Part shown: positions 1-51,866 of the stretch, piece after piece
How positions within the stretch are numbered: position 1 is the first letter of the stretch
How the letters are laid out: each line of letters begins with the position of its first letter
Source: an uncultured Clostridia bacterium
GTDB taxonomy: Bacteria; Bacillota; Clostridia; Christensenellales; UBA1242
Direction: 5' to 3'
Length of the DNA stretch: 51,866 bases
NCBI GenBank assembly: GCA_948442695.1
Contig: CAOJSF010000009.1
Coordinates: 1 to 51,866, forward strand
Position numbers and translations under genes: made by a program
The notes under the pieces: generated by a model
What the model was told of the DNA's origin: nothing
The model's database searches: none
The model's input: only the letters and a program-made list of their open reading frames with translations

Positions 1-55
1 ATGACATATATTCTTTAAAATCTTCATATTTCTCAGGTTTGATATCTAATTTCAT
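1..55 (-). CDS. Array paralog, 5' fragment cut by the window edge
   Basis: The first 18 codons of another array gene run off the left edge, starting at 55 with MKLDIKPEKYEDFKEYM. These 55 bases are identical to the first 55 bases of the next gene (678-732), so the two genes are recent duplicates at their 5' ends. The stop codon of the upstream gene lies only 2 bases away, implying co-transcription and probably translational coupling. Nothing can be said of the rest of the protein. Confidence 0.85.
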   Translation of the reverse strand, partial: MKLDIKPEKYEDFKEYMS

Positions 56-57
56 TT

Positions 58-732
58 CTACTCCTTTTCTATATAATCATTATTATAAACATAATCTTCT
101 TGATTTCTAAAGTAATAATTTCCATTGTCCTCAAAAATTTTATCACTTAAATAATGCTTTTGTGCTTCATTTAAAAATATTCGCCCACCTACATATTTAA
201 GATTGCCCAAGTCTAAAACATGACTCCCGTCTATAAACAAATCACCACCTATATATTTAAGATTGCCCAAGTCTAAAACATGACTCTCGTCTATAAACAA
301 ATCGCCACCTATATATTCAACATTTTTTAGACTCTTCAAATTCTTAGTGTCACTTAACAAACAATCTCCTTCAATAATTTTCAAACTACCCAAATCTTCT
401 ATTTCTGAATTTTCAAAATAAGCACCACCTCCAATATACTGAAGCGATTTAAGTTCTTTTATCTTTGATTTCTCAAGCAATAAAAATCCGTTGACATATT
501 CCAAATTTTCTAGACTTTCCAACTGACAATCATTGTCAAATTTAACATTACCAAAAATATATTTATAATCATCTTGCTTGATATTTACTGCTTTTAAAAA
601 ACCCAGAGCATCTTTTCCACATTCAACAAAAATATCTTCCGGCAGATAAAGTTTGCCAGTCTCTTTGGTAAGCATCAATGACATATATTCTTTAAAATCT
701 TCATATTTCTCAGGTTTGATATCTAATTTCAT
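58..732 (-). CDS. Array paralog: N-cap, about 5 solenoid repeats, C-cap (224 aa)
   Basis: Family of unknown function. The N-cap covers residues 1-65 (KPEKYEDFKEYM, LTKETGKLYLPEDIF, DDYKYIFGNV), followed by about five 20-residue repeats and a C-cap (YVGGRIFLNEAQ, NYYFRNQEDYV). There is no signal peptide or membrane helix, so it is probably cytosolic. Two adjacent repeats (SHVLDLGNLKYIGGDLFID) are nearly identical at DNA level, a fresh 60-nt tandem duplication. The gap to the upstream paralog is 50 bases, with AAAAGGAA as the likely ribosome site. The final repeat is the usual DLGNLKYVGG form. Confidence 0.85.
   Translation of the reverse strand: MKLDIKPEKYEDFKEYMSLMLTKETGKLYLPEDIFVECGKDALGFLKAVNIKQDDYKYIFGNVKFDNDCQLESLENLEYVNGFLLLEKSKIKELKSLQYIGGGAYFENSEIEDLGSLKIIEGDCLLSDTKNLKSLKNVEYIGGDLFIDESHVLDLGNLKYIGGDLFIDGSHVLDLGNLKYVGGRIFLNEAQKHYLSDKIFEDNGNYYFRNQEDYVYNNDYIEKE
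181..300 (-). repeat. In-register 60-nt tandem duplication inside an array gene
   Basis: Bases 181-240 and 241-300 are two copies of one 60-nt unit differing at only a few positions. Each encodes one 20-residue repeat (GGDLFID, SHVLDLGNLKY). The same sequence recurs in the neighbouring gene: 245-322 is identical to 973-1050 (78 nt). This shows unit gain by slippage or unequal crossover, plus sequence sharing between genes. Confidence 0.9.
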
Positions 733-752
733 GTTCTTTTCCTTTTATAACC

Positions 753-942
753 CTCTTAAAACAATCTATCTTTTAATGACTTTTACTGCTCCATTTCCAC
801 AAATTCATGCTTTGGTTTATAATTTTCATCATTTTTAAATCGAATATTACCACCCTCATCTTCATAAATGCTATCTGCAAAAACCCCTTTCTGTATGTCG
901 TTCATAAATAGTTTTCCACCGACATATTTAAGTTCGCCTAAA
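753..942. repeat. 190-nt patch identical to 1596-1785 (copy 1)
   Basis: The patch covers the intergenic spacer and the last 53 codons of the array gene at 783-1574. It matches 1596-1785 base for base by eye. Sequence upstream of the patch diverges sharply at the repeat boundary, as expected for gene conversion or recombination within a repeat. Confidence 0.9.
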
Positions 943-1574
943 TCAAAGACACAATCTCCCAAAGACAAATTGCCACCTATATATTTAAGATTGCCCAAGT
1001 CTAAAACATGACTCTCGTCTATAAACAAATCGCCACCTATATATTCAACACCAGCCAAAGATGCAAAATTTGTTCCTCTGGCATAAAAACACCCACCAAC
1101 AAACCTAAGATTGCCTAAATCTACTACAGACGACAATGATAAAAACAAATCTCCACCAACATATTCGATGCTTTTTAAACTCTTCACTTTAGAATGATAT
1201 AAATCACAATCTCCTTCTATAACTTTTAAATTGCCTAAATCTTCAACGTCGCAAACTTGAAATTTTACATTCCCACTTACAAACCTAAGTGATTTCAGCG
1301 CCTTTATTTTTGACCAACTAAAATTTACATTTCCGTCCACATACTCTAAGTTTTTCAAATCATTAAAATTGCTGTTTTTAAAATCCACACAGCCAAAAAT
1401 ATATTTATAACTATCCTGCTTTAAATTTATTGTATTATGAAGTCCCAAACTATCTTTACCACAATCAACAAAAATATCTTCTGGATAATAAAATTCTCCA
1501 GTCTCTCTGGTGAGTTTTTCTGCTATGTATCTTTTAAATTCTTCGTACTTTTCTGGTTTAATATCTAATTTCAT
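783..1574 (-). CDS. Array paralog: N-cap, about 7 repeats, C-cap (263 aa)
   Basis: Starts MKLDIKPEKYEEFKRYI, with TRETGEFYYPEDIFVDCGKDS. The first seven residues match the neighbour at 58-732. Repeats alternate between SL-type and DLG-type joints; one unit near the C-end (GGNLSLGDCVFD) is one residue short. It is a mosaic: the penultimate repeats are copied in the gene at 58-732, while the C-terminal 47 residues (from YVGGKLFMNDIQ) are identical to those of the gene at 1626-2363. Preceded by CTTTTCC-type spacer shared with the neighbour. Function unknown; probably a cytosolic beta-solenoid. Confidence 0.85.
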   Translation of the reverse strand: MKLDIKPEKYEEFKRYIAEKLTRETGEFYYPEDIFVDCGKDSLGLHNTINLKQDSYKYIFGCVDFKNSNFNDLKNLEYVDGNVNFSWSKIKALKSLRFVSGNVKFQVCDVEDLGNLKVIEGDCDLYHSKVKSLKSIEYVGGDLFLSLSSVVDLGNLRFVGGCFYARGTNFASLAGVEYIGGDLFIDESHVLDLGNLKYIGGNLSLGDCVFDLGELKYVGGKLFMNDIQKGVFADSIYEDEGGNIRFKNDENYKPKHEFVEMEQ

Positions 1575-1595
1575 GTTCTTTTCCTTTTATAATTT

Positions 1596-1785
1596 CTCTT
1601 AAAACAATCTATCTTTTAATGACTTTTACTGCTCCATTTCCACAAATTCATGCTTTGGTTTATAATTTTCATCATTTTTAAATCGAATATTACCACCCTC
1701 ATCTTCATAAATGCTATCTGCAAAAACCCCTTTCTGTATGTCGTTCATAAATAGTTTTCCACCGACATATTTAAGTTCGCCTAAA
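1596..1785. repeat. 190-nt patch identical to 753-942 (copy 2)
   Basis: Second copy of the shared patch, spanning the spacer and the C-terminal coding part of the gene at 1626-2363. Identity ends at CGCCTAAA, after which the two genes carry unrelated repeat variants. Confidence 0.9.
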
Positions 1786-2363
1786 GAGATAATCTTTAAA
1801 TTTCTAATAAAAAGATCCTTTCCTACATATTTTAAATTCCCTAAATCACTCACCCTGCTAGATTCCAAATCCAAACTATGTCCTACATATTCTAATTCCC
1901 CTAAATCTTCAATTTCAGAATACTCAAGACTCAAACTTTTTCCTACAAAGGCAAGGTTCTGAAGACTTTTCAATCTAAAAGTCCCCCTAAAGTTTACGTC
2001 TCCTGCAATGAAATTGAGATTGCCTAAGCCTTCCAAAGAACAATTAAAAAAATTTCCATATCCACCTATATATCTAAGCGATTCTATTTTTTTAATATTT
2101 GAATTTTTTATACTAAAATTATCATTGACATACTCTAAATTTTTAAAAACTTCTTCCTTGCAATTTGTATAAATTACATTACCAAATACAAACTTATATT
2201 CATCATTTACTATTTCAGTCCACTTTAAAAAACCCGAATCATTTTTGCCATACTCAACAAAAATTTCTTCTGGTAGATAAAGCCTGCCAGTCTCTTTTGT
2301 GAGTTTCCCCGCCATAAATTCTTTAAAATCTTCATACTTTTCAGGCTTTAAATCAAATTTCAT
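1626..2363 (-). CDS. Array paralog: N-cap, about 6 repeats, C-cap (245 aa)
   Basis: First gene of block A by transcription. Starts MKFDLKPEKYEDFKEFM with LTKETGRLYLPEEIF. The central repeats are unusual for the family: three in a row lack the second glycine (VGKSLSLEYSEIED, VGHSLDLESSRVSD, VGKDLFI). Its last 47 residues are identical to the next gene's. A consensus promoter about 190 bases upstream (2552-2580) gives a long leader. Ribosome site GGAG lies 7 bases before ATG. Role unknown. Confidence 0.85.
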   Translation of the reverse strand: MKFDLKPEKYEDFKEFMAGKLTKETGRLYLPEEIFVEYGKNDSGFLKWTEIVNDEYKFVFGNVIYTNCKEEVFKNLEYVNDNFSIKNSNIKKIESLRYIGGYGNFFNCSLEGLGNLNFIAGDVNFRGTFRLKSLQNLAFVGKSLSLEYSEIEDLGELEYVGHSLDLESSRVSDLGNLKYVGKDLFIRNLKIISLGELKYVGGKLFMNDIQKGVFADSIYEDEGGNIRFKNDENYKPKHEFVEMEQ

Positions 2364-2551
2364 AAATACTCCATTTCAATTATTTCATCTTAATCTACAA
2401 CTATAAAATGTTGCAATTATTGTTTATCTTGATAAATCTTCTATCTCGGCATAGGTTTATTCAGATTTATTACTCTCATCGCTTTTAAAATGAATTAAGC
2501 CATGTTGTAATTATTAAAGCCGACTTTCTTTAATTAATTACCTTTTAATTT

Positions 2552-2580
2552 ATTATAAATTAAAACATGATGAAAGTCAA
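2552..2580 (-). promoter_or_regulatory. SigA-type promoter for block A
   Basis: On the minus strand TTGACT (2580-2575), a 17-base spacer, then TATAAT (2557-2552). This is one mismatch from consensus. It reads toward the gene at 1626-2363 with a leader of about 180 bases. Confidence 0.75.
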
Positions 2581-2663
2581 TATGAAAAAGCAATTAAATA
2601 ACAAACAATGACTGATATTAATGCCTAAAAATTGAAGATTAAAACAACGATTATGATTGCATA

Positions 2664-2696
2664 AAAAAAGAGGGACAATTTTAAATTTGTCACCCT
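2664..2696 (-). terminator. Rho-independent terminator after rpe
   Basis: A GGG/CCC-closed hairpin with an A/T-rich stem and a small bulge, followed on the minus strand by TCTTTTTTT. It lies about 130 bases past the rpe stop. Confidence 0.65.
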
Positions 2697-2716
2697 TTTA
2701 TAAAATATAAAATGTT

Positions 2717-2753
2717 TAAAACTTTTGTTTTGAAAGTAAACTTGACTTATTAT
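2717..2753. repeat. Possible third copy of the dispersed upstream element
   Basis: The core AGTAAACTTGACTTATTAT resembles the minus-strand sequence of the element at 35680-35773 (GGTAAACTTGACTTTGTAT), with a similar AAAAC/GTTTT flank. It is shorter and less certain than the other two copies. Confidence 0.4.
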
Positions 2754-2827
2754 TTTTTACAACAACATTCTCAAATAGTCTATATGCCTGCATTACGAAA
2801 TCTTCCTGTAATATTTATTTAAGACAT

Positions 2828-3499
2828 TTATCTATTTGCTTTCAACTTTTCGATAGTTGCCTTTCTGTTTTGCGACTTATATACAAAACTGCCACTCACC
2901 AAAATATCAACGCCCAAAGAGATGAGTTCTTGAGCATTTTCCTCGCTCACTCCACCATCAACTTCAATCTTATATTTAAAATCATTTTTCTCCCTTATCT
3001 GGTCAAGAAGTTTGATTTTATCAATCACTGAAGGAATAAATTTTTGACCACTCATTCCAGGCTCAACTCCCAAAACAAGAATAATATCAAAATCATGCAA
3101 AAACATTTTCACATCTTTAATTTCAGTTTCTGGTTTTATTGCAAGCCCAGCAAGTGCCTTAGCAGATTTGATTTTATCTAGAGCCAGCACAATATCATTC
3201 TTATCTTCAAATGCCTCATAATGAATGGTCACAATGTTCGCACCCGCCTTGAGATAATCATCTATCATTTTTAAAGGCTCTTTGCACATCAGATGAACAT
3301 CAAGCATTGTCAAACAATTTTGATTTATATTGCGAGTGAGTCCTGCATCAAAATTTTTGCTTGAAACAAAAATCCCGTCTTTCACATCACAATGAATCAT
3401 GTCCGCAATGCCCTGCAAATTTTTTGCATACTCGACAACCTTCGAATATTCTTTCACAGGGTCTGTCGATACCGAAACGTAAATGTTATTATTTTTCAT
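2828..3499 (-). CDS. rpe: Ribulose-phosphate 3-epimerase
   Basis: Interconverts ribulose 5-phosphate and xylulose 5-phosphate in the cytosolic pentose phosphate pathway. The 223-residue length is normal for this TIM-barrel family. Visible motifs in order: MIHCDVKDG (metal ligand His and catalytic Asp, about 36), LDVHLM (about 66), TIHYEA (about 91), GVEPGMSGQKF (about 143) and VDGGVSEENA (about 175, second Asp). ATG is preceded by AAAGGAGAAATT, a good ribosome site. It is the last gene of the priA-to-rpe cluster and is followed by a terminator. Sure. Confidence 0.96.
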   Translation of the reverse strand: MKNNNIYVSVSTDPVKEYSKVVEYAKNLQGIADMIHCDVKDGIFVSSKNFDAGLTRNINQNCLTMLDVHLMCKEPLKMIDDYLKAGANIVTIHYEAFEDKNDIVLALDKIKSAKALAGLAIKPETEIKDVKMFLHDFDIILVLGVEPGMSGQKFIPSVIDKIKLLDQIREKNDFKYKIEVDGGVSEENAQELISLGVDILVSGSFVYKSQNRKATIEKLKANR

Positions 3500-3717
3500 A
3501 ATTTCTCCTTTTCTTAATCTTGCATATCACCAAAAATCAAATTAAGCAAACTTTGACTTTTTATTTAAAAATGTTTTATTACGATAATTTTAAAATATTT
3601 TTCCACTCTTGTCAAAATTTTTCATGCTGATAATTTAAAATCAACTTCAAATCTTTCTGTCAATACAAATCATTTTTTTTAAGTTGTTTATTTCAAAAAG
3701 ATTATTTGTTTCAATCA

Positions 3718-4551
3718 TTAAAATTTTTTTGCACTTTTGATTTCTTCCAAAATCTTTAAATAGTTTTCATATCGCCTTTTTGAAACTTCACCACTCTTCA
3801 CCATATCAATGACACCGCAATCACTGTCAATCGTATGCAGGCAAGAACGATATTTGCACCTTCCTCTCCCTGCTAAGAAATCTGGATAATAGGACGCAAG
3901 TTCTCGCTCTTCAATTTTAGAGACCATAGACAAATCCAAAAGCGAAAATCCGGCTGTATCAGCAAGATAATTTTTGCCTATTTTAAAAAGTTTAACAATT
4001 CTTGTGGTCTGCTTGCCTCTTTTAATTTTAGATAGACTGCCAACCATTTCACTGTCACTTTTATTTATCGCATTTATTATAGATGACTTGCCAACAGCAC
4101 TTTGCCCAGCCATAACGCAGAGCCCCTGAATTTCACTGACAAGACTTTCTATATTTCCATCTACTGCACAGACCTTAATAATTTGATAATCTCTATAATC
4201 TTCTTCCACATTTTTTATAAACTCTTGTCCACATAAATCAAGTTTGTTGATTACAATAAAAGGCTCGATATCATTAAGTGCACAATAGACCAAAATTTTG
4301 TCAACCAAAACAAAATCCGGTTTTGGCGACTGAGAAAGGACGATAAACATTCTATCAATATTTGCAACAGGAGGTCTTATCAAAAGATTTTTTCTATGTA
4401 AAACTTTGGTTATGTTTTCATCAAACTCAACTCTGTCCCCAACAAAAATGCCTTTGGCTTTGGTCTTGCCACTAGGTTTAAGATTATAAAATTTGTCTTG
4501 ACTTTCAACAGTAAATAAATCTGCATTTTTGCAAACAACCAAACCTTGCAT
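3718..4551 (-). CDS. rsgA: Ribosome small subunit-dependent GTPase A
   Basis: Late 30S assembly GTPase with circularly permuted G motifs: NKLD (G4, about 100) comes before GQSAVGKSS (P-loop, about 147) and DTAGF (G3, about 198). The C-terminal zinc site is visible as CKYRSCLHTIDSDCGV. An OB fold occupies the first 60 residues. Length 277 is slightly short but complete. AGGAGG sits 5 bases before ATG. It is normally downstream of prkC; here the upstream 380 bases hold no gene. Confidence 0.96.
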   Translation of the reverse strand: MQGLVVCKNADLFTVESQDKFYNLKPSGKTKAKGIFVGDRVEFDENITKVLHRKNLLIRPPVANIDRMFIVLSQSPKPDFVLVDKILVYCALNDIEPFIVINKLDLCGQEFIKNVEEDYRDYQIIKVCAVDGNIESLVSEIQGLCVMAGQSAVGKSSIINAINKSDSEMVGSLSKIKRGKQTTRIVKLFKIGKNYLADTAGFSLLDLSMVSKIEERELASYYPDFLAGRGRCKYRSCLHTIDSDCGVIDMVKSGEVSKRRYENYLKILEEIKSAKKF

Positions 4552-4931
4552 TTTCCCTCCTATTATTTTTTAAATTTAACACAATATTTTAAGATTTTAT
4601 TTTTATTTATTTAATGTTATTTTTTTTGATATTTTTATCAATAATTTAATGTTTTTAAATAAAATCTATAATTTTTTCATTATTTTTATTGATTTTTTTG
4701 ATATTTTTTTAATTTTTATATAATTTATTTTATTTTTTTACCTATTTAATTTATATTTTTTTATCTTTTTTTTGTCATTATTTAATTTAAAATGAATTAT
4801 TATTTAATAAAATCCATTTATTTTGATTTTATTTTAATTTTTAATCAATTTTTATAATATTTTTCAATTATAATTGCTAATTACAAGATTTTTTCGCATT
4901 TTTTATTATTTTTTAATATATTTTTATTAAA
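4552..4931. other. Extremely AT-rich gene-free gap at the usual prpC/prkC position
   Basis: 380 bases of almost pure A+T (only a few C/G per line) between rsgA and rlmN. No ORF on either strand resembles a protein. In related firmicutes the PP2C phosphatase and PASTA kinase genes occupy this position. Confidence 0.75.
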
Positions 4932-5957
4932 TTATTTATTTTTTAAGACTTGATTACGAAGTTGACCACAAGCACCCCCGATGTCCTCTCCCATTGTTCT
5001 TCGCACTGTCGCAGAGACTCCATGACTTTTGAGAAGGTCTGCAAACTGATATGCAAACAGCCTTGAAGTGCCTTTTAAATTTCGCTCTTTCACAACATTT
5101 AACGGAATGATATTTACATGAGCATTTAAACCTTTGAGAAGTTTTGACAATCTTTGTGCATCATCATCCGAGTCATTGACTCCGGTAATTAAAGTATATT
5201 CAAAATAAATTCTTCTTTTTGTTTTATCATAATATCTTCGACAGGCATCAATGATTTCAGAAATTTTATAGCGGTTTGCAATCGGCATAACTTCTGCCCT
5301 CTTTTCATCCAGCGTTGCATGAAGGGAAATTGTAAGGGAGATATTATAATTTTTCTGGGCAAGCAAATCAATCTTGTCAACAAGTCCACAAGTTGAAAGA
5401 GATATATTTCTCTGACTGATATTCAGACCACGACTTGAAGAAATGAGGTCGATAAATTTGCAGACATTGTCGAAGTTATCAAGTGGTTCACCACTTCCCA
5501 TAAGCACAATATTTGTAATCTGTCTATTCTTTTCACTGCCACCTTTATCACGATTGATTAAAAGCAGTTGACCCAAAATCTCACCGCTTGACAGATTTCT
5601 TGCAAGTCCGTTTAAAGTTGACGCACAAAATTTACAACCCATTCTGCACCCCACCTGCGTTGAGAGACAGACTGTATAACCATATTTATATTTCATAAGC
5701 ACACTTTCAACAATATTTCCATCACCAAATTCGATGATGAATTTTTGTGTACCGTCCTTACTTTCAAATTTCTTTAAAATTTTATAATTTGGATAATCTT
5801 GTGCGATGATATCTTTAAGTGCCTTTGGAAGATTTGTAATTTCATCAAGAGACTTTGCGCTATAAATGGCATTAAAAATCTGTTCACCCCTAAACGCAGG
5901 CAAACCCAACTTTCTTGCATATTCTTTCATCTCATCAAAAGAAAAATCACTAAGCAT
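4932..5957 (-). CDS. rlmN: Dual-specificity 23S rRNA/tRNA methyltransferase (radical SAM)
   Basis: Methylates C2 of A2503 in 23S rRNA and A37 of some tRNAs. The radical-SAM cluster CRMGCKFC (CxxxCxxC) is at about residue 104-111, preceded by STQVG. The catalytic cysteine pair partner is in GGACGQLR near the C-terminus. Start chosen as MLSDFSFDE at 5957, because AAGG lies 7 bases upstream; an ATG at 5963 is also possible but too close to that site. It overlaps the end of fmt by 8 bases, so the two are translationally coupled. rsmB, often between them, is absent. Confidence 0.96.
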   Translation of the reverse strand: MLSDFSFDEMKEYARKLGLPAFRGEQIFNAIYSAKSLDEITNLPKALKDIIAQDYPNYKILKKFESKDGTQKFIIEFGDGNIVESVLMKYKYGYTVCLSTQVGCRMGCKFCASTLNGLARNLSSGEILGQLLLINRDKGGSEKNRQITNIVLMGSGEPLDNFDNVCKFIDLISSSRGLNISQRNISLSTCGLVDKIDLLAQKNYNISLTISLHATLDEKRAEVMPIANRYKISEIIDACRRYYDKTKRRIYFEYTLITGVNDSDDDAQRLSKLLKGLNAHVNIIPLNVVKERNLKGTSRLFAYQFADLLKSHGVSATVRRTMGEDIGGACGQLRNQVLKNK

Positions 5958-6888
5958 TGTCATACCTTATTGAGGCTTTGTCGACACTTTTTGAAAGAAA
6001 TTCGTTGTGACCATTCAAAAAGTCTCTTCCACTCACACTCTTACCTGATGGTGCTTTGCAAACAAGAATCTCCACTGCACCATTTTGAGCGCCTATAATA
6101 AAGCGTTTTTTATTATTTAATATCATCCCTTGCTCGGTCTCAAATTCTCCACTTACATCAGCCACCTTTTCCACCTTAATGGCTGTCCCGCAAATGCCGA
6201 AATATGTGCCAACCTCTTGAGAGATGGCTCTGACTTTGTTTACTATATCTTGTGCCGACATTGAAAAATCAAGCAGACCATCTTCTTTTGAAAACTTTTG
6301 TGTAAATGTCGCTCTTTCCCCATCCTGCTTTGTAAAAGTAATTTTTCCTTTTTCATAATCTTTTACAACATCACTGACCATTTCACCACCGAGAATGGCA
6401 AGTTTTTCTTCTGCCTCGTGAAAATACTCACCGCTTAAAGAAAACTCTTTTTGACTGATAATATCTCCTGCATCAACCTCTTTGGCAACTTTCATTATTG
6501 TCACTCCAGTCACATTGTCACCATTTAAAATTGCTGTCTGAATAGGAGACGCCCCTCTATATTTAGGGAGAAGAGATGGATGAACATTGATACAAAGTTT
6601 CAAGCCCAAAAATTCATCTGGCAATATCTGTCCAAACGAAGCAACAACTGAAATATCAAAATCAATCTTCTTTATCTCGTCTATATGCAGACGAATCTTA
6701 TCAAATGTCAAAACTGGCAATCCCTTTTCGATTGCATAACGCTTGACCTCTGTTTGAGTCATTTTATGACCTCTTCCAGAAGGTTTATCAGGCTGAGTAA
6801 TCACGCAAGATATCATATTGCCTTTTTCTATCATCTTTTCAAGCACAACTTTTGAAAAGTGAGAACTTCCTAAAAATAAAACTTTCAT
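5950..6888 (-). CDS. fmt: Methionyl-tRNA formyltransferase
   Basis: Formylates initiator Met-tRNA using 10-formyl-THF. Substrate-site motifs: NVHPSLLPKYRGASPIQ at about 105 (catalytic Asn/His) and VTIMKVAKEVDAGDI at about 137 (catalytic Asp). A C-terminal tRNA-binding domain follows from about 205. Length 312 is typical. The upstream ribosome site is weak (TTGGAT). It sits between def and rlmN in one transcription unit; the product works in the same formyl-methionine cycle as def. Confidence 0.96.
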   Translation of the reverse strand: MKVLFLGSSHFSKVVLEKMIEKGNMISCVITQPDKPSGRGHKMTQTEVKRYAIEKGLPVLTFDKIRLHIDEIKKIDFDISVVASFGQILPDEFLGLKLCINVHPSLLPKYRGASPIQTAILNGDNVTGVTIMKVAKEVDAGDIISQKEFSLSGEYFHEAEEKLAILGGEMVSDVVKDYEKGKITFTKQDGERATFTQKFSKEDGLLDFSMSAQDIVNKVRAISQEVGTYFGICGTAIKVEKVADVSGEFETEQGMILNNKKRFIIGAQNGAVEILVCKAPSGKSVSGRDFLNGHNEFLSKSVDKASIRYDNA

Positions 6889-7065
6889 TTAATCCAACTT
6901 TTAATTTCTATATTTTTAAATTTTTCTATATTTTTAAAATGTTTTTTATTTTAAATTGTTTATTTAAATTTGTTTTGTTTATGTTTATATTGATGTTTAT
7001 GACGATTTAAAATTCTGACAATTTAATTTACAACATCATTTTTTATTTTCTTCTGACAGAAAAAA

Positions 7066-7539
7066 TCAAATTCTTCCGCCATTTTTAAGATATTTTTCTC
7101 TATCAAGACTTTTATCAACAAAGAGTATTCCGTCAAGATGGTCAAGTTCATGACAAATGCATCTTGCAAGCCACTTTTCACCAGTCAGAGTAAAATCAAA
7201 ACCATATCTATCTTGTGCCTTGACAGTGACAGTCATAGGTCTTGACACTCTGCCACGGAATTTCCCGACAGACAAACAGCCCTCTTCTTCAACATCTTCG
7301 CCCTTAGTATTGATTATGACAGGATTGATAAGTTCGATAAAAGCATTGTTGACATCAATGACAACAATCCTTCTCAAAATGCCAACTTGAGGAGCCGCAA
7401 GTCCCATTCCGTCATTTTGATACATCGTCTCTTTCATATCATCAAGAAGAGTCCAAAGATCCTCATCAAAATCTTTGACCGGTTTTGATTTTTTTCTTAA
7501 AACAGCTTCTCCTATCATCGTAACATTTCTTAAAGCCAT
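7066..7539 (-). CDS. def: Peptide deformylase
   Basis: Removes the formyl group from nascent proteins. The three hallmark motifs are present: GLAAPQVG (about 47), EEGCLS (about 87, metal Cys) and CHELDH (about 130, HExxH). Length 157 suggests the compact type. ATG is preceded by AGGAGAAAAAT. Gaps of about 150-180 AT-rich bases separate it from priA and fmt, with no promoter clear enough to call. Confidence 0.96.
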   Translation of the reverse strand: MALRNVTMIGEAVLRKKSKPVKDFDEDLWTLLDDMKETMYQNDGMGLAAPQVGILRRIVVIDVNNAFIELINPVIINTKGEDVEEEGCLSVGKFRGRVSRPMTVTVKAQDRYGFDFTLTGEKWLARCICHELDHLDGILFVDKSLDREKYLKNGGRI

Positions 7540-7692
7540 ATTTTTCTCCTAGTTTGATATAATTTTATTTATAAAAATATTTTGATATTGTTTTATGATT
7601 ATTATAAAAAATCCTTTTAATATTAAAAATTTTTTGTCTTAAGATTTATTCACAAAATGTTTATAATAAATTCTGCACTCTTTATAAAATCA

Positions 7693-9864
7693 TCAAGAAA
7701 GATTTTGCGGATTCACTTCAAAGAAAACAGAATTTTTTGTCTTGCTGTCAACAATCCTAAAAACCTCTTTTTCAATCTGGTCAGCATGTCCGAGTTTAAA
7801 TCTCATCAAAACTTGATATCTATATTTATCTTGAATTCTCTTTATAGGTGATTTCATTGCATCAAGATAGATTATCTCATTTTTGCAAGACTTTTTCAAC
7901 TCTTCTATATCAGTATAGCACATTTTGAGTTGTTCTCGCACACAATTTTCATCAAAATCACTAAAAAGAATACGCAATATTCGAGAATAAGGCGGAAATT
8001 GTGCCGTTTGCCTGATATTTATCTCCTTTCTATAAAATCCTTTATAGTCATAGTTGGATGCAAATTTATAAACATAATGATACGGACTATAAGATTGCAG
8101 GACAACTTTTCCTTCGTTTACACTTCTTCCCGCACGACCTGCGACCTGAGTGATAAGTTGAAAGGTCTTTTCGGTTGCTCGATAGTCACTTTGATAAAGA
8201 CTTTGGTCTGCATCAACAATCCCAACAAGCACCACATCTTCGAAATCATGACCTTTGGCTATCATCTGCGTCCCCACCAAAATGGCAGGTTTTGTTTCTT
8301 TAAATTCGCTTAAGATCTTTTGATGTGCATTTTTTGTTGAGGTAGTATCATTATCCATTCGCAAAATTTTTACCTCTGGAAACAACTCTTTAAGTTTCGA
8401 TACAATCTGTTGTGTCCCAACCGCCCCATACTGGATATGCTCACTATGACAATTAGGACATCTTGAAAGCACTTTGTATTGCTTTCCACAATAGTGACAT
8501 TTTAGACGGTTGTCCTCTTTATGATATACAAGACTGACATCACAATCGGTGCATTTGGCAACAAATCCACATTCTTTACATTTCATGAAAGATGAAAATC
8601 CTCTGCGATTTATAAATATCATTGCCTGCTTTTTTGTATTTATCACGTTGCAAAGGTCTGCAATAAGTTGGTTTGAAAAAATCCCACCATTGCCCCGCCT
8701 TAACTCCTCCATCATATCCACAATCTGAACAGGGGGCATTTCCCTGCCGTTTGCACGGACAGGAAGTTCGATAAGTTCAATCTCTCTATTCTCTGCACGA
8801 TTATAATTTTCAATGGATGGTGTCGCACTTCCCAAAACCAAAGGACAGCCATTCTCTCTCGCCCTAAACTCGGCAACATCACGCGTATCATAACGAGGAT
8901 TTGACTCTGAAATATAACTCGACTCATGCTCTTCATCAATGATAATCATTCCCAAATTTTCAAGCGGAGCAAAAATGGCAGAACGAGCACCGATTGCAAT
9001 TCTTGCCTCACCCGAAAAAAGCCTTTTCCACTCATCAAAGCGTTCACCAGCAGAAAGTCCACTATGAAGAAGCGCCACTGTCGAGCCAAACCTTCCCTTA
9101 AAGTTTGACATGATTTGTGGTGTAAGCGAAATTTCAGGGACAAGCATAATTGCATTTTTGCCGTCTGAAAGAGTCCTCTCAATAAGATTCATGTAAATTT
9201 CTGTCTTACCGCTTCCCGTCACACCATGCAAAAGATATGTTTTATTGCCGTTTATTTTCTCAATCGCATTTTTTTGGCAATCATTAAGTTCAACACGCTT
9301 AACATCTTCCACTATTACAAATGGAGAGCGTTTAACCTCCTCCATATCCTTTTTGATATACCCCTTTTCTCTGAGAGCCTTTATAGGAGAATAGCCAAAC
9401 TTTTCTGCCAGTTCCACCGCCGAAACTCTACCATTTTGAAGCATATCAATAATTTCAGCCTGCTTTTTTGCAGACTTAGGAAGCACAATAGATGCACCTT
9501 CAACAAGAGAATAATAGGTTTTAAAAAGTTCTTTGACCTTTCCCTCTCTCATCTCTGCAGGCAAAAACAATCTTAAAATTGAAGCCAACTTCAAGTGATA
9601 TTTTTCAGCCATAAATTCCATAATTTTCAGCATTTGAGGTTTTATTGCAGAAAAATCTTCAATTTTTGAGATTATACTTTTAAGTTTTTCACTGTCATAA
9701 TCGCAATCATCTTTGACTTTGATGACATATCCCTGCAAAATGCGTTTGCCAAAAGGAATGTAGACACGCATACCCACACTCAAACTCATATCATCTGGAA
9801 TTATGTATTCAAAGACCCTGTCAAGAGCCTTTGCGTCCTGGTCGATAATTATTTCAGCAAACAC
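7693..9864 (-). CDS. priA: Primosomal replication restart helicase
   Basis: Restarts stalled forks by loading the primosome on D-loops. The 723 residues contain an N-terminal 3'-DNA-binding domain, Walker A HGVTGSGKTEIY (about 216), DEEH box (about 312), two zinc clusters (CKECGF, CTDCDV, CHYCGK, CPNCH; about 433-470) and helicase motifs V/VI (GTQMIAKGHDF, TQVAGRAGR). The start is GTG with GGAG 8 bases upstream. It leads the cluster and has its own promoter; the usual upstream coaBC is replaced by a divergent DUF4116 gene. Confidence 0.96.
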   Translation of the reverse strand: MFAEIIIDQDAKALDRVFEYIIPDDMSLSVGMRVYIPFGKRILQGYVIKVKDDCDYDSEKLKSIISKIEDFSAIKPQMLKIMEFMAEKYHLKLASILRLFLPAEMREGKVKELFKTYYSLVEGASIVLPKSAKKQAEIIDMLQNGRVSAVELAEKFGYSPIKALREKGYIKKDMEEVKRSPFVIVEDVKRVELNDCQKNAIEKINGNKTYLLHGVTGSGKTEIYMNLIERTLSDGKNAIMLVPEISLTPQIMSNFKGRFGSTVALLHSGLSAGERFDEWKRLFSGEARIAIGARSAIFAPLENLGMIIIDEEHESSYISESNPRYDTRDVAEFRARENGCPLVLGSATPSIENYNRAENREIELIELPVRANGREMPPVQIVDMMEELRRGNGGIFSNQLIADLCNVINTKKQAMIFINRRGFSSFMKCKECGFVAKCTDCDVSLVYHKEDNRLKCHYCGKQYKVLSRCPNCHSEHIQYGAVGTQQIVSKLKELFPEVKILRMDNDTTSTKNAHQKILSEFKETKPAILVGTQMIAKGHDFEDVVLVGIVDADQSLYQSDYRATEKTFQLITQVAGRAGRSVNEGKVVLQSYSPYHYVYKFASNYDYKGFYRKEINIRQTAQFPPYSRILRILFSDFDENCVREQLKMCYTDIEELKKSCKNEIIYLDAMKSPIKRIQDKYRYQVLMRFKLGHADQIEKEVFRIVDSKTKNSVFFEVNPQNLS

Positions 9865-9882
9865 AAATTTTTCTCCACCAAA

Positions 9883-9911
9883 ATATTATCACACATTGCA
9901 AAAAAAATCAA
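9883..9911 (-). promoter_or_regulatory. Promoter of the priA cluster
   Basis: Minus strand TTGATT (9911-9906), 17-base spacer, TAATAT (9888-9883), with TG one base before the -10 (extended -10). It lies 19 bases before the priA start. Confidence 0.6.
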
Positions 9912-10029
9912 CCAACCATAAATAATATTAAAAAAAGTTTGACAACAAATACAAAACTAAAATTTTGATATATTACAAATATATATATATAAAACCTTTG
10001 ATTATCTCACATTTGTTTTAAAAAAGGAC

Positions 10030-10057
10030 TTGACAATTCCCACTTCCAGACTATAAT
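10030..10057 (+). promoter_or_regulatory. Consensus SigA promoter of the DUF4116 gene
   Basis: TTGACA at 10030-10035 and TATAAT at 10052-10057 with a 16-base spacer. Both hexamers are perfect consensus. GGAGG at 10072-10076 precedes the ATG at 10081. Confidence 0.8.
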
Positions 10058-10080
10058 AGAAGTATATACATGGAGGTTGT

Positions 10081-11556
10081 ATGAAAATTTCAACTAAAAC
10101 AGAGGCGTATATCGCATTACAAAACAACACATTATATTACAAAAATTTCTCAGAAAGTTTAAAAAACAATCATAAAGTTACAATCGCAGCACTGCTTTCT
10201 TACAATGGATATCTAATTTGGGATGAAATACCTGAAAAATTGTTTGATGATAAGGATTTTATAAACGAAGTTTTGTCGTTTAAATATAATTCTCTTCTCA
10301 ATGTGTTTTATAAAGCATCAGACAAAATTAAGGACGATGAAGAACTTGTTTGCAAAGCATTTGAAATTTCACCCAAAATTACAAAAGTGATTTCTGATAG
10401 ACTTAAAGATGATGAAGAATTTATGTTGAAATTAATTCAACATGATAAAAAATATACCAAAAATGATTATTATAAATCTTGTCTTGAATCTGAGAATTAT
10501 TATATAAACAATGCCTTGAAATATTCATCGGATAGACTAAAAAATAAAGAGGACTTTATTCTTAAAGCCTTAAAAATAAATCCCCTTTCTATAAATTATG
10601 CTTCTGAAGAATTATTAAACAAAGAAGATTTTATTCTTAAAGCCTTAAAAATAAATCCTTATTATGTTTCTGATTATGTTTCTGAAGATTTATTAAAGAA
10701 AGAAGACTTTTTACTTAAAGCCATAGAACTAAATCCTCTTTTCGTAAAATATTGCCCTGAAGAACTAAGAAAAGATAGAAAGTTTATGCTGAAGAATATT
10801 AAAAAGAACTATGAGTCAGCATTATATCTTGATGAAAAATTGCTCAACGATAAAGATTTTATGTTTGAGGCTTGCAAATTAAACAGAGGCGTTTGTGTAT
10901 GTTTCCCTCCCTCTTTAAAATCTGATACGGAATTTATGTTGAAAATCATCAAGATAGCACCTTTCGCATTTAATTTTGTTCTTAATGAAACAAACAACAA
11001 TTCTATTCCTAAAGAAACAATCAACAATTTTGATTTTATAGCAAAAGCGATCGGAGAAAACAAATCAATTCTCAAATCTTTTATCAATTATGTATATGAA
11101 GACCCACGCAATGACGTCATTGAAAATGCAGATGAAGAATTTTTATCACACTGCGAGGCAATCATTAATGATCCTAGAGCATTTGCAAAACTTCCTACCA
11201 AATATTTAAATTCATCTTATGAAAGAGATATCTTTATAGATTTAACTAAAAAACGCTTTGAATTGATGGAAAACTCAAATAAAAAATTGCAAGGTGAATT
11301 AAAAAAAGAGGTTTATGATATTATAGAAAAAACAACCTTAGACAAAGATAAAGAATATAGAAAAACTTTAAAAACAGAAATTGAAAAAGAAATCTTCAGC
11401 AAAAAAAATGAAGAAAAACTGCTCAACAATATCAATGAAATGAAAAAGTTCCAACAACAATGCAAATGCAAAAGATTCTTCAACAAAGACAAAAATATGT
11501 CAGACGAAAATCTTTTGGATGATGAGTATTCATTTTTTGAAGATTTTGAATTGTAA
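10081..11556 (+). CDS. DUF4116-type helical repeat protein (491 aa)
   Basis: Resembles the DUF4116 repeat family of unknown function. Units of about 24 residues (LLNKEDFILKALKINP, then YASEE) run from about 70 to 310 and should form paired helices. Two adjacent units near 10550-10700 are almost identical in DNA, so this protein also grows by repeat duplication. Residues 400-470 are rich in Lys/Glu and probably coiled coil, with a small CKCK motif. No signal peptide or membrane helix. It is the only plus-strand gene in the first 45 kb, has a strong promoter and its own terminator, and interrupts the usual priA neighbourhood, suggesting insertion. Role unknown. Confidence 0.8.
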   Translation: MKISTKTEAYIALQNNTLYYKNFSESLKNNHKVTIAALLSYNGYLIWDEIPEKLFDDKDFINEVLSFKYNSLLNVFYKASDKIKDDEELVCKAFEISPKITKVISDRLKDDEEFMLKLIQHDKKYTKNDYYKSCLESENYYINNALKYSSDRLKNKEDFILKALKINPLSINYASEELLNKEDFILKALKINPYYVSDYVSEDLLKKEDFLLKAIELNPLFVKYCPEELRKDRKFMLKNIKKNYESALYLDEKLLNDKDFMFEACKLNRGVCVCFPPSLKSDTEFMLKIIKIAPFAFNFVLNETNNNSIPKETINNFDFIAKAIGENKSILKSFINYVYEDPRNDVIENADEEFLSHCEAIINDPRAFAKLPTKYLNSSYERDIFIDLTKKRFELMENSNKKLQGELKKEVYDIIEKTTLDKDKEYRKTLKTEIEKEIFSKKNEEKLLNNINEMKKFQQQCKCKRFFNKDKNMSDENLLDDEYSFFEDFEL

Positions 11557-11583
11557 ATAATTCTATAAAAAATATACATGATT

Positions 11584-11619
11584 AAAAAAAGACATATCAA
11601 TTATAATATGTCTTTTTTT
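11584..11619. terminator. Bidirectional terminator between DUF4116 and ypeB
   Basis: Hairpin GACATAT/ATATGTC (11591-11597 with 11606-11612) flanked by seven A before and eight T after. It can serve the convergent genes on both strands. Confidence 0.85.
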
Positions 11620-11692
11620 TATGTCCACAAGAATTGCTCTGAAATAGCGAGAATGCTTGTTTGTCAACTTTAAAATTTAATGTTGATTTATA

Positions 11693-13096
11693 TTACATCA
11701 ACAGATTTCCGTCATCAGTTTCAATCACTTTAAGCACATTTTCAAGGTCACCATTTGTGGCATTGAAATAGAAATAATATGTGCTGTTGTCATTGTCGGC
11801 TTCAACCTCGACACAAACAATCTCACGATTGTAATCAAGTGGCGACAAAACATGTCTTGCCTGAACTATCTCAAAGTTTGATGGCACTTTACCCTTCGCA
11901 TCTGCCAAAGTCAGATTCCCCTTACTTAAAGTTCTGTCAACATGGTTTGTAAAATATGTCGTTGCATCATAGCCTACAACTGTCCCCGATGTCATATTGA
12001 CTTTGACTTTGACAAGGTCTGGATAGAGAATTATTCCACCCACCTTTGGGGCAATGTTGAGATACATATCGTTTTCAATACTGTCACTCCACACAACTTC
12101 GGCATCTTCCACACCATTGTCAGAGGCAAACTTGATTGCAATATTCTTTGCCCCCTCTTTATCAATGCTGTTTTTCCCGTCTTTTCCAGTCCCGCTGATA
12201 GTCAAAATATTTCCACCTATCTTTGTCACTTGAACAAACAATCTTTCGCTTTCTGAGTTTGTCACACGGAAGTTGAAAGTTTCAAATCTTCCATTTGTTT
12301 CACCCTCATATGCAATGTCAGTGGCAACTTTAAAGTGTTTCTTTACATTTTCGCTTGCCTCTGATTTGGTCACCGCCTTTCCAGAGAGTCCTTTGACCTT
12401 ACTGCTTACAACAGAATCAGAGAAAGGTCCATCATAAATCATTGTCGGATATTCAATATCATTATTTTTAGTTGAATTAATCGTTCTTGTAAAGTCGTTT
12501 ACATCATCTTTAATATTTAAATTGCGTCCCATAATTGAATAGCCATTATTAAGTTTCTTTTCAAACTCATTAAGCCTATTTTTAAGTTCTAAAACGCTTC
12601 TATGTATCTGATTTAAAGTGTTGATTTCTTCATTTGTCAAAGTCTCACCGCCCACCATTTTTTCAGCAAGAGTGGAAGTATAACCGGAAATTTGATTGAC
12701 AAGTTTTATTGTATCTTGAATTTCTGATTGTGAAAGTGGAAGTTGAGAAACTGAAATCTCGGCCTCGCTTGCATTTTTTGATGCTTCTAAAAGCATTTTG
12801 CGTTGATAAGAAGAACCATTAGTTGCCGACAATGTCTTTGAAACCTTGTTTTCAAGATTGTTTACACTATCAAGCAAATTATAAAAATTGTTGTTATAAA
12901 CATTCTCTAAGTCTGATCTATATTTCATCGCATAATGATCGGTTATTCCAAAACCCACACCCAACCCGATAGTTGAAAGAGCAAGGACGGCAGTTGCAAT
13001 AGATAATCCGATTATTGCACCATTTTTTCTTTTATTTTCTCTTTTTTCGTGTGCAAGAGCACTTTTGCCATTATTTTTTTGATTTGTTTCACTCAT
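11693..13096 (-). CDS. ypeB: Germination protein YpeB
   Basis: Needed for stability and localisation of the cortex lytic enzyme SleB in spores. 467 residues: a charged N-terminus, one membrane helix at about 28-50 (IIGLSIATAVLALSTIGLGVG), a helical coiled region to about 190, then PepSY-like domains (KSEASENVKKHF; KEGAKNIAIKFA; LADAKGKVP). It lies 15 bases downstream of sleB, the classic sleB-ypeB arrangement. GGAG precedes the ATG. Likely expressed late in the forespore as in Bacillus; no SigG promoter could be confirmed here. Confidence 0.9.
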   Translation of the reverse strand: MSETNQKNNGKSALAHEKRENKRKNGAIIGLSIATAVLALSTIGLGVGFGITDHYAMKYRSDLENVYNNNFYNLLDSVNNLENKVSKTLSATNGSSYQRKMLLEASKNASEAEISVSQLPLSQSEIQDTIKLVNQISGYTSTLAEKMVGGETLTNEEINTLNQIHRSVLELKNRLNEFEKKLNNGYSIMGRNLNIKDDVNDFTRTINSTKNNDIEYPTMIYDGPFSDSVVSSKVKGLSGKAVTKSEASENVKKHFKVATDIAYEGETNGRFETFNFRVTNSESERLFVQVTKIGGNILTISGTGKDGKNSIDKEGAKNIAIKFASDNGVEDAEVVWSDSIENDMYLNIAPKVGGIILYPDLVKVKVNMTSGTVVGYDATTYFTNHVDRTLSKGNLTLADAKGKVPSNFEIVQARHVLSPLDYNREIVCVEVEADNDNSTYYFYFNATNGDLENVLKVIETDDGNLLM

Positions 13097-13111
13097 ATCT
13101 TGCTCCTTTTA

Positions 13112-13810
13112 TCACAATGCAAACACATGCTTGCCTATTGTAACGACTGTTTTTCTTGACCAAATCCACTTACTTGTTGCGGTCTGAGGATTGTAATAAT
13201 ACAAACATCCATAAGTTGGGTCCCAACCATTGAGAGCATCCTGTGCCGCCTTATATGATGTCGAATTTGGCTCGAGGTTTATCTGACCATCATCAACAGC
13301 AGTAAAGGCATATGGCTGATAGATTACACCTGCAATAGTATTTGGGAAAGATGAACTTCTCACCCTGTTTAAAATGACAGCGGCAACAGCAACCTGTCCA
13401 GTGTAAGGCTCGCCTCTAGCCTCGGCGTGCACACATTTTGCAAGAAGATGCAAATCGTTTGATGACTGAGTAGTGCCACCGCTTGTTCCTTTGATGCTCA
13501 TCCCCAGAGCAGCAGCAGTCTTTGGGCCAACAATGCCGTCAACAGTAAGCCCATTTTTTCTTTGGAAACTCTTTACAGCCGCTTTGGTCTTAGCGCCATA
13601 AATTCCGTCAATAGAGCCTGTATAATAGCCCCATCGTTTGAGTTTTGTCTGAACTGTTTTGTTCTGGGCAGTAGTGAGAACGTCAAGCACATCACATTGC
13701 TCTGCCTGACCACTTGCACTTACCACATGGGAGGCAGTCAAACCCACCCCAGTAAAAGTAACTGCAAAGATGAAAACAAGCGACAAAACGATAAATAGTT
13801 TTTTCTTCAT
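13112..13810 (-). CDS. sleB: Spore cortex-lytic enzyme SleB
   Basis: Degrades spore cortex peptidoglycan during germination. 232 residues: signal peptide 1-34 (KKLFIVLSLVFIFAVTF), peptidoglycan-binding repeat at about 45-103 (GYYTGSIDGIYGAKTKAAV, VDGIVGPKTAAAL), and a SleB hydrolase domain at about 120-232 with the catalytic Glu in CVHAEARGE. The ATG shares one base with the spoIIR stop (TAATG), so translation is coupled. A strong GGAGGAAAT ribosome site lies inside the end of spoIIR. Exported to the inner forespore membrane/cortex region. Confidence 0.94.
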   Translation of the reverse strand: MKKKLFIVLSLVFIFAVTFTGVGLTASHVVSASGQAEQCDVLDVLTTAQNKTVQTKLKRWGYYTGSIDGIYGAKTKAAVKSFQRKNGLTVDGIVGPKTAAALGMSIKGTSGGTTQSSNDLHLLAKCVHAEARGEPYTGQVAVAAVILNRVRSSSFPNTIAGVIYQPYAFTAVDDGQINLEPNSTSYKAAQDALNGWDPTYGCLYYYNPQTATSKWIWSRKTVVTIGKHVFAL

Positions 13811-14346
13811 TATTTCCTCCTAGTATACAATTTTAATTTTTCCCAAATTTTCGAAATATATACTATGTTGGCGGAATTTGACGAATTCGTGAAACAAAAC
13901 GCAGGATAAACAAGACACCACCAGTTGTCACCCTCACCACTGCCCAGTCTTAAAATGAGTGCATCATAAAATCCCTCCTTGAGCGTAATATTGTCATAAA
14001 CTCGTGTTGGGAAATATTCATTGTCAATCTGAGCCTTGCATCCATAACTAAACCCGTTTTCTTTCAAAACCCTGTCTGCAACATTTTCAATCATGCCAAA
14101 GTTTGCACTCATGACCCTTTTCGCCTCTTCAAAATCGTCAATATCAGCAAGAAGAGGAATAAGTGCGTCAACAACAGCATCCTTGACCTTGTATTTGACA
14201 TTTTGGTCAACCTGCGAGTTTGAATTTGCCCTGATATGTATTCTTAGATATTCGCTCTCTTGCCTGCTTGCAAGCCCACCCATAGGACACAAAATAAATA
14301 TTAAAACAATCCCAACAATAGACAATGCCCCCAAAATATATTTCAT
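13810..14346 (-). CDS. spoIIR: Stage II sporulation protein R
   Basis: Forespore-secreted signal that triggers SpoIIGA to process pro-SigE in the mother cell. 178 residues: N-terminal membrane/signal segment (YILGALSIVGIVLIFIL), the family motifs LRIHIRANSNSQVDQNVK at about 33 and YFPTRVYDNITLKEGFYDAL at about 116, and GEGDNWWCLVYPAFCF near the end. Shorter than the usual 200-plus residues because the C-terminal tail is reduced. It heads a spoIIR-sleB-ypeB operon, linking an early forespore gene with late germination genes, which is uncommon. Confidence 0.92.
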   Translation of the reverse strand: MKYILGALSIVGIVLIFILCPMGGLASRQESEYLRIHIRANSNSQVDQNVKYKVKDAVVDALIPLLADIDDFEEAKRVMSANFGMIENVADRVLKENGFSYGCKAQIDNEYFPTRVYDNITLKEGFYDALILRLGSGEGDNWWCLVYPAFCFTNSSNSANIVYISKIWEKLKLYTRRK

Positions 14347-14790
14347 ATTTCACCTACCTAGAAATATTGTTGACATTAAAAAATATATAGAATAAGAAAA
14401 ATTTATTCTATCATCACCTTTTTTGTCGATTGACACCCAGCCAGTTGCCATATTCAAATCATCAAAAAAGTTTCAAAAAAGATCACTGCCGATTTAAAAT
14501 TCAATAAATATAGTTTAAAAAATCAAAAAAAACGAATATCAAGTTGTTTTAATTTAATACAAAAGCACAAATTTCATCACATCAAATTTGTGGATTTTCA
14601 TCCATGTAAGAAAAGCAAAACACAAACGATATTTTATTTATTAAAAAAGAACATTTAAAAAACACCACCTCTCAAATTGATGTATTAAGTTTTTCATTGC
14701 AAGAACTGAAAAACACAACCCACCGCATAAAACAAGCAAAAAATCCACCCTTTCAAGTGGACTTTTCTTTTATATAATACTAATCAAAGT
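14347..14790. other. Gene-free spacer upstream of spoIIR
   Basis: 444 AT-rich bases. The part near 14743-14763 is a terminator for the array; the part nearest 14346 must hold the spoIIR promoter, but no convincing SigF -35/-10 pair was recognised. Confidence 0.6.
14738..14768 (-). terminator. Terminator at the end of array block B
   Basis: Stem TCCAC/GTGGA (14744-14748 with 14757-14761) with an 8-base loop, followed on the minus strand by GATTTTTTG. It lies about 25 bases past the stop of the last block B gene. Confidence 0.7.
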
Positions 14791-15735
14791 TTAAAAAGAA
14801 AAAGGCTCAATCTCATTTCGTGCTTCATATTCTTTGTTATCTAAATTTAATGCTTTTTTAAAATCAAAATCATTTTTAATCATTGTTATATAAAAATCCC
14901 TATCAAGTTTCGAATAACTAGGATCATTTTTAAAATGAATTCCATCTTTTTTAATCACAATTTTGTCTCTAAAACGAATCATTTGTTTTGGCGACATGAA
15001 AATTCTTCCACCAACATACTTGAGATTGCCAAAATCTTTTAAATCAGATTTTCTTAAGTTAAGATCACCCCAAATATATTCGACATTTCCTAAACTTGTG
15101 ATGGATGTTCTTTCCAAATCTAAAGATCCACCTACAAACCTAAGATCACCCAAACTTTCAATTTGTGACATTAAAAATCCTGCATCATTGCCTATATATT
15201 TGATTTTGCCTAAATCTTTTAATTCCGAAAAATCTGCACAAACACTACGGCCAACAAACTCAATGCTGTCAATCTTTTCTCCTTTATAATGATAAAGGCT
15301 TAAATCTCCGCCCACCTTTTTGAGATTACCAAAATTTTCTATTTTCATACCATATAAGTTTAGCGTTTTACCCACATACTCAAGATTGCCTAAGTCTACT
15401 AATCCTGTTTTTTCTACGAAAATTTCCCCATAAACATTTTTTAAACTTCCTAAACTAGTTACTTTACTTAATGAATCTACATAGATGTTTCCATATACAT
15501 TCTCAATATCAGTTATTTTTGACTTATTATAATTGACTAAATTAATATCTCCAAAAATATAAGCACTGGTAAGATTTTCATTAATTAGTGTTTTCCCATA
15601 TAAAGTATTATCACCATTCTTATTACATATATATATATCATCTTCCGAATATAATATTCCAGTTTCCTCATAAAGTTTCTTCGCTAAAAAACTTTTAAAT
15701 TCGTCAAGTTTCTCTGTTGGTATATTAATTTCCAT
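14791..15735 (-). CDS. Array paralog: about 8 repeats, long C-tail (314 aa)
   Basis: Last gene of block B. Starts MEINIPTEKLDEFKSFLAKK with GGAG 6 bases upstream. The N-cap is divergent: the usual DHYKYIFG is replaced by LTSAYIFGDI, and a further GNIYVDS/GEIFVEK pair precedes the standard repeats. One repeat (GGDLSLYHYKGEKIDS) is bulged. After the cap (FKNDPSYS) a 50-residue polar tail follows, the longest in the family. It lies 45 bases from the upstream paralog and ends at a terminator, so the pair forms one operon. Confidence 0.83.
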   Translation of the reverse strand: MEINIPTEKLDEFKSFLAKKLYEETGILYSEDDIYICNKNGDNTLYGKTLINENLTSAYIFGDINLVNYNKSKITDIENVYGNIYVDSLSKVTSLGSLKNVYGEIFVEKTGLVDLGNLEYVGKTLNLYGMKIENFGNLKKVGGDLSLYHYKGEKIDSIEFVGRSVCADFSELKDLGKIKYIGNDAGFLMSQIESLGDLRFVGGSLDLERTSITSLGNVEYIWGDLNLRKSDLKDFGNLKYVGGRIFMSPKQMIRFRDKIVIKKDGIHFKNDPSYSKLDRDFYITMIKNDFDFKKALNLDNKEYEARNEIEPFSF

Positions 15736-15780
15736 TTTATCTCCTATTCATCAAAATTTTTAATTAATACTTTTCCTTTT

Positions 15781-16398
15781 CTAATCATTGCATTTGCCAT
15801 CATTTTCATTTAAATATGTAGGATCGTTCCTGAAACACCAACCCTCTTTTTTTACATAATATACTTTGTCCGCAAAAAGTTTTTTATGCTCATCATTCAG
15901 CGTCAATGTCCCTTCAACATATCTTAAATTTCCTAGATCCTCAACAATCGAGCCCTTTAAATTTAAATCCCCTCCGACATATTCAAGATTGCCCAAACTT
16001 TTGACAACAGAGTTCTCGAAATCCGCATTTTTACTTATGCTTATAAGATTTCCTAAATCTGTCACTTTTGAAAAATCGAAGACAGCACTGCCACAAATAT
16101 ATTTCAAACTGCCCAAACTTTCAACGATAGAGTCAGTAAAAACAGCATTGCCAGCAATAAATTCCAAATCAGTAATCTTCAATTTTTTATATTCACCAAA
16201 ATTGACATTTGCAAAAGCATACTTAAATTTGTCATAAGTTTTTAAGAAATAATAGTCTATTGCAAAATAGTTGAATCTATAGCCATGATGAATATAAATG
16301 TCTTCAGGATTATAAATTCCCCCTGTCTCATCAATCAACTTGTTTGCAAAATACTCTTTAAATTTTTCATACTTATCTGGAGTTATATTAAATTGCAT
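15781..16398 (-). CDS. Array paralog: about 4 repeats, the shortest intact one (205 aa)
   Basis: Starts MQFNITPDKYEKFKEYFANK with DETGGIYNPEDIYI. Only four regular repeats lie between caps; the first three are of the A/F type (GNAVFTDS, GSAVFDFS, KNADFENS) and the last is of the L/L type (GGDLNLKGS), showing in miniature the N-to-C polarity of the family. C-cap GTLTLNDEHKKLFADKV, then FRNDPTYL. AGAGAGG lies upstream of ATG. A SigA-type promoter sits directly in front (16415-16443). This is probably the minimal functional size. Confidence 0.84.
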   Translation of the reverse strand: MQFNITPDKYEKFKEYFANKLIDETGGIYNPEDIYIHHGYRFNYFAIDYYFLKTYDKFKYAFANVNFGEYKKLKITDLEFIAGNAVFTDSIVESLGSLKYICGSAVFDFSKVTDLGNLISISKNADFENSVVKSLGNLEYVGGDLNLKGSIVEDLGNLRYVEGTLTLNDEHKKLFADKVYYVKKEGWCFRNDPTYLNENDGKCND

Positions 16399-16414
16399 AA
16401 TTTACCTCTCTTTA

Positions 16415-16443
16415 AGTTTACAACATCGTCCCTAAAATGTCAA
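16415..16443 (-). promoter_or_regulatory. SigA-type promoter within the array
   Basis: Minus strand TTGACA (16443-16438), 17-base spacer, TAAACT (16420-16415). It lies 17 bases before the ATG at 16398 and should drive the two-gene unit 15781/14791. Confidence 0.7.
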
Positions 16444-16549
16444 TATACTAAAAACTTACAACAACTTTTTTGTTATTTTAAATTTTATTTAACCTCTTCT
16501 TTCCAACAATTTTTCACAATATCAAAGCCTTCTAAAGAAAATGCGAAAA

Positions 16550-17699
16550 TTAAAAACTATTTTCTTCTTCTAAAGCCTCTATAAAATCTGTTTTATAATC
16601 GTCAATCCCACTATAAATATAATTAGTGTCATTATTAAAAAAATAACTATCACTTGCTTCATCATATCTTATTTTATCTGCAAACAATTTTGCCTGCTCT
16701 TCATCTAAAACAATTCTGCCACCAACATATTTTAAGTTGCCCAAATCTTTAATAGTTGAGCCTTTCAAAAATAAACCCCCGCCGATGTATTCTACTTTAC
16801 CTAGGCTTGCAATTTTTGAATTAGAAACATCAAAATATCCACCTACATATTCAAGATTATTTAAACTTCTTAAATGAGAGACTCCGTGCAAATCTAAAGA
16901 ACCTCTTACTATTCTGAGTTTACCTAAATCTTCAAGTTTTCTTTTATTAATATTAAGTGCGATAAAAAGGTCTCCTCCGACATATTCAAGATTAGATAAA
17001 GATTTCAATTCTTCATCTGCATAAAAGAAACCTCCTACATATTTAAGTTTGCCTAGATTTGTCACTTTGTTATCCGATCCAAAAGTAGATAAATCACCAC
17101 CTACATATTCAAGATTTTTTAAATCACTTATCTTAGATTTTCTAAATTCTACATTTCCGACTATAATTCTAAGTTCTCCTAAATCTTCAAGCAAACTGTT
17201 ATTGAAATTTCCATTCCCTCCGATTATCTGAAGATTTTTTAAACTTTTTATTTCTGAACCAATAAAGGTTGCATCGCCTCCTATGATTTTCAAATTGTTT
17301 ATCTTTCAAATTAGTATCACGGAATTGTGCATCGCCGCCTACAGTCGTCAATTTTCCCAAATCCTTAAGCACGCTATATCCTAAAAGCAAATCACCTCGA
17401 ACGTGTTTTATGCTTCCCAAACTTTTAAGTTCCTTATTTTCTTGAAAAAATAAATTTCCAGAAACAAACTCTAAATCAGCAACACTATCCTTATTATAAT
17501 TATGCAAATCTACATTCGCAAATATGTATCTGAATTTATCATCATTCTTGAGAAAGTAATAATTTACCTTATCAGTCGCATAATTATCAGCAATAAATAT
17601 ATTTTCTGGAGTATACAGTTTACCAGTCTCTTTGGTAAGACTAACAGCCAAATAATTTTTAAATTCTTCAAACCTTTCTGTAGGTATATCAAATTTCAT
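16550..17699 (-). pseudogene. Array paralog broken by one frameshift (about 380 codons)
   Basis: Two overlapping reading frames make one gene. The first runs from MKFDIPTERFEEFKNYL (ATG 17699, AAAGGA upstream) to RDTNLKD. The second continues with NNLKIIGGDATFIGSEIKSL to the C-cap (IVLDEEQAKLFADKI, FFNNDTNYI). The break is at about 17300, where one A stands in place of a codon (a net 2-base loss). Everything else is intact, so the lesion is recent, an assembly error, or a recoding site. The longer ORF upstream of 17699 is only a shadow of the next gene's end. About 12 repeats in all. Confidence 0.8.
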
Positions 17700-17739
17700 T
17701 TTTTTCCTTTTTTGATAAACGAATGAATTTTTTTTGCTA

Positions 17740-18915
17740 TTATGCCAACTCATCCATTTCATCTTCTCTTTCTTCGTCAAGAATTGCAGCAAAATCAGAT
17801 CTTTGCTTACAAACATAATTTGGATCATTATTAAAGTAAATATCTCCATTTTTAACAATAATCTTATCCTTAAACAATCTCTTTTGGAGATCAGTCAAAT
17901 AAAGTTTTCCACCCACAAACTTAAGATTGTCAATATTTTTGATTTTAGTATTCATTAAATCAAGATCGCCACCAACATACTCTACATTTTCCAAACTCTT
18001 AAGTTTGGTATTTGTCAAAGACAAATTTCCACCAACAGTCTCAAGTTTGCCTAAATCTTTGACCTGTGAATCACTTAAAATTGCATTTCCTCCGACATAT
18101 TCAAGATTGTCAAGACCCATTAAGTTTGTTTCTGCAACCATGAAATCTCCTCCTATATATTGTAAACTATCAAGATGTTCAATACTGCAATGATTATCAA
18201 TGTGGAGATCTTTTCCTATATATTTTAAATTATCTAAACCATTAAGTTTTCTACAGGCAAAAAACACATCGCCCTTTATTACCTTTAAATTAGATAAAGT
18301 TTTAATATTTGAGAAAAAACCACTATAAAAATCACCACCTACAATCTTAAGATTTCCTAAATCTTCAATTTTTGAAGTTTCTGTATCTAAATCACCATCA
18401 ATATATTCAATGCTTCCCAAACTAGAACCCTGAAAATTTCTAAAAAAAGCATTTCCACCTATTCTCTTTAGTTTTTTAAACTCTATATTAGATTCAAAAA
18501 ACTTTGCATTTCCACCTATAGTTTTAAGAGAATCCATAAAACAAGTGGAATATGTGATGTCAACATCTCCACTTATTGTCTCAAGAGAATTTAAATGACA
18601 TTTTAAACTTTCAAAATAAACATCACCACATATATGCCTTAAAGACTGCATATCATTTAAAAGGGTTCGCTTGCCATTTGGCTTATAGATTATATTGCCA
18701 TAGACAAATTCCAAATCATTCAAAGTCTTTTGTCCATAATTTGTAATATCTATATTGCCAAAAATATAGCGATATTTATCACCTTTAGTATAATTATGGT
18801 GCTTATCACATACCAAAATATCTTCAGGCAAAAAATGTTCGCCTGTCTCTTGCGTCAACTTTCTCGATAGAAAAAGTTTAAAATCTTCATAATTCTCCGG
18901 AGTTAAATCTCTCAT
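17740..18915 (-). CDS. Array paralog: about 13 repeats (391 aa)
   Basis: Start placed at ATG 18915 (MRDLTPENYEDFKLFL) with AAAGGA 8 bases upstream; the longer in-frame extension to 18981 lies over the preceding pseudogene and is not family-like. N-cap LTQETGEHFLPEDILV, DKYRYIFGNI. The early repeats are irregular (GDVDITYSTCFMDS, GDFYSGFFSNIKT), while the last four are textbook. The final joint is KNIDNLKFVGG instead of the usual DLG. The tail is acidic (EEREDEMDE). Confidence 0.83.
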   Translation of the reverse strand: MRDLTPENYEDFKLFLSRKLTQETGEHFLPEDILVCDKHHNYTKGDKYRYIFGNIDITNYGQKTLNDLEFVYGNIIYKPNGKRTLLNDMQSLRHICGDVYFESLKCHLNSLETISGDVDITYSTCFMDSLKTIGGNAKFFESNIEFKKLKRIGGNAFFRNFQGSSLGSIEYIDGDLDTETSKIEDLGNLKIVGGDFYSGFFSNIKTLSNLKVIKGDVFFACRKLNGLDNLKYIGKDLHIDNHCSIEHLDSLQYIGGDFMVAETNLMGLDNLEYVGGNAILSDSQVKDLGKLETVGGNLSLTNTKLKSLENVEYVGGDLDLMNTKIKNIDNLKFVGGKLYLTDLQKRLFKDKIIVKNGDIYFNNDPNYVCKQRSDFAAILDEEREDEMDELA

Positions 18916-18962
18916 CTTTTCATCCTTTTTTCTATTCCTTAAATGTTTATAAGTTTTTTTAA

Positions 18963-19981
18963 TCAGCACATACTTGAACAATACTCTGCATAATCTGAGT
19001 TTTTTCCAGTAATTCCATGCTTTTTCATATACTCTATATCATTATTAAAATAAAATTTCCCATCTTTCATATGAATCTTATCTTTAAATAATCTTTTCTG
19101 CAGTGCATTTAAAAAAATCTCTCCGCCTACATATCAAAGACTATCAATTTTTATTAGCATGGATTCTCTTAAGTGTAAGTCGCCATCAACACGTTCAAGT
19201 TTGCCTAAATTTGTCACCCTCGATCTATCAAAATATGCATCACCACCGATGGATTTAAGATTGTCTAAATACTTTAGTTTTGAATAGGCAAATAAGGCAA
19301 ACCCACCAACAGATTCAAGAACTCCCAGCCTGACAACTTTTAAATTAGCAAGATCCAAAAAGCCACCAACCTTTCTTAGTTTGTCCAGATTTTTCATCTT
19401 TGTATTGTTAAACGATGCATCTCCACCAACTGTCTCAAGTTCTCCAAAGTCTCGAATTTCAGAACCTTGCATCTCGACAATGCCACCTATGGACTTAAGA
19501 TTGCCAAACTTACAATGCTAAACCACTTAAAATTAGCATTCCAGCCAATTCTTTCAAGATTTCCCAAAGTCTTCAAATGAGCCTGACCTCTAAAGTCTGC
19601 CCGCTCCTAAATAAATTTAAGATTGCCTAAACTCTTTATGAAAGAGTCTTTAAAATCTACTCCCATCACTACTTGTAAACTACCTAAATCTCGCGCTTGT
19701 GAATTAGAAAAATCAACATCATTATAAAAACATTTAATGTCGCTTACCAGACTTTTGTTGTAATTGTAAAAATACACAGTACCAAAAATGTATTTATAAT
19801 GGTCATTTTCGGTGATATAATATCTTTTAAAGTATGCATTCCCATCTCTATCACAAATCCTATCTCTATTACAAATTAAGATATCTTCAGGAAAATAAGA
19901 CCTACCCGTCTCTAAAGTAAGTTTATTTGCCATAAACTATTTGAATTCTTCATGCTTATCTTGTGGTATGTTGAAGTCCAT
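18963..19981 (-). pseudogene. Decayed array paralog with three stops and a frameshift
   Basis: The original start is ATG 19981 (MDFNIPQDKHEEFK, AGGAG upstream). Codon 15 is TAG at 19937-19939, where the family has Glu or Lys. Reading resumes as FMANKLTLETGRSYFPEDIL. A second TAG follows at 19607-19609 (LKFI*ERADF), a one-base loss near 19517, and TGA in the final repeat (DSL*YVGGEIF). The C-cap and tail remain readable to TGA 18963. The N-half is closely similar to the gene at 21372-22388 (YYITENDHYKYIFG), so it arose by duplication of that gene and then decayed. Confidence 0.85.
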
Positions 19982-20136
19982 AATTCTCCTCTTTTAAATC
20001 AACATTTTTTCCATATGTTGATGTTTCACTCTAAAAACATATTCTGTATATACTTTTTTATTTTAAATTTAATAAAAATTATTTTTTTATGTTGATTTAC
20101 ATGACTTCTATTCAAATCTAAACTAAAAATCTTTTA

Positions 20137-21291
20137 TTAAAGATAAAAGTCTTTTTCTTCTTTTAATATTTTCTCAAAGTTTTCCTTATAATTTCCTTCA
20201 CCAGTCAATAAAGGATTTACATAATTTGAATTGTTTATTAGATAAAACCGACCATCCATTATTTTAATTCTATCTTTAAAAAGTTCTTTTTGCGAATCAT
20301 TTAAATATATCTCGCCACCCACATATTGAAGATTGCCGAGATCTGTCACATTACTTTTGTCAAGATACAAATCTCCACCGATGTATTCAACATTACCTAA
20401 GGTTTTGACTTGTGTATGTGCTAAATTAAGGAAATCACCTACATATATCAAATCATTTAAACTTGATAAATTTTTACAATTTGATAAGTCCATACCACCT
20501 TCTACGACTTTCAACTTCCCCAAATCTTCAATTCCAACACCATGATAATAAATATTAGATTTCAAAAATTTAATAGTGAGATTACCACCCAAATATTCAA
20601 GATTAGATAATGATTCTAATCTATCATTAGCCTCCAAATCTCCGCCGATATATTTAAGTTTGCCTAGACTTTCTAAATTTTCATTTAAAAAAACGATAAA
20701 GTTTCTACCAACGTATTCTAGATTTTTCAAATCGTTTACCAGAGAATTATTAAAAATCGCATCACCGCCTATTATCTTAAGATCACCCAAATCTTTTACA
20801 AAACTATTTGTAAAGTTAGCGTAACCACCTATACTTTTAAGTCCTTTTAATCTTTCTATATCAGAAAATGAAAAGTCAGCATAGCCTCCTATTGTCTTAA
20901 GATCACCCAAATCTTTTATACAACTATTTGTAAAGTTAGCGTTACCTCCGATTGTATTTAAATTCCCCAAATCTTTTAATGTATAAGATGATGTAAAACA
21001 ACCTTTGATATGGGTCAAACTACCTAGACTTTCTATACTTGAACCAACAAAAGAAACATCGCCATAGACATATTCAATATCAGTTATTGTCCGCTTTTCA
21101 TATTTATCAAATAGTAAATCTGCAAAAATATATTTGAATTTATCGCTTGATTCAGGGTGACATAGACTTCCATATTTTTTATAAATAAAAATATCTTCTG
21201 ATTCGTAAATTTTGCCAGTTGCCTCTGTCAATTTCTTTGCAAAATAGATTTTAAATTCTTCAGATCTTTCTGTAGGTATATCAAATTCCAT
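20137..21291 (-). CDS. Array paralog: about 12 repeats (384 aa)
   Basis: Starts MEFDIPTERSEEFKIYFAKK, very like the frameshifted gene at 17699. A cluster of A/F-type repeats (GGNANFTNS, GGYADFSFS, GGYANFTNS, GGDAIFNNS) is followed by irregular ones, including a 26-residue unit containing KFLKSNIYYHGVG. Repeats at about 20775-20826 and 20895-20946 are nearly identical in DNA and lie exactly 120 bases apart, i.e. two units were copied together. C-cap GGEIYLNDSQKELFKDRI, then YLINNSNYV. GGAG is present before ATG. Confidence 0.84.
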   Translation of the reverse strand: MEFDIPTERSEEFKIYFAKKLTEATGKIYESEDIFIYKKYGSLCHPESSDKFKYIFADLLFDKYEKRTITDIEYVYGDVSFVGSSIESLGSLTHIKGCFTSSYTLKDLGNLNTIGGNANFTNSCIKDLGDLKTIGGYADFSFSDIERLKGLKSIGGYANFTNSFVKDLGDLKIIGGDAIFNNSLVNDLKNLEYVGRNFIVFLNENLESLGKLKYIGGDLEANDRLESLSNLEYLGGNLTIKFLKSNIYYHGVGIEDLGKLKVVEGGMDLSNCKNLSSLNDLIYVGDFLNLAHTQVKTLGNVEYIGGDLYLDKSNVTDLGNLQYVGGEIYLNDSQKELFKDRIKIMDGRFYLINNSNYVNPLLTGEGNYKENFEKILKEEKDFYL

Positions 21292-21371
21292 TTTTTCTCC
21301 TTCACTTTGTTGTCTTTTCTTTTAATCAAACGACTTTTACATTAAGCATTTTCCTCTGCCAAATTATCTTA

Positions 21372-22388
21372 TTAAATAAGATTTTCATCCTCATAATTTG
21401 ACTTGACCAAATTTCTATAATATTTTTTAATATATTCAATGTCGTGCTTTTCAAAATTTGGATCATTTTTAAAACGACAATATCCATTTATATCTCTAAA
21501 AATCTTATCTTTGAAAAATTTTTCGTTGAAAGACACCATTAAATTCCCGCCTATAAACTTCACATTTCCCAAATTTTTTAAACTTGTATTACTTAAATCT
21601 AATTCCTCTTTAATATACTCAAGGTCTCCTAAATCATATATATTTGTGCCACTTAAGTCTACAATTCCGCCTACATATTTAAGTTTGCCCAGCGTTTCAA
21701 TATCAGACCTTCTTAAAATCAAATCACTGCCAACATATTCTATTTTGTTTAAATTCTTGACTTTGCCGTCAATCAATCTAAGAACTCCACCTACATATCT
21801 TAAATCACCTAGGTCTTCAATGTCAGAATCATAAATTATTGCAGAGCCTCCAACATACTTAATACTGCCTAGACTTTTAATTTTTGAATAACCTATATTC
21901 AGAAGTCCACCCACTGTCTCAAGACCTTTGATTTCTATATCATCATTTTCACTTATAATCAATCCACCCTTGATTTTTTTAAGTTTTCCAAAATCTTTGA
22001 TATAAGGATTTTTACCGCAAAAGAAAGTGTCGCCTATTTCTCTAAGGTTTCCCAGATTTGAAACCATAGAATTTGATATTTCTAAACTTCCATTTATATA
22101 TTCAATGCTTCCCAAATCTTGCACCTTTGAATTTCTAAAATCAGCATAACCAAAGATATATTCAATGTCGGTTATCCAACTTTTGTTGTAATTGCTAAAA
22201 TAGACAGGCCCAAAAATGTATTTATAATGGTCATTTTCGGTGATATAATATCTAATAAAGCGTCCATCCCTATCTCTATCACAAATTAAAATATCTTCAG
22301 GAAAATAAGACCTGCCCGTCTCCTGGGTAAGTTTCTTTGCCATAAACTCTTTAAATTCTTCATATTTTTCTGGCTTTATATCAATCAT
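21372..22388 (-). CDS. Array paralog: about 10 repeats (338 aa)
   Basis: Start set at ATG 22388 (MIDIKPEKYEEFKEFMAKK) because GAGGG lies 6 bases upstream; the ATG at 22400 would overlap that site. N-cap TQETGRSYFPEDILI, ENDHYKYIFGPV. It is the likely parent of the pseudogene at 18963-19981. The C-cap is atypical: FIGGNLMVSFNEKFFKDKI lacks the Gln of QK, and the last joint is KNLGNV rather than DLGNL. FKNDPNFE follows. Function unknown. Confidence 0.84.
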   Translation of the reverse strand: MIDIKPEKYEEFKEFMAKKLTQETGRSYFPEDILICDRDRDGRFIRYYITENDHYKYIFGPVYFSNYNKSWITDIEYIFGYADFRNSKVQDLGSIEYINGSLEISNSMVSNLGNLREIGDTFFCGKNPYIKDFGKLKKIKGGLIISENDDIEIKGLETVGGLLNIGYSKIKSLGSIKYVGGSAIIYDSDIEDLGDLRYVGGVLRLIDGKVKNLNKIEYVGSDLILRRSDIETLGKLKYVGGIVDLSGTNIYDLGDLEYIKEELDLSNTSLKNLGNVKFIGGNLMVSFNEKFFKDKIFRDINGYCRFKNDPNFEKHDIEYIKKYYRNLVKSNYEDENLI

Positions 22389-22603
22389 TTTTGCCCTCAA
22401 AACTTATTTTCTATTTTTTATTGATTTATAAAATATCATTTTTAAAATCCATATGTTTCTTCATTATATCTTATAATTGTATCATTTTTAATTGTAATGT
22501 TTTTTGGATAGAAAATTAAACAATATAAATAAGTATCTATTAAATATTAAATTAAACTTTGAATATCTCTTTAAAAACAAACTATCATAAAAATCAATTA
22601 TTT

Positions 22604-23341
22604 TTAATATAAATCTAAATCATCATAATCACTTTCTGTTTTTGAATTATTTATAAAATAAACATTTCCATTTTGTTTAAAGATTTTGCCTTCAAACAAA
22701 CCTAAAAGATTTGGACTAATTTCAATCCTGCCACCTACATAGTTTAGTTTTCCTAAATCATATATATGAGAATAACCATAAATTGACCCGTCACCTTGAA
22801 AATATAAATTCCCTTCCACTTTTTCTAGTTTATTTAAACTGATTACATCGCTTTCCCACAAATAAAAACTTCCACCTATTAAAACAAGTGCTCCTAAATT
22901 GTCGGCTTCCGATTGAGACAAAAACAAATCTCTTTTGATGGTTTTTAAACTTCCAAAATTTTTAATTTTACAATTATAAAGTTCAATTCCACCGGCATAT
23001 TCAAGATTATTAAATGAATAAACAACAGAATCCTTCATTGAAATGAGGCCTTCCACAAATTTCAATTTTTCAAACTTTTTAATTTTAGAATCCCGAAAAT
23101 CTGCATTCCCCCAAATAAACTCAACATCGCTTAAAACATCACTGTCATAATTTTTGAAACTTACATGTCCAAAAATACATTTATAGTGATTATTTTTTGT
23201 CATATAAAATACATTTCTTGAGAAGTCTTTACTCACATAAATATCTTTTGGCAAATAAGTCTCTCCAGTTTCTTCAGAGAGTTTTTTAGCCATATATTTC
23301 TTAAAAGCATTTTGTTTTTCAGGTTTAATATCAAAAATCAT
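22604..23341 (-). CDS. Array paralog: about 6 repeats (245 aa)
   Basis: Starts MIFDIKPEKQNAFKKYMAKK with AGAGGTGAGGA just upstream. The joint residues are unusual (KKFEKL, YSFNNL, KNFGSL): Phe replaces Leu three times. One unit carries an 8-residue insertion (QGDGSIYGYSHIYD). The first solenoid turn, VEFIWGNADF, is shared with the gene at 24429-25232, so these two are close relatives. C-cap GGRIEISPNLLGLFEGKIF is divergent, with no QK pair. The 215-base spacer downstream has no clear promoter. Confidence 0.82.
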   Translation of the reverse strand: MIFDIKPEKQNAFKKYMAKKLSEETGETYLPKDIYVSKDFSRNVFYMTKNNHYKCIFGHVSFKNYDSDVLSDVEFIWGNADFRDSKIKKFEKLKFVEGLISMKDSVVYSFNNLEYAGGIELYNCKIKNFGSLKTIKRDLFLSQSEADNLGALVLIGGSFYLWESDVISLNKLEKVEGNLYFQGDGSIYGYSHIYDLGKLNYVGGRIEISPNLLGLFEGKIFKQNGNVYFINNSKTESDYDDLDLY

Positions 23342-23419
23342 TCCTCACCTCTTTATATAAAAACAACAATTAATTAACTCATAAAAATTGTGCAAAAAAA
23401 CAATTTCCATGCTCATTTT

Positions 23420-24181
23420 TTAAATCATCTTTTGGTCCTCTTCATCCAAAACATAATCAGCATCATTTTTATAGTAATAATAATCACCTTTTTTAAAAAC
23501 CTTGTCACCCAGTTTCTTTCTAGTTTCACCATCCATAAAAAGATAGTCCCCTATATATTTTATCTTGCTGATGTCTCCTTCTATACGACATTCTCCAACC
23601 AGACTGAAATCATTTTTGATATACTCAAGTTCACCAAAACTGCCAACACCGGAATTACGCAACCTAAAAGCACCATGAACCTTGCGAACCTCTGCAAAAT
23701 CCTTTATGTAAGAATCATCAACATAAAGCGAGCCATTTATCTCCATCTTACCGAAACTATTTATTACAGAATTGTAAGAAGTAAAATCATTTACATTTTC
23801 AAGCGGATAGAGACTGCCTATATGTGCTTCTTGAACATACACATCTCCTTCAACAAGTTTAAGTTGACCCAAATTTTTGATATCCTTTTTTATAAAAAGA
23901 TTGCCAAAAATATATTCTAAATTTTTTAAATCGTCATTAATTTCACCATTTTCAAACTCTGCGAAATTATCATTATCAACGTTTGTCAATAAGATGTCTC
24001 CGAAAACGCACTTGTAATTATCGTTTTGTGGCATTTCCAACTGCTCAAAAGCCCCATGCCTATCTCTCCTGCAAATATAAATGTCTTCTGGCAAAAACAA
24101 CTTTCCTGTTTCTTTGGTGAGTTTGCCTGCCATATACTCCTTAAATTCTTCATATTTTTCTGGTTCAATATTAAATTTCAT
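23420..24181 (-). CDS. Array paralog, most divergent intact member (253 aa)
   Basis: The N-cap is standard (MKFNIEPEKYEEFKEYMAGK, LTKETGKLFLPEDIYI) but the solenoid is loose: many units lack the GG pair (VNDFTSYNSVINS, IKNDFSLVGECRIEG), and an acidic stretch DNDNFAEFENGEINDDL replaces the first turn. C-cap IGDYLFMDGETRKKLGDKVF, then YYKNDADYV. This may be an older copy under relaxed constraint or one with a different partner. The ATG has AAGGTG upstream. Confidence 0.8.
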   Translation of the reverse strand: MKFNIEPEKYEEFKEYMAGKLTKETGKLFLPEDIYICRRDRHGAFEQLEMPQNDNYKCVFGDILLTNVDNDNFAEFENGEINDDLKNLEYIFGNLFIKKDIKNLGQLKLVEGDVYVQEAHIGSLYPLENVNDFTSYNSVINSFGKMEINGSLYVDDSYIKDFAEVRKVHGAFRLRNSGVGSFGELEYIKNDFSLVGECRIEGDISKIKYIGDYLFMDGETRKKLGDKVFKKGDYYYYKNDADYVLDEEDQKMI

Positions 24182-24428
24182 AATAAAACACCTTTTAATT
24201 TTTTATAATTGTAGATAAAAAGTTTTTTCCAACAAACTCATCTTCGTTCAAAATTTAAATTTTTTTGGGTAATCATAGATTGCTTCCACTTTTTTTCAAT
24301 CTACCCATGCCATATCAAACAGAACTTGCATGATTACATTATTGCATATAAACTTAAGACTATATAATTCCCCACATGAATATCAATAAAAACAACATTT
24401 TCATATGGCCATCATTTTCAATTCAATC

Positions 24429-25232
24429 CTAGCACATTGATTCAAATATATCCAAATTATTTTCATCATCCAAAGAATTATTGTTTGCATTTTCATTTTT
24501 GCTTTGATAATCAAATTCACTTTTGTAAATATAATTTGGATCATTTTTAAAGGTATATGAATATAGATTATTTCTCCCTCTACAAGATTTCAACTTTTCA
24601 GAAAAATATTTTACTTGATTTGGATGAGCATACACAATCCCTCTCACATATTTTAAGTTATCCATTTTTTTAATCGGACAGTCATGACTTCCGTCAGGGT
24701 CAGCCAAATATAAATATCCTCCAACATATTCAAGTTTACCAAGACTGGTGATTTGCATATCTTGCAAAAAAGCAGAGCCACCGATTTTTGTTAATTCACC
24801 CAAATCACCAACTTTTGATTTATGTGCCGACAAATCTGTTTTTATTGACTTTAAAGCACCTAGACTTGCAATTTTTGATTCGTATAAACTCAATTTATGA
24901 ACATACTCCAAATTTTTAAAAGATTCGAGTGTAGAATTATATATAAACAATTGCCCCTCAATAAACCTTAAATCACCAAGGTCAATGTTTTTTGATTGTA
25001 TATTAACATTGCCCCATATAAACTCAACATCACTTAAAACTTTGCCTTTATAATTTGAAAATTCCACATCACCAAAAATACATTTATAGTGATCATCTTT
25101 TGTCAAATACAAAGGTTCATCATCTTTGCAAACATAAATATCTTCTGGAAAAAACAACCTTCCGGTTTCTTCTGAAAGTTTCCCAGCCATATACTCTTTA
25201 AATTCTTCATGACGCTCTGGATTTATATTCAT
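24429..25232 (-). CDS. Array paralog: about 6 repeats (267 aa)
   Basis: Starts MNINPERHEEFKEYMAGK, two residues shorter than most; GGGAGAG lies upstream. N-cap SEETGRLFFPEDIYVCKDDE and DDHYKCIFGDV. The first turn VEFIWGNVNI is shared with 22604-23341. One repeat has an insertion DPDGSHDCPIKK, and the final joint is KKMDNLKYVRG rather than DLG. The Ser/Asn-rich acidic tail (NENANNNSLDDENN) is about 35 residues. It is the third gene of a tight run 26274 / 25269 / 24429 with 36-base gaps. Confidence 0.82.
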   Translation of the reverse strand: MNINPERHEEFKEYMAGKLSEETGRLFFPEDIYVCKDDEPLYLTKDDHYKCIFGDVEFSNYKGKVLSDVEFIWGNVNIQSKNIDLGDLRFIEGQLFIYNSTLESFKNLEYVHKLSLYESKIASLGALKSIKTDLSAHKSKVGDLGELTKIGGSAFLQDMQITSLGKLEYVGGYLYLADPDGSHDCPIKKMDNLKYVRGIVYAHPNQVKYFSEKLKSCRGRNNLYSYTFKNDPNYIYKSEFDYQSKNENANNNSLDDENNLDIFESMC

Positions 25233-25268
25233 ATTTCTCTCCCATAAATTTAAAATAGAATCTCTTTA

Positions 25269-26237
25269 TTAAAAAATTTCTTCTTTCTCTGAAGAGGCAT
25301 TATCCTCTTTTAGATAATAAGCCCCAACACCTTTGTATTTTTGCCAAAGCCTATCTTTGAAGAGTTCTTTCTGCCTGTCATTTAAAACAATCTCGCCCCC
25401 TAAATGCTTTAAGTTTCCTAAATCTTCAACTTGTGATTTTGCTAAATAAAGATTACCTCCAACACTTTCAAGATTTCCCAAACTTTTCACCTTAGAATCG
25501 ACGAATTCAATATCGCCACCAACGGTCTTAAGCCTCCCCAAATCTTCAAGATCAGGTCCTAAAGAGAGATTGTATCCCACCTTTTCTAAATCTCCCAAAG
25601 TTTTAAGTTTTGTAATAAACAAAGAAAGAGCACCCTCAACTATCTTCAACTTGCCAAAACTTTCAAGAGGCGGAGGTGCAAAAAGAATATTTCCAACATA
25701 TTCCAGGTTTCCTAGGTCAACAATATTACTGTACTCAAGAAATGCGGTCCCATCAATTTTTTTAATTTTACATAGACTTTTAAGATTTTTGCATGAAGTT
25801 ATGCGAAGTTCTCCACCAACTGATTCAATTTCTCCTAAATTGTCGATAGGTAATGTTCTAATTTAAGATTTCTTCCTATTATTTTAAGTTTACCAAAATC
25901 ATTAAACTTCGTAAAAATAGTATCGCTATAAAAAGTAGCACTTCCTTGAACAGCATATAAATTTTTAATTTTTTCAAGAGATGTCATTTCAAAATTAAAA
26001 TAAACACTACCATAAACAAATTCTAGATCTTCATTTATTTTGCCTTTATAATCTTTAAAGTAAACATCACCAAAAATATATTTATAATGATCGCTTTCTT
26101 TAATCGAATAAAAGGCCCAAATGAATTTTTTCACAAATATAAATATCATTAGAAGTATATAAATTCCCTGTCTCTTGAGTAAGTTTGTCTGCCATATATG
26201 CTTTAAAATCTTCAAACTCTTCAGGCGTAATTCTCAT
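25269..26237 (-). pseudogene. Array paralog with two frameshifts
   Basis: The gene begins at ATG 26237 (MRITPEEFEDFKAYMADK, GGAG upstream). The frame is lost in a run of six A (26126-26131 on the plus strand shows six T) after IYICEK, resumes one frame over as FIWAFYSIKESDHYKYIFGDV, and is lost again near 25850 (NLKLEH then TLPIDNLGEIESVGG). The last frame runs to a regular C-cap (GGEIVLNDRQKELFKDRL). Both gaps to neighbours are 36 bases, so it lies in an operon. No nonsense substitutions were seen; only indels separate it from a full protein. Confidence 0.8.
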
Positions 26238-26273
26238 AATTTGCTCCTTTCATATTTTCACAAAAATATCAAT

Positions 26274-26957
26274 TTATTTCTCTATCTCTAAAATGCCATA
26301 ATCAATATCATTCGAGTATTTATTATCATTTATTAAATAAAAATCATTTCCATCTTGATAAATTCTATCTTCAAATAATTTCTTTTGACTATAATTTAAA
26401 TCAATCTTGCCACCAACATATTTGAGTTTTCCTAGGTCTGTTATGTTTGAGCCTCTTATATCTAAATCTCCGCCCACATATTCAAGATTTCCTAGACTTG
26501 AAAGGTTTTTACAATCTGCAATCATAAAATCGCCACCTACAGATTTAAGTTCACCTAAATTATCAATATTTAAACTCATTAATGTTGCATTGCCACCAAC
26601 CGTTTTAAGTTTGCCCATGTCATTTATATGCGAAGAAACAATACTAGCACTACCTATATAAAACAGATTTTTTAGAGACTTTATCATGGAATCAAAGCAG
26701 TAAAAACTCCCATAAACATATTCAACATCACCTAAATCTTTTCCCTCAAACACATCAAAATCCAAAGTTGCAAAAATATATTTATAATTGTAACCGGTTT
26801 TAAAAAATAATCTTGATTTTTCTATCATTCCACCTTTTGGGTCGACATAAATATCATCAGGTTGATAAATTTTACCTGATGCTGAAGTAAGTTTTTCAGC
26901 CATATATGTTTTAAAATTTTCAGCATCTTCTTTCTTTAAAAAAAAGTTTTTAAACAT
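26274..26957 (-). CDS. Array paralog: about 5 repeats, apparently leaderless (227 aa)
   Basis: Starts MFKNFFLKKEDAENFKTYMAEK; the N-cap has an extra hydrophobic FKNFF. N-cap TSASGKIYQPDDIYV, GYNYKYIFATL. Repeats are regular, with one short unit (SASIVSSHIND). C-cap GGKIDLNYSQKKLFEDRI, then YLINDNKYS. No ribosome site precedes the ATG: a good promoter (26964-26992) ends 6 bases before it, so the transcript would begin at or next to the start codon. It heads a run of three genes. Confidence 0.83.
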   Translation of the reverse strand: MFKNFFLKKEDAENFKTYMAEKLTSASGKIYQPDDIYVDPKGGMIEKSRLFFKTGYNYKYIFATLDFDVFEGKDLGDVEYVYGSFYCFDSMIKSLKNLFYIGSASIVSSHINDMGKLKTVGGNATLMSLNIDNLGELKSVGGDFMIADCKNLSSLGNLEYVGGDLDIRGSNITDLGKLKYVGGKIDLNYSQKKLFEDRIYQDGNDFYLINDNKYSNDIDYGILEIEK

Positions 26958-26963
26958 AACTCT

Positions 26964-26992
26964 ATTCTATCACAAAATGCCGAAATAGTCAA
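26964..26992 (-). promoter_or_regulatory. SigA-type promoter abutting a start codon
   Basis: Minus strand TTGACT (26992-26987), 17-base spacer, TAGAAT (26969-26964), then AGAGTT and ATG. Expected transcription start coincides with the ATG at 26957. Confidence 0.7.
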
Positions 26993-27107
26993 TAATATAA
27001 TTTTTATATAAAGTCTATAATTAATATAATAAAACTCCACTATTTTCAAAAGTTTTTCAATTAATATAAACTTAAGTTTATCAAAAATATTTTTCATTGA
27101 AACAAAC

Positions 27108-27135
27108 AAAAAAATCCACATCACTTTGTGGATAA
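27108..27135 (-). terminator. Terminator within the array
   Basis: Stem ATCCACA/TGTGGAT (27114-27120 with 27127-27133), loop TCACTT, and a run of T on the minus strand after it. It follows the gene at 27331-28623 by about 200 bases. Confidence 0.75.
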
Positions 27136-27330
27136 TTTTTTAATATAAAACGATAGAAATTGCCTAAAAATATTAAATAATTTTAATAAAAAGAAATTTA
27201 TAAAGTTGTTTAAATTTTCAACTTTATCGTCAAAAATTTTTGATAGTATAAATAAATTAAGATTTCTTTTAAATCATAATACACTTAAAAACATTCTTTA
27301 AAGTCAATTGATATTTAAAGTCAATAAAAC

Positions 27331-28623
27331 TTAAATCAAATACTCTTCATTTTCGTCATCTTTAAATTTAAAGCCATCCCCATCCTTAATGATTTTCTTT
27401 TTAAATAATTTTTCTTGCCAGTCATCCATATATATTTTTCCTCTAACATATCTTAATGCCCCTAAATCGGCTATGTTGGAATCTTCAATATGCAAGTCAC
27501 CTTTTATTATTTCAATACTTCCCAGACTCTCGGTTTCTGCTCCTATAAAATAGGTATCCCCGCCGATAACTTTAAGATTTTTTATCTCCTTAATCAAAGA
27601 CTGTCCAAAATCTGCTTCACCACCTATAGTTTCAATTTGTCCTAAATCTTTTACATGGCAAAAAAACAAATAAGCATTGCCTCCGATTGATTTCAGTTTT
27701 CCAAAACTTTCAAGATAATTATTGGCATATAAGTCTTCACCTATATGCTCCAAATTCTCAAGACTCTTAATTTCTGAATCTTGTATATTAAGGCTTCCGC
27801 CAACCTCTTTCAATTTACCCAGACTTTCAACATCCAGTCCCGCATCAAAATCTTTTCCGATTCTCTCTAAAACACCTAGATCGGTAATTTTTGTTTCAGT
27901 CAAATCCAAACTACCACCGATATAATTGATTTTCCCTAAGTTTTTGATTTTATTTCTTATAAAAAGATTTCCTCCAACTCTTTCAAGATCACCTAGGTCT
28001 TCAACTGATGAATCTGTTAAATCAACCCAGCCCCCTACTTCTTTAAGTTTATTAAGACTTTTAATAGGACAATCTGCAATCATCAATTCTTCTCCTATAA
28101 CTTTCAGTTCACCTAAATCTTCTATACTTGAATCTTGTATTCCAACATATCCATTTATATTTTCAATTTTGCCTAAGTCTTTTACTCCTTTACAACCATG
28201 AATACGCAAATCACCATCAATACTTTCCAAATCACCAAAAGAAGAAATATTACATTCCTTAAACAAAACATCACCTGAAAACCTTTTTAAATTCCCAAAA
28301 CTTTTCACTTGAGAATTTTTAAATTTTATATTTCCATTAATTTCACACAAACTATCTAAGTTTTCTACGATGCAATGTGCAAAATCTGCATCACCATAAA
28401 TATATTCAAGTTCTTTTATGTTATCTAAAGTATTCAAATCAAATTTCTTAAAAGCAACATTGCCAAATATGTATTTATAATGGTCGTCTTCAGTAAAAAA
28501 CAAATCTTCACAGACACAAATATCTTCAAGTTTATATTCAAGCCCTGTTTCACTTGAAAGTTTTTTTGAAATATAAAATTTAAATCTTTCATAATCTTCA
28601 GGTTTTATGTCAAATTTCATCAT
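27331..28623 (-). CDS. Array paralog: about 16 repeats (430 aa)
   Basis: Start taken at the tandem ATGATG (28623), with AGGAG 5 bases upstream; the longer ORF upstream reads through the ribosome site. N-cap MMKFDIKPEDYERFKFYI, SSETGLEYKLEDICV, DDHYKYIFGNV. One of the two longest solenoids. Several turns lack a residue or two (GKDFDAGLDVES, GEDLYANNYLES), which should kink the stack. DLG and SL joints alternate over most of the length. C-cap VRGKIYMDDWQEKLFKKKI, then FKDDENEEY. Its 5' region is a copy of the one at 30056-30138. Confidence 0.84.
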   Translation of the reverse strand: MMKFDIKPEDYERFKFYISKKLSSETGLEYKLEDICVCEDLFFTEDDHYKYIFGNVAFKKFDLNTLDNIKELEYIYGDADFAHCIVENLDSLCEINGNIKFKNSQVKSFGNLKRFSGDVLFKECNISSFGDLESIDGDLRIHGCKGVKDLGKIENINGYVGIQDSSIEDLGELKVIGEELMIADCPIKSLNKLKEVGGWVDLTDSSVEDLGDLERVGGNLFIRNKIKNLGKINYIGGSLDLTETKITDLGVLERIGKDFDAGLDVESLGKLKEVGGSLNIQDSEIKSLENLEHIGEDLYANNYLESFGKLKSIGGNAYLFFCHVKDLGQIETIGGEADFGQSLIKEIKNLKVIGGDTYFIGAETESLGSIEIIKGDLHIEDSNIADLGALRYVRGKIYMDDWQEKLFKKKIIKDGDGFKFKDDENEEYLI

Positions 28624-28703
28624 CTTTCTCCTATTTGCATAATTCAAAATTTTATTCAAATATTGTTATATCATTAAAATAAATATACAACATAAAAAAT
28701 CAA
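28621..28703. repeat. Duplicated 5' leader (copy 1)
   Basis: The start codons, ribosome site and about 80 bases of upstream sequence match 30056-30138 with only one or two differences. Both copies precede the two longest array genes. Confidence 0.8.
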
Positions 28704-28723
28704 TCTATTCATATCGAATAATA

Positions 28724-30058
28724 TCAAAAAGGCAATTCTTGATCATCAAATTCATATTCTTTATGGTTTTTTAGATAAATTTTTCCTTTGACTTCTTTAA
28801 TTTTCCTTTTAAAAAGATTCTTTTGTCTGTAATTCAAAATAAGTTCACCTGACACATTCTTTAAATTGCCCAGGTCTTCTATAGCACTTCTAGAAATATC
28901 TAAATCACCAACAACTTCTTCTAGTTTGCCTAAACTCTTTAACTCATAAGCCTCTTCAATCTTTAAATGCCCATCAACCACTTTAAGATTTCCCAAACTT
29001 TTTATTTCTCCACTTATATATGCATGATGACATACCTTTTCAAGCATTCCCAAATCTTCAACTTCAGTGTTTTTCAAAAATAAACCTTCACCTACAAATT
29101 TAAGTTTGCCTAAGTCTTGTAAATTACAATTAGAAAAATATGCTCTTCCGCCTATATATTCAAGATTCCCCAGACTTTTCAAAGATAAATTATCTTTAAT
29201 GCTAAAATCTTCGCCGATTGAAGTCAAATCTCCCAAAGATGATAGAATATCATATTTGTTTAACCAAAAATCTCCTCCTATTTTTTTCAAAGCACCCAAA
29301 TCTTTAATTTTTGATTTATTAAGCAATACAAAAGATCCAACCTCTCTTAAATGACCTAGACAGTCAATATGCTCATTTAAAGTCAAACTCTTACCTACAA
29401 AGTTTAATTGTCCTAAGTCTTTTACTGTAGAATCTGCAATCTTAACATATCCATCAACTCTTTTCAACTTGCCCAGACTCTCAAGATTTATATTCTTTAA
29501 ATCTACATTACCACCAACATATTCAAGATTTCCTAAATCTTCAATCAATGTGATGTTATTTAAAGTTAAACTTTTTCCGATCGACTCAATATTATTTAAA
29601 CTTTCAATATATTTACAATTATAAATAGAAAGACTTCCATCAATCTTTTTAAGACTATCAAAGTTGCGGAGATTTGAATGCATTATTATTACATCTTCAC
29701 CGACATATTCAAGTTTGCCTAAATTAGAGACTTTACTTCCGCTTAAACTTAAACATCCTTTTATAATCCTTAAATCATTTATCTTTTCAATATCATTTAA
29801 AGATTCTGCATTTCCATGTATGTATTCAACACCATTCAACTCAGAATTATGAAAACTACCAAAAGAAACATCAGAAAAAATATATTTATAAGAAAGGTCG
29901 TCATCATAAAAAAGTTTGATAAAACCTCCATTCTTATTCCTCTCTGCCAAATAAATATCTTCTGGAATATATATTTCGCCTGTTTCTTCTCTGAGTTTAT
30001 TTGCAAAAAACTCTTTAAAATTTTCATAATCTTCAGGTTTTATGTCAAATTTCATCAT
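28724..30058 (-). CDS. Array paralog: about 16 repeats (444 aa)
   Basis: Start at ATGATG (30058), leader shared with the gene at 27331-28623, and the first eight residues (MMKFDIKP) are also the same. N-cap REETGEIYIPEDIYL, DLSYKYIFSDV. Beyond the N-cap the repeats differ completely, so the two twins share regulation but present different surfaces. Longer units (GSLSIYNCKYIES, GDFWLNKYDILSS, GHLKIEEAYELKS) occur every few turns. C-cap SGELILNYRQKNLFKRKI, then YLKNHKEYE. Confidence 0.84.
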   Translation of the reverse strand: MMKFDIKPEDYENFKEFFANKLREETGEIYIPEDIYLAERNKNGGFIKLFYDDDLSYKYIFSDVSFGSFHNSELNGVEYIHGNAESLNDIEKINDLRIIKGCLSLSGSKVSNLGKLEYVGEDVIIMHSNLRNFDSLKKIDGSLSIYNCKYIESLNNIESIGKSLTLNNITLIEDLGNLEYVGGNVDLKNINLESLGKLKRVDGYVKIADSTVKDLGQLNFVGKSLTLNEHIDCLGHLREVGSFVLLNKSKIKDLGALKKIGGDFWLNKYDILSSLGDLTSIGEDFSIKDNLSLKSLGNLEYIGGRAYFSNCNLQDLGKLKFVGEGLFLKNTEVEDLGMLEKVCHHAYISGEIKSLGNLKVVDGHLKIEEAYELKSLGKLEEVVGDLDISRSAIEDLGNLKNVSGELILNYRQKNLFKRKIKEVKGKIYLKNHKEYEFDDQELPF

Positions 30059-30138
30059 CTTTCTCCTATTTGCATAATTCAAAATTTCATTCAAATATTG
30101 TTATATCATTAAAATAAATATACAACATAAAAAATCAA
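30056..30138. repeat. Duplicated 5' leader (copy 2)
   Basis: Partner of 28621-28703; see that entry for extent. Conservation of non-coding sequence here implies recent duplication or a shared regulatory function. Confidence 0.8.
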
Positions 30139-30327
30139 AAATCAATTTATTCATAAGTTCCTTTGCAGTCAATAAAAGTTTTCAACTATTTGTCTCGCTT
30201 ACAAAAATTAAAAAATCTTAAAAAATCTTAAAAATTTACTTAAAATTATGCAAAATATTCAAAAAAACATCAGTTTTTTACATTTTTTCTTCATTTTTGC
30301 TTATTTTTTTATAAATTATCGAATATT

Positions 30328-31536
30328 TTATAATCTTTCACTTTGTTCAATTTGCGACTGGGCAATCTTATTTTTAAAATAATATTTACCATTTTTAATC
30401 TCAAGACAGTCTTCAAATTTTATCTTTTGCTCTTCGTCTAGCCGAATCTCTCCACCGACATATTCAAGACCTTTAAGACTTTTTAAGTGCGTGCCTCTAA
30501 TACACAAATCACCATTGACAATTTTAAGTTTTCCTAAATCTGTCACCCTGCTGTCATATAAAATCAAATCACCGCCGACATATTCAAGATTATTTAAACT
30601 GGTAACATATGTATTTTTGAAATCTACACTCCCGCCTATCTTTTCAAGTTTGCCTAAATAAAATAGTTCGCTATCACTAAAGTCTGCATTCCTGCCGATT
30701 GTAGTAAGTTCGCCTAAACTTTCAACTTTACATCCTTTAAAATCTGCATCTTTGTTTATTGTTTTAAGTTTTCCTAAATCCTCCACATCCGTGTCTTCCA
30801 ACAATAAACTACCACCGATAAATTCAAGGTTTTTTAAACTTCTTACTTTTTTATTTCTTATAAAAAGCACAGAACCACCAACCTTAGTAAGTTGCCCCAA
30901 ATCTTCAACTATAGAATCAGTAAAAGAAGCATGATTCCCTATTTCCTTTAATTGTCCCAGCGAAGTTATGTTGGAAGAGCCAAACAGGGCAATACCACCT
31001 ATAATCTCCAGTTCTCCCAAATCTTTTACAGCAGAACTCATAAAATCTGCATCCCCATAAATTTTTTCAAGTTTACCCAAACTTTCGACTATTGAATATT
31101 CGAAATTAGCATCCTTGCCAACACTTTGAAGTTGACCTAAATCAACAACTTTTGACTTTAAAAGATTTAAAGTTCCGCCTATTTTCTCAATATTGTTAAG
31201 ACTTTCAACGCTAGAATATGAAAAATCGGCATTTTCATCAATAAACTTCAACTTTTCAAGTTTACAAATATGTGAATGTTCAAATATCGCATTGCCCGCA
31301 ATGTATTCAACATCTTCCAAAATATCTTTTTTATAACTGTAAAAATTTACATCCCCGAAAATATATTTATAATGTTCTTTTTCAGTTATATTCAAAGTCC
31401 TATAAAATTCATACTTAGGCTTATCACAAACATAAATATCTTCAGGATTATAAACTTCCCCTGAAGCCTTAGTCAACTTTTTAGAGATAAATTTTTTAAA
31501 TTCATCCACCTTGTCAATATCAATTTCGTATTTCAT
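30328..31536 (-). CDS. Array paralog: about 14 highly regular repeats (402 aa)
   Basis: Starts MKYEIDIDKVDEFKKFISKK with KASGEVYNPEDIYV and KEHYKYIFGDV. Nearly every unit is exactly 20 residues. The motif series runs from A/F type (GNAIFEHS, ENADFSYS, KDANFEYS, GDADFMSS) to L/L type (GSLLLEDT, GDLILYDS) at the C-end, the clearest example of this polarity. C-cap GGEIRLDEEQKIKFEDCLEI, then YYFKNKIAQ. Bounded by 216- and 269-base spacers, so probably transcribed alone. Confidence 0.85.
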   Translation of the reverse strand: MKYEIDIDKVDEFKKFISKKLTKASGEVYNPEDIYVCDKPKYEFYRTLNITEKEHYKYIFGDVNFYSYKKDILEDVEYIAGNAIFEHSHICKLEKLKFIDENADFSYSSVESLNNIEKIGGTLNLLKSKVVDLGQLQSVGKDANFEYSIVESLGKLEKIYGDADFMSSAVKDLGELEIIGGIALFGSSNITSLGQLKEIGNHASFTDSIVEDLGQLTKVGGSVLFIRNKKVRSLKNLEFIGGSLLLEDTDVEDLGKLKTINKDADFKGCKVESLGELTTIGRNADFSDSELFYLGKLEKIGGSVDFKNTYVTSLNNLEYVGGDLILYDSRVTDLGKLKIVNGDLCIRGTHLKSLKGLEYVGGEIRLDEEQKIKFEDCLEIKNGKYYFKNKIAQSQIEQSERL

Positions 31537-31752
31537 TTGTCTGCCTTTTTTACATTTTCTTTGATAGAAAACTTCCTTATTTGCATTTTTATTATGCTTG
31601 TCATTGTTTTACATTATAAAAACATTAAAAATTAAAAATGAATATTTAAAAAAATTTTGATAAAACCTATTTGTAATTTTTCTATTATTTAAATATTTCA
31701 CAATAAAATCTCAAAAATATTTCGTTTTAAAATCTATTAATACAAAAACACT

Positions 31753-32568
31753 TTAAAAGAAAGACGCTTCTTGTTTATCTTCTTTTTTATTTAAATATTC
31801 TTCAACAATCTTGCCATATCTTTGATTATTTTTAAATGCTGTCATTATGCTTCCGCCGATGTTTGTCCGAGCCACAACTCTATCACCAAACAACTTCTGC
31901 TGTTTTTCATTTATCCAAATTGAACCGCCAACATATTGAAGATCACCTAAATCTTCAACCTCTGAATTTTGAAGAAAGATATCACCTCCAACATATTTAA
32001 TGTTGCCCAGGCTTTTAAGTGGGACTGATGCAATGTTCAAACTTCCCTTTACTCCAAGTAGTTCTCCTAGGTTTTTTATCTTAGAGCCTTGTAAATCTAA
32101 ATTCCCTCCCACATATTCTAATTTTGATAAAGTCTTTATTTCAGAACCAAAAAATTTTGCCTCGCCATGTATTTCTTTAATTTTGCCCAGATTTTCAATC
32201 TTTGTTCTTTCAAAATCAGCATTCCCCTTTATAGTTTCAAGTTCACCCAGGTCTACAAATGAATTGTTAAAAGTGCAATCACCTACGATATGCTTAACTC
32301 TAGATAATTTTTTTATACATGAGTCCCAAAAAGATGTATCTCCATAAATAAATTCAATATCTTCGGTATCTTCAAAACTGCAACCCGAAAAATTAATATC
32401 GCCGAAAATATATTTATATTCATTTAAATTTTTCGTATACTTCTTATCTGAATTATAATTCACCAAAATATCTTCTGGTAAATACTTTTTACCAGTTTCA
32501 TAGGTCAACTTATTAGCCATAAATATTTTAAATTCTTCTTCTCTTCCAACAGGAATTATAAAACGCAT
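31753..32568 (-). CDS. Array paralog: about 7 repeats (271 aa)
   Basis: Starts MRFIIPVGREEEFKIFMANK, a divergent cap opening; GGAGGA lies upstream of ATG, the best ribosome site in the array. N-cap TYETGKKYLPEDILV, LNEYKYIFGDI. One turn lacks a residue (FNNSFVDLGELETI). C-cap GGSIWINEKQQKLFGDRVV; the terminal FKNDPxYV signature is altered to FKNNQRYGK. It is 38 bases downstream of the gene at 32607-33503, so co-transcribed. Confidence 0.83.
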   Translation of the reverse strand: MRFIIPVGREEEFKIFMANKLTYETGKKYLPEDILVNYNSDKKYTKNLNEYKYIFGDINFSGCSFEDTEDIEFIYGDTSFWDSCIKKLSRVKHIVGDCTFNNSFVDLGELETIKGNADFERTKIENLGKIKEIHGEAKFFGSEIKTLSKLEYVGGNLDLQGSKIKNLGELLGVKGSLNIASVPLKSLGNIKYVGGDIFLQNSEVEDLGDLQYVGGSIWINEKQQKLFGDRVVARTNIGGSIMTAFKNNQRYGKIVEEYLNKKEDKQEASFF

Positions 32569-32606
32569 ATCGTCCTCCTTTCTTAAATGAAATTTGTTTG
32601 AAATTA

Positions 32607-33503
32607 TTAATCATACAATTCATAATTATCAAAAGGTGATGGTTTATTATCTTTATCTATAAATTCATTCTCATAATTACTATTATTGTGCAAATAACAA
32701 TACATTCCGCCCATAGAAAAAATCTTATCAGCAAAAAGTTTTTTCTGCTTTTCATATAAAAGAATTCTTCCACCTACATATTGAAGATTTCCTAAATCTT
32801 TTATATCAGAATCAGAAATGTTTAGCCCACCTCCGATATATTCAATGTTTTCAAGACTTTTCAAATGTGTCTTCGAAAAATCTGCATATCCACCGATAGA
32901 ACGAAGTTTGCCAAAACTTTTAATCTTTGCTCCTCTAAAGTCAGCATCCCAACCTATACTTTCAAGACAACCTAGGTCTTGCATATTACATTCACGAATT
33001 ACCAAATCTCTACCTATTCTTTTTACCTTCCCTAAACTTAAAACATGCGACCCAACAAAATTTGCACATTCTCCGATTTCTTCAAGGTCACCCAAATCTT
33101 TAATACCAGACCTGCCAAAATAAGCATCTCTGCCCACATATTTAACGCTTCCCAAACTCTCAAGATTACGAAGCGATGAAAAACTTGCAGAACCCATAAT
33201 GTATTTTAAGTCCCGAATTTCTTTTATTTTGTTTTTCACAAAATCGACATTGCCATCTACAAACTCAACGCCCGAAAGAATATCTCCCGCATAATCAAAG
33301 GTTATGCCTCCAAAAATATATTTATAATGGTCACTTTCCTTGTATGTATAATACGTTTTCTTCTTTGTATCCCAAATCAAGATATCTTCACTCGTATAAC
33401 TTCTGCCAGTCTCTTGACTCAATTTTTTTGCCATATATCTTTTAAATTCTTCATAACGCTCAGGCTCAATCGAATAATGACTAGTATAAAATTTGTTGTT
33501 CAT
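32607..33503 (-). CDS. Array paralog: about 8 repeats (298 aa)
   Basis: Begins MNNKFYTSHYSIEPERYEEFKR with a ten-residue extension before the cap; AAGGAG upstream supports this start. N-cap SQETGRSYTSEDILI, SDHYKYIFGGI. Basic residues are common at the turn (GRDAYFGRS, GRDLVIREC, GWDADFRGA), unlike most members. C-cap GGRILLYEKQKKLFADKIF; the tail loses the ND motif (LHNNSNYE). The leader is a 207-base AT-rich spacer. Confidence 0.83.
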   Translation of the reverse strand: MNNKFYTSHYSIEPERYEEFKRYMAKKLSQETGRSYTSEDILIWDTKKKTYYTYKESDHYKYIFGGITFDYAGDILSGVEFVDGNVDFVKNKIKEIRDLKYIMGSASFSSLRNLESLGSVKYVGRDAYFGRSGIKDLGDLEEIGECANFVGSHVLSLGKVKRIGRDLVIRECNMQDLGCLESIGWDADFRGAKIKSFGKLRSIGGYADFSKTHLKSLENIEYIGGGLNISDSDIKDLGNLQYVGGRILLYEKQKKLFADKIFSMGGMYCYLHNNSNYENEFIDKDNKPSPFDNYELYD

Positions 33504-33710
33504 GAAATTCTCCTTCTTTAAGTTGCACTACTTCTTTTTTTAATTTGTTTTTTGATTTTTTTATTGATTTTTAAGTGTTTTTCTTAAAATTTATTAGTTT
33601 TTTCACATTTTTTATTGTTTTTCTTGAATTCTTTTTAAAATTATCCTTTTTTTATAATAAAAATCAAAATGTCCTTTTCATCAAAACTTTAAGTTGATTT
33701 GGCAAAGTTT

Positions 33711-34466
33711 TTAATATTTAAATTCATCATCAAACAATAAATCATCTTCGTATTCAATTTTAAACACCTCTGCCTTGTCGAAAACATAGTCATGAGTATT
33801 CTTAAAATAAAACTTTCCATTTTTGTTTATTATTTTGTCTTCAAATAAAACTTTTTGCTTTTCTGTCAAAAAGAGTTCTCCTCCGACATATTGCAAATTC
33901 CCTAAATCGGTGATAGAAGTCATGGTTAAATTCAAATTCCCTCCGACATATTCAAGGTTGTTTAAACTTCTTAAATAACAATTGAAACGCAAAGCCAAAT
34001 CACCACCAACATACCTGAGTTTGCCCAGACTTTGAATTTGATTACTTTGAAAAGATCCGCCAACATATTCAAGCTCTTTCAAATCATTTACTATTAGCAA
34101 AGCATCACCACCGATTGACTTAAGTTTTCCTAAATCTTCAATCATATATAAAGAGTCAATATTGCCTTGAATATGTTTAAGTTTCCCTAAGCGTCTTATT
34201 GTGCTGCCAACAAAACTTACATCACCATAGATATACTCCACATCTTTCAACTCTTCACTATTATAAAAGACAAAAGTCACATCTCCAAAAATATATTTAT
34301 AATGTTCTTCTTTTGTAAGTCTATAAAAAATAAATTCATTTTGTTTATCTTTTATATTATTGACCAAAATGTCCTCAGGCTTATAGACTTTACCAGAAGC
34401 CTCAGTGAGTTTCATTGCCATAAACTCTTTAAATTTTCCCACCTTTTTCGGTTTCATCTTAAACAT
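33711..34466 (-). CDS. Array paralog: about 6 repeats (251 aa)
   Basis: Starts MFKMKPKKVGKFKEFMAMK with TEASGKVYKPEDILV and EEHYKYIFGDV. Several turns are short by 3 to 5 residues (GNIDSLYMIED, GGSFQSNQIQS), giving an irregular stack; the last two are regular. C-cap GGELFLTEKQKVLFEDKI, then FKNTHDYV. The acidic C-tail ends DDLLFDDEFKY. No clear ribosome site was seen before this ATG (TAATT). Confidence 0.82.
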   Translation of the reverse strand: MFKMKPKKVGKFKEFMAMKLTEASGKVYKPEDILVNNIKDKQNEFIFYRLTKEEHYKYIFGDVTFVFYNSEELKDVEYIYGDVSFVGSTIRRLGKLKHIQGNIDSLYMIEDLGKLKSIGGDALLIVNDLKELEYVGGSFQSNQIQSLGKLRYVGGDLALRFNCYLRSLNNLEYVGGNLNLTMTSITDLGNLQYVGGELFLTEKQKVLFEDKIINKNGKFYFKNTHDYVFDKAEVFKIEYEDDLLFDDEFKY

Positions 34467-34583
34467 AATTATTTATGCCTCACATTTATAATTTAAATAA
34501 AAAACACTCAAATTTTAGATGTTTTCGCATTTTTTAATGATTTTTGTTCTTTTTTCAATAAAATTTTGCAAATTTTTTAAAAT

Positions 34584-35513
34584 TTACAAATCACTTTCAA
34601 GCAAAACATCTTGATAAGTAGGTTCTTCAAAAACATAATCTGGATCATTTTTAAAGTAAAAGTGTCCATTCCTTTTGTAAATCTTGTCTTCAAAATCAAC
34701 CTCTTGATATTTATCCAAATAAATTCTTCCACCTACATATTTAAGGTTGCCTAAATCATGAATATTACTTCTTACAACAAGCAAATCTCCGCCAACATAT
34801 TCAACATTATTTAGACTTGCCACCCCTGTATCACAAAGATCAAGGTTGCCTTTTACCACTCTCAGATCTCCTAAGTCATATAAAGATGAATCTATAAAGA
34901 ATGCGTCTCCACCGATATATTGAACTTTATTCAAACTCTTAATTTTAGATCTATAGCAAAAAGCAGAATGTTTGATATATCTAAGATCTCCTAAATCTTC
35001 AAGTCTTGATTTGTAAGTATCCAACATACCACCTATATATTTAATATTTTTTAAACTTTTAATGTTTGAATTTTGTAAAAATATATCTTTGCCTACCCTT
35101 TCAAGTTTGCCCAAATCAGAGATAAGTGATTTTTCAAGTATAACATTTCCTCCAACAGATTTTAAAGCACCCAAATCTTCTACAACTGAATTTTGTAAAA
35201 TCATCCACCCTTCAATGTGGCTTAAATTGTTAAGATTTTTAATTTGCGAGCCATAGAAAGAAGCATCTCCATCTATATACTCAACATCTCTCAAAGTATC
35301 AGAATTGTATTTATCAAAAGCAGTGTTTGCAAATATATATCTATATCTGTCATTTTCTGTAATTTCAAAATCTTTCGGAATCCCACAAACTCGTTTAGCA
35401 ATAAAAATGTCAGACATATAATATCTTTTGCCTGTCTCCTCTGTCAGTTTATTTGCCATGTATTTTTTAAATTTTTCATGCTGACTGTTTTTGATTCTTA
35501 GTTTCATATTCAC
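34584..35513 (-). CDS. Array paralog: about 9 repeats (309 aa)
   Basis: Starts MNMKLRIKNSQHEKFKKYMANK with GAGGTG upstream. N-cap TEETGKRYYMSDIFI, NDRYRYIFANT. All units are 20 residues, with alternating SL/DL joints from the fourth on. Aromatic and Cys residues are frequent in the exposed strand (SAFCYRS, DAFFIDS). C-cap GGRIYLDKYQEVDFEDKI, then FKNDPDYV. An extended -10 promoter (35599-35607) and the dispersed element at 35680-35773 lie upstream. Confidence 0.84.
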   Translation of the reverse strand: MNMKLRIKNSQHEKFKKYMANKLTEETGKRYYMSDIFIAKRVCGIPKDFEITENDRYRYIFANTAFDKYNSDTLRDVEYIDGDASFYGSQIKNLNNLSHIEGWMILQNSVVEDLGALKSVGGNVILEKSLISDLGKLERVGKDIFLQNSNIKSLKNIKYIGGMLDTYKSRLEDLGDLRYIKHSAFCYRSKIKSLNKVQYIGGDAFFIDSSLYDLGDLRVVKGNLDLCDTGVASLNNVEYVGGDLLVVRSNIHDLGNLKYVGGRIYLDKYQEVDFEDKIYKRNGHFYFKNDPDYVFEEPTYQDVLLESDL

Positions 35514-35598
35514 CTCTATTCTTTATATTTTAATAATTATTGAATAAAACATATTATTTATTTCGTTTCAAGTTTTAATTTTTTAAAACTCTTACCCT

Positions 35599-35607
35599 AT
35601 TATATCA
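35599..35607 (-). promoter_or_regulatory. Extended -10 promoter upstream of an array gene
   Basis: Minus strand TGATATAAT, a perfect extended -10 box; the -35 position (TTTCAA) is poor. It lies about 85 bases before the ATG at 35513. Confidence 0.5.
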
Positions 35608-35679
35608 CAACATTTCAATTTTTGAAATAGTAAAACACAACTTAATTTTTATTATCGAAAGATAAATTTGCTTGCAAGA

Positions 35680-35773
35680 GTGAGTCTAATGAAAAACATA
35701 ACATACAAAGTCAAGTTTACCTGCGAAATGTTGTTTTTTAAGAATTTGAATTTGAAATTTTTTCTTCTTATAA
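35680..35773 (-). repeat. Dispersed upstream element, copy in the array
   Basis: About 94 bases that align with 51187-51283 at roughly 70% identity by eye. Shared blocks are TGAGTCT, CAAGTTTAC, AATTTGAATT-like AT tracts and TTTCTTCTTATAA. It lies 167-260 bases upstream of the array gene at 34584-35513, in the same orientation relative to its gene as the other copy. Confidence 0.6.
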
Positions 35774-35801
35774 ATGATAATTTTTACACTTCATTTAAAA
35801 T

Positions 35802-36798
35802 TTATTGCTCGTCTTCGTTTAAAAATTCATCTAATTCAAAAGTTTCATCATCTTTACCACAAAGAAAACTTGTATCATTTTGAAAATAAAGTTTGCCGTT
35901 TTTACACAAAACTCTGTCGCTTATATATTCTTTCTGCACATCATCCAACAAAATCTCGCCACCCACATATTTGAGTTTGCCTAGATCAGTTATCTTAGAA
36001 TTTAGTAAGATTAAATCTCCACCCACATACTCAAAATTGCCTAAGTCTTCAACATTTGAATAATTAAATGGAGCACTTCCATAAATATCCTTAAGTCCGC
36101 CTAAAGACTTGATTGTTGAAATTTGAAAATCAGCATTTCCGCCGATAGATTTTAAATTGCCTAAATCCTCAACAGCAGATTGAGTAAAACTGCAACTTCC
36201 ACCGATAGCAGTCAAATTTTTAAGACTTGAAATTTTAGACATTCTAAATGCTGCATCCCCTAAAATAACTTTAAGTTCACCTAGGTCTTCGATTTCTGAG
36301 AGAAAAAAGATTGCATCCCCTCCGATTGTTTTAAGATTATTTAAATTCTGCAATTTTGATAGAGAGAAATTTACATTTCCGTCAAGTATAGCAAGATCTC
36401 CTAGGTCAATTACTTGAGACTGATAAAAACTCACATTGCATTGTATACTCTTTAGCGTCCCCAAACTTTCCAATTTTGAATTTTCAAATGTTAAATCATC
36501 ACATACTATGTAGATAATTCCGTCGATATCAGTTATATTAGACCCAGAAAAATTCACATTGCCCCTGACAAAGTTGACATTTGATAACGAACATGGTTTA
36601 TCAGAATATTTAGACAAATCAACATCGCCAAAAATATATTTATGATTTGGCTTCAATTTGTATCCTGTATCACTTTCATATGCTTTTTTACCACCAAAAT
36701 TTCTTCTGGCTTATAATCATCCCCAGTCGTTTTAGTCAATTTTTTAGCCATATAAATTTTAAAGTCATCTTCTCTGCCTTCTTCTATATTTAATCCAT
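35802..36798 (-). pseudogene. Array paralog with two indels in the N-cap (about 10 repeats)
   Basis: The intact part from LKPNHKYIFGDV to the C-cap (GGEILLDDVQKEYISDRV) is a good solenoid. The N-cap is readable upstream but split: ATG 36798 is followed by a one-base loss in codon 3, then LNIEEGREDDFKIYMAKK with LTKTTGDDYKPEEILV, then a run of six A (36684-36689) where seven would restore frame. The ATG at 36656 would give a protein without cap and has no ribosome site. The cloverleaf element lies about 95 bases upstream. Confidence 0.8.
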
Positions 36799-36891
36799 AT
36801 TTTCTCCTTTTGAAAAATTAAAGATATAATTTAATTATCAGAAGTCTTGTCAAGCAGTCACGAAGACTATTTGAGCAATACTGACGGATTT

Positions 36892-36980
36892 ATATACTAA
36901 GTGGTGGACTGCAAAGCAGTCAAATTCGCAGAATTTTTAAAAGTTTTATGGTCATAAAACTTTTACACCACTTAGTATAT
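36892..36980. repeat. 89-nt perfect four-way cloverleaf element
   Basis: Outer stem of 15 bp (36892-36906 with 36966-36980, ATATACTAAGTGGTG against its complement). Inside, three hairpins follow with almost no spacing: GACTGC-AAA-GCAGTC (36907-36921), AAATTC-GCA-GAATTT (36922-36936), one unpaired T (36937), and a 12-13 bp hairpin TAAAAGTTTTATG/CATAAAACTTTTA (36938-36965). Outside the three loops only one base is unpaired. It has no tRNA features and no T-run after it. It may be a small mobile palindromic element, a protein-binding cruciform or a structured RNA; which one cannot be told from one copy. Confidence 0.85.
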
Positions 36981-37040
36981 TTTATCCTCAAGATTTCAAA
37001 CTTTGACATTATAAATCTATAAAAATAAAAATTATTAGAT

Positions 37041-37838
37041 TTATTCTTCAAAAAATTCCTCTTGATTCATCTCTTCCAAAACAAACTTGCGGTCATTTCT
37101 AAAATAGTAATTTCCACGATAATTAAAAATGTTTTTTGCAAACAAAATCTTCTGCGAATCATTTAAAATCACCTTTTCACCTACATATTTTAAATTCCCA
37201 AAATCTTTAAGTTTGCTTTCTACAATATTCAACTCTCCTCCCACAGATTCAAGTGCTGATAGATTTGTAATATTCTTGCCTAAATATGCATCTTTGCTGA
37301 TAAGTTTAAGATTGCCTAAATTTTCCACATTTGACCTGTTGAAATAAGCATTTCCACCTATACAAGAAAGATTATTTAAATCGGTGATTTCAGAATTTGA
37401 AAAAACAGCATTCCCACCGATTCTTTCAAGTCCTTTTAGTTCAGTGATTAAGCAGTCTTGAAAAATTGCATCGCCACCGATTGTCTGCAAAACTCCAAAA
37501 TCAACCACATTAGAACACTCAAAACTCACACTGCCGACAATAGTCTCAAGATTTCTTATATACTTTATTTGAGTATTTTCAAAATCCACATCTCCATAAA
37601 TAAACTCAACATTTTTTAATATGTCATTTTTGTAATTTGATAGATTAACATTTCCAAAAATATATTTATAATTGTCATTCTCAGTCAAAAAGATTTTCGC
37701 TTTTTCATTTGAATCACTTTGCTTAACCGCAACACAAATATCCTCTGGATAATAGACCATTCCAGTAGTTTTGCACAACTTATTACAAATATAATCTTTA
37801 AATTTTTCAACCTTTTCTGGTTCTACAAAGAATTCCAT
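37041..37838 (-). CDS. Array paralog: about 7 repeats (265 aa)
   Basis: Starts MEFFVEPEKVEKFKDYICNK with GGAGAGGGTGC upstream. N-cap CKTTGMVYYPEDICV, NDNYKYIFGNV. Four consecutive A/F-type turns (GDAIFQDC, GNAVFSNS, GNAYFNRS, KDAYLGKN) are enriched in Asn/Cys. C-cap VGEKVILNDSQKILFAKNIF, then FRNDRKFV. It lies 37 bases from the pseudogene upstream. The cloverleaf element begins 61 bases past its stop. Confidence 0.83.
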   Translation of the reverse strand: MEFFVEPEKVEKFKDYICNKLCKTTGMVYYPEDICVAVKQSDSNEKAKIFLTENDNYKYIFGNVNLSNYKNDILKNVEFIYGDVDFENTQIKYIRNLETIVGSVSFECSNVVDFGVLQTIGGDAIFQDCLITELKGLERIGGNAVFSNSEITDLNNLSCIGGNAYFNRSNVENLGNLKLISKDAYLGKNITNLSALESVGGELNIVESKLKDFGNLKYVGEKVILNDSQKILFAKNIFNYRGNYYFRNDRKFVLEEMNQEEFFEE

Positions 37839-37875
37839 GCACCCTCTCCATTGTTATAAAAATAATTCACCATTA

Positions 37876-38417
37876 TCACTTTTTGCTTTTCAAAAACATT
37901 GTTCTGGGCATTTTTAAATAATACTTCCCATTAGTATATAAAATCTTTTCTTCGAATAGGACTTTTTGCAAACTATTTAAAACAAGACTGCCCCCCCGAT
38001 TTCTTTCAATTTGCCTAAATTTTTTATATCTGACTTCCTAAAGTCTGCACATCCCCCCTATAGAAACAAGTTCCCCTAGCCTTCTAAGAGAAGAACTTTT
38101 TTAAAATCAGCATAACTCATTATATATTTTAAATTATGCAAATCTTTAAGATGGCAAATATCGAAAAGTTTAAAATTCCCACATATCAATTCTATATCAT
38201 TTAAAGTTTCGTTTTTATAATTGTCAAGCCACACATCACCAAAAACAAATTTATAGTGATCATTGTCATTTAAAGATAATACCTGCCCTACAAAAATATC
38301 CTCTGGTAAATATGTCTTTCCAGTCTCATCACTGATTTTTTTCGATAAAAAAACTTTGAAGTCTTCTGCATCTTCTTTTATATTATGATATTTTCGATTG
38401 TTTATAATATCTGGCAT
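37876..38417 (-). pseudogene. Array paralog with three homopolymer frameshifts
   Basis: Opens MPDIINNRKYHNIKEDAEDFKV at ATG 38417 (AGGA 9 bases upstream; the ATG at 38429 touches the ribosome site). N-cap SDETGKTYLPEDIFV, NDHYKFVFGDV. The frame is lost in an A run near 38102 (six where seven fit), in a run of six G at 38053-38058 (five fit) and in a run of seven G at 37991-37997 (six fit). Correcting the three gives SLRRLGELVSIGG, CADFRKSDIKNLGKLKEIGG and a C-cap (SLVLNSLQKVLFEEKI). About three repeats, a short member. Confidence 0.82.
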
Positions 38418-38467
38418 AATAACAACCATTCCTAGCCCCCTATTATTTTTATATATGTTTTGACATT

Positions 38468-39391
38468 TTAATTATTAACATCAAATTCTTCCATTTCGTC
38501 ATGCTTTAAACTATAAGCACTGTCATTATTGAAATATATATGCCCAGCCTCTTCATGAATTTTGTCTGCAAACAATCTCTTTTGCTTATCATCTAAGAAG
38601 ATTTCTCCACCAACAAACTTCAAATCACCTAAGTCCGTTAAAACTGAATTTCGCAATTCCAAATTTCCTTCAATTACTTCAATCTTGCCCAGACTTTTAA
38701 GTTTTGAATATGATAAATCCAACACTCCTCCGATTGCCTTAAGCCTGCCTGTATCTTCCACTCCAGAGTCGCATAAGTTGAGCCCACCTCCGATTGACTC
38801 AAGTTTTGCCAAACTGACAATTCTTGAATTCATAAAGGAAACAGTTCCACCGATTGATTTAAGTTCTCCCAAATCAATTATGTCAGAGCAATAAAAATTT
38901 GCCTCTCCTCCTATTTTACTCAAGTTTTTAAGGCTTCTCATTTTTCCGTATGAGAAATCGGCACTTCCTCCGATAAATTTAAGACAGCCCAAATCTCTTA
39001 CTTTTGACCATTCAAAATTCACCCTGCCTCCGATCAATCGAAGTTTACCCAAACTTTCCACCTGAGAATTTTCAAATATTGCACTATTACTTATGACTTC
39101 CAAATTTTTCAATGTTTTTATTTGAGACCTTCTAAACACCGCACTGCCATAAATATATTCAACATCATCTAGGTCTTCTTTTTTATAATTTTCAAAAAAA
39201 GAATTTCCGAATAAATACTTAAAATGCTCATCCTCAGCAAGATGAATTTCAGGCGAATGGGTAATTCTATTTATACAAGTTGCAACACAAATATCCTCTG
39301 GCGTATATTCCCTGCCAGTGGCTTTTTTCAATTTATAAGCAATATATATTTTAAAATCTTTAATCTTGTCTGGGTCTATAATAAAACTCAC
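38468..39391 (-). CDS. Array paralog: about 9 repeats with strict S/D alternation (307 aa)
   Basis: Starts MSFIIDPDKIKDFKIYIAYK with KKATGREYTPEDICV and DEHFKYLFGNS. Joint residues between units read KT, ES, RD, RS, ID, VS, ED, KS, TD, an almost perfect alternation of SL and DLG joints. All units are 20 residues. C-cap GGEIFLDDKQKRLFADKI, then FNNDSAYS. The ribosome site is weak (AGGTGAAAAAGTG region). Good template for modelling the family. Confidence 0.85.
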   Translation of the reverse strand: MSFIIDPDKIKDFKIYIAYKLKKATGREYTPEDICVATCINRITHSPEIHLAEDEHFKYLFGNSFFENYKKEDLDDVEYIYGSAVFRRSQIKTLKNLEVISNSAIFENSQVESLGKLRLIGGRVNFEWSKVRDLGCLKFIGGSADFSYGKMRSLKNLSKIGGEANFYCSDIIDLGELKSIGGTVSFMNSRIVSLAKLESIGGGLNLCDSGVEDTGRLKAIGGVLDLSYSKLKSLGKIEVIEGNLELRNSVLTDLGDLKFVGGEIFLDDKQKRLFADKIHEEAGHIYFNNDSAYSLKHDEMEEFDVNN

Positions 39392-39552
39392 TTTTTCACC
39401 TGCTTTCTTAAGTATTTAAATGCTTTTCTATTTCTATATTTAAATTTTTATAAGAAATTAATTCAATTTTAAATATATTTTTTATCCTATTTAAATTCAA
39501 AATGATTTTGATAAATCATATTTTAATCAAATTTTAATTTTATTGTGTCCTT

Positions 39553-40596
39553 TCAACTTAAAGCCTCTTCATATCTTTGTCTTTTGAATGTTTTGTTTGA
39601 GTAGTATTGACTATCATTTCTAAAATAGAAACTTCCATTTTTCTTAAAAATTTTATCTTCAAATTTCCCTGCCTGCTCTTCATCTACAAAATAGATACAT
39701 CCTCGCACATATTTAAGATTGCCAAAATCCTCAAGTTCAGTTGATAGATAAATATCTCCACCAACATACTCAACATTTCCCAAACTTTTTATTGAAGTAT
39801 TTCTTAAATTAAGACTTCCTCCAACTTCTTTAAGATTGCCTAAATCAACAACTTTTGAATATCTTAAATCCATTTCTTTCCCAACATTTTCAAGACAACC
39901 TAAATCTGAAACAAGCGAGCGATTAAGACTTACACTGCCACCTACGAATTTAATATTTTTTAAACTCTCAACCGCGGCATGTCTCAAATCCAAATCTCCA
40001 ACAATCTTTTCCAGAATCCCCATATCTCCAACTATGCTGAAGCCAAAAGAAGCGTTTCCCTCAATTAATTTGAGATTGCCTAAGTCTCCCAAAGAACAAT
40101 TAAAAAAAATTCCATTTCCGCCTATCTTTTCTAGATTTTTCAAACTCCCTATTCTAGAACCACTGAAATCTGCATTTTTACCTATTGAGACAAGATTCCC
40201 TAAATTCCGGATTTCAATATCATGAAAAAAAGCATTGCCTCCGATTGACTCAAGGCAACCCAGCCCATTTACTATCTTCCCTTTCAAAAACAGATTTCCT
40301 CCGACATGCCTGAGACTACCCAAATTTCTTACTTTAGAACTTTTGAAATCGGCATCTCCATAAATATATTCGGCATCTCCCACAACTAAACGAGCATAAT
40401 TTTTAAAATGAACATTTCCAAAGAGATATTTAAAATGGTCGCTTTCTTTCATAAAAAAATTTTCAAAAGAATTATTTTCTCTTTTGCCTACAAAAATATC
40501 GTCAGATGTATAATTATCACCTGTCTCTTTAGTCAGTTTATACGCCAAATACTTTTTAAAGTCATCCACACTTTCTGTTTTTATATCAAAATTCAT
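39553..40596 (-). CDS. Array paralog: about 11 repeats (347 aa)
   Basis: Starts MNFDIKTESVDDFKKYLAYK with TKETGDNYTSDDIFV and SDHFKYLFGNV. AGGACAAGAAG lies upstream. The mid-solenoid units are His/Gly-rich (GGNAFFHDIEIRN, GDLDLRHAAVES). One C-proximal unit is short (GDIYLSTELED). The C-cap is unusual: VRGCIYFVDEEQAGKFEDKIF, then FRNDSQYY and a basic tail (TFKRQRYEEAL). 88 bases separate it from the upstream gene. Confidence 0.84.
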   Translation of the reverse strand: MNFDIKTESVDDFKKYLAYKLTKETGDNYTSDDIFVGKRENNSFENFFMKESDHFKYLFGNVHFKNYARLVVGDAEYIYGDADFKSSKVRNLGSLRHVGGNLFLKGKIVNGLGCLESIGGNAFFHDIEIRNLGNLVSIGKNADFSGSRIGSLKNLEKIGGNGIFFNCSLGDLGNLKLIEGNASFGFSIVGDMGILEKIVGDLDLRHAAVESLKNIKFVGGSVSLNRSLVSDLGCLENVGKEMDLRYSKVVDLGNLKEVGGSLNLRNTSIKSLGNVEYVGGDIYLSTELEDFGNLKYVRGCIYFVDEEQAGKFEDKIFKKNGSFYFRNDSQYYSNKTFKRQRYEEALS

Positions 40597-40684
40597 CTTC
40601 TTGTCCTCTTTTGCATCTAAATTTATTTTTAAAACATTTAGATTTTTAATTTTTTAATCAATGAAAAATTTTCACTTTTTACCT

Positions 40685-41581
40685 TTATAAACATTGCTCA
40701 TAGTCTTTGACAGCACTTAGGTCATTTTTGAATCGATACCCCAGACCATCTTTATAAATTCTATCTTTAAAAAGTTCTTTCTGCTCTTCATTCAAAAATA
40801 TTTTTCCACCTACATACTTAAGATTGCCTAAATCTTCAACTCCACTATTCTCCAAAAACAAATCTCCACCAACATATTCGAGTTTTGACAATGTTTTTAT
40901 TGCCGAATCTCCGGCATATAGGCTTTCTCCAACATATCTGAGATTTCCCAAATCTTCAACTTGAGAATCTTTTAAAATTAAACTTTCACCTACATACTCA
41001 AGATTTTTTAAACTTTTGATTTTTGAAAAACTGAAGATAGCCCAACCACCTATTTTTTTGAGATTTTTTAAATCTTCTATTCCCGAGTTTCCAAAACTAG
41101 CATCCTCTCTAATTATTTCAAGATTGCCCAAATCTTCAATGTTTGCATCAATAAACCTTGCACATCCACCTATTTTTTTGAGATTTTTTAAACTTTTGAT
41201 TTTCGAGAAACTAAAGGAAGCATTTCCACCTATTGTTTCTAAAGCACCTAAATCTTCAATTTGTGAATTATCAAATATTGCATCGCCTGCAATATGTTTC
41301 AACTTTACTAAACTTTTTGCTTTCGAGTTTTTGAAACCTACATCTCCATAAACAAACTCAACATTGTCAATTTCTTCACTTCCGGATGCAATAAACTTGA
41401 CATTCCCAAAGATATATCTATATTCTGTGTCATCTGGAATCACGATATAGCCATCGTTATCTTCTTTTGTTTGAACAAAAATATATTCAGGAAAATATTG
41501 CTGACCAGTTTCTCTGGTAAGTTTTTCTGACATGAAATATTTAAATTCTTCTTCTTTGCCATTTTTTATTTCAATTTTCAT
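40685..41581 (-). CDS. Array paralog: about 9 repeats with 120-nt internal duplication (298 aa)
   Basis: Starts MKIEIKNGKEEEFKYFMSEK; N-cap TRETGQQYFPEYIFV, DDTEYRYIFGNV. FSFSKIKSLKNL occurs twice, each next to a KKIGG turn, because bases around 41047 and 41167 repeat exactly 120 apart (two units). C-cap GGKIFLNEEQKELFKDRIY, then FKNDLSAV. AGGAG lies 6 bases before ATG. Confidence 0.85.
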   Translation of the reverse strand: MKIEIKNGKEEEFKYFMSEKLTRETGQQYFPEYIFVQTKEDNDGYIVIPDDTEYRYIFGNVKFIASGSEEIDNVEFVYGDVGFKNSKAKSLVKLKHIAGDAIFDNSQIEDLGALETIGGNASFSFSKIKSLKNLKKIGGCARFIDANIEDLGNLEIIREDASFGNSGIEDLKNLKKIGGWAIFSFSKIKSLKNLEYVGESLILKDSQVEDLGNLRYVGESLYAGDSAIKTLSKLEYVGGDLFLENSGVEDLGNLKYVGGKIFLNEEQKELFKDRIYKDGLGYRFKNDLSAVKDYEQCL

Positions 41582-41642
41582 TCATGCTCCTAATTTTTAA
41601 GCCACAATTTTTAAATAAATTTAATAATAAAAACAAATATTT

Positions 41643-42485
41643 TTATTTCAACTCATTCTCTTCTTCCAAAACATAATTTGGGTCGTTTATAAAATAAACT
41701 TTTTTATCCACTATCTTTATTTTATCAGCAAACAATATTTTTTGAGGGAAAGACATATATATCTGCCCTTTCACATATTTTAAGTTTCCCAAATCTGTCA
41801 CATTTGAATCTAAATATAGATTCCCGCCAACATATTCAATAGAGCCCAAACTTGAGACTTTTGACTGTCTTGTACCTAAACTTCCACCAACAACTTTAAG
41901 ATTTTTAAAGTCTTTCACCTCGGAAGAACCCATATTAAGCGTCCCGCCAACTCGTTCTAATTTACCAAGGTCTGAGACTTGAGAGCCTACAAGATTTAAT
42001 TCACCTTCCACACTTTCAAGATTGTTTAAACTTAAAAGGTTTTTTGTATATGAAAAATCAGCATATCCTCCGATTGTCTTAAGGTTCCCTAAATTTTTTA
42101 TAAGTGATCTTCCAAAATAGGCATCTCCTCCGATTGATTCCAAATCTCCTAAATCCTTGATTACAGTGTCATTAAATAATGCAGTCCCTTGTATATGTCT
42201 TAAATTTGAAATTTTCTCAACATTAGAAAATCTAAAATCTGCAAATCCATGAACAAACTCAACACTGTCAAGTTCTTTGCCTCTATAAAATCTAAACAAC
42301 ATATCACAAAAAAAATACTTGTGAAGATCACCATCCTCATACTCAAGAGGCTCATAAACATTTTGATTTTCATCAAAAACAAAGATATCTTTCTCTCTAT
42401 ATTCAATTCCTGTTTCTTTAGAGAGTTTGCTCGCCATGAATTTTTTAAATTCTTTGTCTTGACCTGCGTCTAATTTCAAATTCAT
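41643..42485 (-). CDS. Array paralog: about 8 repeats (280 aa)
   Basis: Start at ATG 42485 (MNLKLDAGQDKEFKKFMASK) because GGAG lies 7 bases upstream; the ATG at 42497 is part of that site. N-cap SKETGIEYREKDIFV, HKYFFCDML, where the usual YIFGD is altered. Units include GGDAYFGRS, GGYADFSYT and GGSLGTRQS. C-cap VKGQIYMSFPQKILFADKI, then FINDPNYV. Confidence 0.84.
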   Translation of the reverse strand: MNLKLDAGQDKEFKKFMASKLSKETGIEYREKDIFVFDENQNVYEPLEYEDGDLHKYFFCDMLFRFYRGKELDSVEFVHGFADFRFSNVEKISNLRHIQGTALFNDTVIKDLGDLESIGGDAYFGRSLIKNLGNLKTIGGYADFSYTKNLLSLNNLESVEGELNLVGSQVSDLGKLERVGGTLNMGSSEVKDFKNLKVVGGSLGTRQSKVSSLGSIEYVGGNLYLDSNVTDLGNLKYVKGQIYMSFPQKILFADKIKIVDKKVYFINDPNYVLEEENELK

Positions 42486-42582
42486 TTTTTTCTCCATATA
42501 TTATTTTTTTTATTTTCTTCGCCTTGATAAATTTATAATTAAAATCTTCAAAATCCTTCTTAAATCAATAAGAGTATTTTAT

Positions 42583-43428
42583 CTATAATTCTTTGTCATC
42601 ATCTACCAAAACATAATTAGGGTCATTTCGGAAATGATAAAAACCTTTTTCATCTTTATAAATTTTGTCTTTAAATAGTTCTTTTTGTTTGTTACTTAAA
42701 TAAATTTTTCTACCAACATACTTTAGATTCCCTAGATCTTCGACCTTTGAATTAATCAAATCTAAATTATCGCCGACATATTCTAAATTTTTTAAACTTG
42801 TAATATCTGAATTTTTGAACATGGCATTACCACCGACTATTTTAAGTTCTCCAAGATCATCAACTAAAGCCCCTGCAAAATTTGCATTACCGACTATTTT
42901 TTTAAGTTTCCCTAAATTTGTAATATACGAATATCCAAAATTAGTGTTTCCTCCAATCACATGAAGATTTCCTAAATTTGACAACTTTGCACCATTTAAA
43001 TAAAGATTTCCACCTACCGTCTGAAGATTTCCTAAATCTTTTATATTTTCTCCTAGATATAGATCTTCTCCTACATATCGAAGATTACCTAAACTTTCAA
43101 TTTGCAAACTATCATAGAAAGAGGCACAACCACAAACAGTTTTTAGACTTCCTAGATTTGTCAGTTTAGAACCATCAAACATCGCATCTCCATAGATGTA
43201 TTCAACATTTTTCAAATGACCTTTATAATCCTCAAAAAAAGTATTGCTAAAAATATATTTATATGGGATTTCGTCTGTTGGATAATAATTTTTTAAATTA
43301 TCATGCATATCTTTATCATTGACAAAAATATCTTCTGCAATATAACTTTTTCCAGTCTCTTTAGTTAGTTTTCGAGCAAGATATTCTTTAAAATCACCAT
43401 ATCTTTCTTTTTCAATTTCAAACTTCAT
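42583..43428 (-). CDS. Array paralog, first gene of block B: about 8 repeats (281 aa)
   Basis: Starts MKFEIEKERYGDFKEYLARK with TKETGKSYIAEDIFV and IPYKYIFSNT. AGAGGAAAAA precedes ATG. Gly/Asn-rich turns (GGNLYLNGA, GGNTNFGYS, VGNANFAGA). C-cap VGRKIYLSNKQKELFKDKI, then FRNDPNYV. It has the promoter at 43444-43472 and follows the terminator of the SipL-like gene, so it is the transcriptional front of block B. Confidence 0.85.
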   Translation of the reverse strand: MKFEIEKERYGDFKEYLARKLTKETGKSYIAEDIFVNDKDMHDNLKNYYPTDEIPYKYIFSNTFFEDYKGHLKNVEYIYGDAMFDGSKLTNLGSLKTVCGCASFYDSLQIESLGNLRYVGEDLYLGENIKDLGNLQTVGGNLYLNGAKLSNLGNLHVIGGNTNFGYSYITNLGKLKKIVGNANFAGALVDDLGELKIVGGNAMFKNSDITSLKNLEYVGDNLDLINSKVEDLGNLKYVGRKIYLSNKQKELFKDKIYKDEKGFYHFRNDPNYVLVDDDKEL

Positions 43429-43443
43429 TTTTTCCTCTAAAAT

Positions 43444-43472
43444 ATTTTACCATACAAAACACCTTTCGTCAA
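43444..43472 (-). promoter_or_regulatory. SigA-type promoter at the front of block B
   Basis: Minus strand TTGACG (43472-43467), 17-base spacer, TAAAAT (43449-43444). The ATG at 43428 is 15 bases downstream of the -10. Confidence 0.75.
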
Positions 43473-43476
43473 TATT

Positions 43477-43508
43477 AAAAAGAAAAATCCACCTATATAT
43501 AGGTGGAT
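43477..43508 (-). terminator. Terminator of the SipL-like gene
   Basis: Perfect 22-base palindrome ATCCACCTATA/TATAGGTGGAT (43487-43508) followed on the minus strand by TTTTTCTTTTT. It lies about 23 bases past the stop at 43531 and just ahead of the block B promoter. Confidence 0.85.
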
Positions 43509-43530
43509 AATTTTCAATATTTATAAAATG

Positions 43531-45045
43531 TTATTGCACTCTTTGATAGAAAAGCACAAGTGGTGTGTCATTTGCAACTGGAAATGCAATTTCAGGGTTT
43601 TGAGCAATGATTTGCTCCTCCTTCACCCTTGCCGTTTTGGCAACTTCCCAAAGTTCTTTGCCAGATGGTGCGAATATCACCTCCATTGCATAATCTTTTG
43701 CAGGATATTCTTCCATAATTGTCGCCTCAGATATCACACTTGAAACAAGGTCTGAAGAATAGCCAACAGATGCCTTAATCTTTGCGTCATAATAGATTTC
43801 TCTGCCCTTCTTGACAACTACATCAACATCATTCACAATGGCGTCAACTGTCAAAGTTCCACCTTCGCTTACTGAAAGTTTGTCAGAAATTACAAATGGG
43901 ACATCGAGTTGAACGCTGTGAAGTGATGAGTCCTCATCATTGAGGTAAATAGCAGTTGTTTTTGCAATGCCTTCAATGACAATTTCACCATCTTTGAGAT
44001 ATGAGTTTGTCACTGCAACACTGTTTCCACCACTGAAAAGGAATTTGTCAACTCTAGGCATATCTTCATCCAAAGTGAGAGAGCCTTCAATCTTGCCCTC
44101 AGCAATTTCCATAGGTGAAATTGCTGTCATATTAAAGGAAGATGTGGTGACATTGATTTCATTTTTGGTGCTGTAAACATCATTGATTACACTTATTTTG
44201 CCCTCTTCAAAGGCACGGACTGTCAAGGCAAGTGGCACTTTAACAAGAATTTTTCCGCCCTTTTCATCTTGAACAATTTCGGTCACAACGCTGTCAGTTT
44301 TTACTATTGCGTCACCCTCAACAAAACTTTCTCTTGTCACACCAGCAAGTTCAACTTCTTCTTTGAATGTGTCATTGATATAACCGCTTTCAAATTTATC
44401 ATTTTCACTAAGATACAACACTCTTGTCACCACATCACCGCTTATTGTGACAAACCCAGCACCAGCCTCAACATTTCTCACAATCGCGTGACTTTCGGTA
44501 AGAAGAATTTTTTTGATGTTTTCCCGAAGATTGATTTCACTCTCGTTTGTCACTTCGCCATTTGCAGAGCCGATATATTTGATGACTGAAATTTCATCCT
44601 TTTTATAACAAACATCATCGTCATGACAATCAATCGTTTCAACCTGCTTGTTTGCAAGAGCGAAACCATTCTGCTCAAGCACAACAGCCACCTTGACCAT
44701 TTCACCACCGATGCTTTCAACATTGTAGTCAATGACCTTAACCTTTACAAAAGCGTCCTGACCGCTTTCAACCTCATCGCTTTCAAAGCGAGATGAGAAA
44801 GGACAAGTTGAGCAAACAGTGTTTATCTCCCCATCTTCACCCATAATTACAAGTTTGGTGTCAACCGCACCTGAATAATTAATCACTCCGTTCAACGCTT
44901 CCACGCTGTTTACAAAGCCTTCTACCGCAAGCGATAGAACTTTTGAAACATTTGCCCCTGCTGAAACATTACATTCAACAGTCAAATCACCTTTAGATAG
45001 ATTTGATTTTTTAGCAACATTAAAATTTTCTCTTTCAAATGCCAT
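43531..45045 (-). CDS. sipL: SipL-like DUF3794 (SPOCS) and LysM protein
   Basis: Spore-coat morphogenesis protein of the SipL type: in Clostridioides difficile SipL anchors SpoIVA and coat to the forespore surface. 504 residues: DUF3794-like domains at about 30-150, 165-290 and 325-445, then a LysM-like C-terminus at about 455-504 (FAPSGKELWEVAKTARVKEEQ, IIAQNP). Length and layout match SipL. Start set at MAFEREN (45045) with GGAGGG 6 bases upstream. A possible SigE promoter precedes it, fitting mother-cell expression. The symbol is by architecture, so it could be another DUF3794 paralog. Confidence 0.85.
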   Translation of the reverse strand: MAFERENFNVAKKSNLSKGDLTVECNVSAGANVSKVLSLAVEGFVNSVEALNGVINYSGAVDTKLVIMGEDGEINTVCSTCPFSSRFESDEVESGQDAFVKVKVIDYNVESIGGEMVKVAVVLEQNGFALANKQVETIDCHDDDVCYKKDEISVIKYIGSANGEVTNESEINLRENIKKILLTESHAIVRNVEAGAGFVTISGDVVTRVLYLSENDKFESGYINDTFKEEVELAGVTRESFVEGDAIVKTDSVVTEIVQDEKGGKILVKVPLALTVRAFEEGKISVINDVYSTKNEINVTTSSFNMTAISPMEIAEGKIEGSLTLDEDMPRVDKFLFSGGNSVAVTNSYLKDGEIVIEGIAKTTAIYLNDEDSSLHSVQLDVPFVISDKLSVSEGGTLTVDAIVNDVDVVVKKGREIYYDAKIKASVGYSSDLVSSVISEATIMEEYPAKDYAMEVIFAPSGKELWEVAKTARVKEEQIIAQNPEIAFPVANDTPLVLFYQRVQ

Positions 45046-45386
45046 TTTACCCTCCAAACATTTTACAAGGTATAATACGACCACTTAAAGAAGAATATGA
45101 CAAAAATGTTTAGAATTTTATTTTTTTGTCAAAAATATTTTAAGCCAACTTGCTTTGAAGGATTTTATTTTGATTAGAATTGACTTTTTAAACTTTTGTT
45201 TTTATCAAACCGATTTACTTTCATTAAATTTATTTAAAGAAATAGAAGTTTAAATATATTAAAATTTTTATTTAAAAAAGTAAAAATAAAATATATTTAC
45301 AAATTATTAATAAAACAAAAAATACAATTCTAATTTATTAATTTTTTATTATTTCAAGTTGTTTAAAAAATATTTTGGAGGTTTTT
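45046..45386. other. Spacer between the SipL-like gene and veg
   Basis: About 340 AT-rich bases between divergent genes. It contains the possible SigE site for the left gene; the veg promoter could not be picked out among AT-rich hexamers. Confidence 0.5.
45072..45100 (-). promoter_or_regulatory. Possible SigE promoter of the SipL-like gene
   Basis: Minus strand TCATATT (45100-45094), 14-base spacer, CGTATTAT (45079-45072). This compares with the SigE pattern of ATATT, 13-15 bases, CATACAnT. The -10 has several mismatches. Confidence 0.35.
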
Positions 45387-45623
45387 ATGAGAAAAGCAGG
45401 AATGGGAATAAATGAAGTAAAGGAAAAAATAATCTCGCTAAAAGGTCGAGAAGTTGAAATGAATGTAAACAGAGGACGAAAAAAATTTGATACTCTCAGC
45501 GGGACAATCAAAGATGTGTATCCCAGCGTGTTTACCGTTGCACTCGATGACACCAAATCATCATTGCAAACTTTCTCCTATTATGATGTGCTTTGCGGAA
45601 ATGTCGTCTTTTTAGGTGAATGA
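45387..45623 (+). CDS. veg: Veg family protein
   Basis: Small conserved firmicute protein (78 aa here, about 86 in Bacillus) that in Bacillus subtilis is made at high level and affects biofilm matrix genes; its molecular role is not settled. Visible family motifs: GREVEMNVNRGRKKFDTLSGTI, VYPSVFTVAL and SFSYYDVL-like QTFSYYDVLCG. Start at ATG 45387 with GGAGG 5 bases upstream; a TTG start further up is unlikely because it overlaps that site. A strong terminator follows. Confidence 0.92.
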   Translation: MRKAGMGINEVKEKIISLKGREVEMNVNRGRKKFDTLSGTIKDVYPSVFTVALDDTKSSLQTFSYYDVLCGNVVFLGE

Positions 45624-45666
45624 CCATAAACATTGCATTTGTGTCAAAACTATCATCTCTAAACAT

Positions 45667-45695
45667 AAAAAGCCTTTTTTTGTGAAGGCTTTTTT
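45667..45695 (+). terminator. Terminator after veg
   Basis: Stem AAAAAGCCTT/AAGGCTTTTT (45667-45676 with 45685-45694), then a T-run. It is 44 bases past the veg stop. Confidence 0.85.
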
Positions 45696-45851
45696 GCAAT
45701 AATAAATGTATAACATACATAAAAAAACATCATAAAAAATATCATAATTTGTCAAAATATCATTAATTTTAAAGAAAAATGCCATTTTTTCAACAAATTT
45801 CTTTAAATTTTTAAAGTCCACACAAAAAAGCAATCAATTTTATTTCCGCTT

Positions 45852-46367
45852 TCAATCTATGCCTCTAAAGTTTTCTGGATTAATTATTCTTATCTGACAA
45901 TCTCTTTCAAGGGCAAACTTTAATGTCTTTTCTGTTCCGCTCGGACGCCCATTAAAACAGGCAAAACAAAGTGCAGACCGCTCTACCATATACATATTTC
46001 TCTCAAGCATACACCCTGGTGTATAGTGGCTTGACAAAACAATCTTGTCATCACATTCACAAAGCAGATTTCTATATCGCAATTGCTGATCTCTTTTCCA
46101 CCTGACCTCCTGCCTAGCACAAGGGATAATTGCAATGACCTCAATATCTTTCTCTTCTTTCAGTTTCAAAAGCAATTCTGTCGCAATCATATCAAAACCT
46201 TCTGCCATACCTGTCAAAAAGCAAGAATAACCATTTTCAATTTCTTCCAAAAGCATTTCTGTCAATTTCTCTTTGAATAACTTACAATTTTGTCTTTCTT
46301 CATCATACCCCCATGGCAGAAACCTGGGTCTATGACCAGTCAAACAAACAGTCCTCTTTTTGTCCAT
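45852..46367 (-). CDS. SLOG superfamily DUF1273 protein (YpsA-like)
   Basis: 171 residues of the Rossmann-like SLOG/DUF1273 family, thought to bind nucleotide-type ligands. Motifs: CLTGHRPRFLPWGYDE at about 8, FLTGMAEGFDMIATE at about 50 (glycine-rich loop), VIAIIPCARQE, and FNGRPSGTEKTLKFA at about 137. AAAGGA lies 8 bases before ATG. A strong promoter with a palindromic operator in its spacer faces a divergent XRE gene, so it is probably repressed by that regulator. Cellular role unknown; relatives affect division and stress in Bacillus. Confidence 0.87.
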   Translation of the reverse strand: MDKKRTVCLTGHRPRFLPWGYDEERQNCKLFKEKLTEMLLEEIENGYSCFLTGMAEGFDMIATELLLKLKEEKDIEVIAIIPCARQEVRWKRDQQLRYRNLLCECDDKIVLSSHYTPGCMLERNMYMVERSALCFACFNGRPSGTEKTLKFALERDCQIRIINPENFRGID

Positions 46368-46415
46368 ACATCTATCCTTTAAAAATGACTATAAAAACAT
46401 CTTTTGCATATACAT

Positions 46416-46444
46416 ATTTTAATATAGAATTTTCTATAAGTCAA
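46416..46444 (-). promoter_or_regulatory. Promoter of the SLOG gene with operator in the spacer
   Basis: Minus strand TTGACT (46444-46439), 17-base spacer, TAAAAT (46421-46416). The palindrome AGAATTTTCT (46426-46435) sits in the middle of the spacer, so a bound repressor would block polymerase. Confidence 0.75.
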
Positions 46445-46466
46445 GCATTAAAATAGAAAATTCTAT
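46423..46466. promoter_or_regulatory. Paired AGAAnnTTCT operators
   Basis: Two palindromes, AGAATTTTCT (46426-46435) and AGAAAATTCT (46455-46464), in wider ATA/TAT contexts. Centres are 29 bp apart, close to three helical turns. One overlaps the SLOG promoter, the other lies where the XRE promoter should be. Likely target of the XRE protein for joint control. Confidence 0.65.
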
Positions 46467-46489
46467 AAAATAAATTATGGAGGAAAAAT

Positions 46490-46693
46490 ATGAATTTTGT
46501 AGATATATTAAAAGACATAATGGTAGACATGGATTTGAATCAAACTCAAATAGGCGAAAAAGTTGGTGTCAAGCAAAGTCAGGTAAGTGAATGGCTAAGT
46601 GGAAAAAGCAAACCTGGTTATGATAGTTTGAAAGCGATATGCAAAGGGCTTGATATTTCTGGTGACAGAATTTTAGGTTTAAAAGATGAATAA
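46490..46693 (+). CDS. Small XRE-family transcriptional regulator
   Basis: 67-residue helix-turn-helix protein of the Cro/C1 (HTH_3) type and little else. Helices 2-3 read NQTQIGEKVGVKQSQVSEWLSGKSKPGYDSL, here cited by its key parts QTQIGEKVG and QSQVSEWLSGK. GGAGG lies before ATG 46490. It is divergent from the SLOG gene with palindromic operators between, the usual layout of an autorepressor. No ligand or protease domain is present, so what relieves repression is unknown. Confidence 0.88.
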   Translation: MNFVDILKDIMVDMDLNQTQIGEKVGVKQSQVSEWLSGKSKPGYDSLKAICKGLDISGDRILGLKDE

Positions 46694-46851
46694 GAAATAT
46701 GTGATATGATTTATTTTAATAAGACAATGGTTTCTTAAGAAACAAATATATTTTTCAATAAAAACACAAAGCATTATGTAAATAAAAATTTTTAAATGCA
46801 CAATATTATCTTCATTCTTGACTATATTTCAATATCCTGCATATTTTGCAA

Positions 46852-46884
46852 CAAAAAAAATCACGAATTATATCGTGATTTTTT
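46852..46884. terminator. Bidirectional terminator between XRE and virD4-like gene
   Basis: Stem AAAAATCACGA/TCGTGATTTTT around loop ATTATA (46861-46866 with 46873-46878), with A-run before and T-run after. It serves two convergent genes. Confidence 0.85.
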
Positions 46885-46895
46885 ATTGTTTAAAA

Positions 46896-48902
46896 TTATC
46901 TTTTCAAAACAATTTGATTTCTTCTTTCAACATCATAGAAGATATTTTCAATATCAAGTTGTTTAGAAAGGGCGATAGGCATCGCCTTTGACTTTTTCTC
47001 CATGCATTTTGTTGCGAAGAAAGGAGTCATAACATCTTTCATAATAGACTTTCTGAAAATCTTTGCAATAATTGTCCAACGCTCAAGTTGACGAAGTTCT
47101 TGCTTATCCAAAAGTGGCTTTCTTGTTCTCTGAGTAGAAATTGTGATGTTTTCACTTTGCATAACATCCTTTCCTGTCTGACGAGAACGAGAAGTTTCTT
47201 CATGGAATACAGTGGTTTCACCGCAGGCTTCTGAGAAGGCCTGAATTGTTGATGGGTCTTCCGAACCTAAGAACACTTCCATCTGGAAGTTTCCTCGAAT
47301 ATTTTGTGCTTCATCTGCACCATACTTGATATCAAGTTGTTTGTATGATTGTAAGATAATTTCAAAGAATATATTTCTCGAACGAGATACAGTAACCATA
47401 GTTCCAAAGTTTGGCACTGCAGGCATATTTCCAAATTCATCGAGAATAAAGTAAACTGGGCGTTCAAGTTTTCCACCCTTTCCAGTTTTGAGGTTGATTG
47501 TCTTGTTTGCAACATCGACAAGAACCTTATAAAGTTGACTTATACAAAGCACACCTAATGGGTGTCTTTCTGTCTTGTGGTCAGGAATTCTGATAAAGAA
47601 TGCGGTTGGCTGTTTTGGAATTTGAGTAAAGTCAATGTCTGTTCCGCTTGTCAAATACAAGATACCTTCATCACCCAAAGTCTTTCCGACAGATGAAGAA
47701 AGGGTTGAAAGGAATGATCTTTGTGTAACACCACTTGCAAGACATACACCACTCATAAGTTGGTATACATTACTTCTGACCTTATCACGACCGTCAGCAT
47801 AATTTGTAAGGGTTTTCAAAGCACTTTCTCTTTCACCTGCTGGGTCACGCAACATACAAATTTTGTATAGGTTAAAGAAGTTGAATTTATCAATGGTCAT
47901 GCCTAGGCGTGGGTCACGAGAATCTTCAAGCATGGCATACATAATACCAGTTATGAAGTCACGACAACCATTTGACCATGTTGGGTCTTTGCTGTTTGGA
48001 TCATCAGGAATGAGAGAAAGACCGATGTTTTTGATATCACTCTTCGCCTCTTCTTCAAGTTGAGTTCTCTTGGCATCAAGTTCTTGTTGCAAAATTTCTT
48101 TATTTGGGAAGGCTTTGTTTTCAAAACCATACCATACATTTCCATATTCAACGCCATGCAAGAGGTCGGTATTAAATCTTACATGACCCACATCTTCCGG
48201 CTTTACATCGGTATATTTTTTTACTTCTTTGGCAAGATTCCCCGCTCTTTCATAAACTCTGTAGGCAATTTCCATAGGATTCCAAAGAGATGACGCGTAA
48301 GGATTGTCAAGGTTTAATACGATACATTTATAACCCTCTTCCTCAAGTATTGCAGCATTGTCTGCATAAAGTTCTCCTTTAGGGTCAGTCATGACCAAAC
48401 TAGGCTTTTGAGCAGAATGTGCAAGAACTCTTATTGTAGGGTTTGCAAGAAGTTGAGTTTTACCAACACCAGTAGTACCCAAAACAAGAGCGTGTGTTTC
48501 TGGCTTCATGTTGACTTCAAAACTTGTTGCAGTTTGCTTCATTCTGAAAAGGAAGCCTGTATTTTTAAGAGAAGGCAAATTTTTCCATGTAGAATAAATA
48601 AGTTCTTTATCAGTCTTCATTTGATCTGGTGTGATAAACTTAGAATCGAAATTGATGTCAGTATCTTCTCCAGATGTAGTCTGTCCAGTGTTGCTGACAT
48701 TCATCTTTCTATTACCAGAGAACAGTGCAACACCTACCCCCAGCAAAATACCTATAACAACACCTACAATGGTGAAAGGACTCTTTATTGCCTCTAATGG
48801 TCCCTCGCCTTGAACAAGGTAGCCACATACAAAGCCCACAACAAAGCCCACGATACCAAAAATCAAGGCAAAAATCAATGATTGTTTCAATCTCTTTTTC
48901 AT
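46896..48902 (-). CDS. VirD4/TraG-type coupling ATPase, without other conjugation genes
   Basis: 668 residues. Two N-terminal membrane helices (about 8-31 and 43-62), then a RecA-like ATPase: Walker A LGTTGVGKTQL at about 140, Walker B with the T4CP hallmark YFILDEFGNMPAVPNF at about 480. Family members couple relaxosome or effector cargo to a type IV secretion channel at the inner membrane. No relaxase, VirB4 or other T4SS gene is in the window. Start at ATG 48902 (GAGG upstream) rather than GTG 48908. It could belong to a degraded conjugative element or serve an unknown export or defence role. Confidence 0.88.
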   Translation of the reverse strand: MKKRLKQSLIFALIFGIVGFVVGFVCGYLVQGEGPLEAIKSPFTIVGVVIGILLGVGVALFSGNRKMNVSNTGQTTSGEDTDINFDSKFITPDQMKTDKELIYSTWKNLPSLKNTGFLFRMKQTATSFEVNMKPETHALVLGTTGVGKTQLLANPTIRVLAHSAQKPSLVMTDPKGELYADNAAILEEEGYKCIVLNLDNPYASSLWNPMEIAYRVYERAGNLAKEVKKYTDVKPEDVGHVRFNTDLLHGVEYGNVWYGFENKAFPNKEILQQELDAKRTQLEEEAKSDIKNIGLSLIPDDPNSKDPTWSNGCRDFITGIMYAMLEDSRDPRLGMTIDKFNFFNLYKICMLRDPAGERESALKTLTNYADGRDKVRSNVYQLMSGVCLASGVTQRSFLSTLSSSVGKTLGDEGILYLTSGTDIDFTQIPKQPTAFFIRIPDHKTERHPLGVLCISQLYKVLVDVANKTINLKTGKGGKLERPVYFILDEFGNMPAVPNFGTMVTVSRSRNIFFEIILQSYKQLDIKYGADEAQNIRGNFQMEVFLGSEDPSTIQAFSEACGETTVFHEETSRSRQTGKDVMQSENITISTQRTRKPLLDKQELRQLERWTIIAKIFRKSIMKDVMTPFFATKCMEKKSKAMPIALSKQLDIENIFYDVERRNQIVLKR

Positions 48903-48937
48903 AAACACCTCATAAAAAATAGAATATTTACACTATA

Positions 48938-48966
48938 ATCTTAACATTTTGAAAAACCCATGTCAA
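48938..48966 (-). promoter_or_regulatory. Promoter of the virD4-like gene
   Basis: Minus strand TTGACA (48966-48961), 17-base spacer, TAAGAT (48943-48938). It is 36 bases before the ATG. Confidence 0.75.
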
Positions 48967-49250
48967 ACAACTTTGAGTAATTTACAAAATTAATTTGCAA
49001 TAAATAACTGTTTATCGAATTTCTTGATATTTATTGTTTCAATTTACAAATTTTTCTATTCATTCTGCCTGAAAAATTTCTACTCTTCCTTTCGTTGTTT
49101 ACCAAAAACATAAAAAACCTTTCGCTTTTTATATTCAAATATTGCAAAAGTAATAAATTGATTGCTCTTGCTTAAAACCTATAAAATATTCTTACGCTAT
49201 TTTTCAGGTTTAAAAAAATTACAGATTTTTTTCTGTAATTTTTTCTTGCT
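48967..49250. other. Spacer between the virD4-like promoter and the BspA-type gene
   Basis: About 280 AT-rich bases. The only structure seen is the terminator at 49212-49246; no gene or conserved element was recognised. Confidence 0.6.
49212..49246 (-). terminator. Terminator of the BspA-type gene
   Basis: Stem AAAAAATTACAG/CTGTAATTTTTT with an A/T loop, directly after the stop at 49251, with T-run on the minus strand. Confidence 0.8.
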
Positions 49251-51137
49251 TCAACCTTTGTAATTATCACAAACCCAAAACGCATTATTACTAATTTTGA
49301 CGTTATCAGACATTTCGACTTCAACTAAATTTTTACAACCGCTAAAAGCAAAACCATAAATTTCTTCAACACTTGCAGGCAATTTTATTGATACAAAATC
49401 ATGTTCTGCAAATGCATAACTTTTTATAATTTCTACGGTTGAAGGAATTTTCGTTGCACCATGTGCGGCAAGATAAAGCGACTTTCCGTCTATAGATAAA
49501 AGCATATTATTTTCACTTGTGTATACTGTATTTCCAGCATCAACCAATATAGAAGTTAAACTCTTACAACGTGAAAAAGCAGTTGAAATATTTAATACAC
49601 TAGCAGGAATATAAATTGATTTTATATTTGTGTTCGCAAAAGCGAGAGATCATATTTCTACTAATTTATTAGGCAAATTTATCGAATCAATATTCAAGTT
49701 TTCAAATGCACTAACTCCTATTCTAATTACACTTCCATCATTTGGAATTATTCCATTTGTGCTTCCCAAGACAAGAGTTTGAGTAGTCTTGTCTATGACT
49801 ACATTGCATTCTTCACAGAATTTGTCTTGAATTGTATATTTTTGTGATTTAGAAGAGACTTTTATATCATTAATATTTGGACAACCTTCAAAAATTTGCA
49901 TAGAGATATTTTGCACTTTTGCACCAAAATAAATTTTTTCTAGTTCAACGCAACCAGAAAATACCTTACTTTCCATAACGCCACTTGCAATAGATATCTC
50001 TTTCAAATTTTTGCAATTTAAGAAGGCAAAACCATCTATTTCTTCAATACTTTCAGGCAATTCAAGTTTTGTTATATTTGCCCCGCTAAACACATTGCTT
50101 CCCAAAACTTTAACTCCATCTTCTATCGTAAAAATTTGCAAAGGACAACCTTTTACAACTTGCTTACCAATTTCTCTTACACTTTTTCTAACAATAAGTT
50201 CATCTAATGATTTACAATACGAAGAAGCCTCTTCTTCAATGATGAATGCTCCAACATCCACTTTTTTCAATCCAGAAAAAGCAAATGCAGAATGTCCTAT
50301 ATCTCTTACTGTGGATGGTATAACAACTTCTTTTAAATTAATACAATTTGAAAAACAAGCATTTCCAATATCTTTCACAGAAGAAGGAATAATTAAGTTT
50401 TCCAAAGCACTATTTCTAAAAGCACCTTCTCCTAAACTAGATAAATTATTAGATAACTTTATGTTTTTTAATGAATCACATCCTGAAAATACCCCAACAC
50501 CTATACTTCTTAAACTATAAATATAAGAGTCAGGCATATTATTACTTTGCAAATTATAACAATTTGCAAATACGTGACTACCTATTTCCATTATAGTATA
50601 AGGCATTGTTATTGAATAAGTTTGATTTGCTCCCAAAAACGCATTATCTTCAATAAGGCATACAGCACCAAGACCTTCTATAGAACCACTACAACTTAAA
50701 GGTATTACAATATCTCTTTTGTTTTGATATATTACTTGTGACACCGAATAACAGTGTTTTTCTTCATTAAATTCTAAATTCAAGCAATCAAGTGTTGCTT
50801 TTTTAGTGTATATTGACAAATCACTCCTTAAAATGTTAGGCAGTTCTATTATAGGCTGTGTAAATTCCGAATTAGAAAACCAACCACATGAATTTTCTTC
50901 TTTTATATTTTTTGGAAGATAATCTTCCAGATATTTAGATTGCTCATCTTTTGAACTGAAATTATAAGTCTCACACTGGTCATCAACATATATTTGTAGA
51001 CTAAAATTTTTTTCTTTATCTTCATCTTGTCGGTTATTCTTACCAACAAAATATATCGCCAAATAAATGCCCAGCGCCAACAACAAAATCGCAAAAATTA
51101 CAGCAAATGCTATAGTTACCTTTTTCTTTCTAGTCAT
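49251..51137 (-). pseudogene. Membrane-anchored BspA-type LRR protein with one in-frame TGA
   Basis: Full reading is 628 codons from MTRKKKVTIAFAV (ATG 51137, AGGAG 6 bases upstream) to TGA 49251. One membrane helix at about 7-30 with a short basic N-terminus suggests an extracellular C-terminal domain. LRR_5 (BspA/TpLRR) repeats of about 23 residues follow from about 155, e.g. SVKDIGNACFSNCINLKEVVI. A single TGA at 49650-49652 splits the frame after NKLVEI; reading continues in frame as SLAFANTNIKS with good repeats to the natural end and terminator. Probably a recent GGA-to-TGA mutation. BspA proteins often bind host or matrix ligands. Confidence 0.8.
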
Positions 51138-51186
51138 ACCTTTCTCCTTTTGTATTAAAATTACCAAGAACAAACTTCTCACAAAG

Positions 51187-51283
51187 ATGAGTCTGACATC
51201 AAACTTGTTATAAGAAAGCAAGTTTACTTGCAAAACTTTAGTTTTAAAAATTTAAATTCATTTTAAATTCTTTCTTCTTATAA
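51187..51283 (-). repeat. Dispersed upstream element, copy before the BspA-type gene
   Basis: Aligns with 35680-35773. Contains the near-palindrome CAAGTAAACTTG on the minus strand and ends in TTATAAGAAGAAA at its 5' side. It lies 50-146 bases before the BspA-type start, so it should be in the leader or promoter. Confidence 0.6.
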
Positions 51284-51866
51284 TATATTTCATCTAAAGT
51301 TTATCTCTTGCCTAAGCCAACACCAGACAAACAAAATATTAAAATAGTTTTTTCCTTCTTCCACCACAAAAAACAAGCCTTGCAAAAAATAACAATAAAT
51401 AGAAAACATACTTCTATCCCCCCCCGCAAAAAGTCAAGTTAATTTAAACAGTTTTTTTAATATGTTGAAGATCGTTTAAGAAATTTGTAGAATTATGTCA
51501 TTTTTTCAAGTTTACTCTTTTTCCCATATATTTTTTTATTGTTGTATAAAAAGTCTAAATCCATATTTCTCTTCCACACTAAAATCAAACATTAAATAAA
51601 AATCACAACCCTAAATTTCAATCATCCCCAAAAAATAAAAACTCTCTACTCGATATTAAATCATTTTAAATCCTTTCTTCCATTTCCCTTTTTAAACTTC
51701 ATACTGCTTTTCCCATTTTAAAGTCTCATCTCACCTCTTTTCTAAAAAATGTTTTCTTCCCTCCTTTCATCTTTACAATTTCAGATATCCTCTTTTCACT
51801 GTTGAAAAAACCTCAATCCAGCAACAAATGGTATATATAAAAGGAAGTTATTAAAAACACTACAAT
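51284..51866. other. Gene-free right end of the window
   Basis: About 580 bases without an ORF of note. The plus strand is pyrimidine-rich (many TTCC/CTTT tracts) and has a run of eight C near 51418-51425. No promoter, RNA gene or repeat was identified. Confidence 0.6.

What the first reader, a model, noticed from the sequence alone, without database searches (positions are those of the whole stretch)
14791..43428. A tandem array of 31 paralogous repeat proteins of unknown function
Seen: 27 consecutive same-strand genes here plus 4 at 1-2363, all with the same N-cap, a variable number (4-16) of 20-residue solenoid repeats and the same C-cap. No other gene type lies between them. None has a signal peptide or membrane helix. 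Known: bacterial LRR-like solenoids usually bind proteins. Inference: this is a diversifying cytosolic binding repertoire, with caps held constant and the repeat surface varied. Possible roles include recognition of phage or plasmid proteins, decoys, or regulation of a shared partner through the N-cap. It takes up more than half of the window, a large cost for a cell to maintain.
Basis: partly seen in the sequence, partly recalled or inferred. Interest (0 to 1): 0.88.

Follow-up and report, generated by a model that had tools for sequence, protein, structure and literature searches.

The report
Array of diversified LRR-like binding proteins
One small bacterial genome carries 27 related genes in a row (and four more nearby) that are absent from the same two places in its closest held relative; their products are predicted to be capped, spring-shaped proteins that likely bind other proteins and may be exported into partner cells, which would matter as a so far undescribed way for genome-reduced, probably gut-dwelling bacteria to act on their neighbours.

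Summary
The window is one whole contig of a 1.32-Mb genome. It holds 27 copies with both caps between 14791 and 43428 on one strand, plus three complete copies and one contig-edge fragment at 1-2363; five of the 27 are broken. More copies lie on contigs C13 and C2. AlphaFold2 gives a confident capped beta-solenoid, most like an LRR protein (pLDDT 93). The N-cap family is confined to this genome among 112 of its genus; both array sites are empty in the closest held relative. Paralogs share 28-61% identity, share exchanged blocks and decay: birth-and-death evolution. A 'binding repertoire' is plausible. 'Caps constant, surface diversified' is only weakly supported: the N-cap diverges nearly as much as the body, synonymous sites are near saturation, and control solenoids vary much alike. 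My preferred mechanism, inferred and untested: binding effectors handed by a near-universal VirB4/VirD4-type machine to partner cells. VirD4 matches in 107 of 112 genus genomes; a PF03432 relaxase clears its cut-off in 4 of 112. The array's C-terminal tails are unusually acidic; those of the genus's DUF4116 proteins are so more weakly. The main rival, nearly as likely, is an intracellular immunity array.

The parts
14791..43428 (-). Main array: 27 tandem paralogs (22 open, 5 broken), N-cap + 20-residue repeats + C-cap + acidic tail
1..2363 (-). Second array between ppdK (on C13) and rpe: N-cap fragment 2-55 at the contig edge, complete copies 58-732, 783-1574, 1626-2363; C13 ends in further copies (that C13 and C9 join here is inferred from gene order in G010)
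38468..39391 (-). Copy whose structure was predicted: helix 7-25 N-cap, beta-solenoid, C-cap helix 268-273 and hairpin, low-confidence tail 303-307; pLDDT 93.3
16550..17699 (-). Broken copy (N-cap and C-terminal part in different frames)
19014..19981 (-). Broken copy (internal stops)
25269..26240 (-). Broken copy (N-cap split over two frames)
35802..36796 (-). Broken copy (N-cap split over two frames)
37912..38429 (-). Broken copy (several stops; C-cap fragment 37912-37995)
43444..43472 (-). Promoter-like site just before the first gene of the main array (consensus match only; 141 such sites in the stretch against 103 expected)
43487..43508 (-). Terminator-like hairpin between sipL and the array
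14738..14767 (-). Terminator-like hairpin after the last array gene
27114..27133 (-). Terminator-like hairpin inside the array, after gene 27331-28659; may split the transcript
43531..45084 (-). sipL-like (SPOCS) gene, right border of the array; 88-89% identical in relative G010, where spoIIR-like and sipL are adjacent
13810..14346 (-). spoIIR-like gene, left border of the array
46896..48908 (-). VirD4-type coupling protein, matched in 107 of 112 genus genomes; candidate exporter component (inferred link)

Best explanation
The run of 27 same-strand genes (22 of them open) and its four left-hand relatives encode one family of capped 20-residue-repeat proteins, predicted to fold as LRR-like beta-solenoids, that likely form a fast-turning repertoire of protein-binding proteins and would be passed to partner cells by the genus's VirB4/VirD4-type machine. 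Shown by calls: the anatomy, a confident predicted fold, the empty sites in relative G010, near-identical blocks shared by otherwise distant copies, decay, the acidic tails, and the near-universal VirD4. Inferred: transcription as one or two long operons, binding by the solenoid face, recognition of the acidic tail by the coupling ATPase, and delivery to another cell.
Against: No secretion is shown, and no T4SS part other than VirB4/VirD4 was identified or sought. NF045971 (VirB4) matches are below the family cut-off in 12 of 13 genus genomes, and matches to it occur in 6 of 14 control genomes, 5 of them below cut-off, so that model alone does not prove a VirB4. One relaxase family only was tested, and matches to it at E <= 0.001 occur in 15 of 112, so DNA transfer remains possible. 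The tail test was chosen after seeing the tails; paralogs are not independent; some DUF4116 tails are neutral or basic (up to +6); acidic tails also suit plain solubility. The repeat face is not shown to be under diversifying selection. Closely packed same-strand genes fit an immunity array at least as well. G010 keeps VirD4 and VirB4 without any array, so the machine does not depend on these proteins.
Confidence: 0.36

Rival explanations
1. Intracellular immunity array: each copy stays in the cytosol and neutralises a toxin or phage protein that arrives from outside, as in the polyimmunity loci of polymorphic toxin systems.
For: Tandem paralogous immunity genes are an established arrangement, and LRR-repeat immunity proteins are listed in heterogeneous polyimmunity loci (PMC3482391, passages read). 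Same-strand, closely packed genes suit simultaneous expression; no strongly hydrophobic segment; birth-and-death pattern.
Against: No immunity family at E <= 0.001 in Pfam, NCBIfam or PHROGs for the four copies scanned and no PADLOC match at E <= 0.1 for the five scanned. No toxin gene recognised by eye among the window's ORFs. LXG toxins matched in 0 of 61 genomes and EssC over its cut-off in 0 of 21, though incoming toxins could come from other species.
Confidence: 0.31
2. The copies are intracellular scaffolds or regulators that share one partner through the N-cap; expansion reflects dosage or neutral duplication with little binding diversity.
For: The N-cap is a clear common element (A2). 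Broken copies and repeat-number variation are expected under loose constraint. The variability pattern is close to that of ordinary solenoids.
Against: Median paralog identity is 39%, far more divergence than dosage needs; restriction to one of 112 genus genomes argues against a core regulatory role.
Confidence: 0.2
3. A horizontally acquired or selfish block, part of a mobile element, with no benefit to the cell.
For: Absent at both sites in relative G010. Related repeats occur in phage-like proteins and predicted viral structures. P0045 shows that the family exists in at least one other source.
Against: No integrase or transposase recognised by eye among the window's ORFs (not all were scanned), no tRNA, no inverted match within the array stretches compared. 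No relative encoded at the 140 places in the viral contigs that matched the one usable pattern, and only weak repeat-level matches in 3 phage and 4 plasmid records.
Confidence: 0.08
4. A silent-cassette store for antigenic variation.
For: Shared near-identical blocks between copies exist.
Against: Open copies are complete genes, all on one strand; 0 of 101 local matches are inverted; no surface signal or anchor was seen.
Confidence: 0.05

Closest known systems
Receptor L domain / bacterial LRR solenoids (Pfam PF01030; PDB 8z5u LRR protein)
   Same: PF01030 over its cut-off in 3 of 4 copies scanned; best structural and best PDB sequence match is an LRR protein
PEX/NEX families of Parachlamydiaceae (PMC4209131; start of abstract, passages)
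   Same: Reduced-genome symbionts with lineage-specific expansions by birth-and-death, tandem arrays, pseudogenes and variable repeat numbers; the most dramatic tandem array named there has 13 members
   Different: No F-box or BTB box found in four copies here; 27 copies in a row; clostridial-type genome; VirB4/VirD4 rather than the type III system used in that paper's assays
Polyimmunity loci (PMC3482391, passages)
   Same: Tandem paralogous cytosolic proteins, some with LRRs
   Different: One homogeneous family, no known Imm domain, no toxin neighbour recognised
The 861-residue protein of genus member G014 (L040:3956-6541)
   Same: Same repeats, and the array's C-cap (E 1.7e-10 among 46 sequences), tail net charge -7
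   Different: Single gene; long N-terminal part with a HELLHHYE stretch (reads like an ImmA/IrrE-type peptidase, recalled) and a WCTK region (reads like PcfJ-type, recalled), neither with a Pfam match; the array N-cap is not found there
P0045 (251 aa, other public contig of 38,301 bp)
   Same: Both caps (N-cap 3.7e-30, C-cap 6.2e-16); 53% identical over the N-cap region
   Different: Known as one protein only; its contig could not be fetched

Membership tests
LRR / Receptor L domain | Pfam PF01030 score over curated cut-off | tested here: met
   3 of 4 copies scanned are over 21.8 bits (33.4, 22.1, 30.4); 22604-23341 has no match
LRR / Receptor L domain | LRR-type solenoid fold | tested here: met
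T4SS effectors | Genome encodes VirB4 and VirD4 | tested here: met
   VirD4 at 46896-48908 and VirB4-like 895-aa ORF on C2, with Walker A motif in both; the NCBIfam models are just below cut-off for VirD4 (248.3 of 250 bits) and well below for VirB4
T4SS effectors | Machine not explained by conjugation | tested here: inconclusive
   PF03432 relaxase over cut-off in 4 of 112, at E <= 0.001 in 15 of 112, none in G000; other relaxase families not tested
T4SS effectors | C-terminal acidic, E-block-like signal | tested here: inconclusive
   Tails clearly more acidic than background; in Legionella such a motif is reported at the C-terminus (PMC11602083, passages); no motif classifier was run here
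T4SS effectors | Translocation into another cell | not testable with these tools
   needs a reporter assay
Polyimmunity loci | Tandem paralogous cytosolic genes | tested here: met
Polyimmunity loci | Known immunity domain or cognate toxin nearby | tested here: not met
   no Imm family at E <= 0.001 (four copies scanned); no toxin recognised by eye in the window; LXG 0 of 61
PEX/NEX families | F-box or BTB box | tested here: not met
   no such Pfam match at E <= 1 in four copies
Known anti-phage systems (PADLOC) | match to a PADLOC model | tested here: not met
   0 matches at E <= 0.1 for five copies
Antigenic-variation loci | inverted repeats or silent partial cassettes | tested here: not met
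   0 of 101 matches inverted; open copies are complete genes

The most novel reading that the evidence does not exclude
A genus of genome-reduced clostridia carries a near-universal, relaxase-poor VirB4/VirD4 machine with a giant surface protein, used to inject acidic-tailed repeat proteins into partner cells; in this one species a new capped-solenoid effector family has grown to 36 N-cap-bearing loci, 27 of them in a single row.
Probability: 0.26. Interest if true: 0.85.

Novelty: new variant of a known kind. Interest (0 to 1): 0.6.

Why it matters
It is a long homogeneous run of LRR-like genes in a genome of only 1.3 Mb, placed at two sites that are empty in the closest held relative. If the export model holds, the genus would offer a system for protein delivery by sporulation-gene-bearing, genome-reduced clostridia; if the immunity model holds, it would be a large single-family immunity array. 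Both make direct, testable predictions, and some 30 natural variants on one scaffold would be useful for studying solenoid binding specificity.

Tried and rejected
Diversifying selection by repeat position: pN is highest at positions 14, 12, 17, 19 and 15 (31 pairs at 45% identity or more), but pS is near saturation and 12 solenoids from other lineages and from G014 show a similar entropy profile, so I do not claim it. The array units are, however, less alike within a protein (0.33 against 0.45).

N-cap hits outside the genome: G194, G298 and G359 (E 5e-4 to 1e-3 in 396 genomes) lie in reading frames that look like a glycogen phosphorylase and two aminotransferases (recognised by eye); G443 lies between unrelated genes. 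I treat them as chance. An apparent likeness of the N-cap to the region before the solenoid in G014, P0015 and P0023 was not borne out by the HMM.

DUF4116 tails: my first count (15 proteins, mean -2.8) sorted the ORFs by a phmmer search that missed seven ORFs listed. Recounted by place: 21 ORFs, mean -2.1, against +0.43 (p 0.003) and +0.35 (p 0.0002). Because this support is weaker than first written, I lowered the export reading from 0.38 to 0.36 and the novel case from 0.28 to 0.26.
Full report
What is there. The window is the whole of contig C9 of genome G000 (1,319,201 bp, 29 contigs, 96.9% complete). HMMs made from the caps find, on the minus strand only, 27 loci with both caps between 14791 and 43428, three complete copies at 58-2363 and an N-cap fragment at the contig edge. 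Twenty-two of the 27 are open; five are broken by frameshift or stops. Beyond the window, C13 ends in the same family (one complete copy and a C-terminal piece at its edge) and C2:145081-147861 holds a further cluster. Counting N-caps gives 31 on C9, one on C13 and four on C2, 36 in all, some broken or partial.

Where it comes from. The N-cap model matches 2 of 112 genomes of the genus at E <= 0.01, and I take the second as chance; in 396 genomes of the order it matches four including G000, the other three being weak matches inside reading frames that look like ordinary enzymes. In G010, the closest held relative by VirD4 identity among 112 (91%) and by sipL among 51 (89%), gene order is the same but both sites are empty: ppdK is followed by rpe, and the spoIIR-like gene by sipL, with 79 bp where G000 has about 29 kb. 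The main site is also empty in G018, G008, G012 and G004. No integrase or transposase was recognised by eye, there is no tRNA, and no inverted match within the array stretches. Outside the genus the repeats, without a recognisable N-cap, occur in proteins of very different build, including ones with a WCTK region and ones with an endonuclease-like end. One other public protein, P0045, has both caps. Genus member G014 has one 861-residue protein with the same repeats and C-cap.

How it changes. Pairwise identity among 29 copies is 28-61%, median 39%. There are 101 local DNA matches within and between copies, all direct; one is 97.6% over 125 bp, and 228 bp at 88% link copy 40685-41581 with the copy on C13. 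The 14 closest of 406 pairs carry pN 0.15-0.41 at pS 0.34-0.73, while ten G000/G010 orthologs carry pN 0.055-0.18 at pS 0.54-0.70. So the copies change protein sequence faster for a given, partly saturated, silent divergence. This does not separate relaxed from diversifying selection. The N-cap is not much more constant than the body (mean pN 0.35 and 0.41), and exposed repeat positions vary much as they do in control solenoids.

Transcription (inferred). A terminator-like hairpin lies between sipL and the array (43487-43508), a promoter-like site before the first gene (43472-43444), a hairpin after the last (14767-14738) and one between genes inside (27133-27114); four further minus-strand hairpins fall elsewhere in the array, and promoter-like sites are many, only moderately above the shuffles. 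Gaps between genes are 33-373 bp. One or two long operons is the simplest reading.

A possible exporter. The window's 46896-48908 is a VirD4-type ATPase, over the Pfam cut-offs, matched in 107 of 112 genus genomes, 70 of 72 of the good ones, a few only as fragments. A VirB4-like match occurs in all 13 genus genomes, below the family cut-off in 12; matches to that model also occur in 6 of 14 control genomes (one over cut-off), so the assignment leans on Pfam (TraG P-loop 69.7 bits, AAA_10 40.6 bits, both over cut-off) and on its sequence conservation (62-93% identity in four relatives). In the five loci read it is followed by a protein of more than 3,000 residues that by eye begins like a lipoprotein where its start could be seen. 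A PF03432 relaxase is over its cut-off in 4 of 112, matches at E <= 0.001 in 15 of 112 and is absent from G000; other relaxases were not sought. A reduced-genome family with sporulation genes and a suspected partner-dependent life, UBA1242 with genus Onthoplasma, has been described (PMC12306168, whole text read); G000 fits that description but was not identified.

The tails. The last 15 residues of 29 array proteins average net -2.9, 23 of 29 at -2 or lower; 44 other ORFs of this genome average +0.7, 11 related solenoids of other lineages 0.0 and internal windows of the array itself -0.5. Twenty-one DUF4116 ORFs, an unrelated repeat family of the genus (one of the 21 from outgroup G068), average -2.1 with a range from -8 to +6, against +0.43 for 37 other ORFs on the same loci and +0.35 for 100 ORFs of relatives (which corrects). 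In Legionella, C-terminal acidic E-block motifs are reported for a number of type IV effectors, though their receptor is disputed (PMC11602083, passages). I looked for this only after seeing the tails, and the copies are not independent.

Reading. Three things are firm: a capped solenoid family without a database name for its N-cap, its absence from two matching sites in the closest held relative, and its birth-and-death turnover. That the proteins bind other proteins follows from the fold class and is likely. Who they bind is open. I prefer partner-directed export (0.36) because of the VirB4/VirD4 pair, the tails, and the precedent of PEX/NEX expansions in Parachlamydiaceae (PMC4209131, passages). 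The immunity-array rival (0.31) is nearly as good: tandem arrays and LRR immunity proteins are known (PMC3482391, passages), and a set of closely packed same-strand genes suits it. Against it, no immunity domain, toxin neighbour, LXG toxin or over-cut-off EssC was found.

Noticed in passing
window 46896-48908; L107:9947-12634; L108, L134, L135, L136: A near-universal VirD4-type gene in a genome-reduced genus (matched in 107 of 112 genomes), and a VirB4-like gene next to a >3000-residue, fast-diverging, lipoprotein-like protein in 5 of 5 loci read, with PF03432 relaxases rare.
   Followed up: partly
window 10081-11556 (+); L114-L133: DUF4116 repeat proteins are patchily abundant in the genus (matches in 15 of 41 genomes searched, G000 included) and tend to acidic C-terminal tails; the window's copy ends with net charge -6.
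   Followed up: partly
L038:10475-11422 and 11553-12875 (C13): Two adjacent proteins of another repeat type (about 33 residues by eye, SKDPxWNYxFA) with no Pfam family over its cut-off; a homolog in G010 (63% identical).
   Followed up: no
L040:3956-6541 and 3270-3794 (G014): 861-aa protein with a HELLHHYE stretch, a WCTK region and the array's repeats and C-cap, next to a shorter relative of its N-terminus; homologs of its N-terminal part in G056 and G009.
   Followed up: partly
window 49251-49547 and 49650-51233: BspA-type LRR_5 proteins, one with an N-terminal hydrophobic segment (by eye), beside the VirD4 gene; a second LRR class in the same contig.
   Followed up: no
P0002, P0004, P0005: The same 20-residue repeats fused to a C-terminal region that reads like a Vsr-type or other PD-(D/E)XK endonuclease (by eye; for P0002 no Pfam match below E 0.2, the other two not scanned).
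   Followed up: no
window 11693-14346 and 43531-45084: ypeB, sleB-like, spoIIR and sipL form one sporulation gene cluster in the relatives read; the main array splits it in G000.
   Followed up: partly
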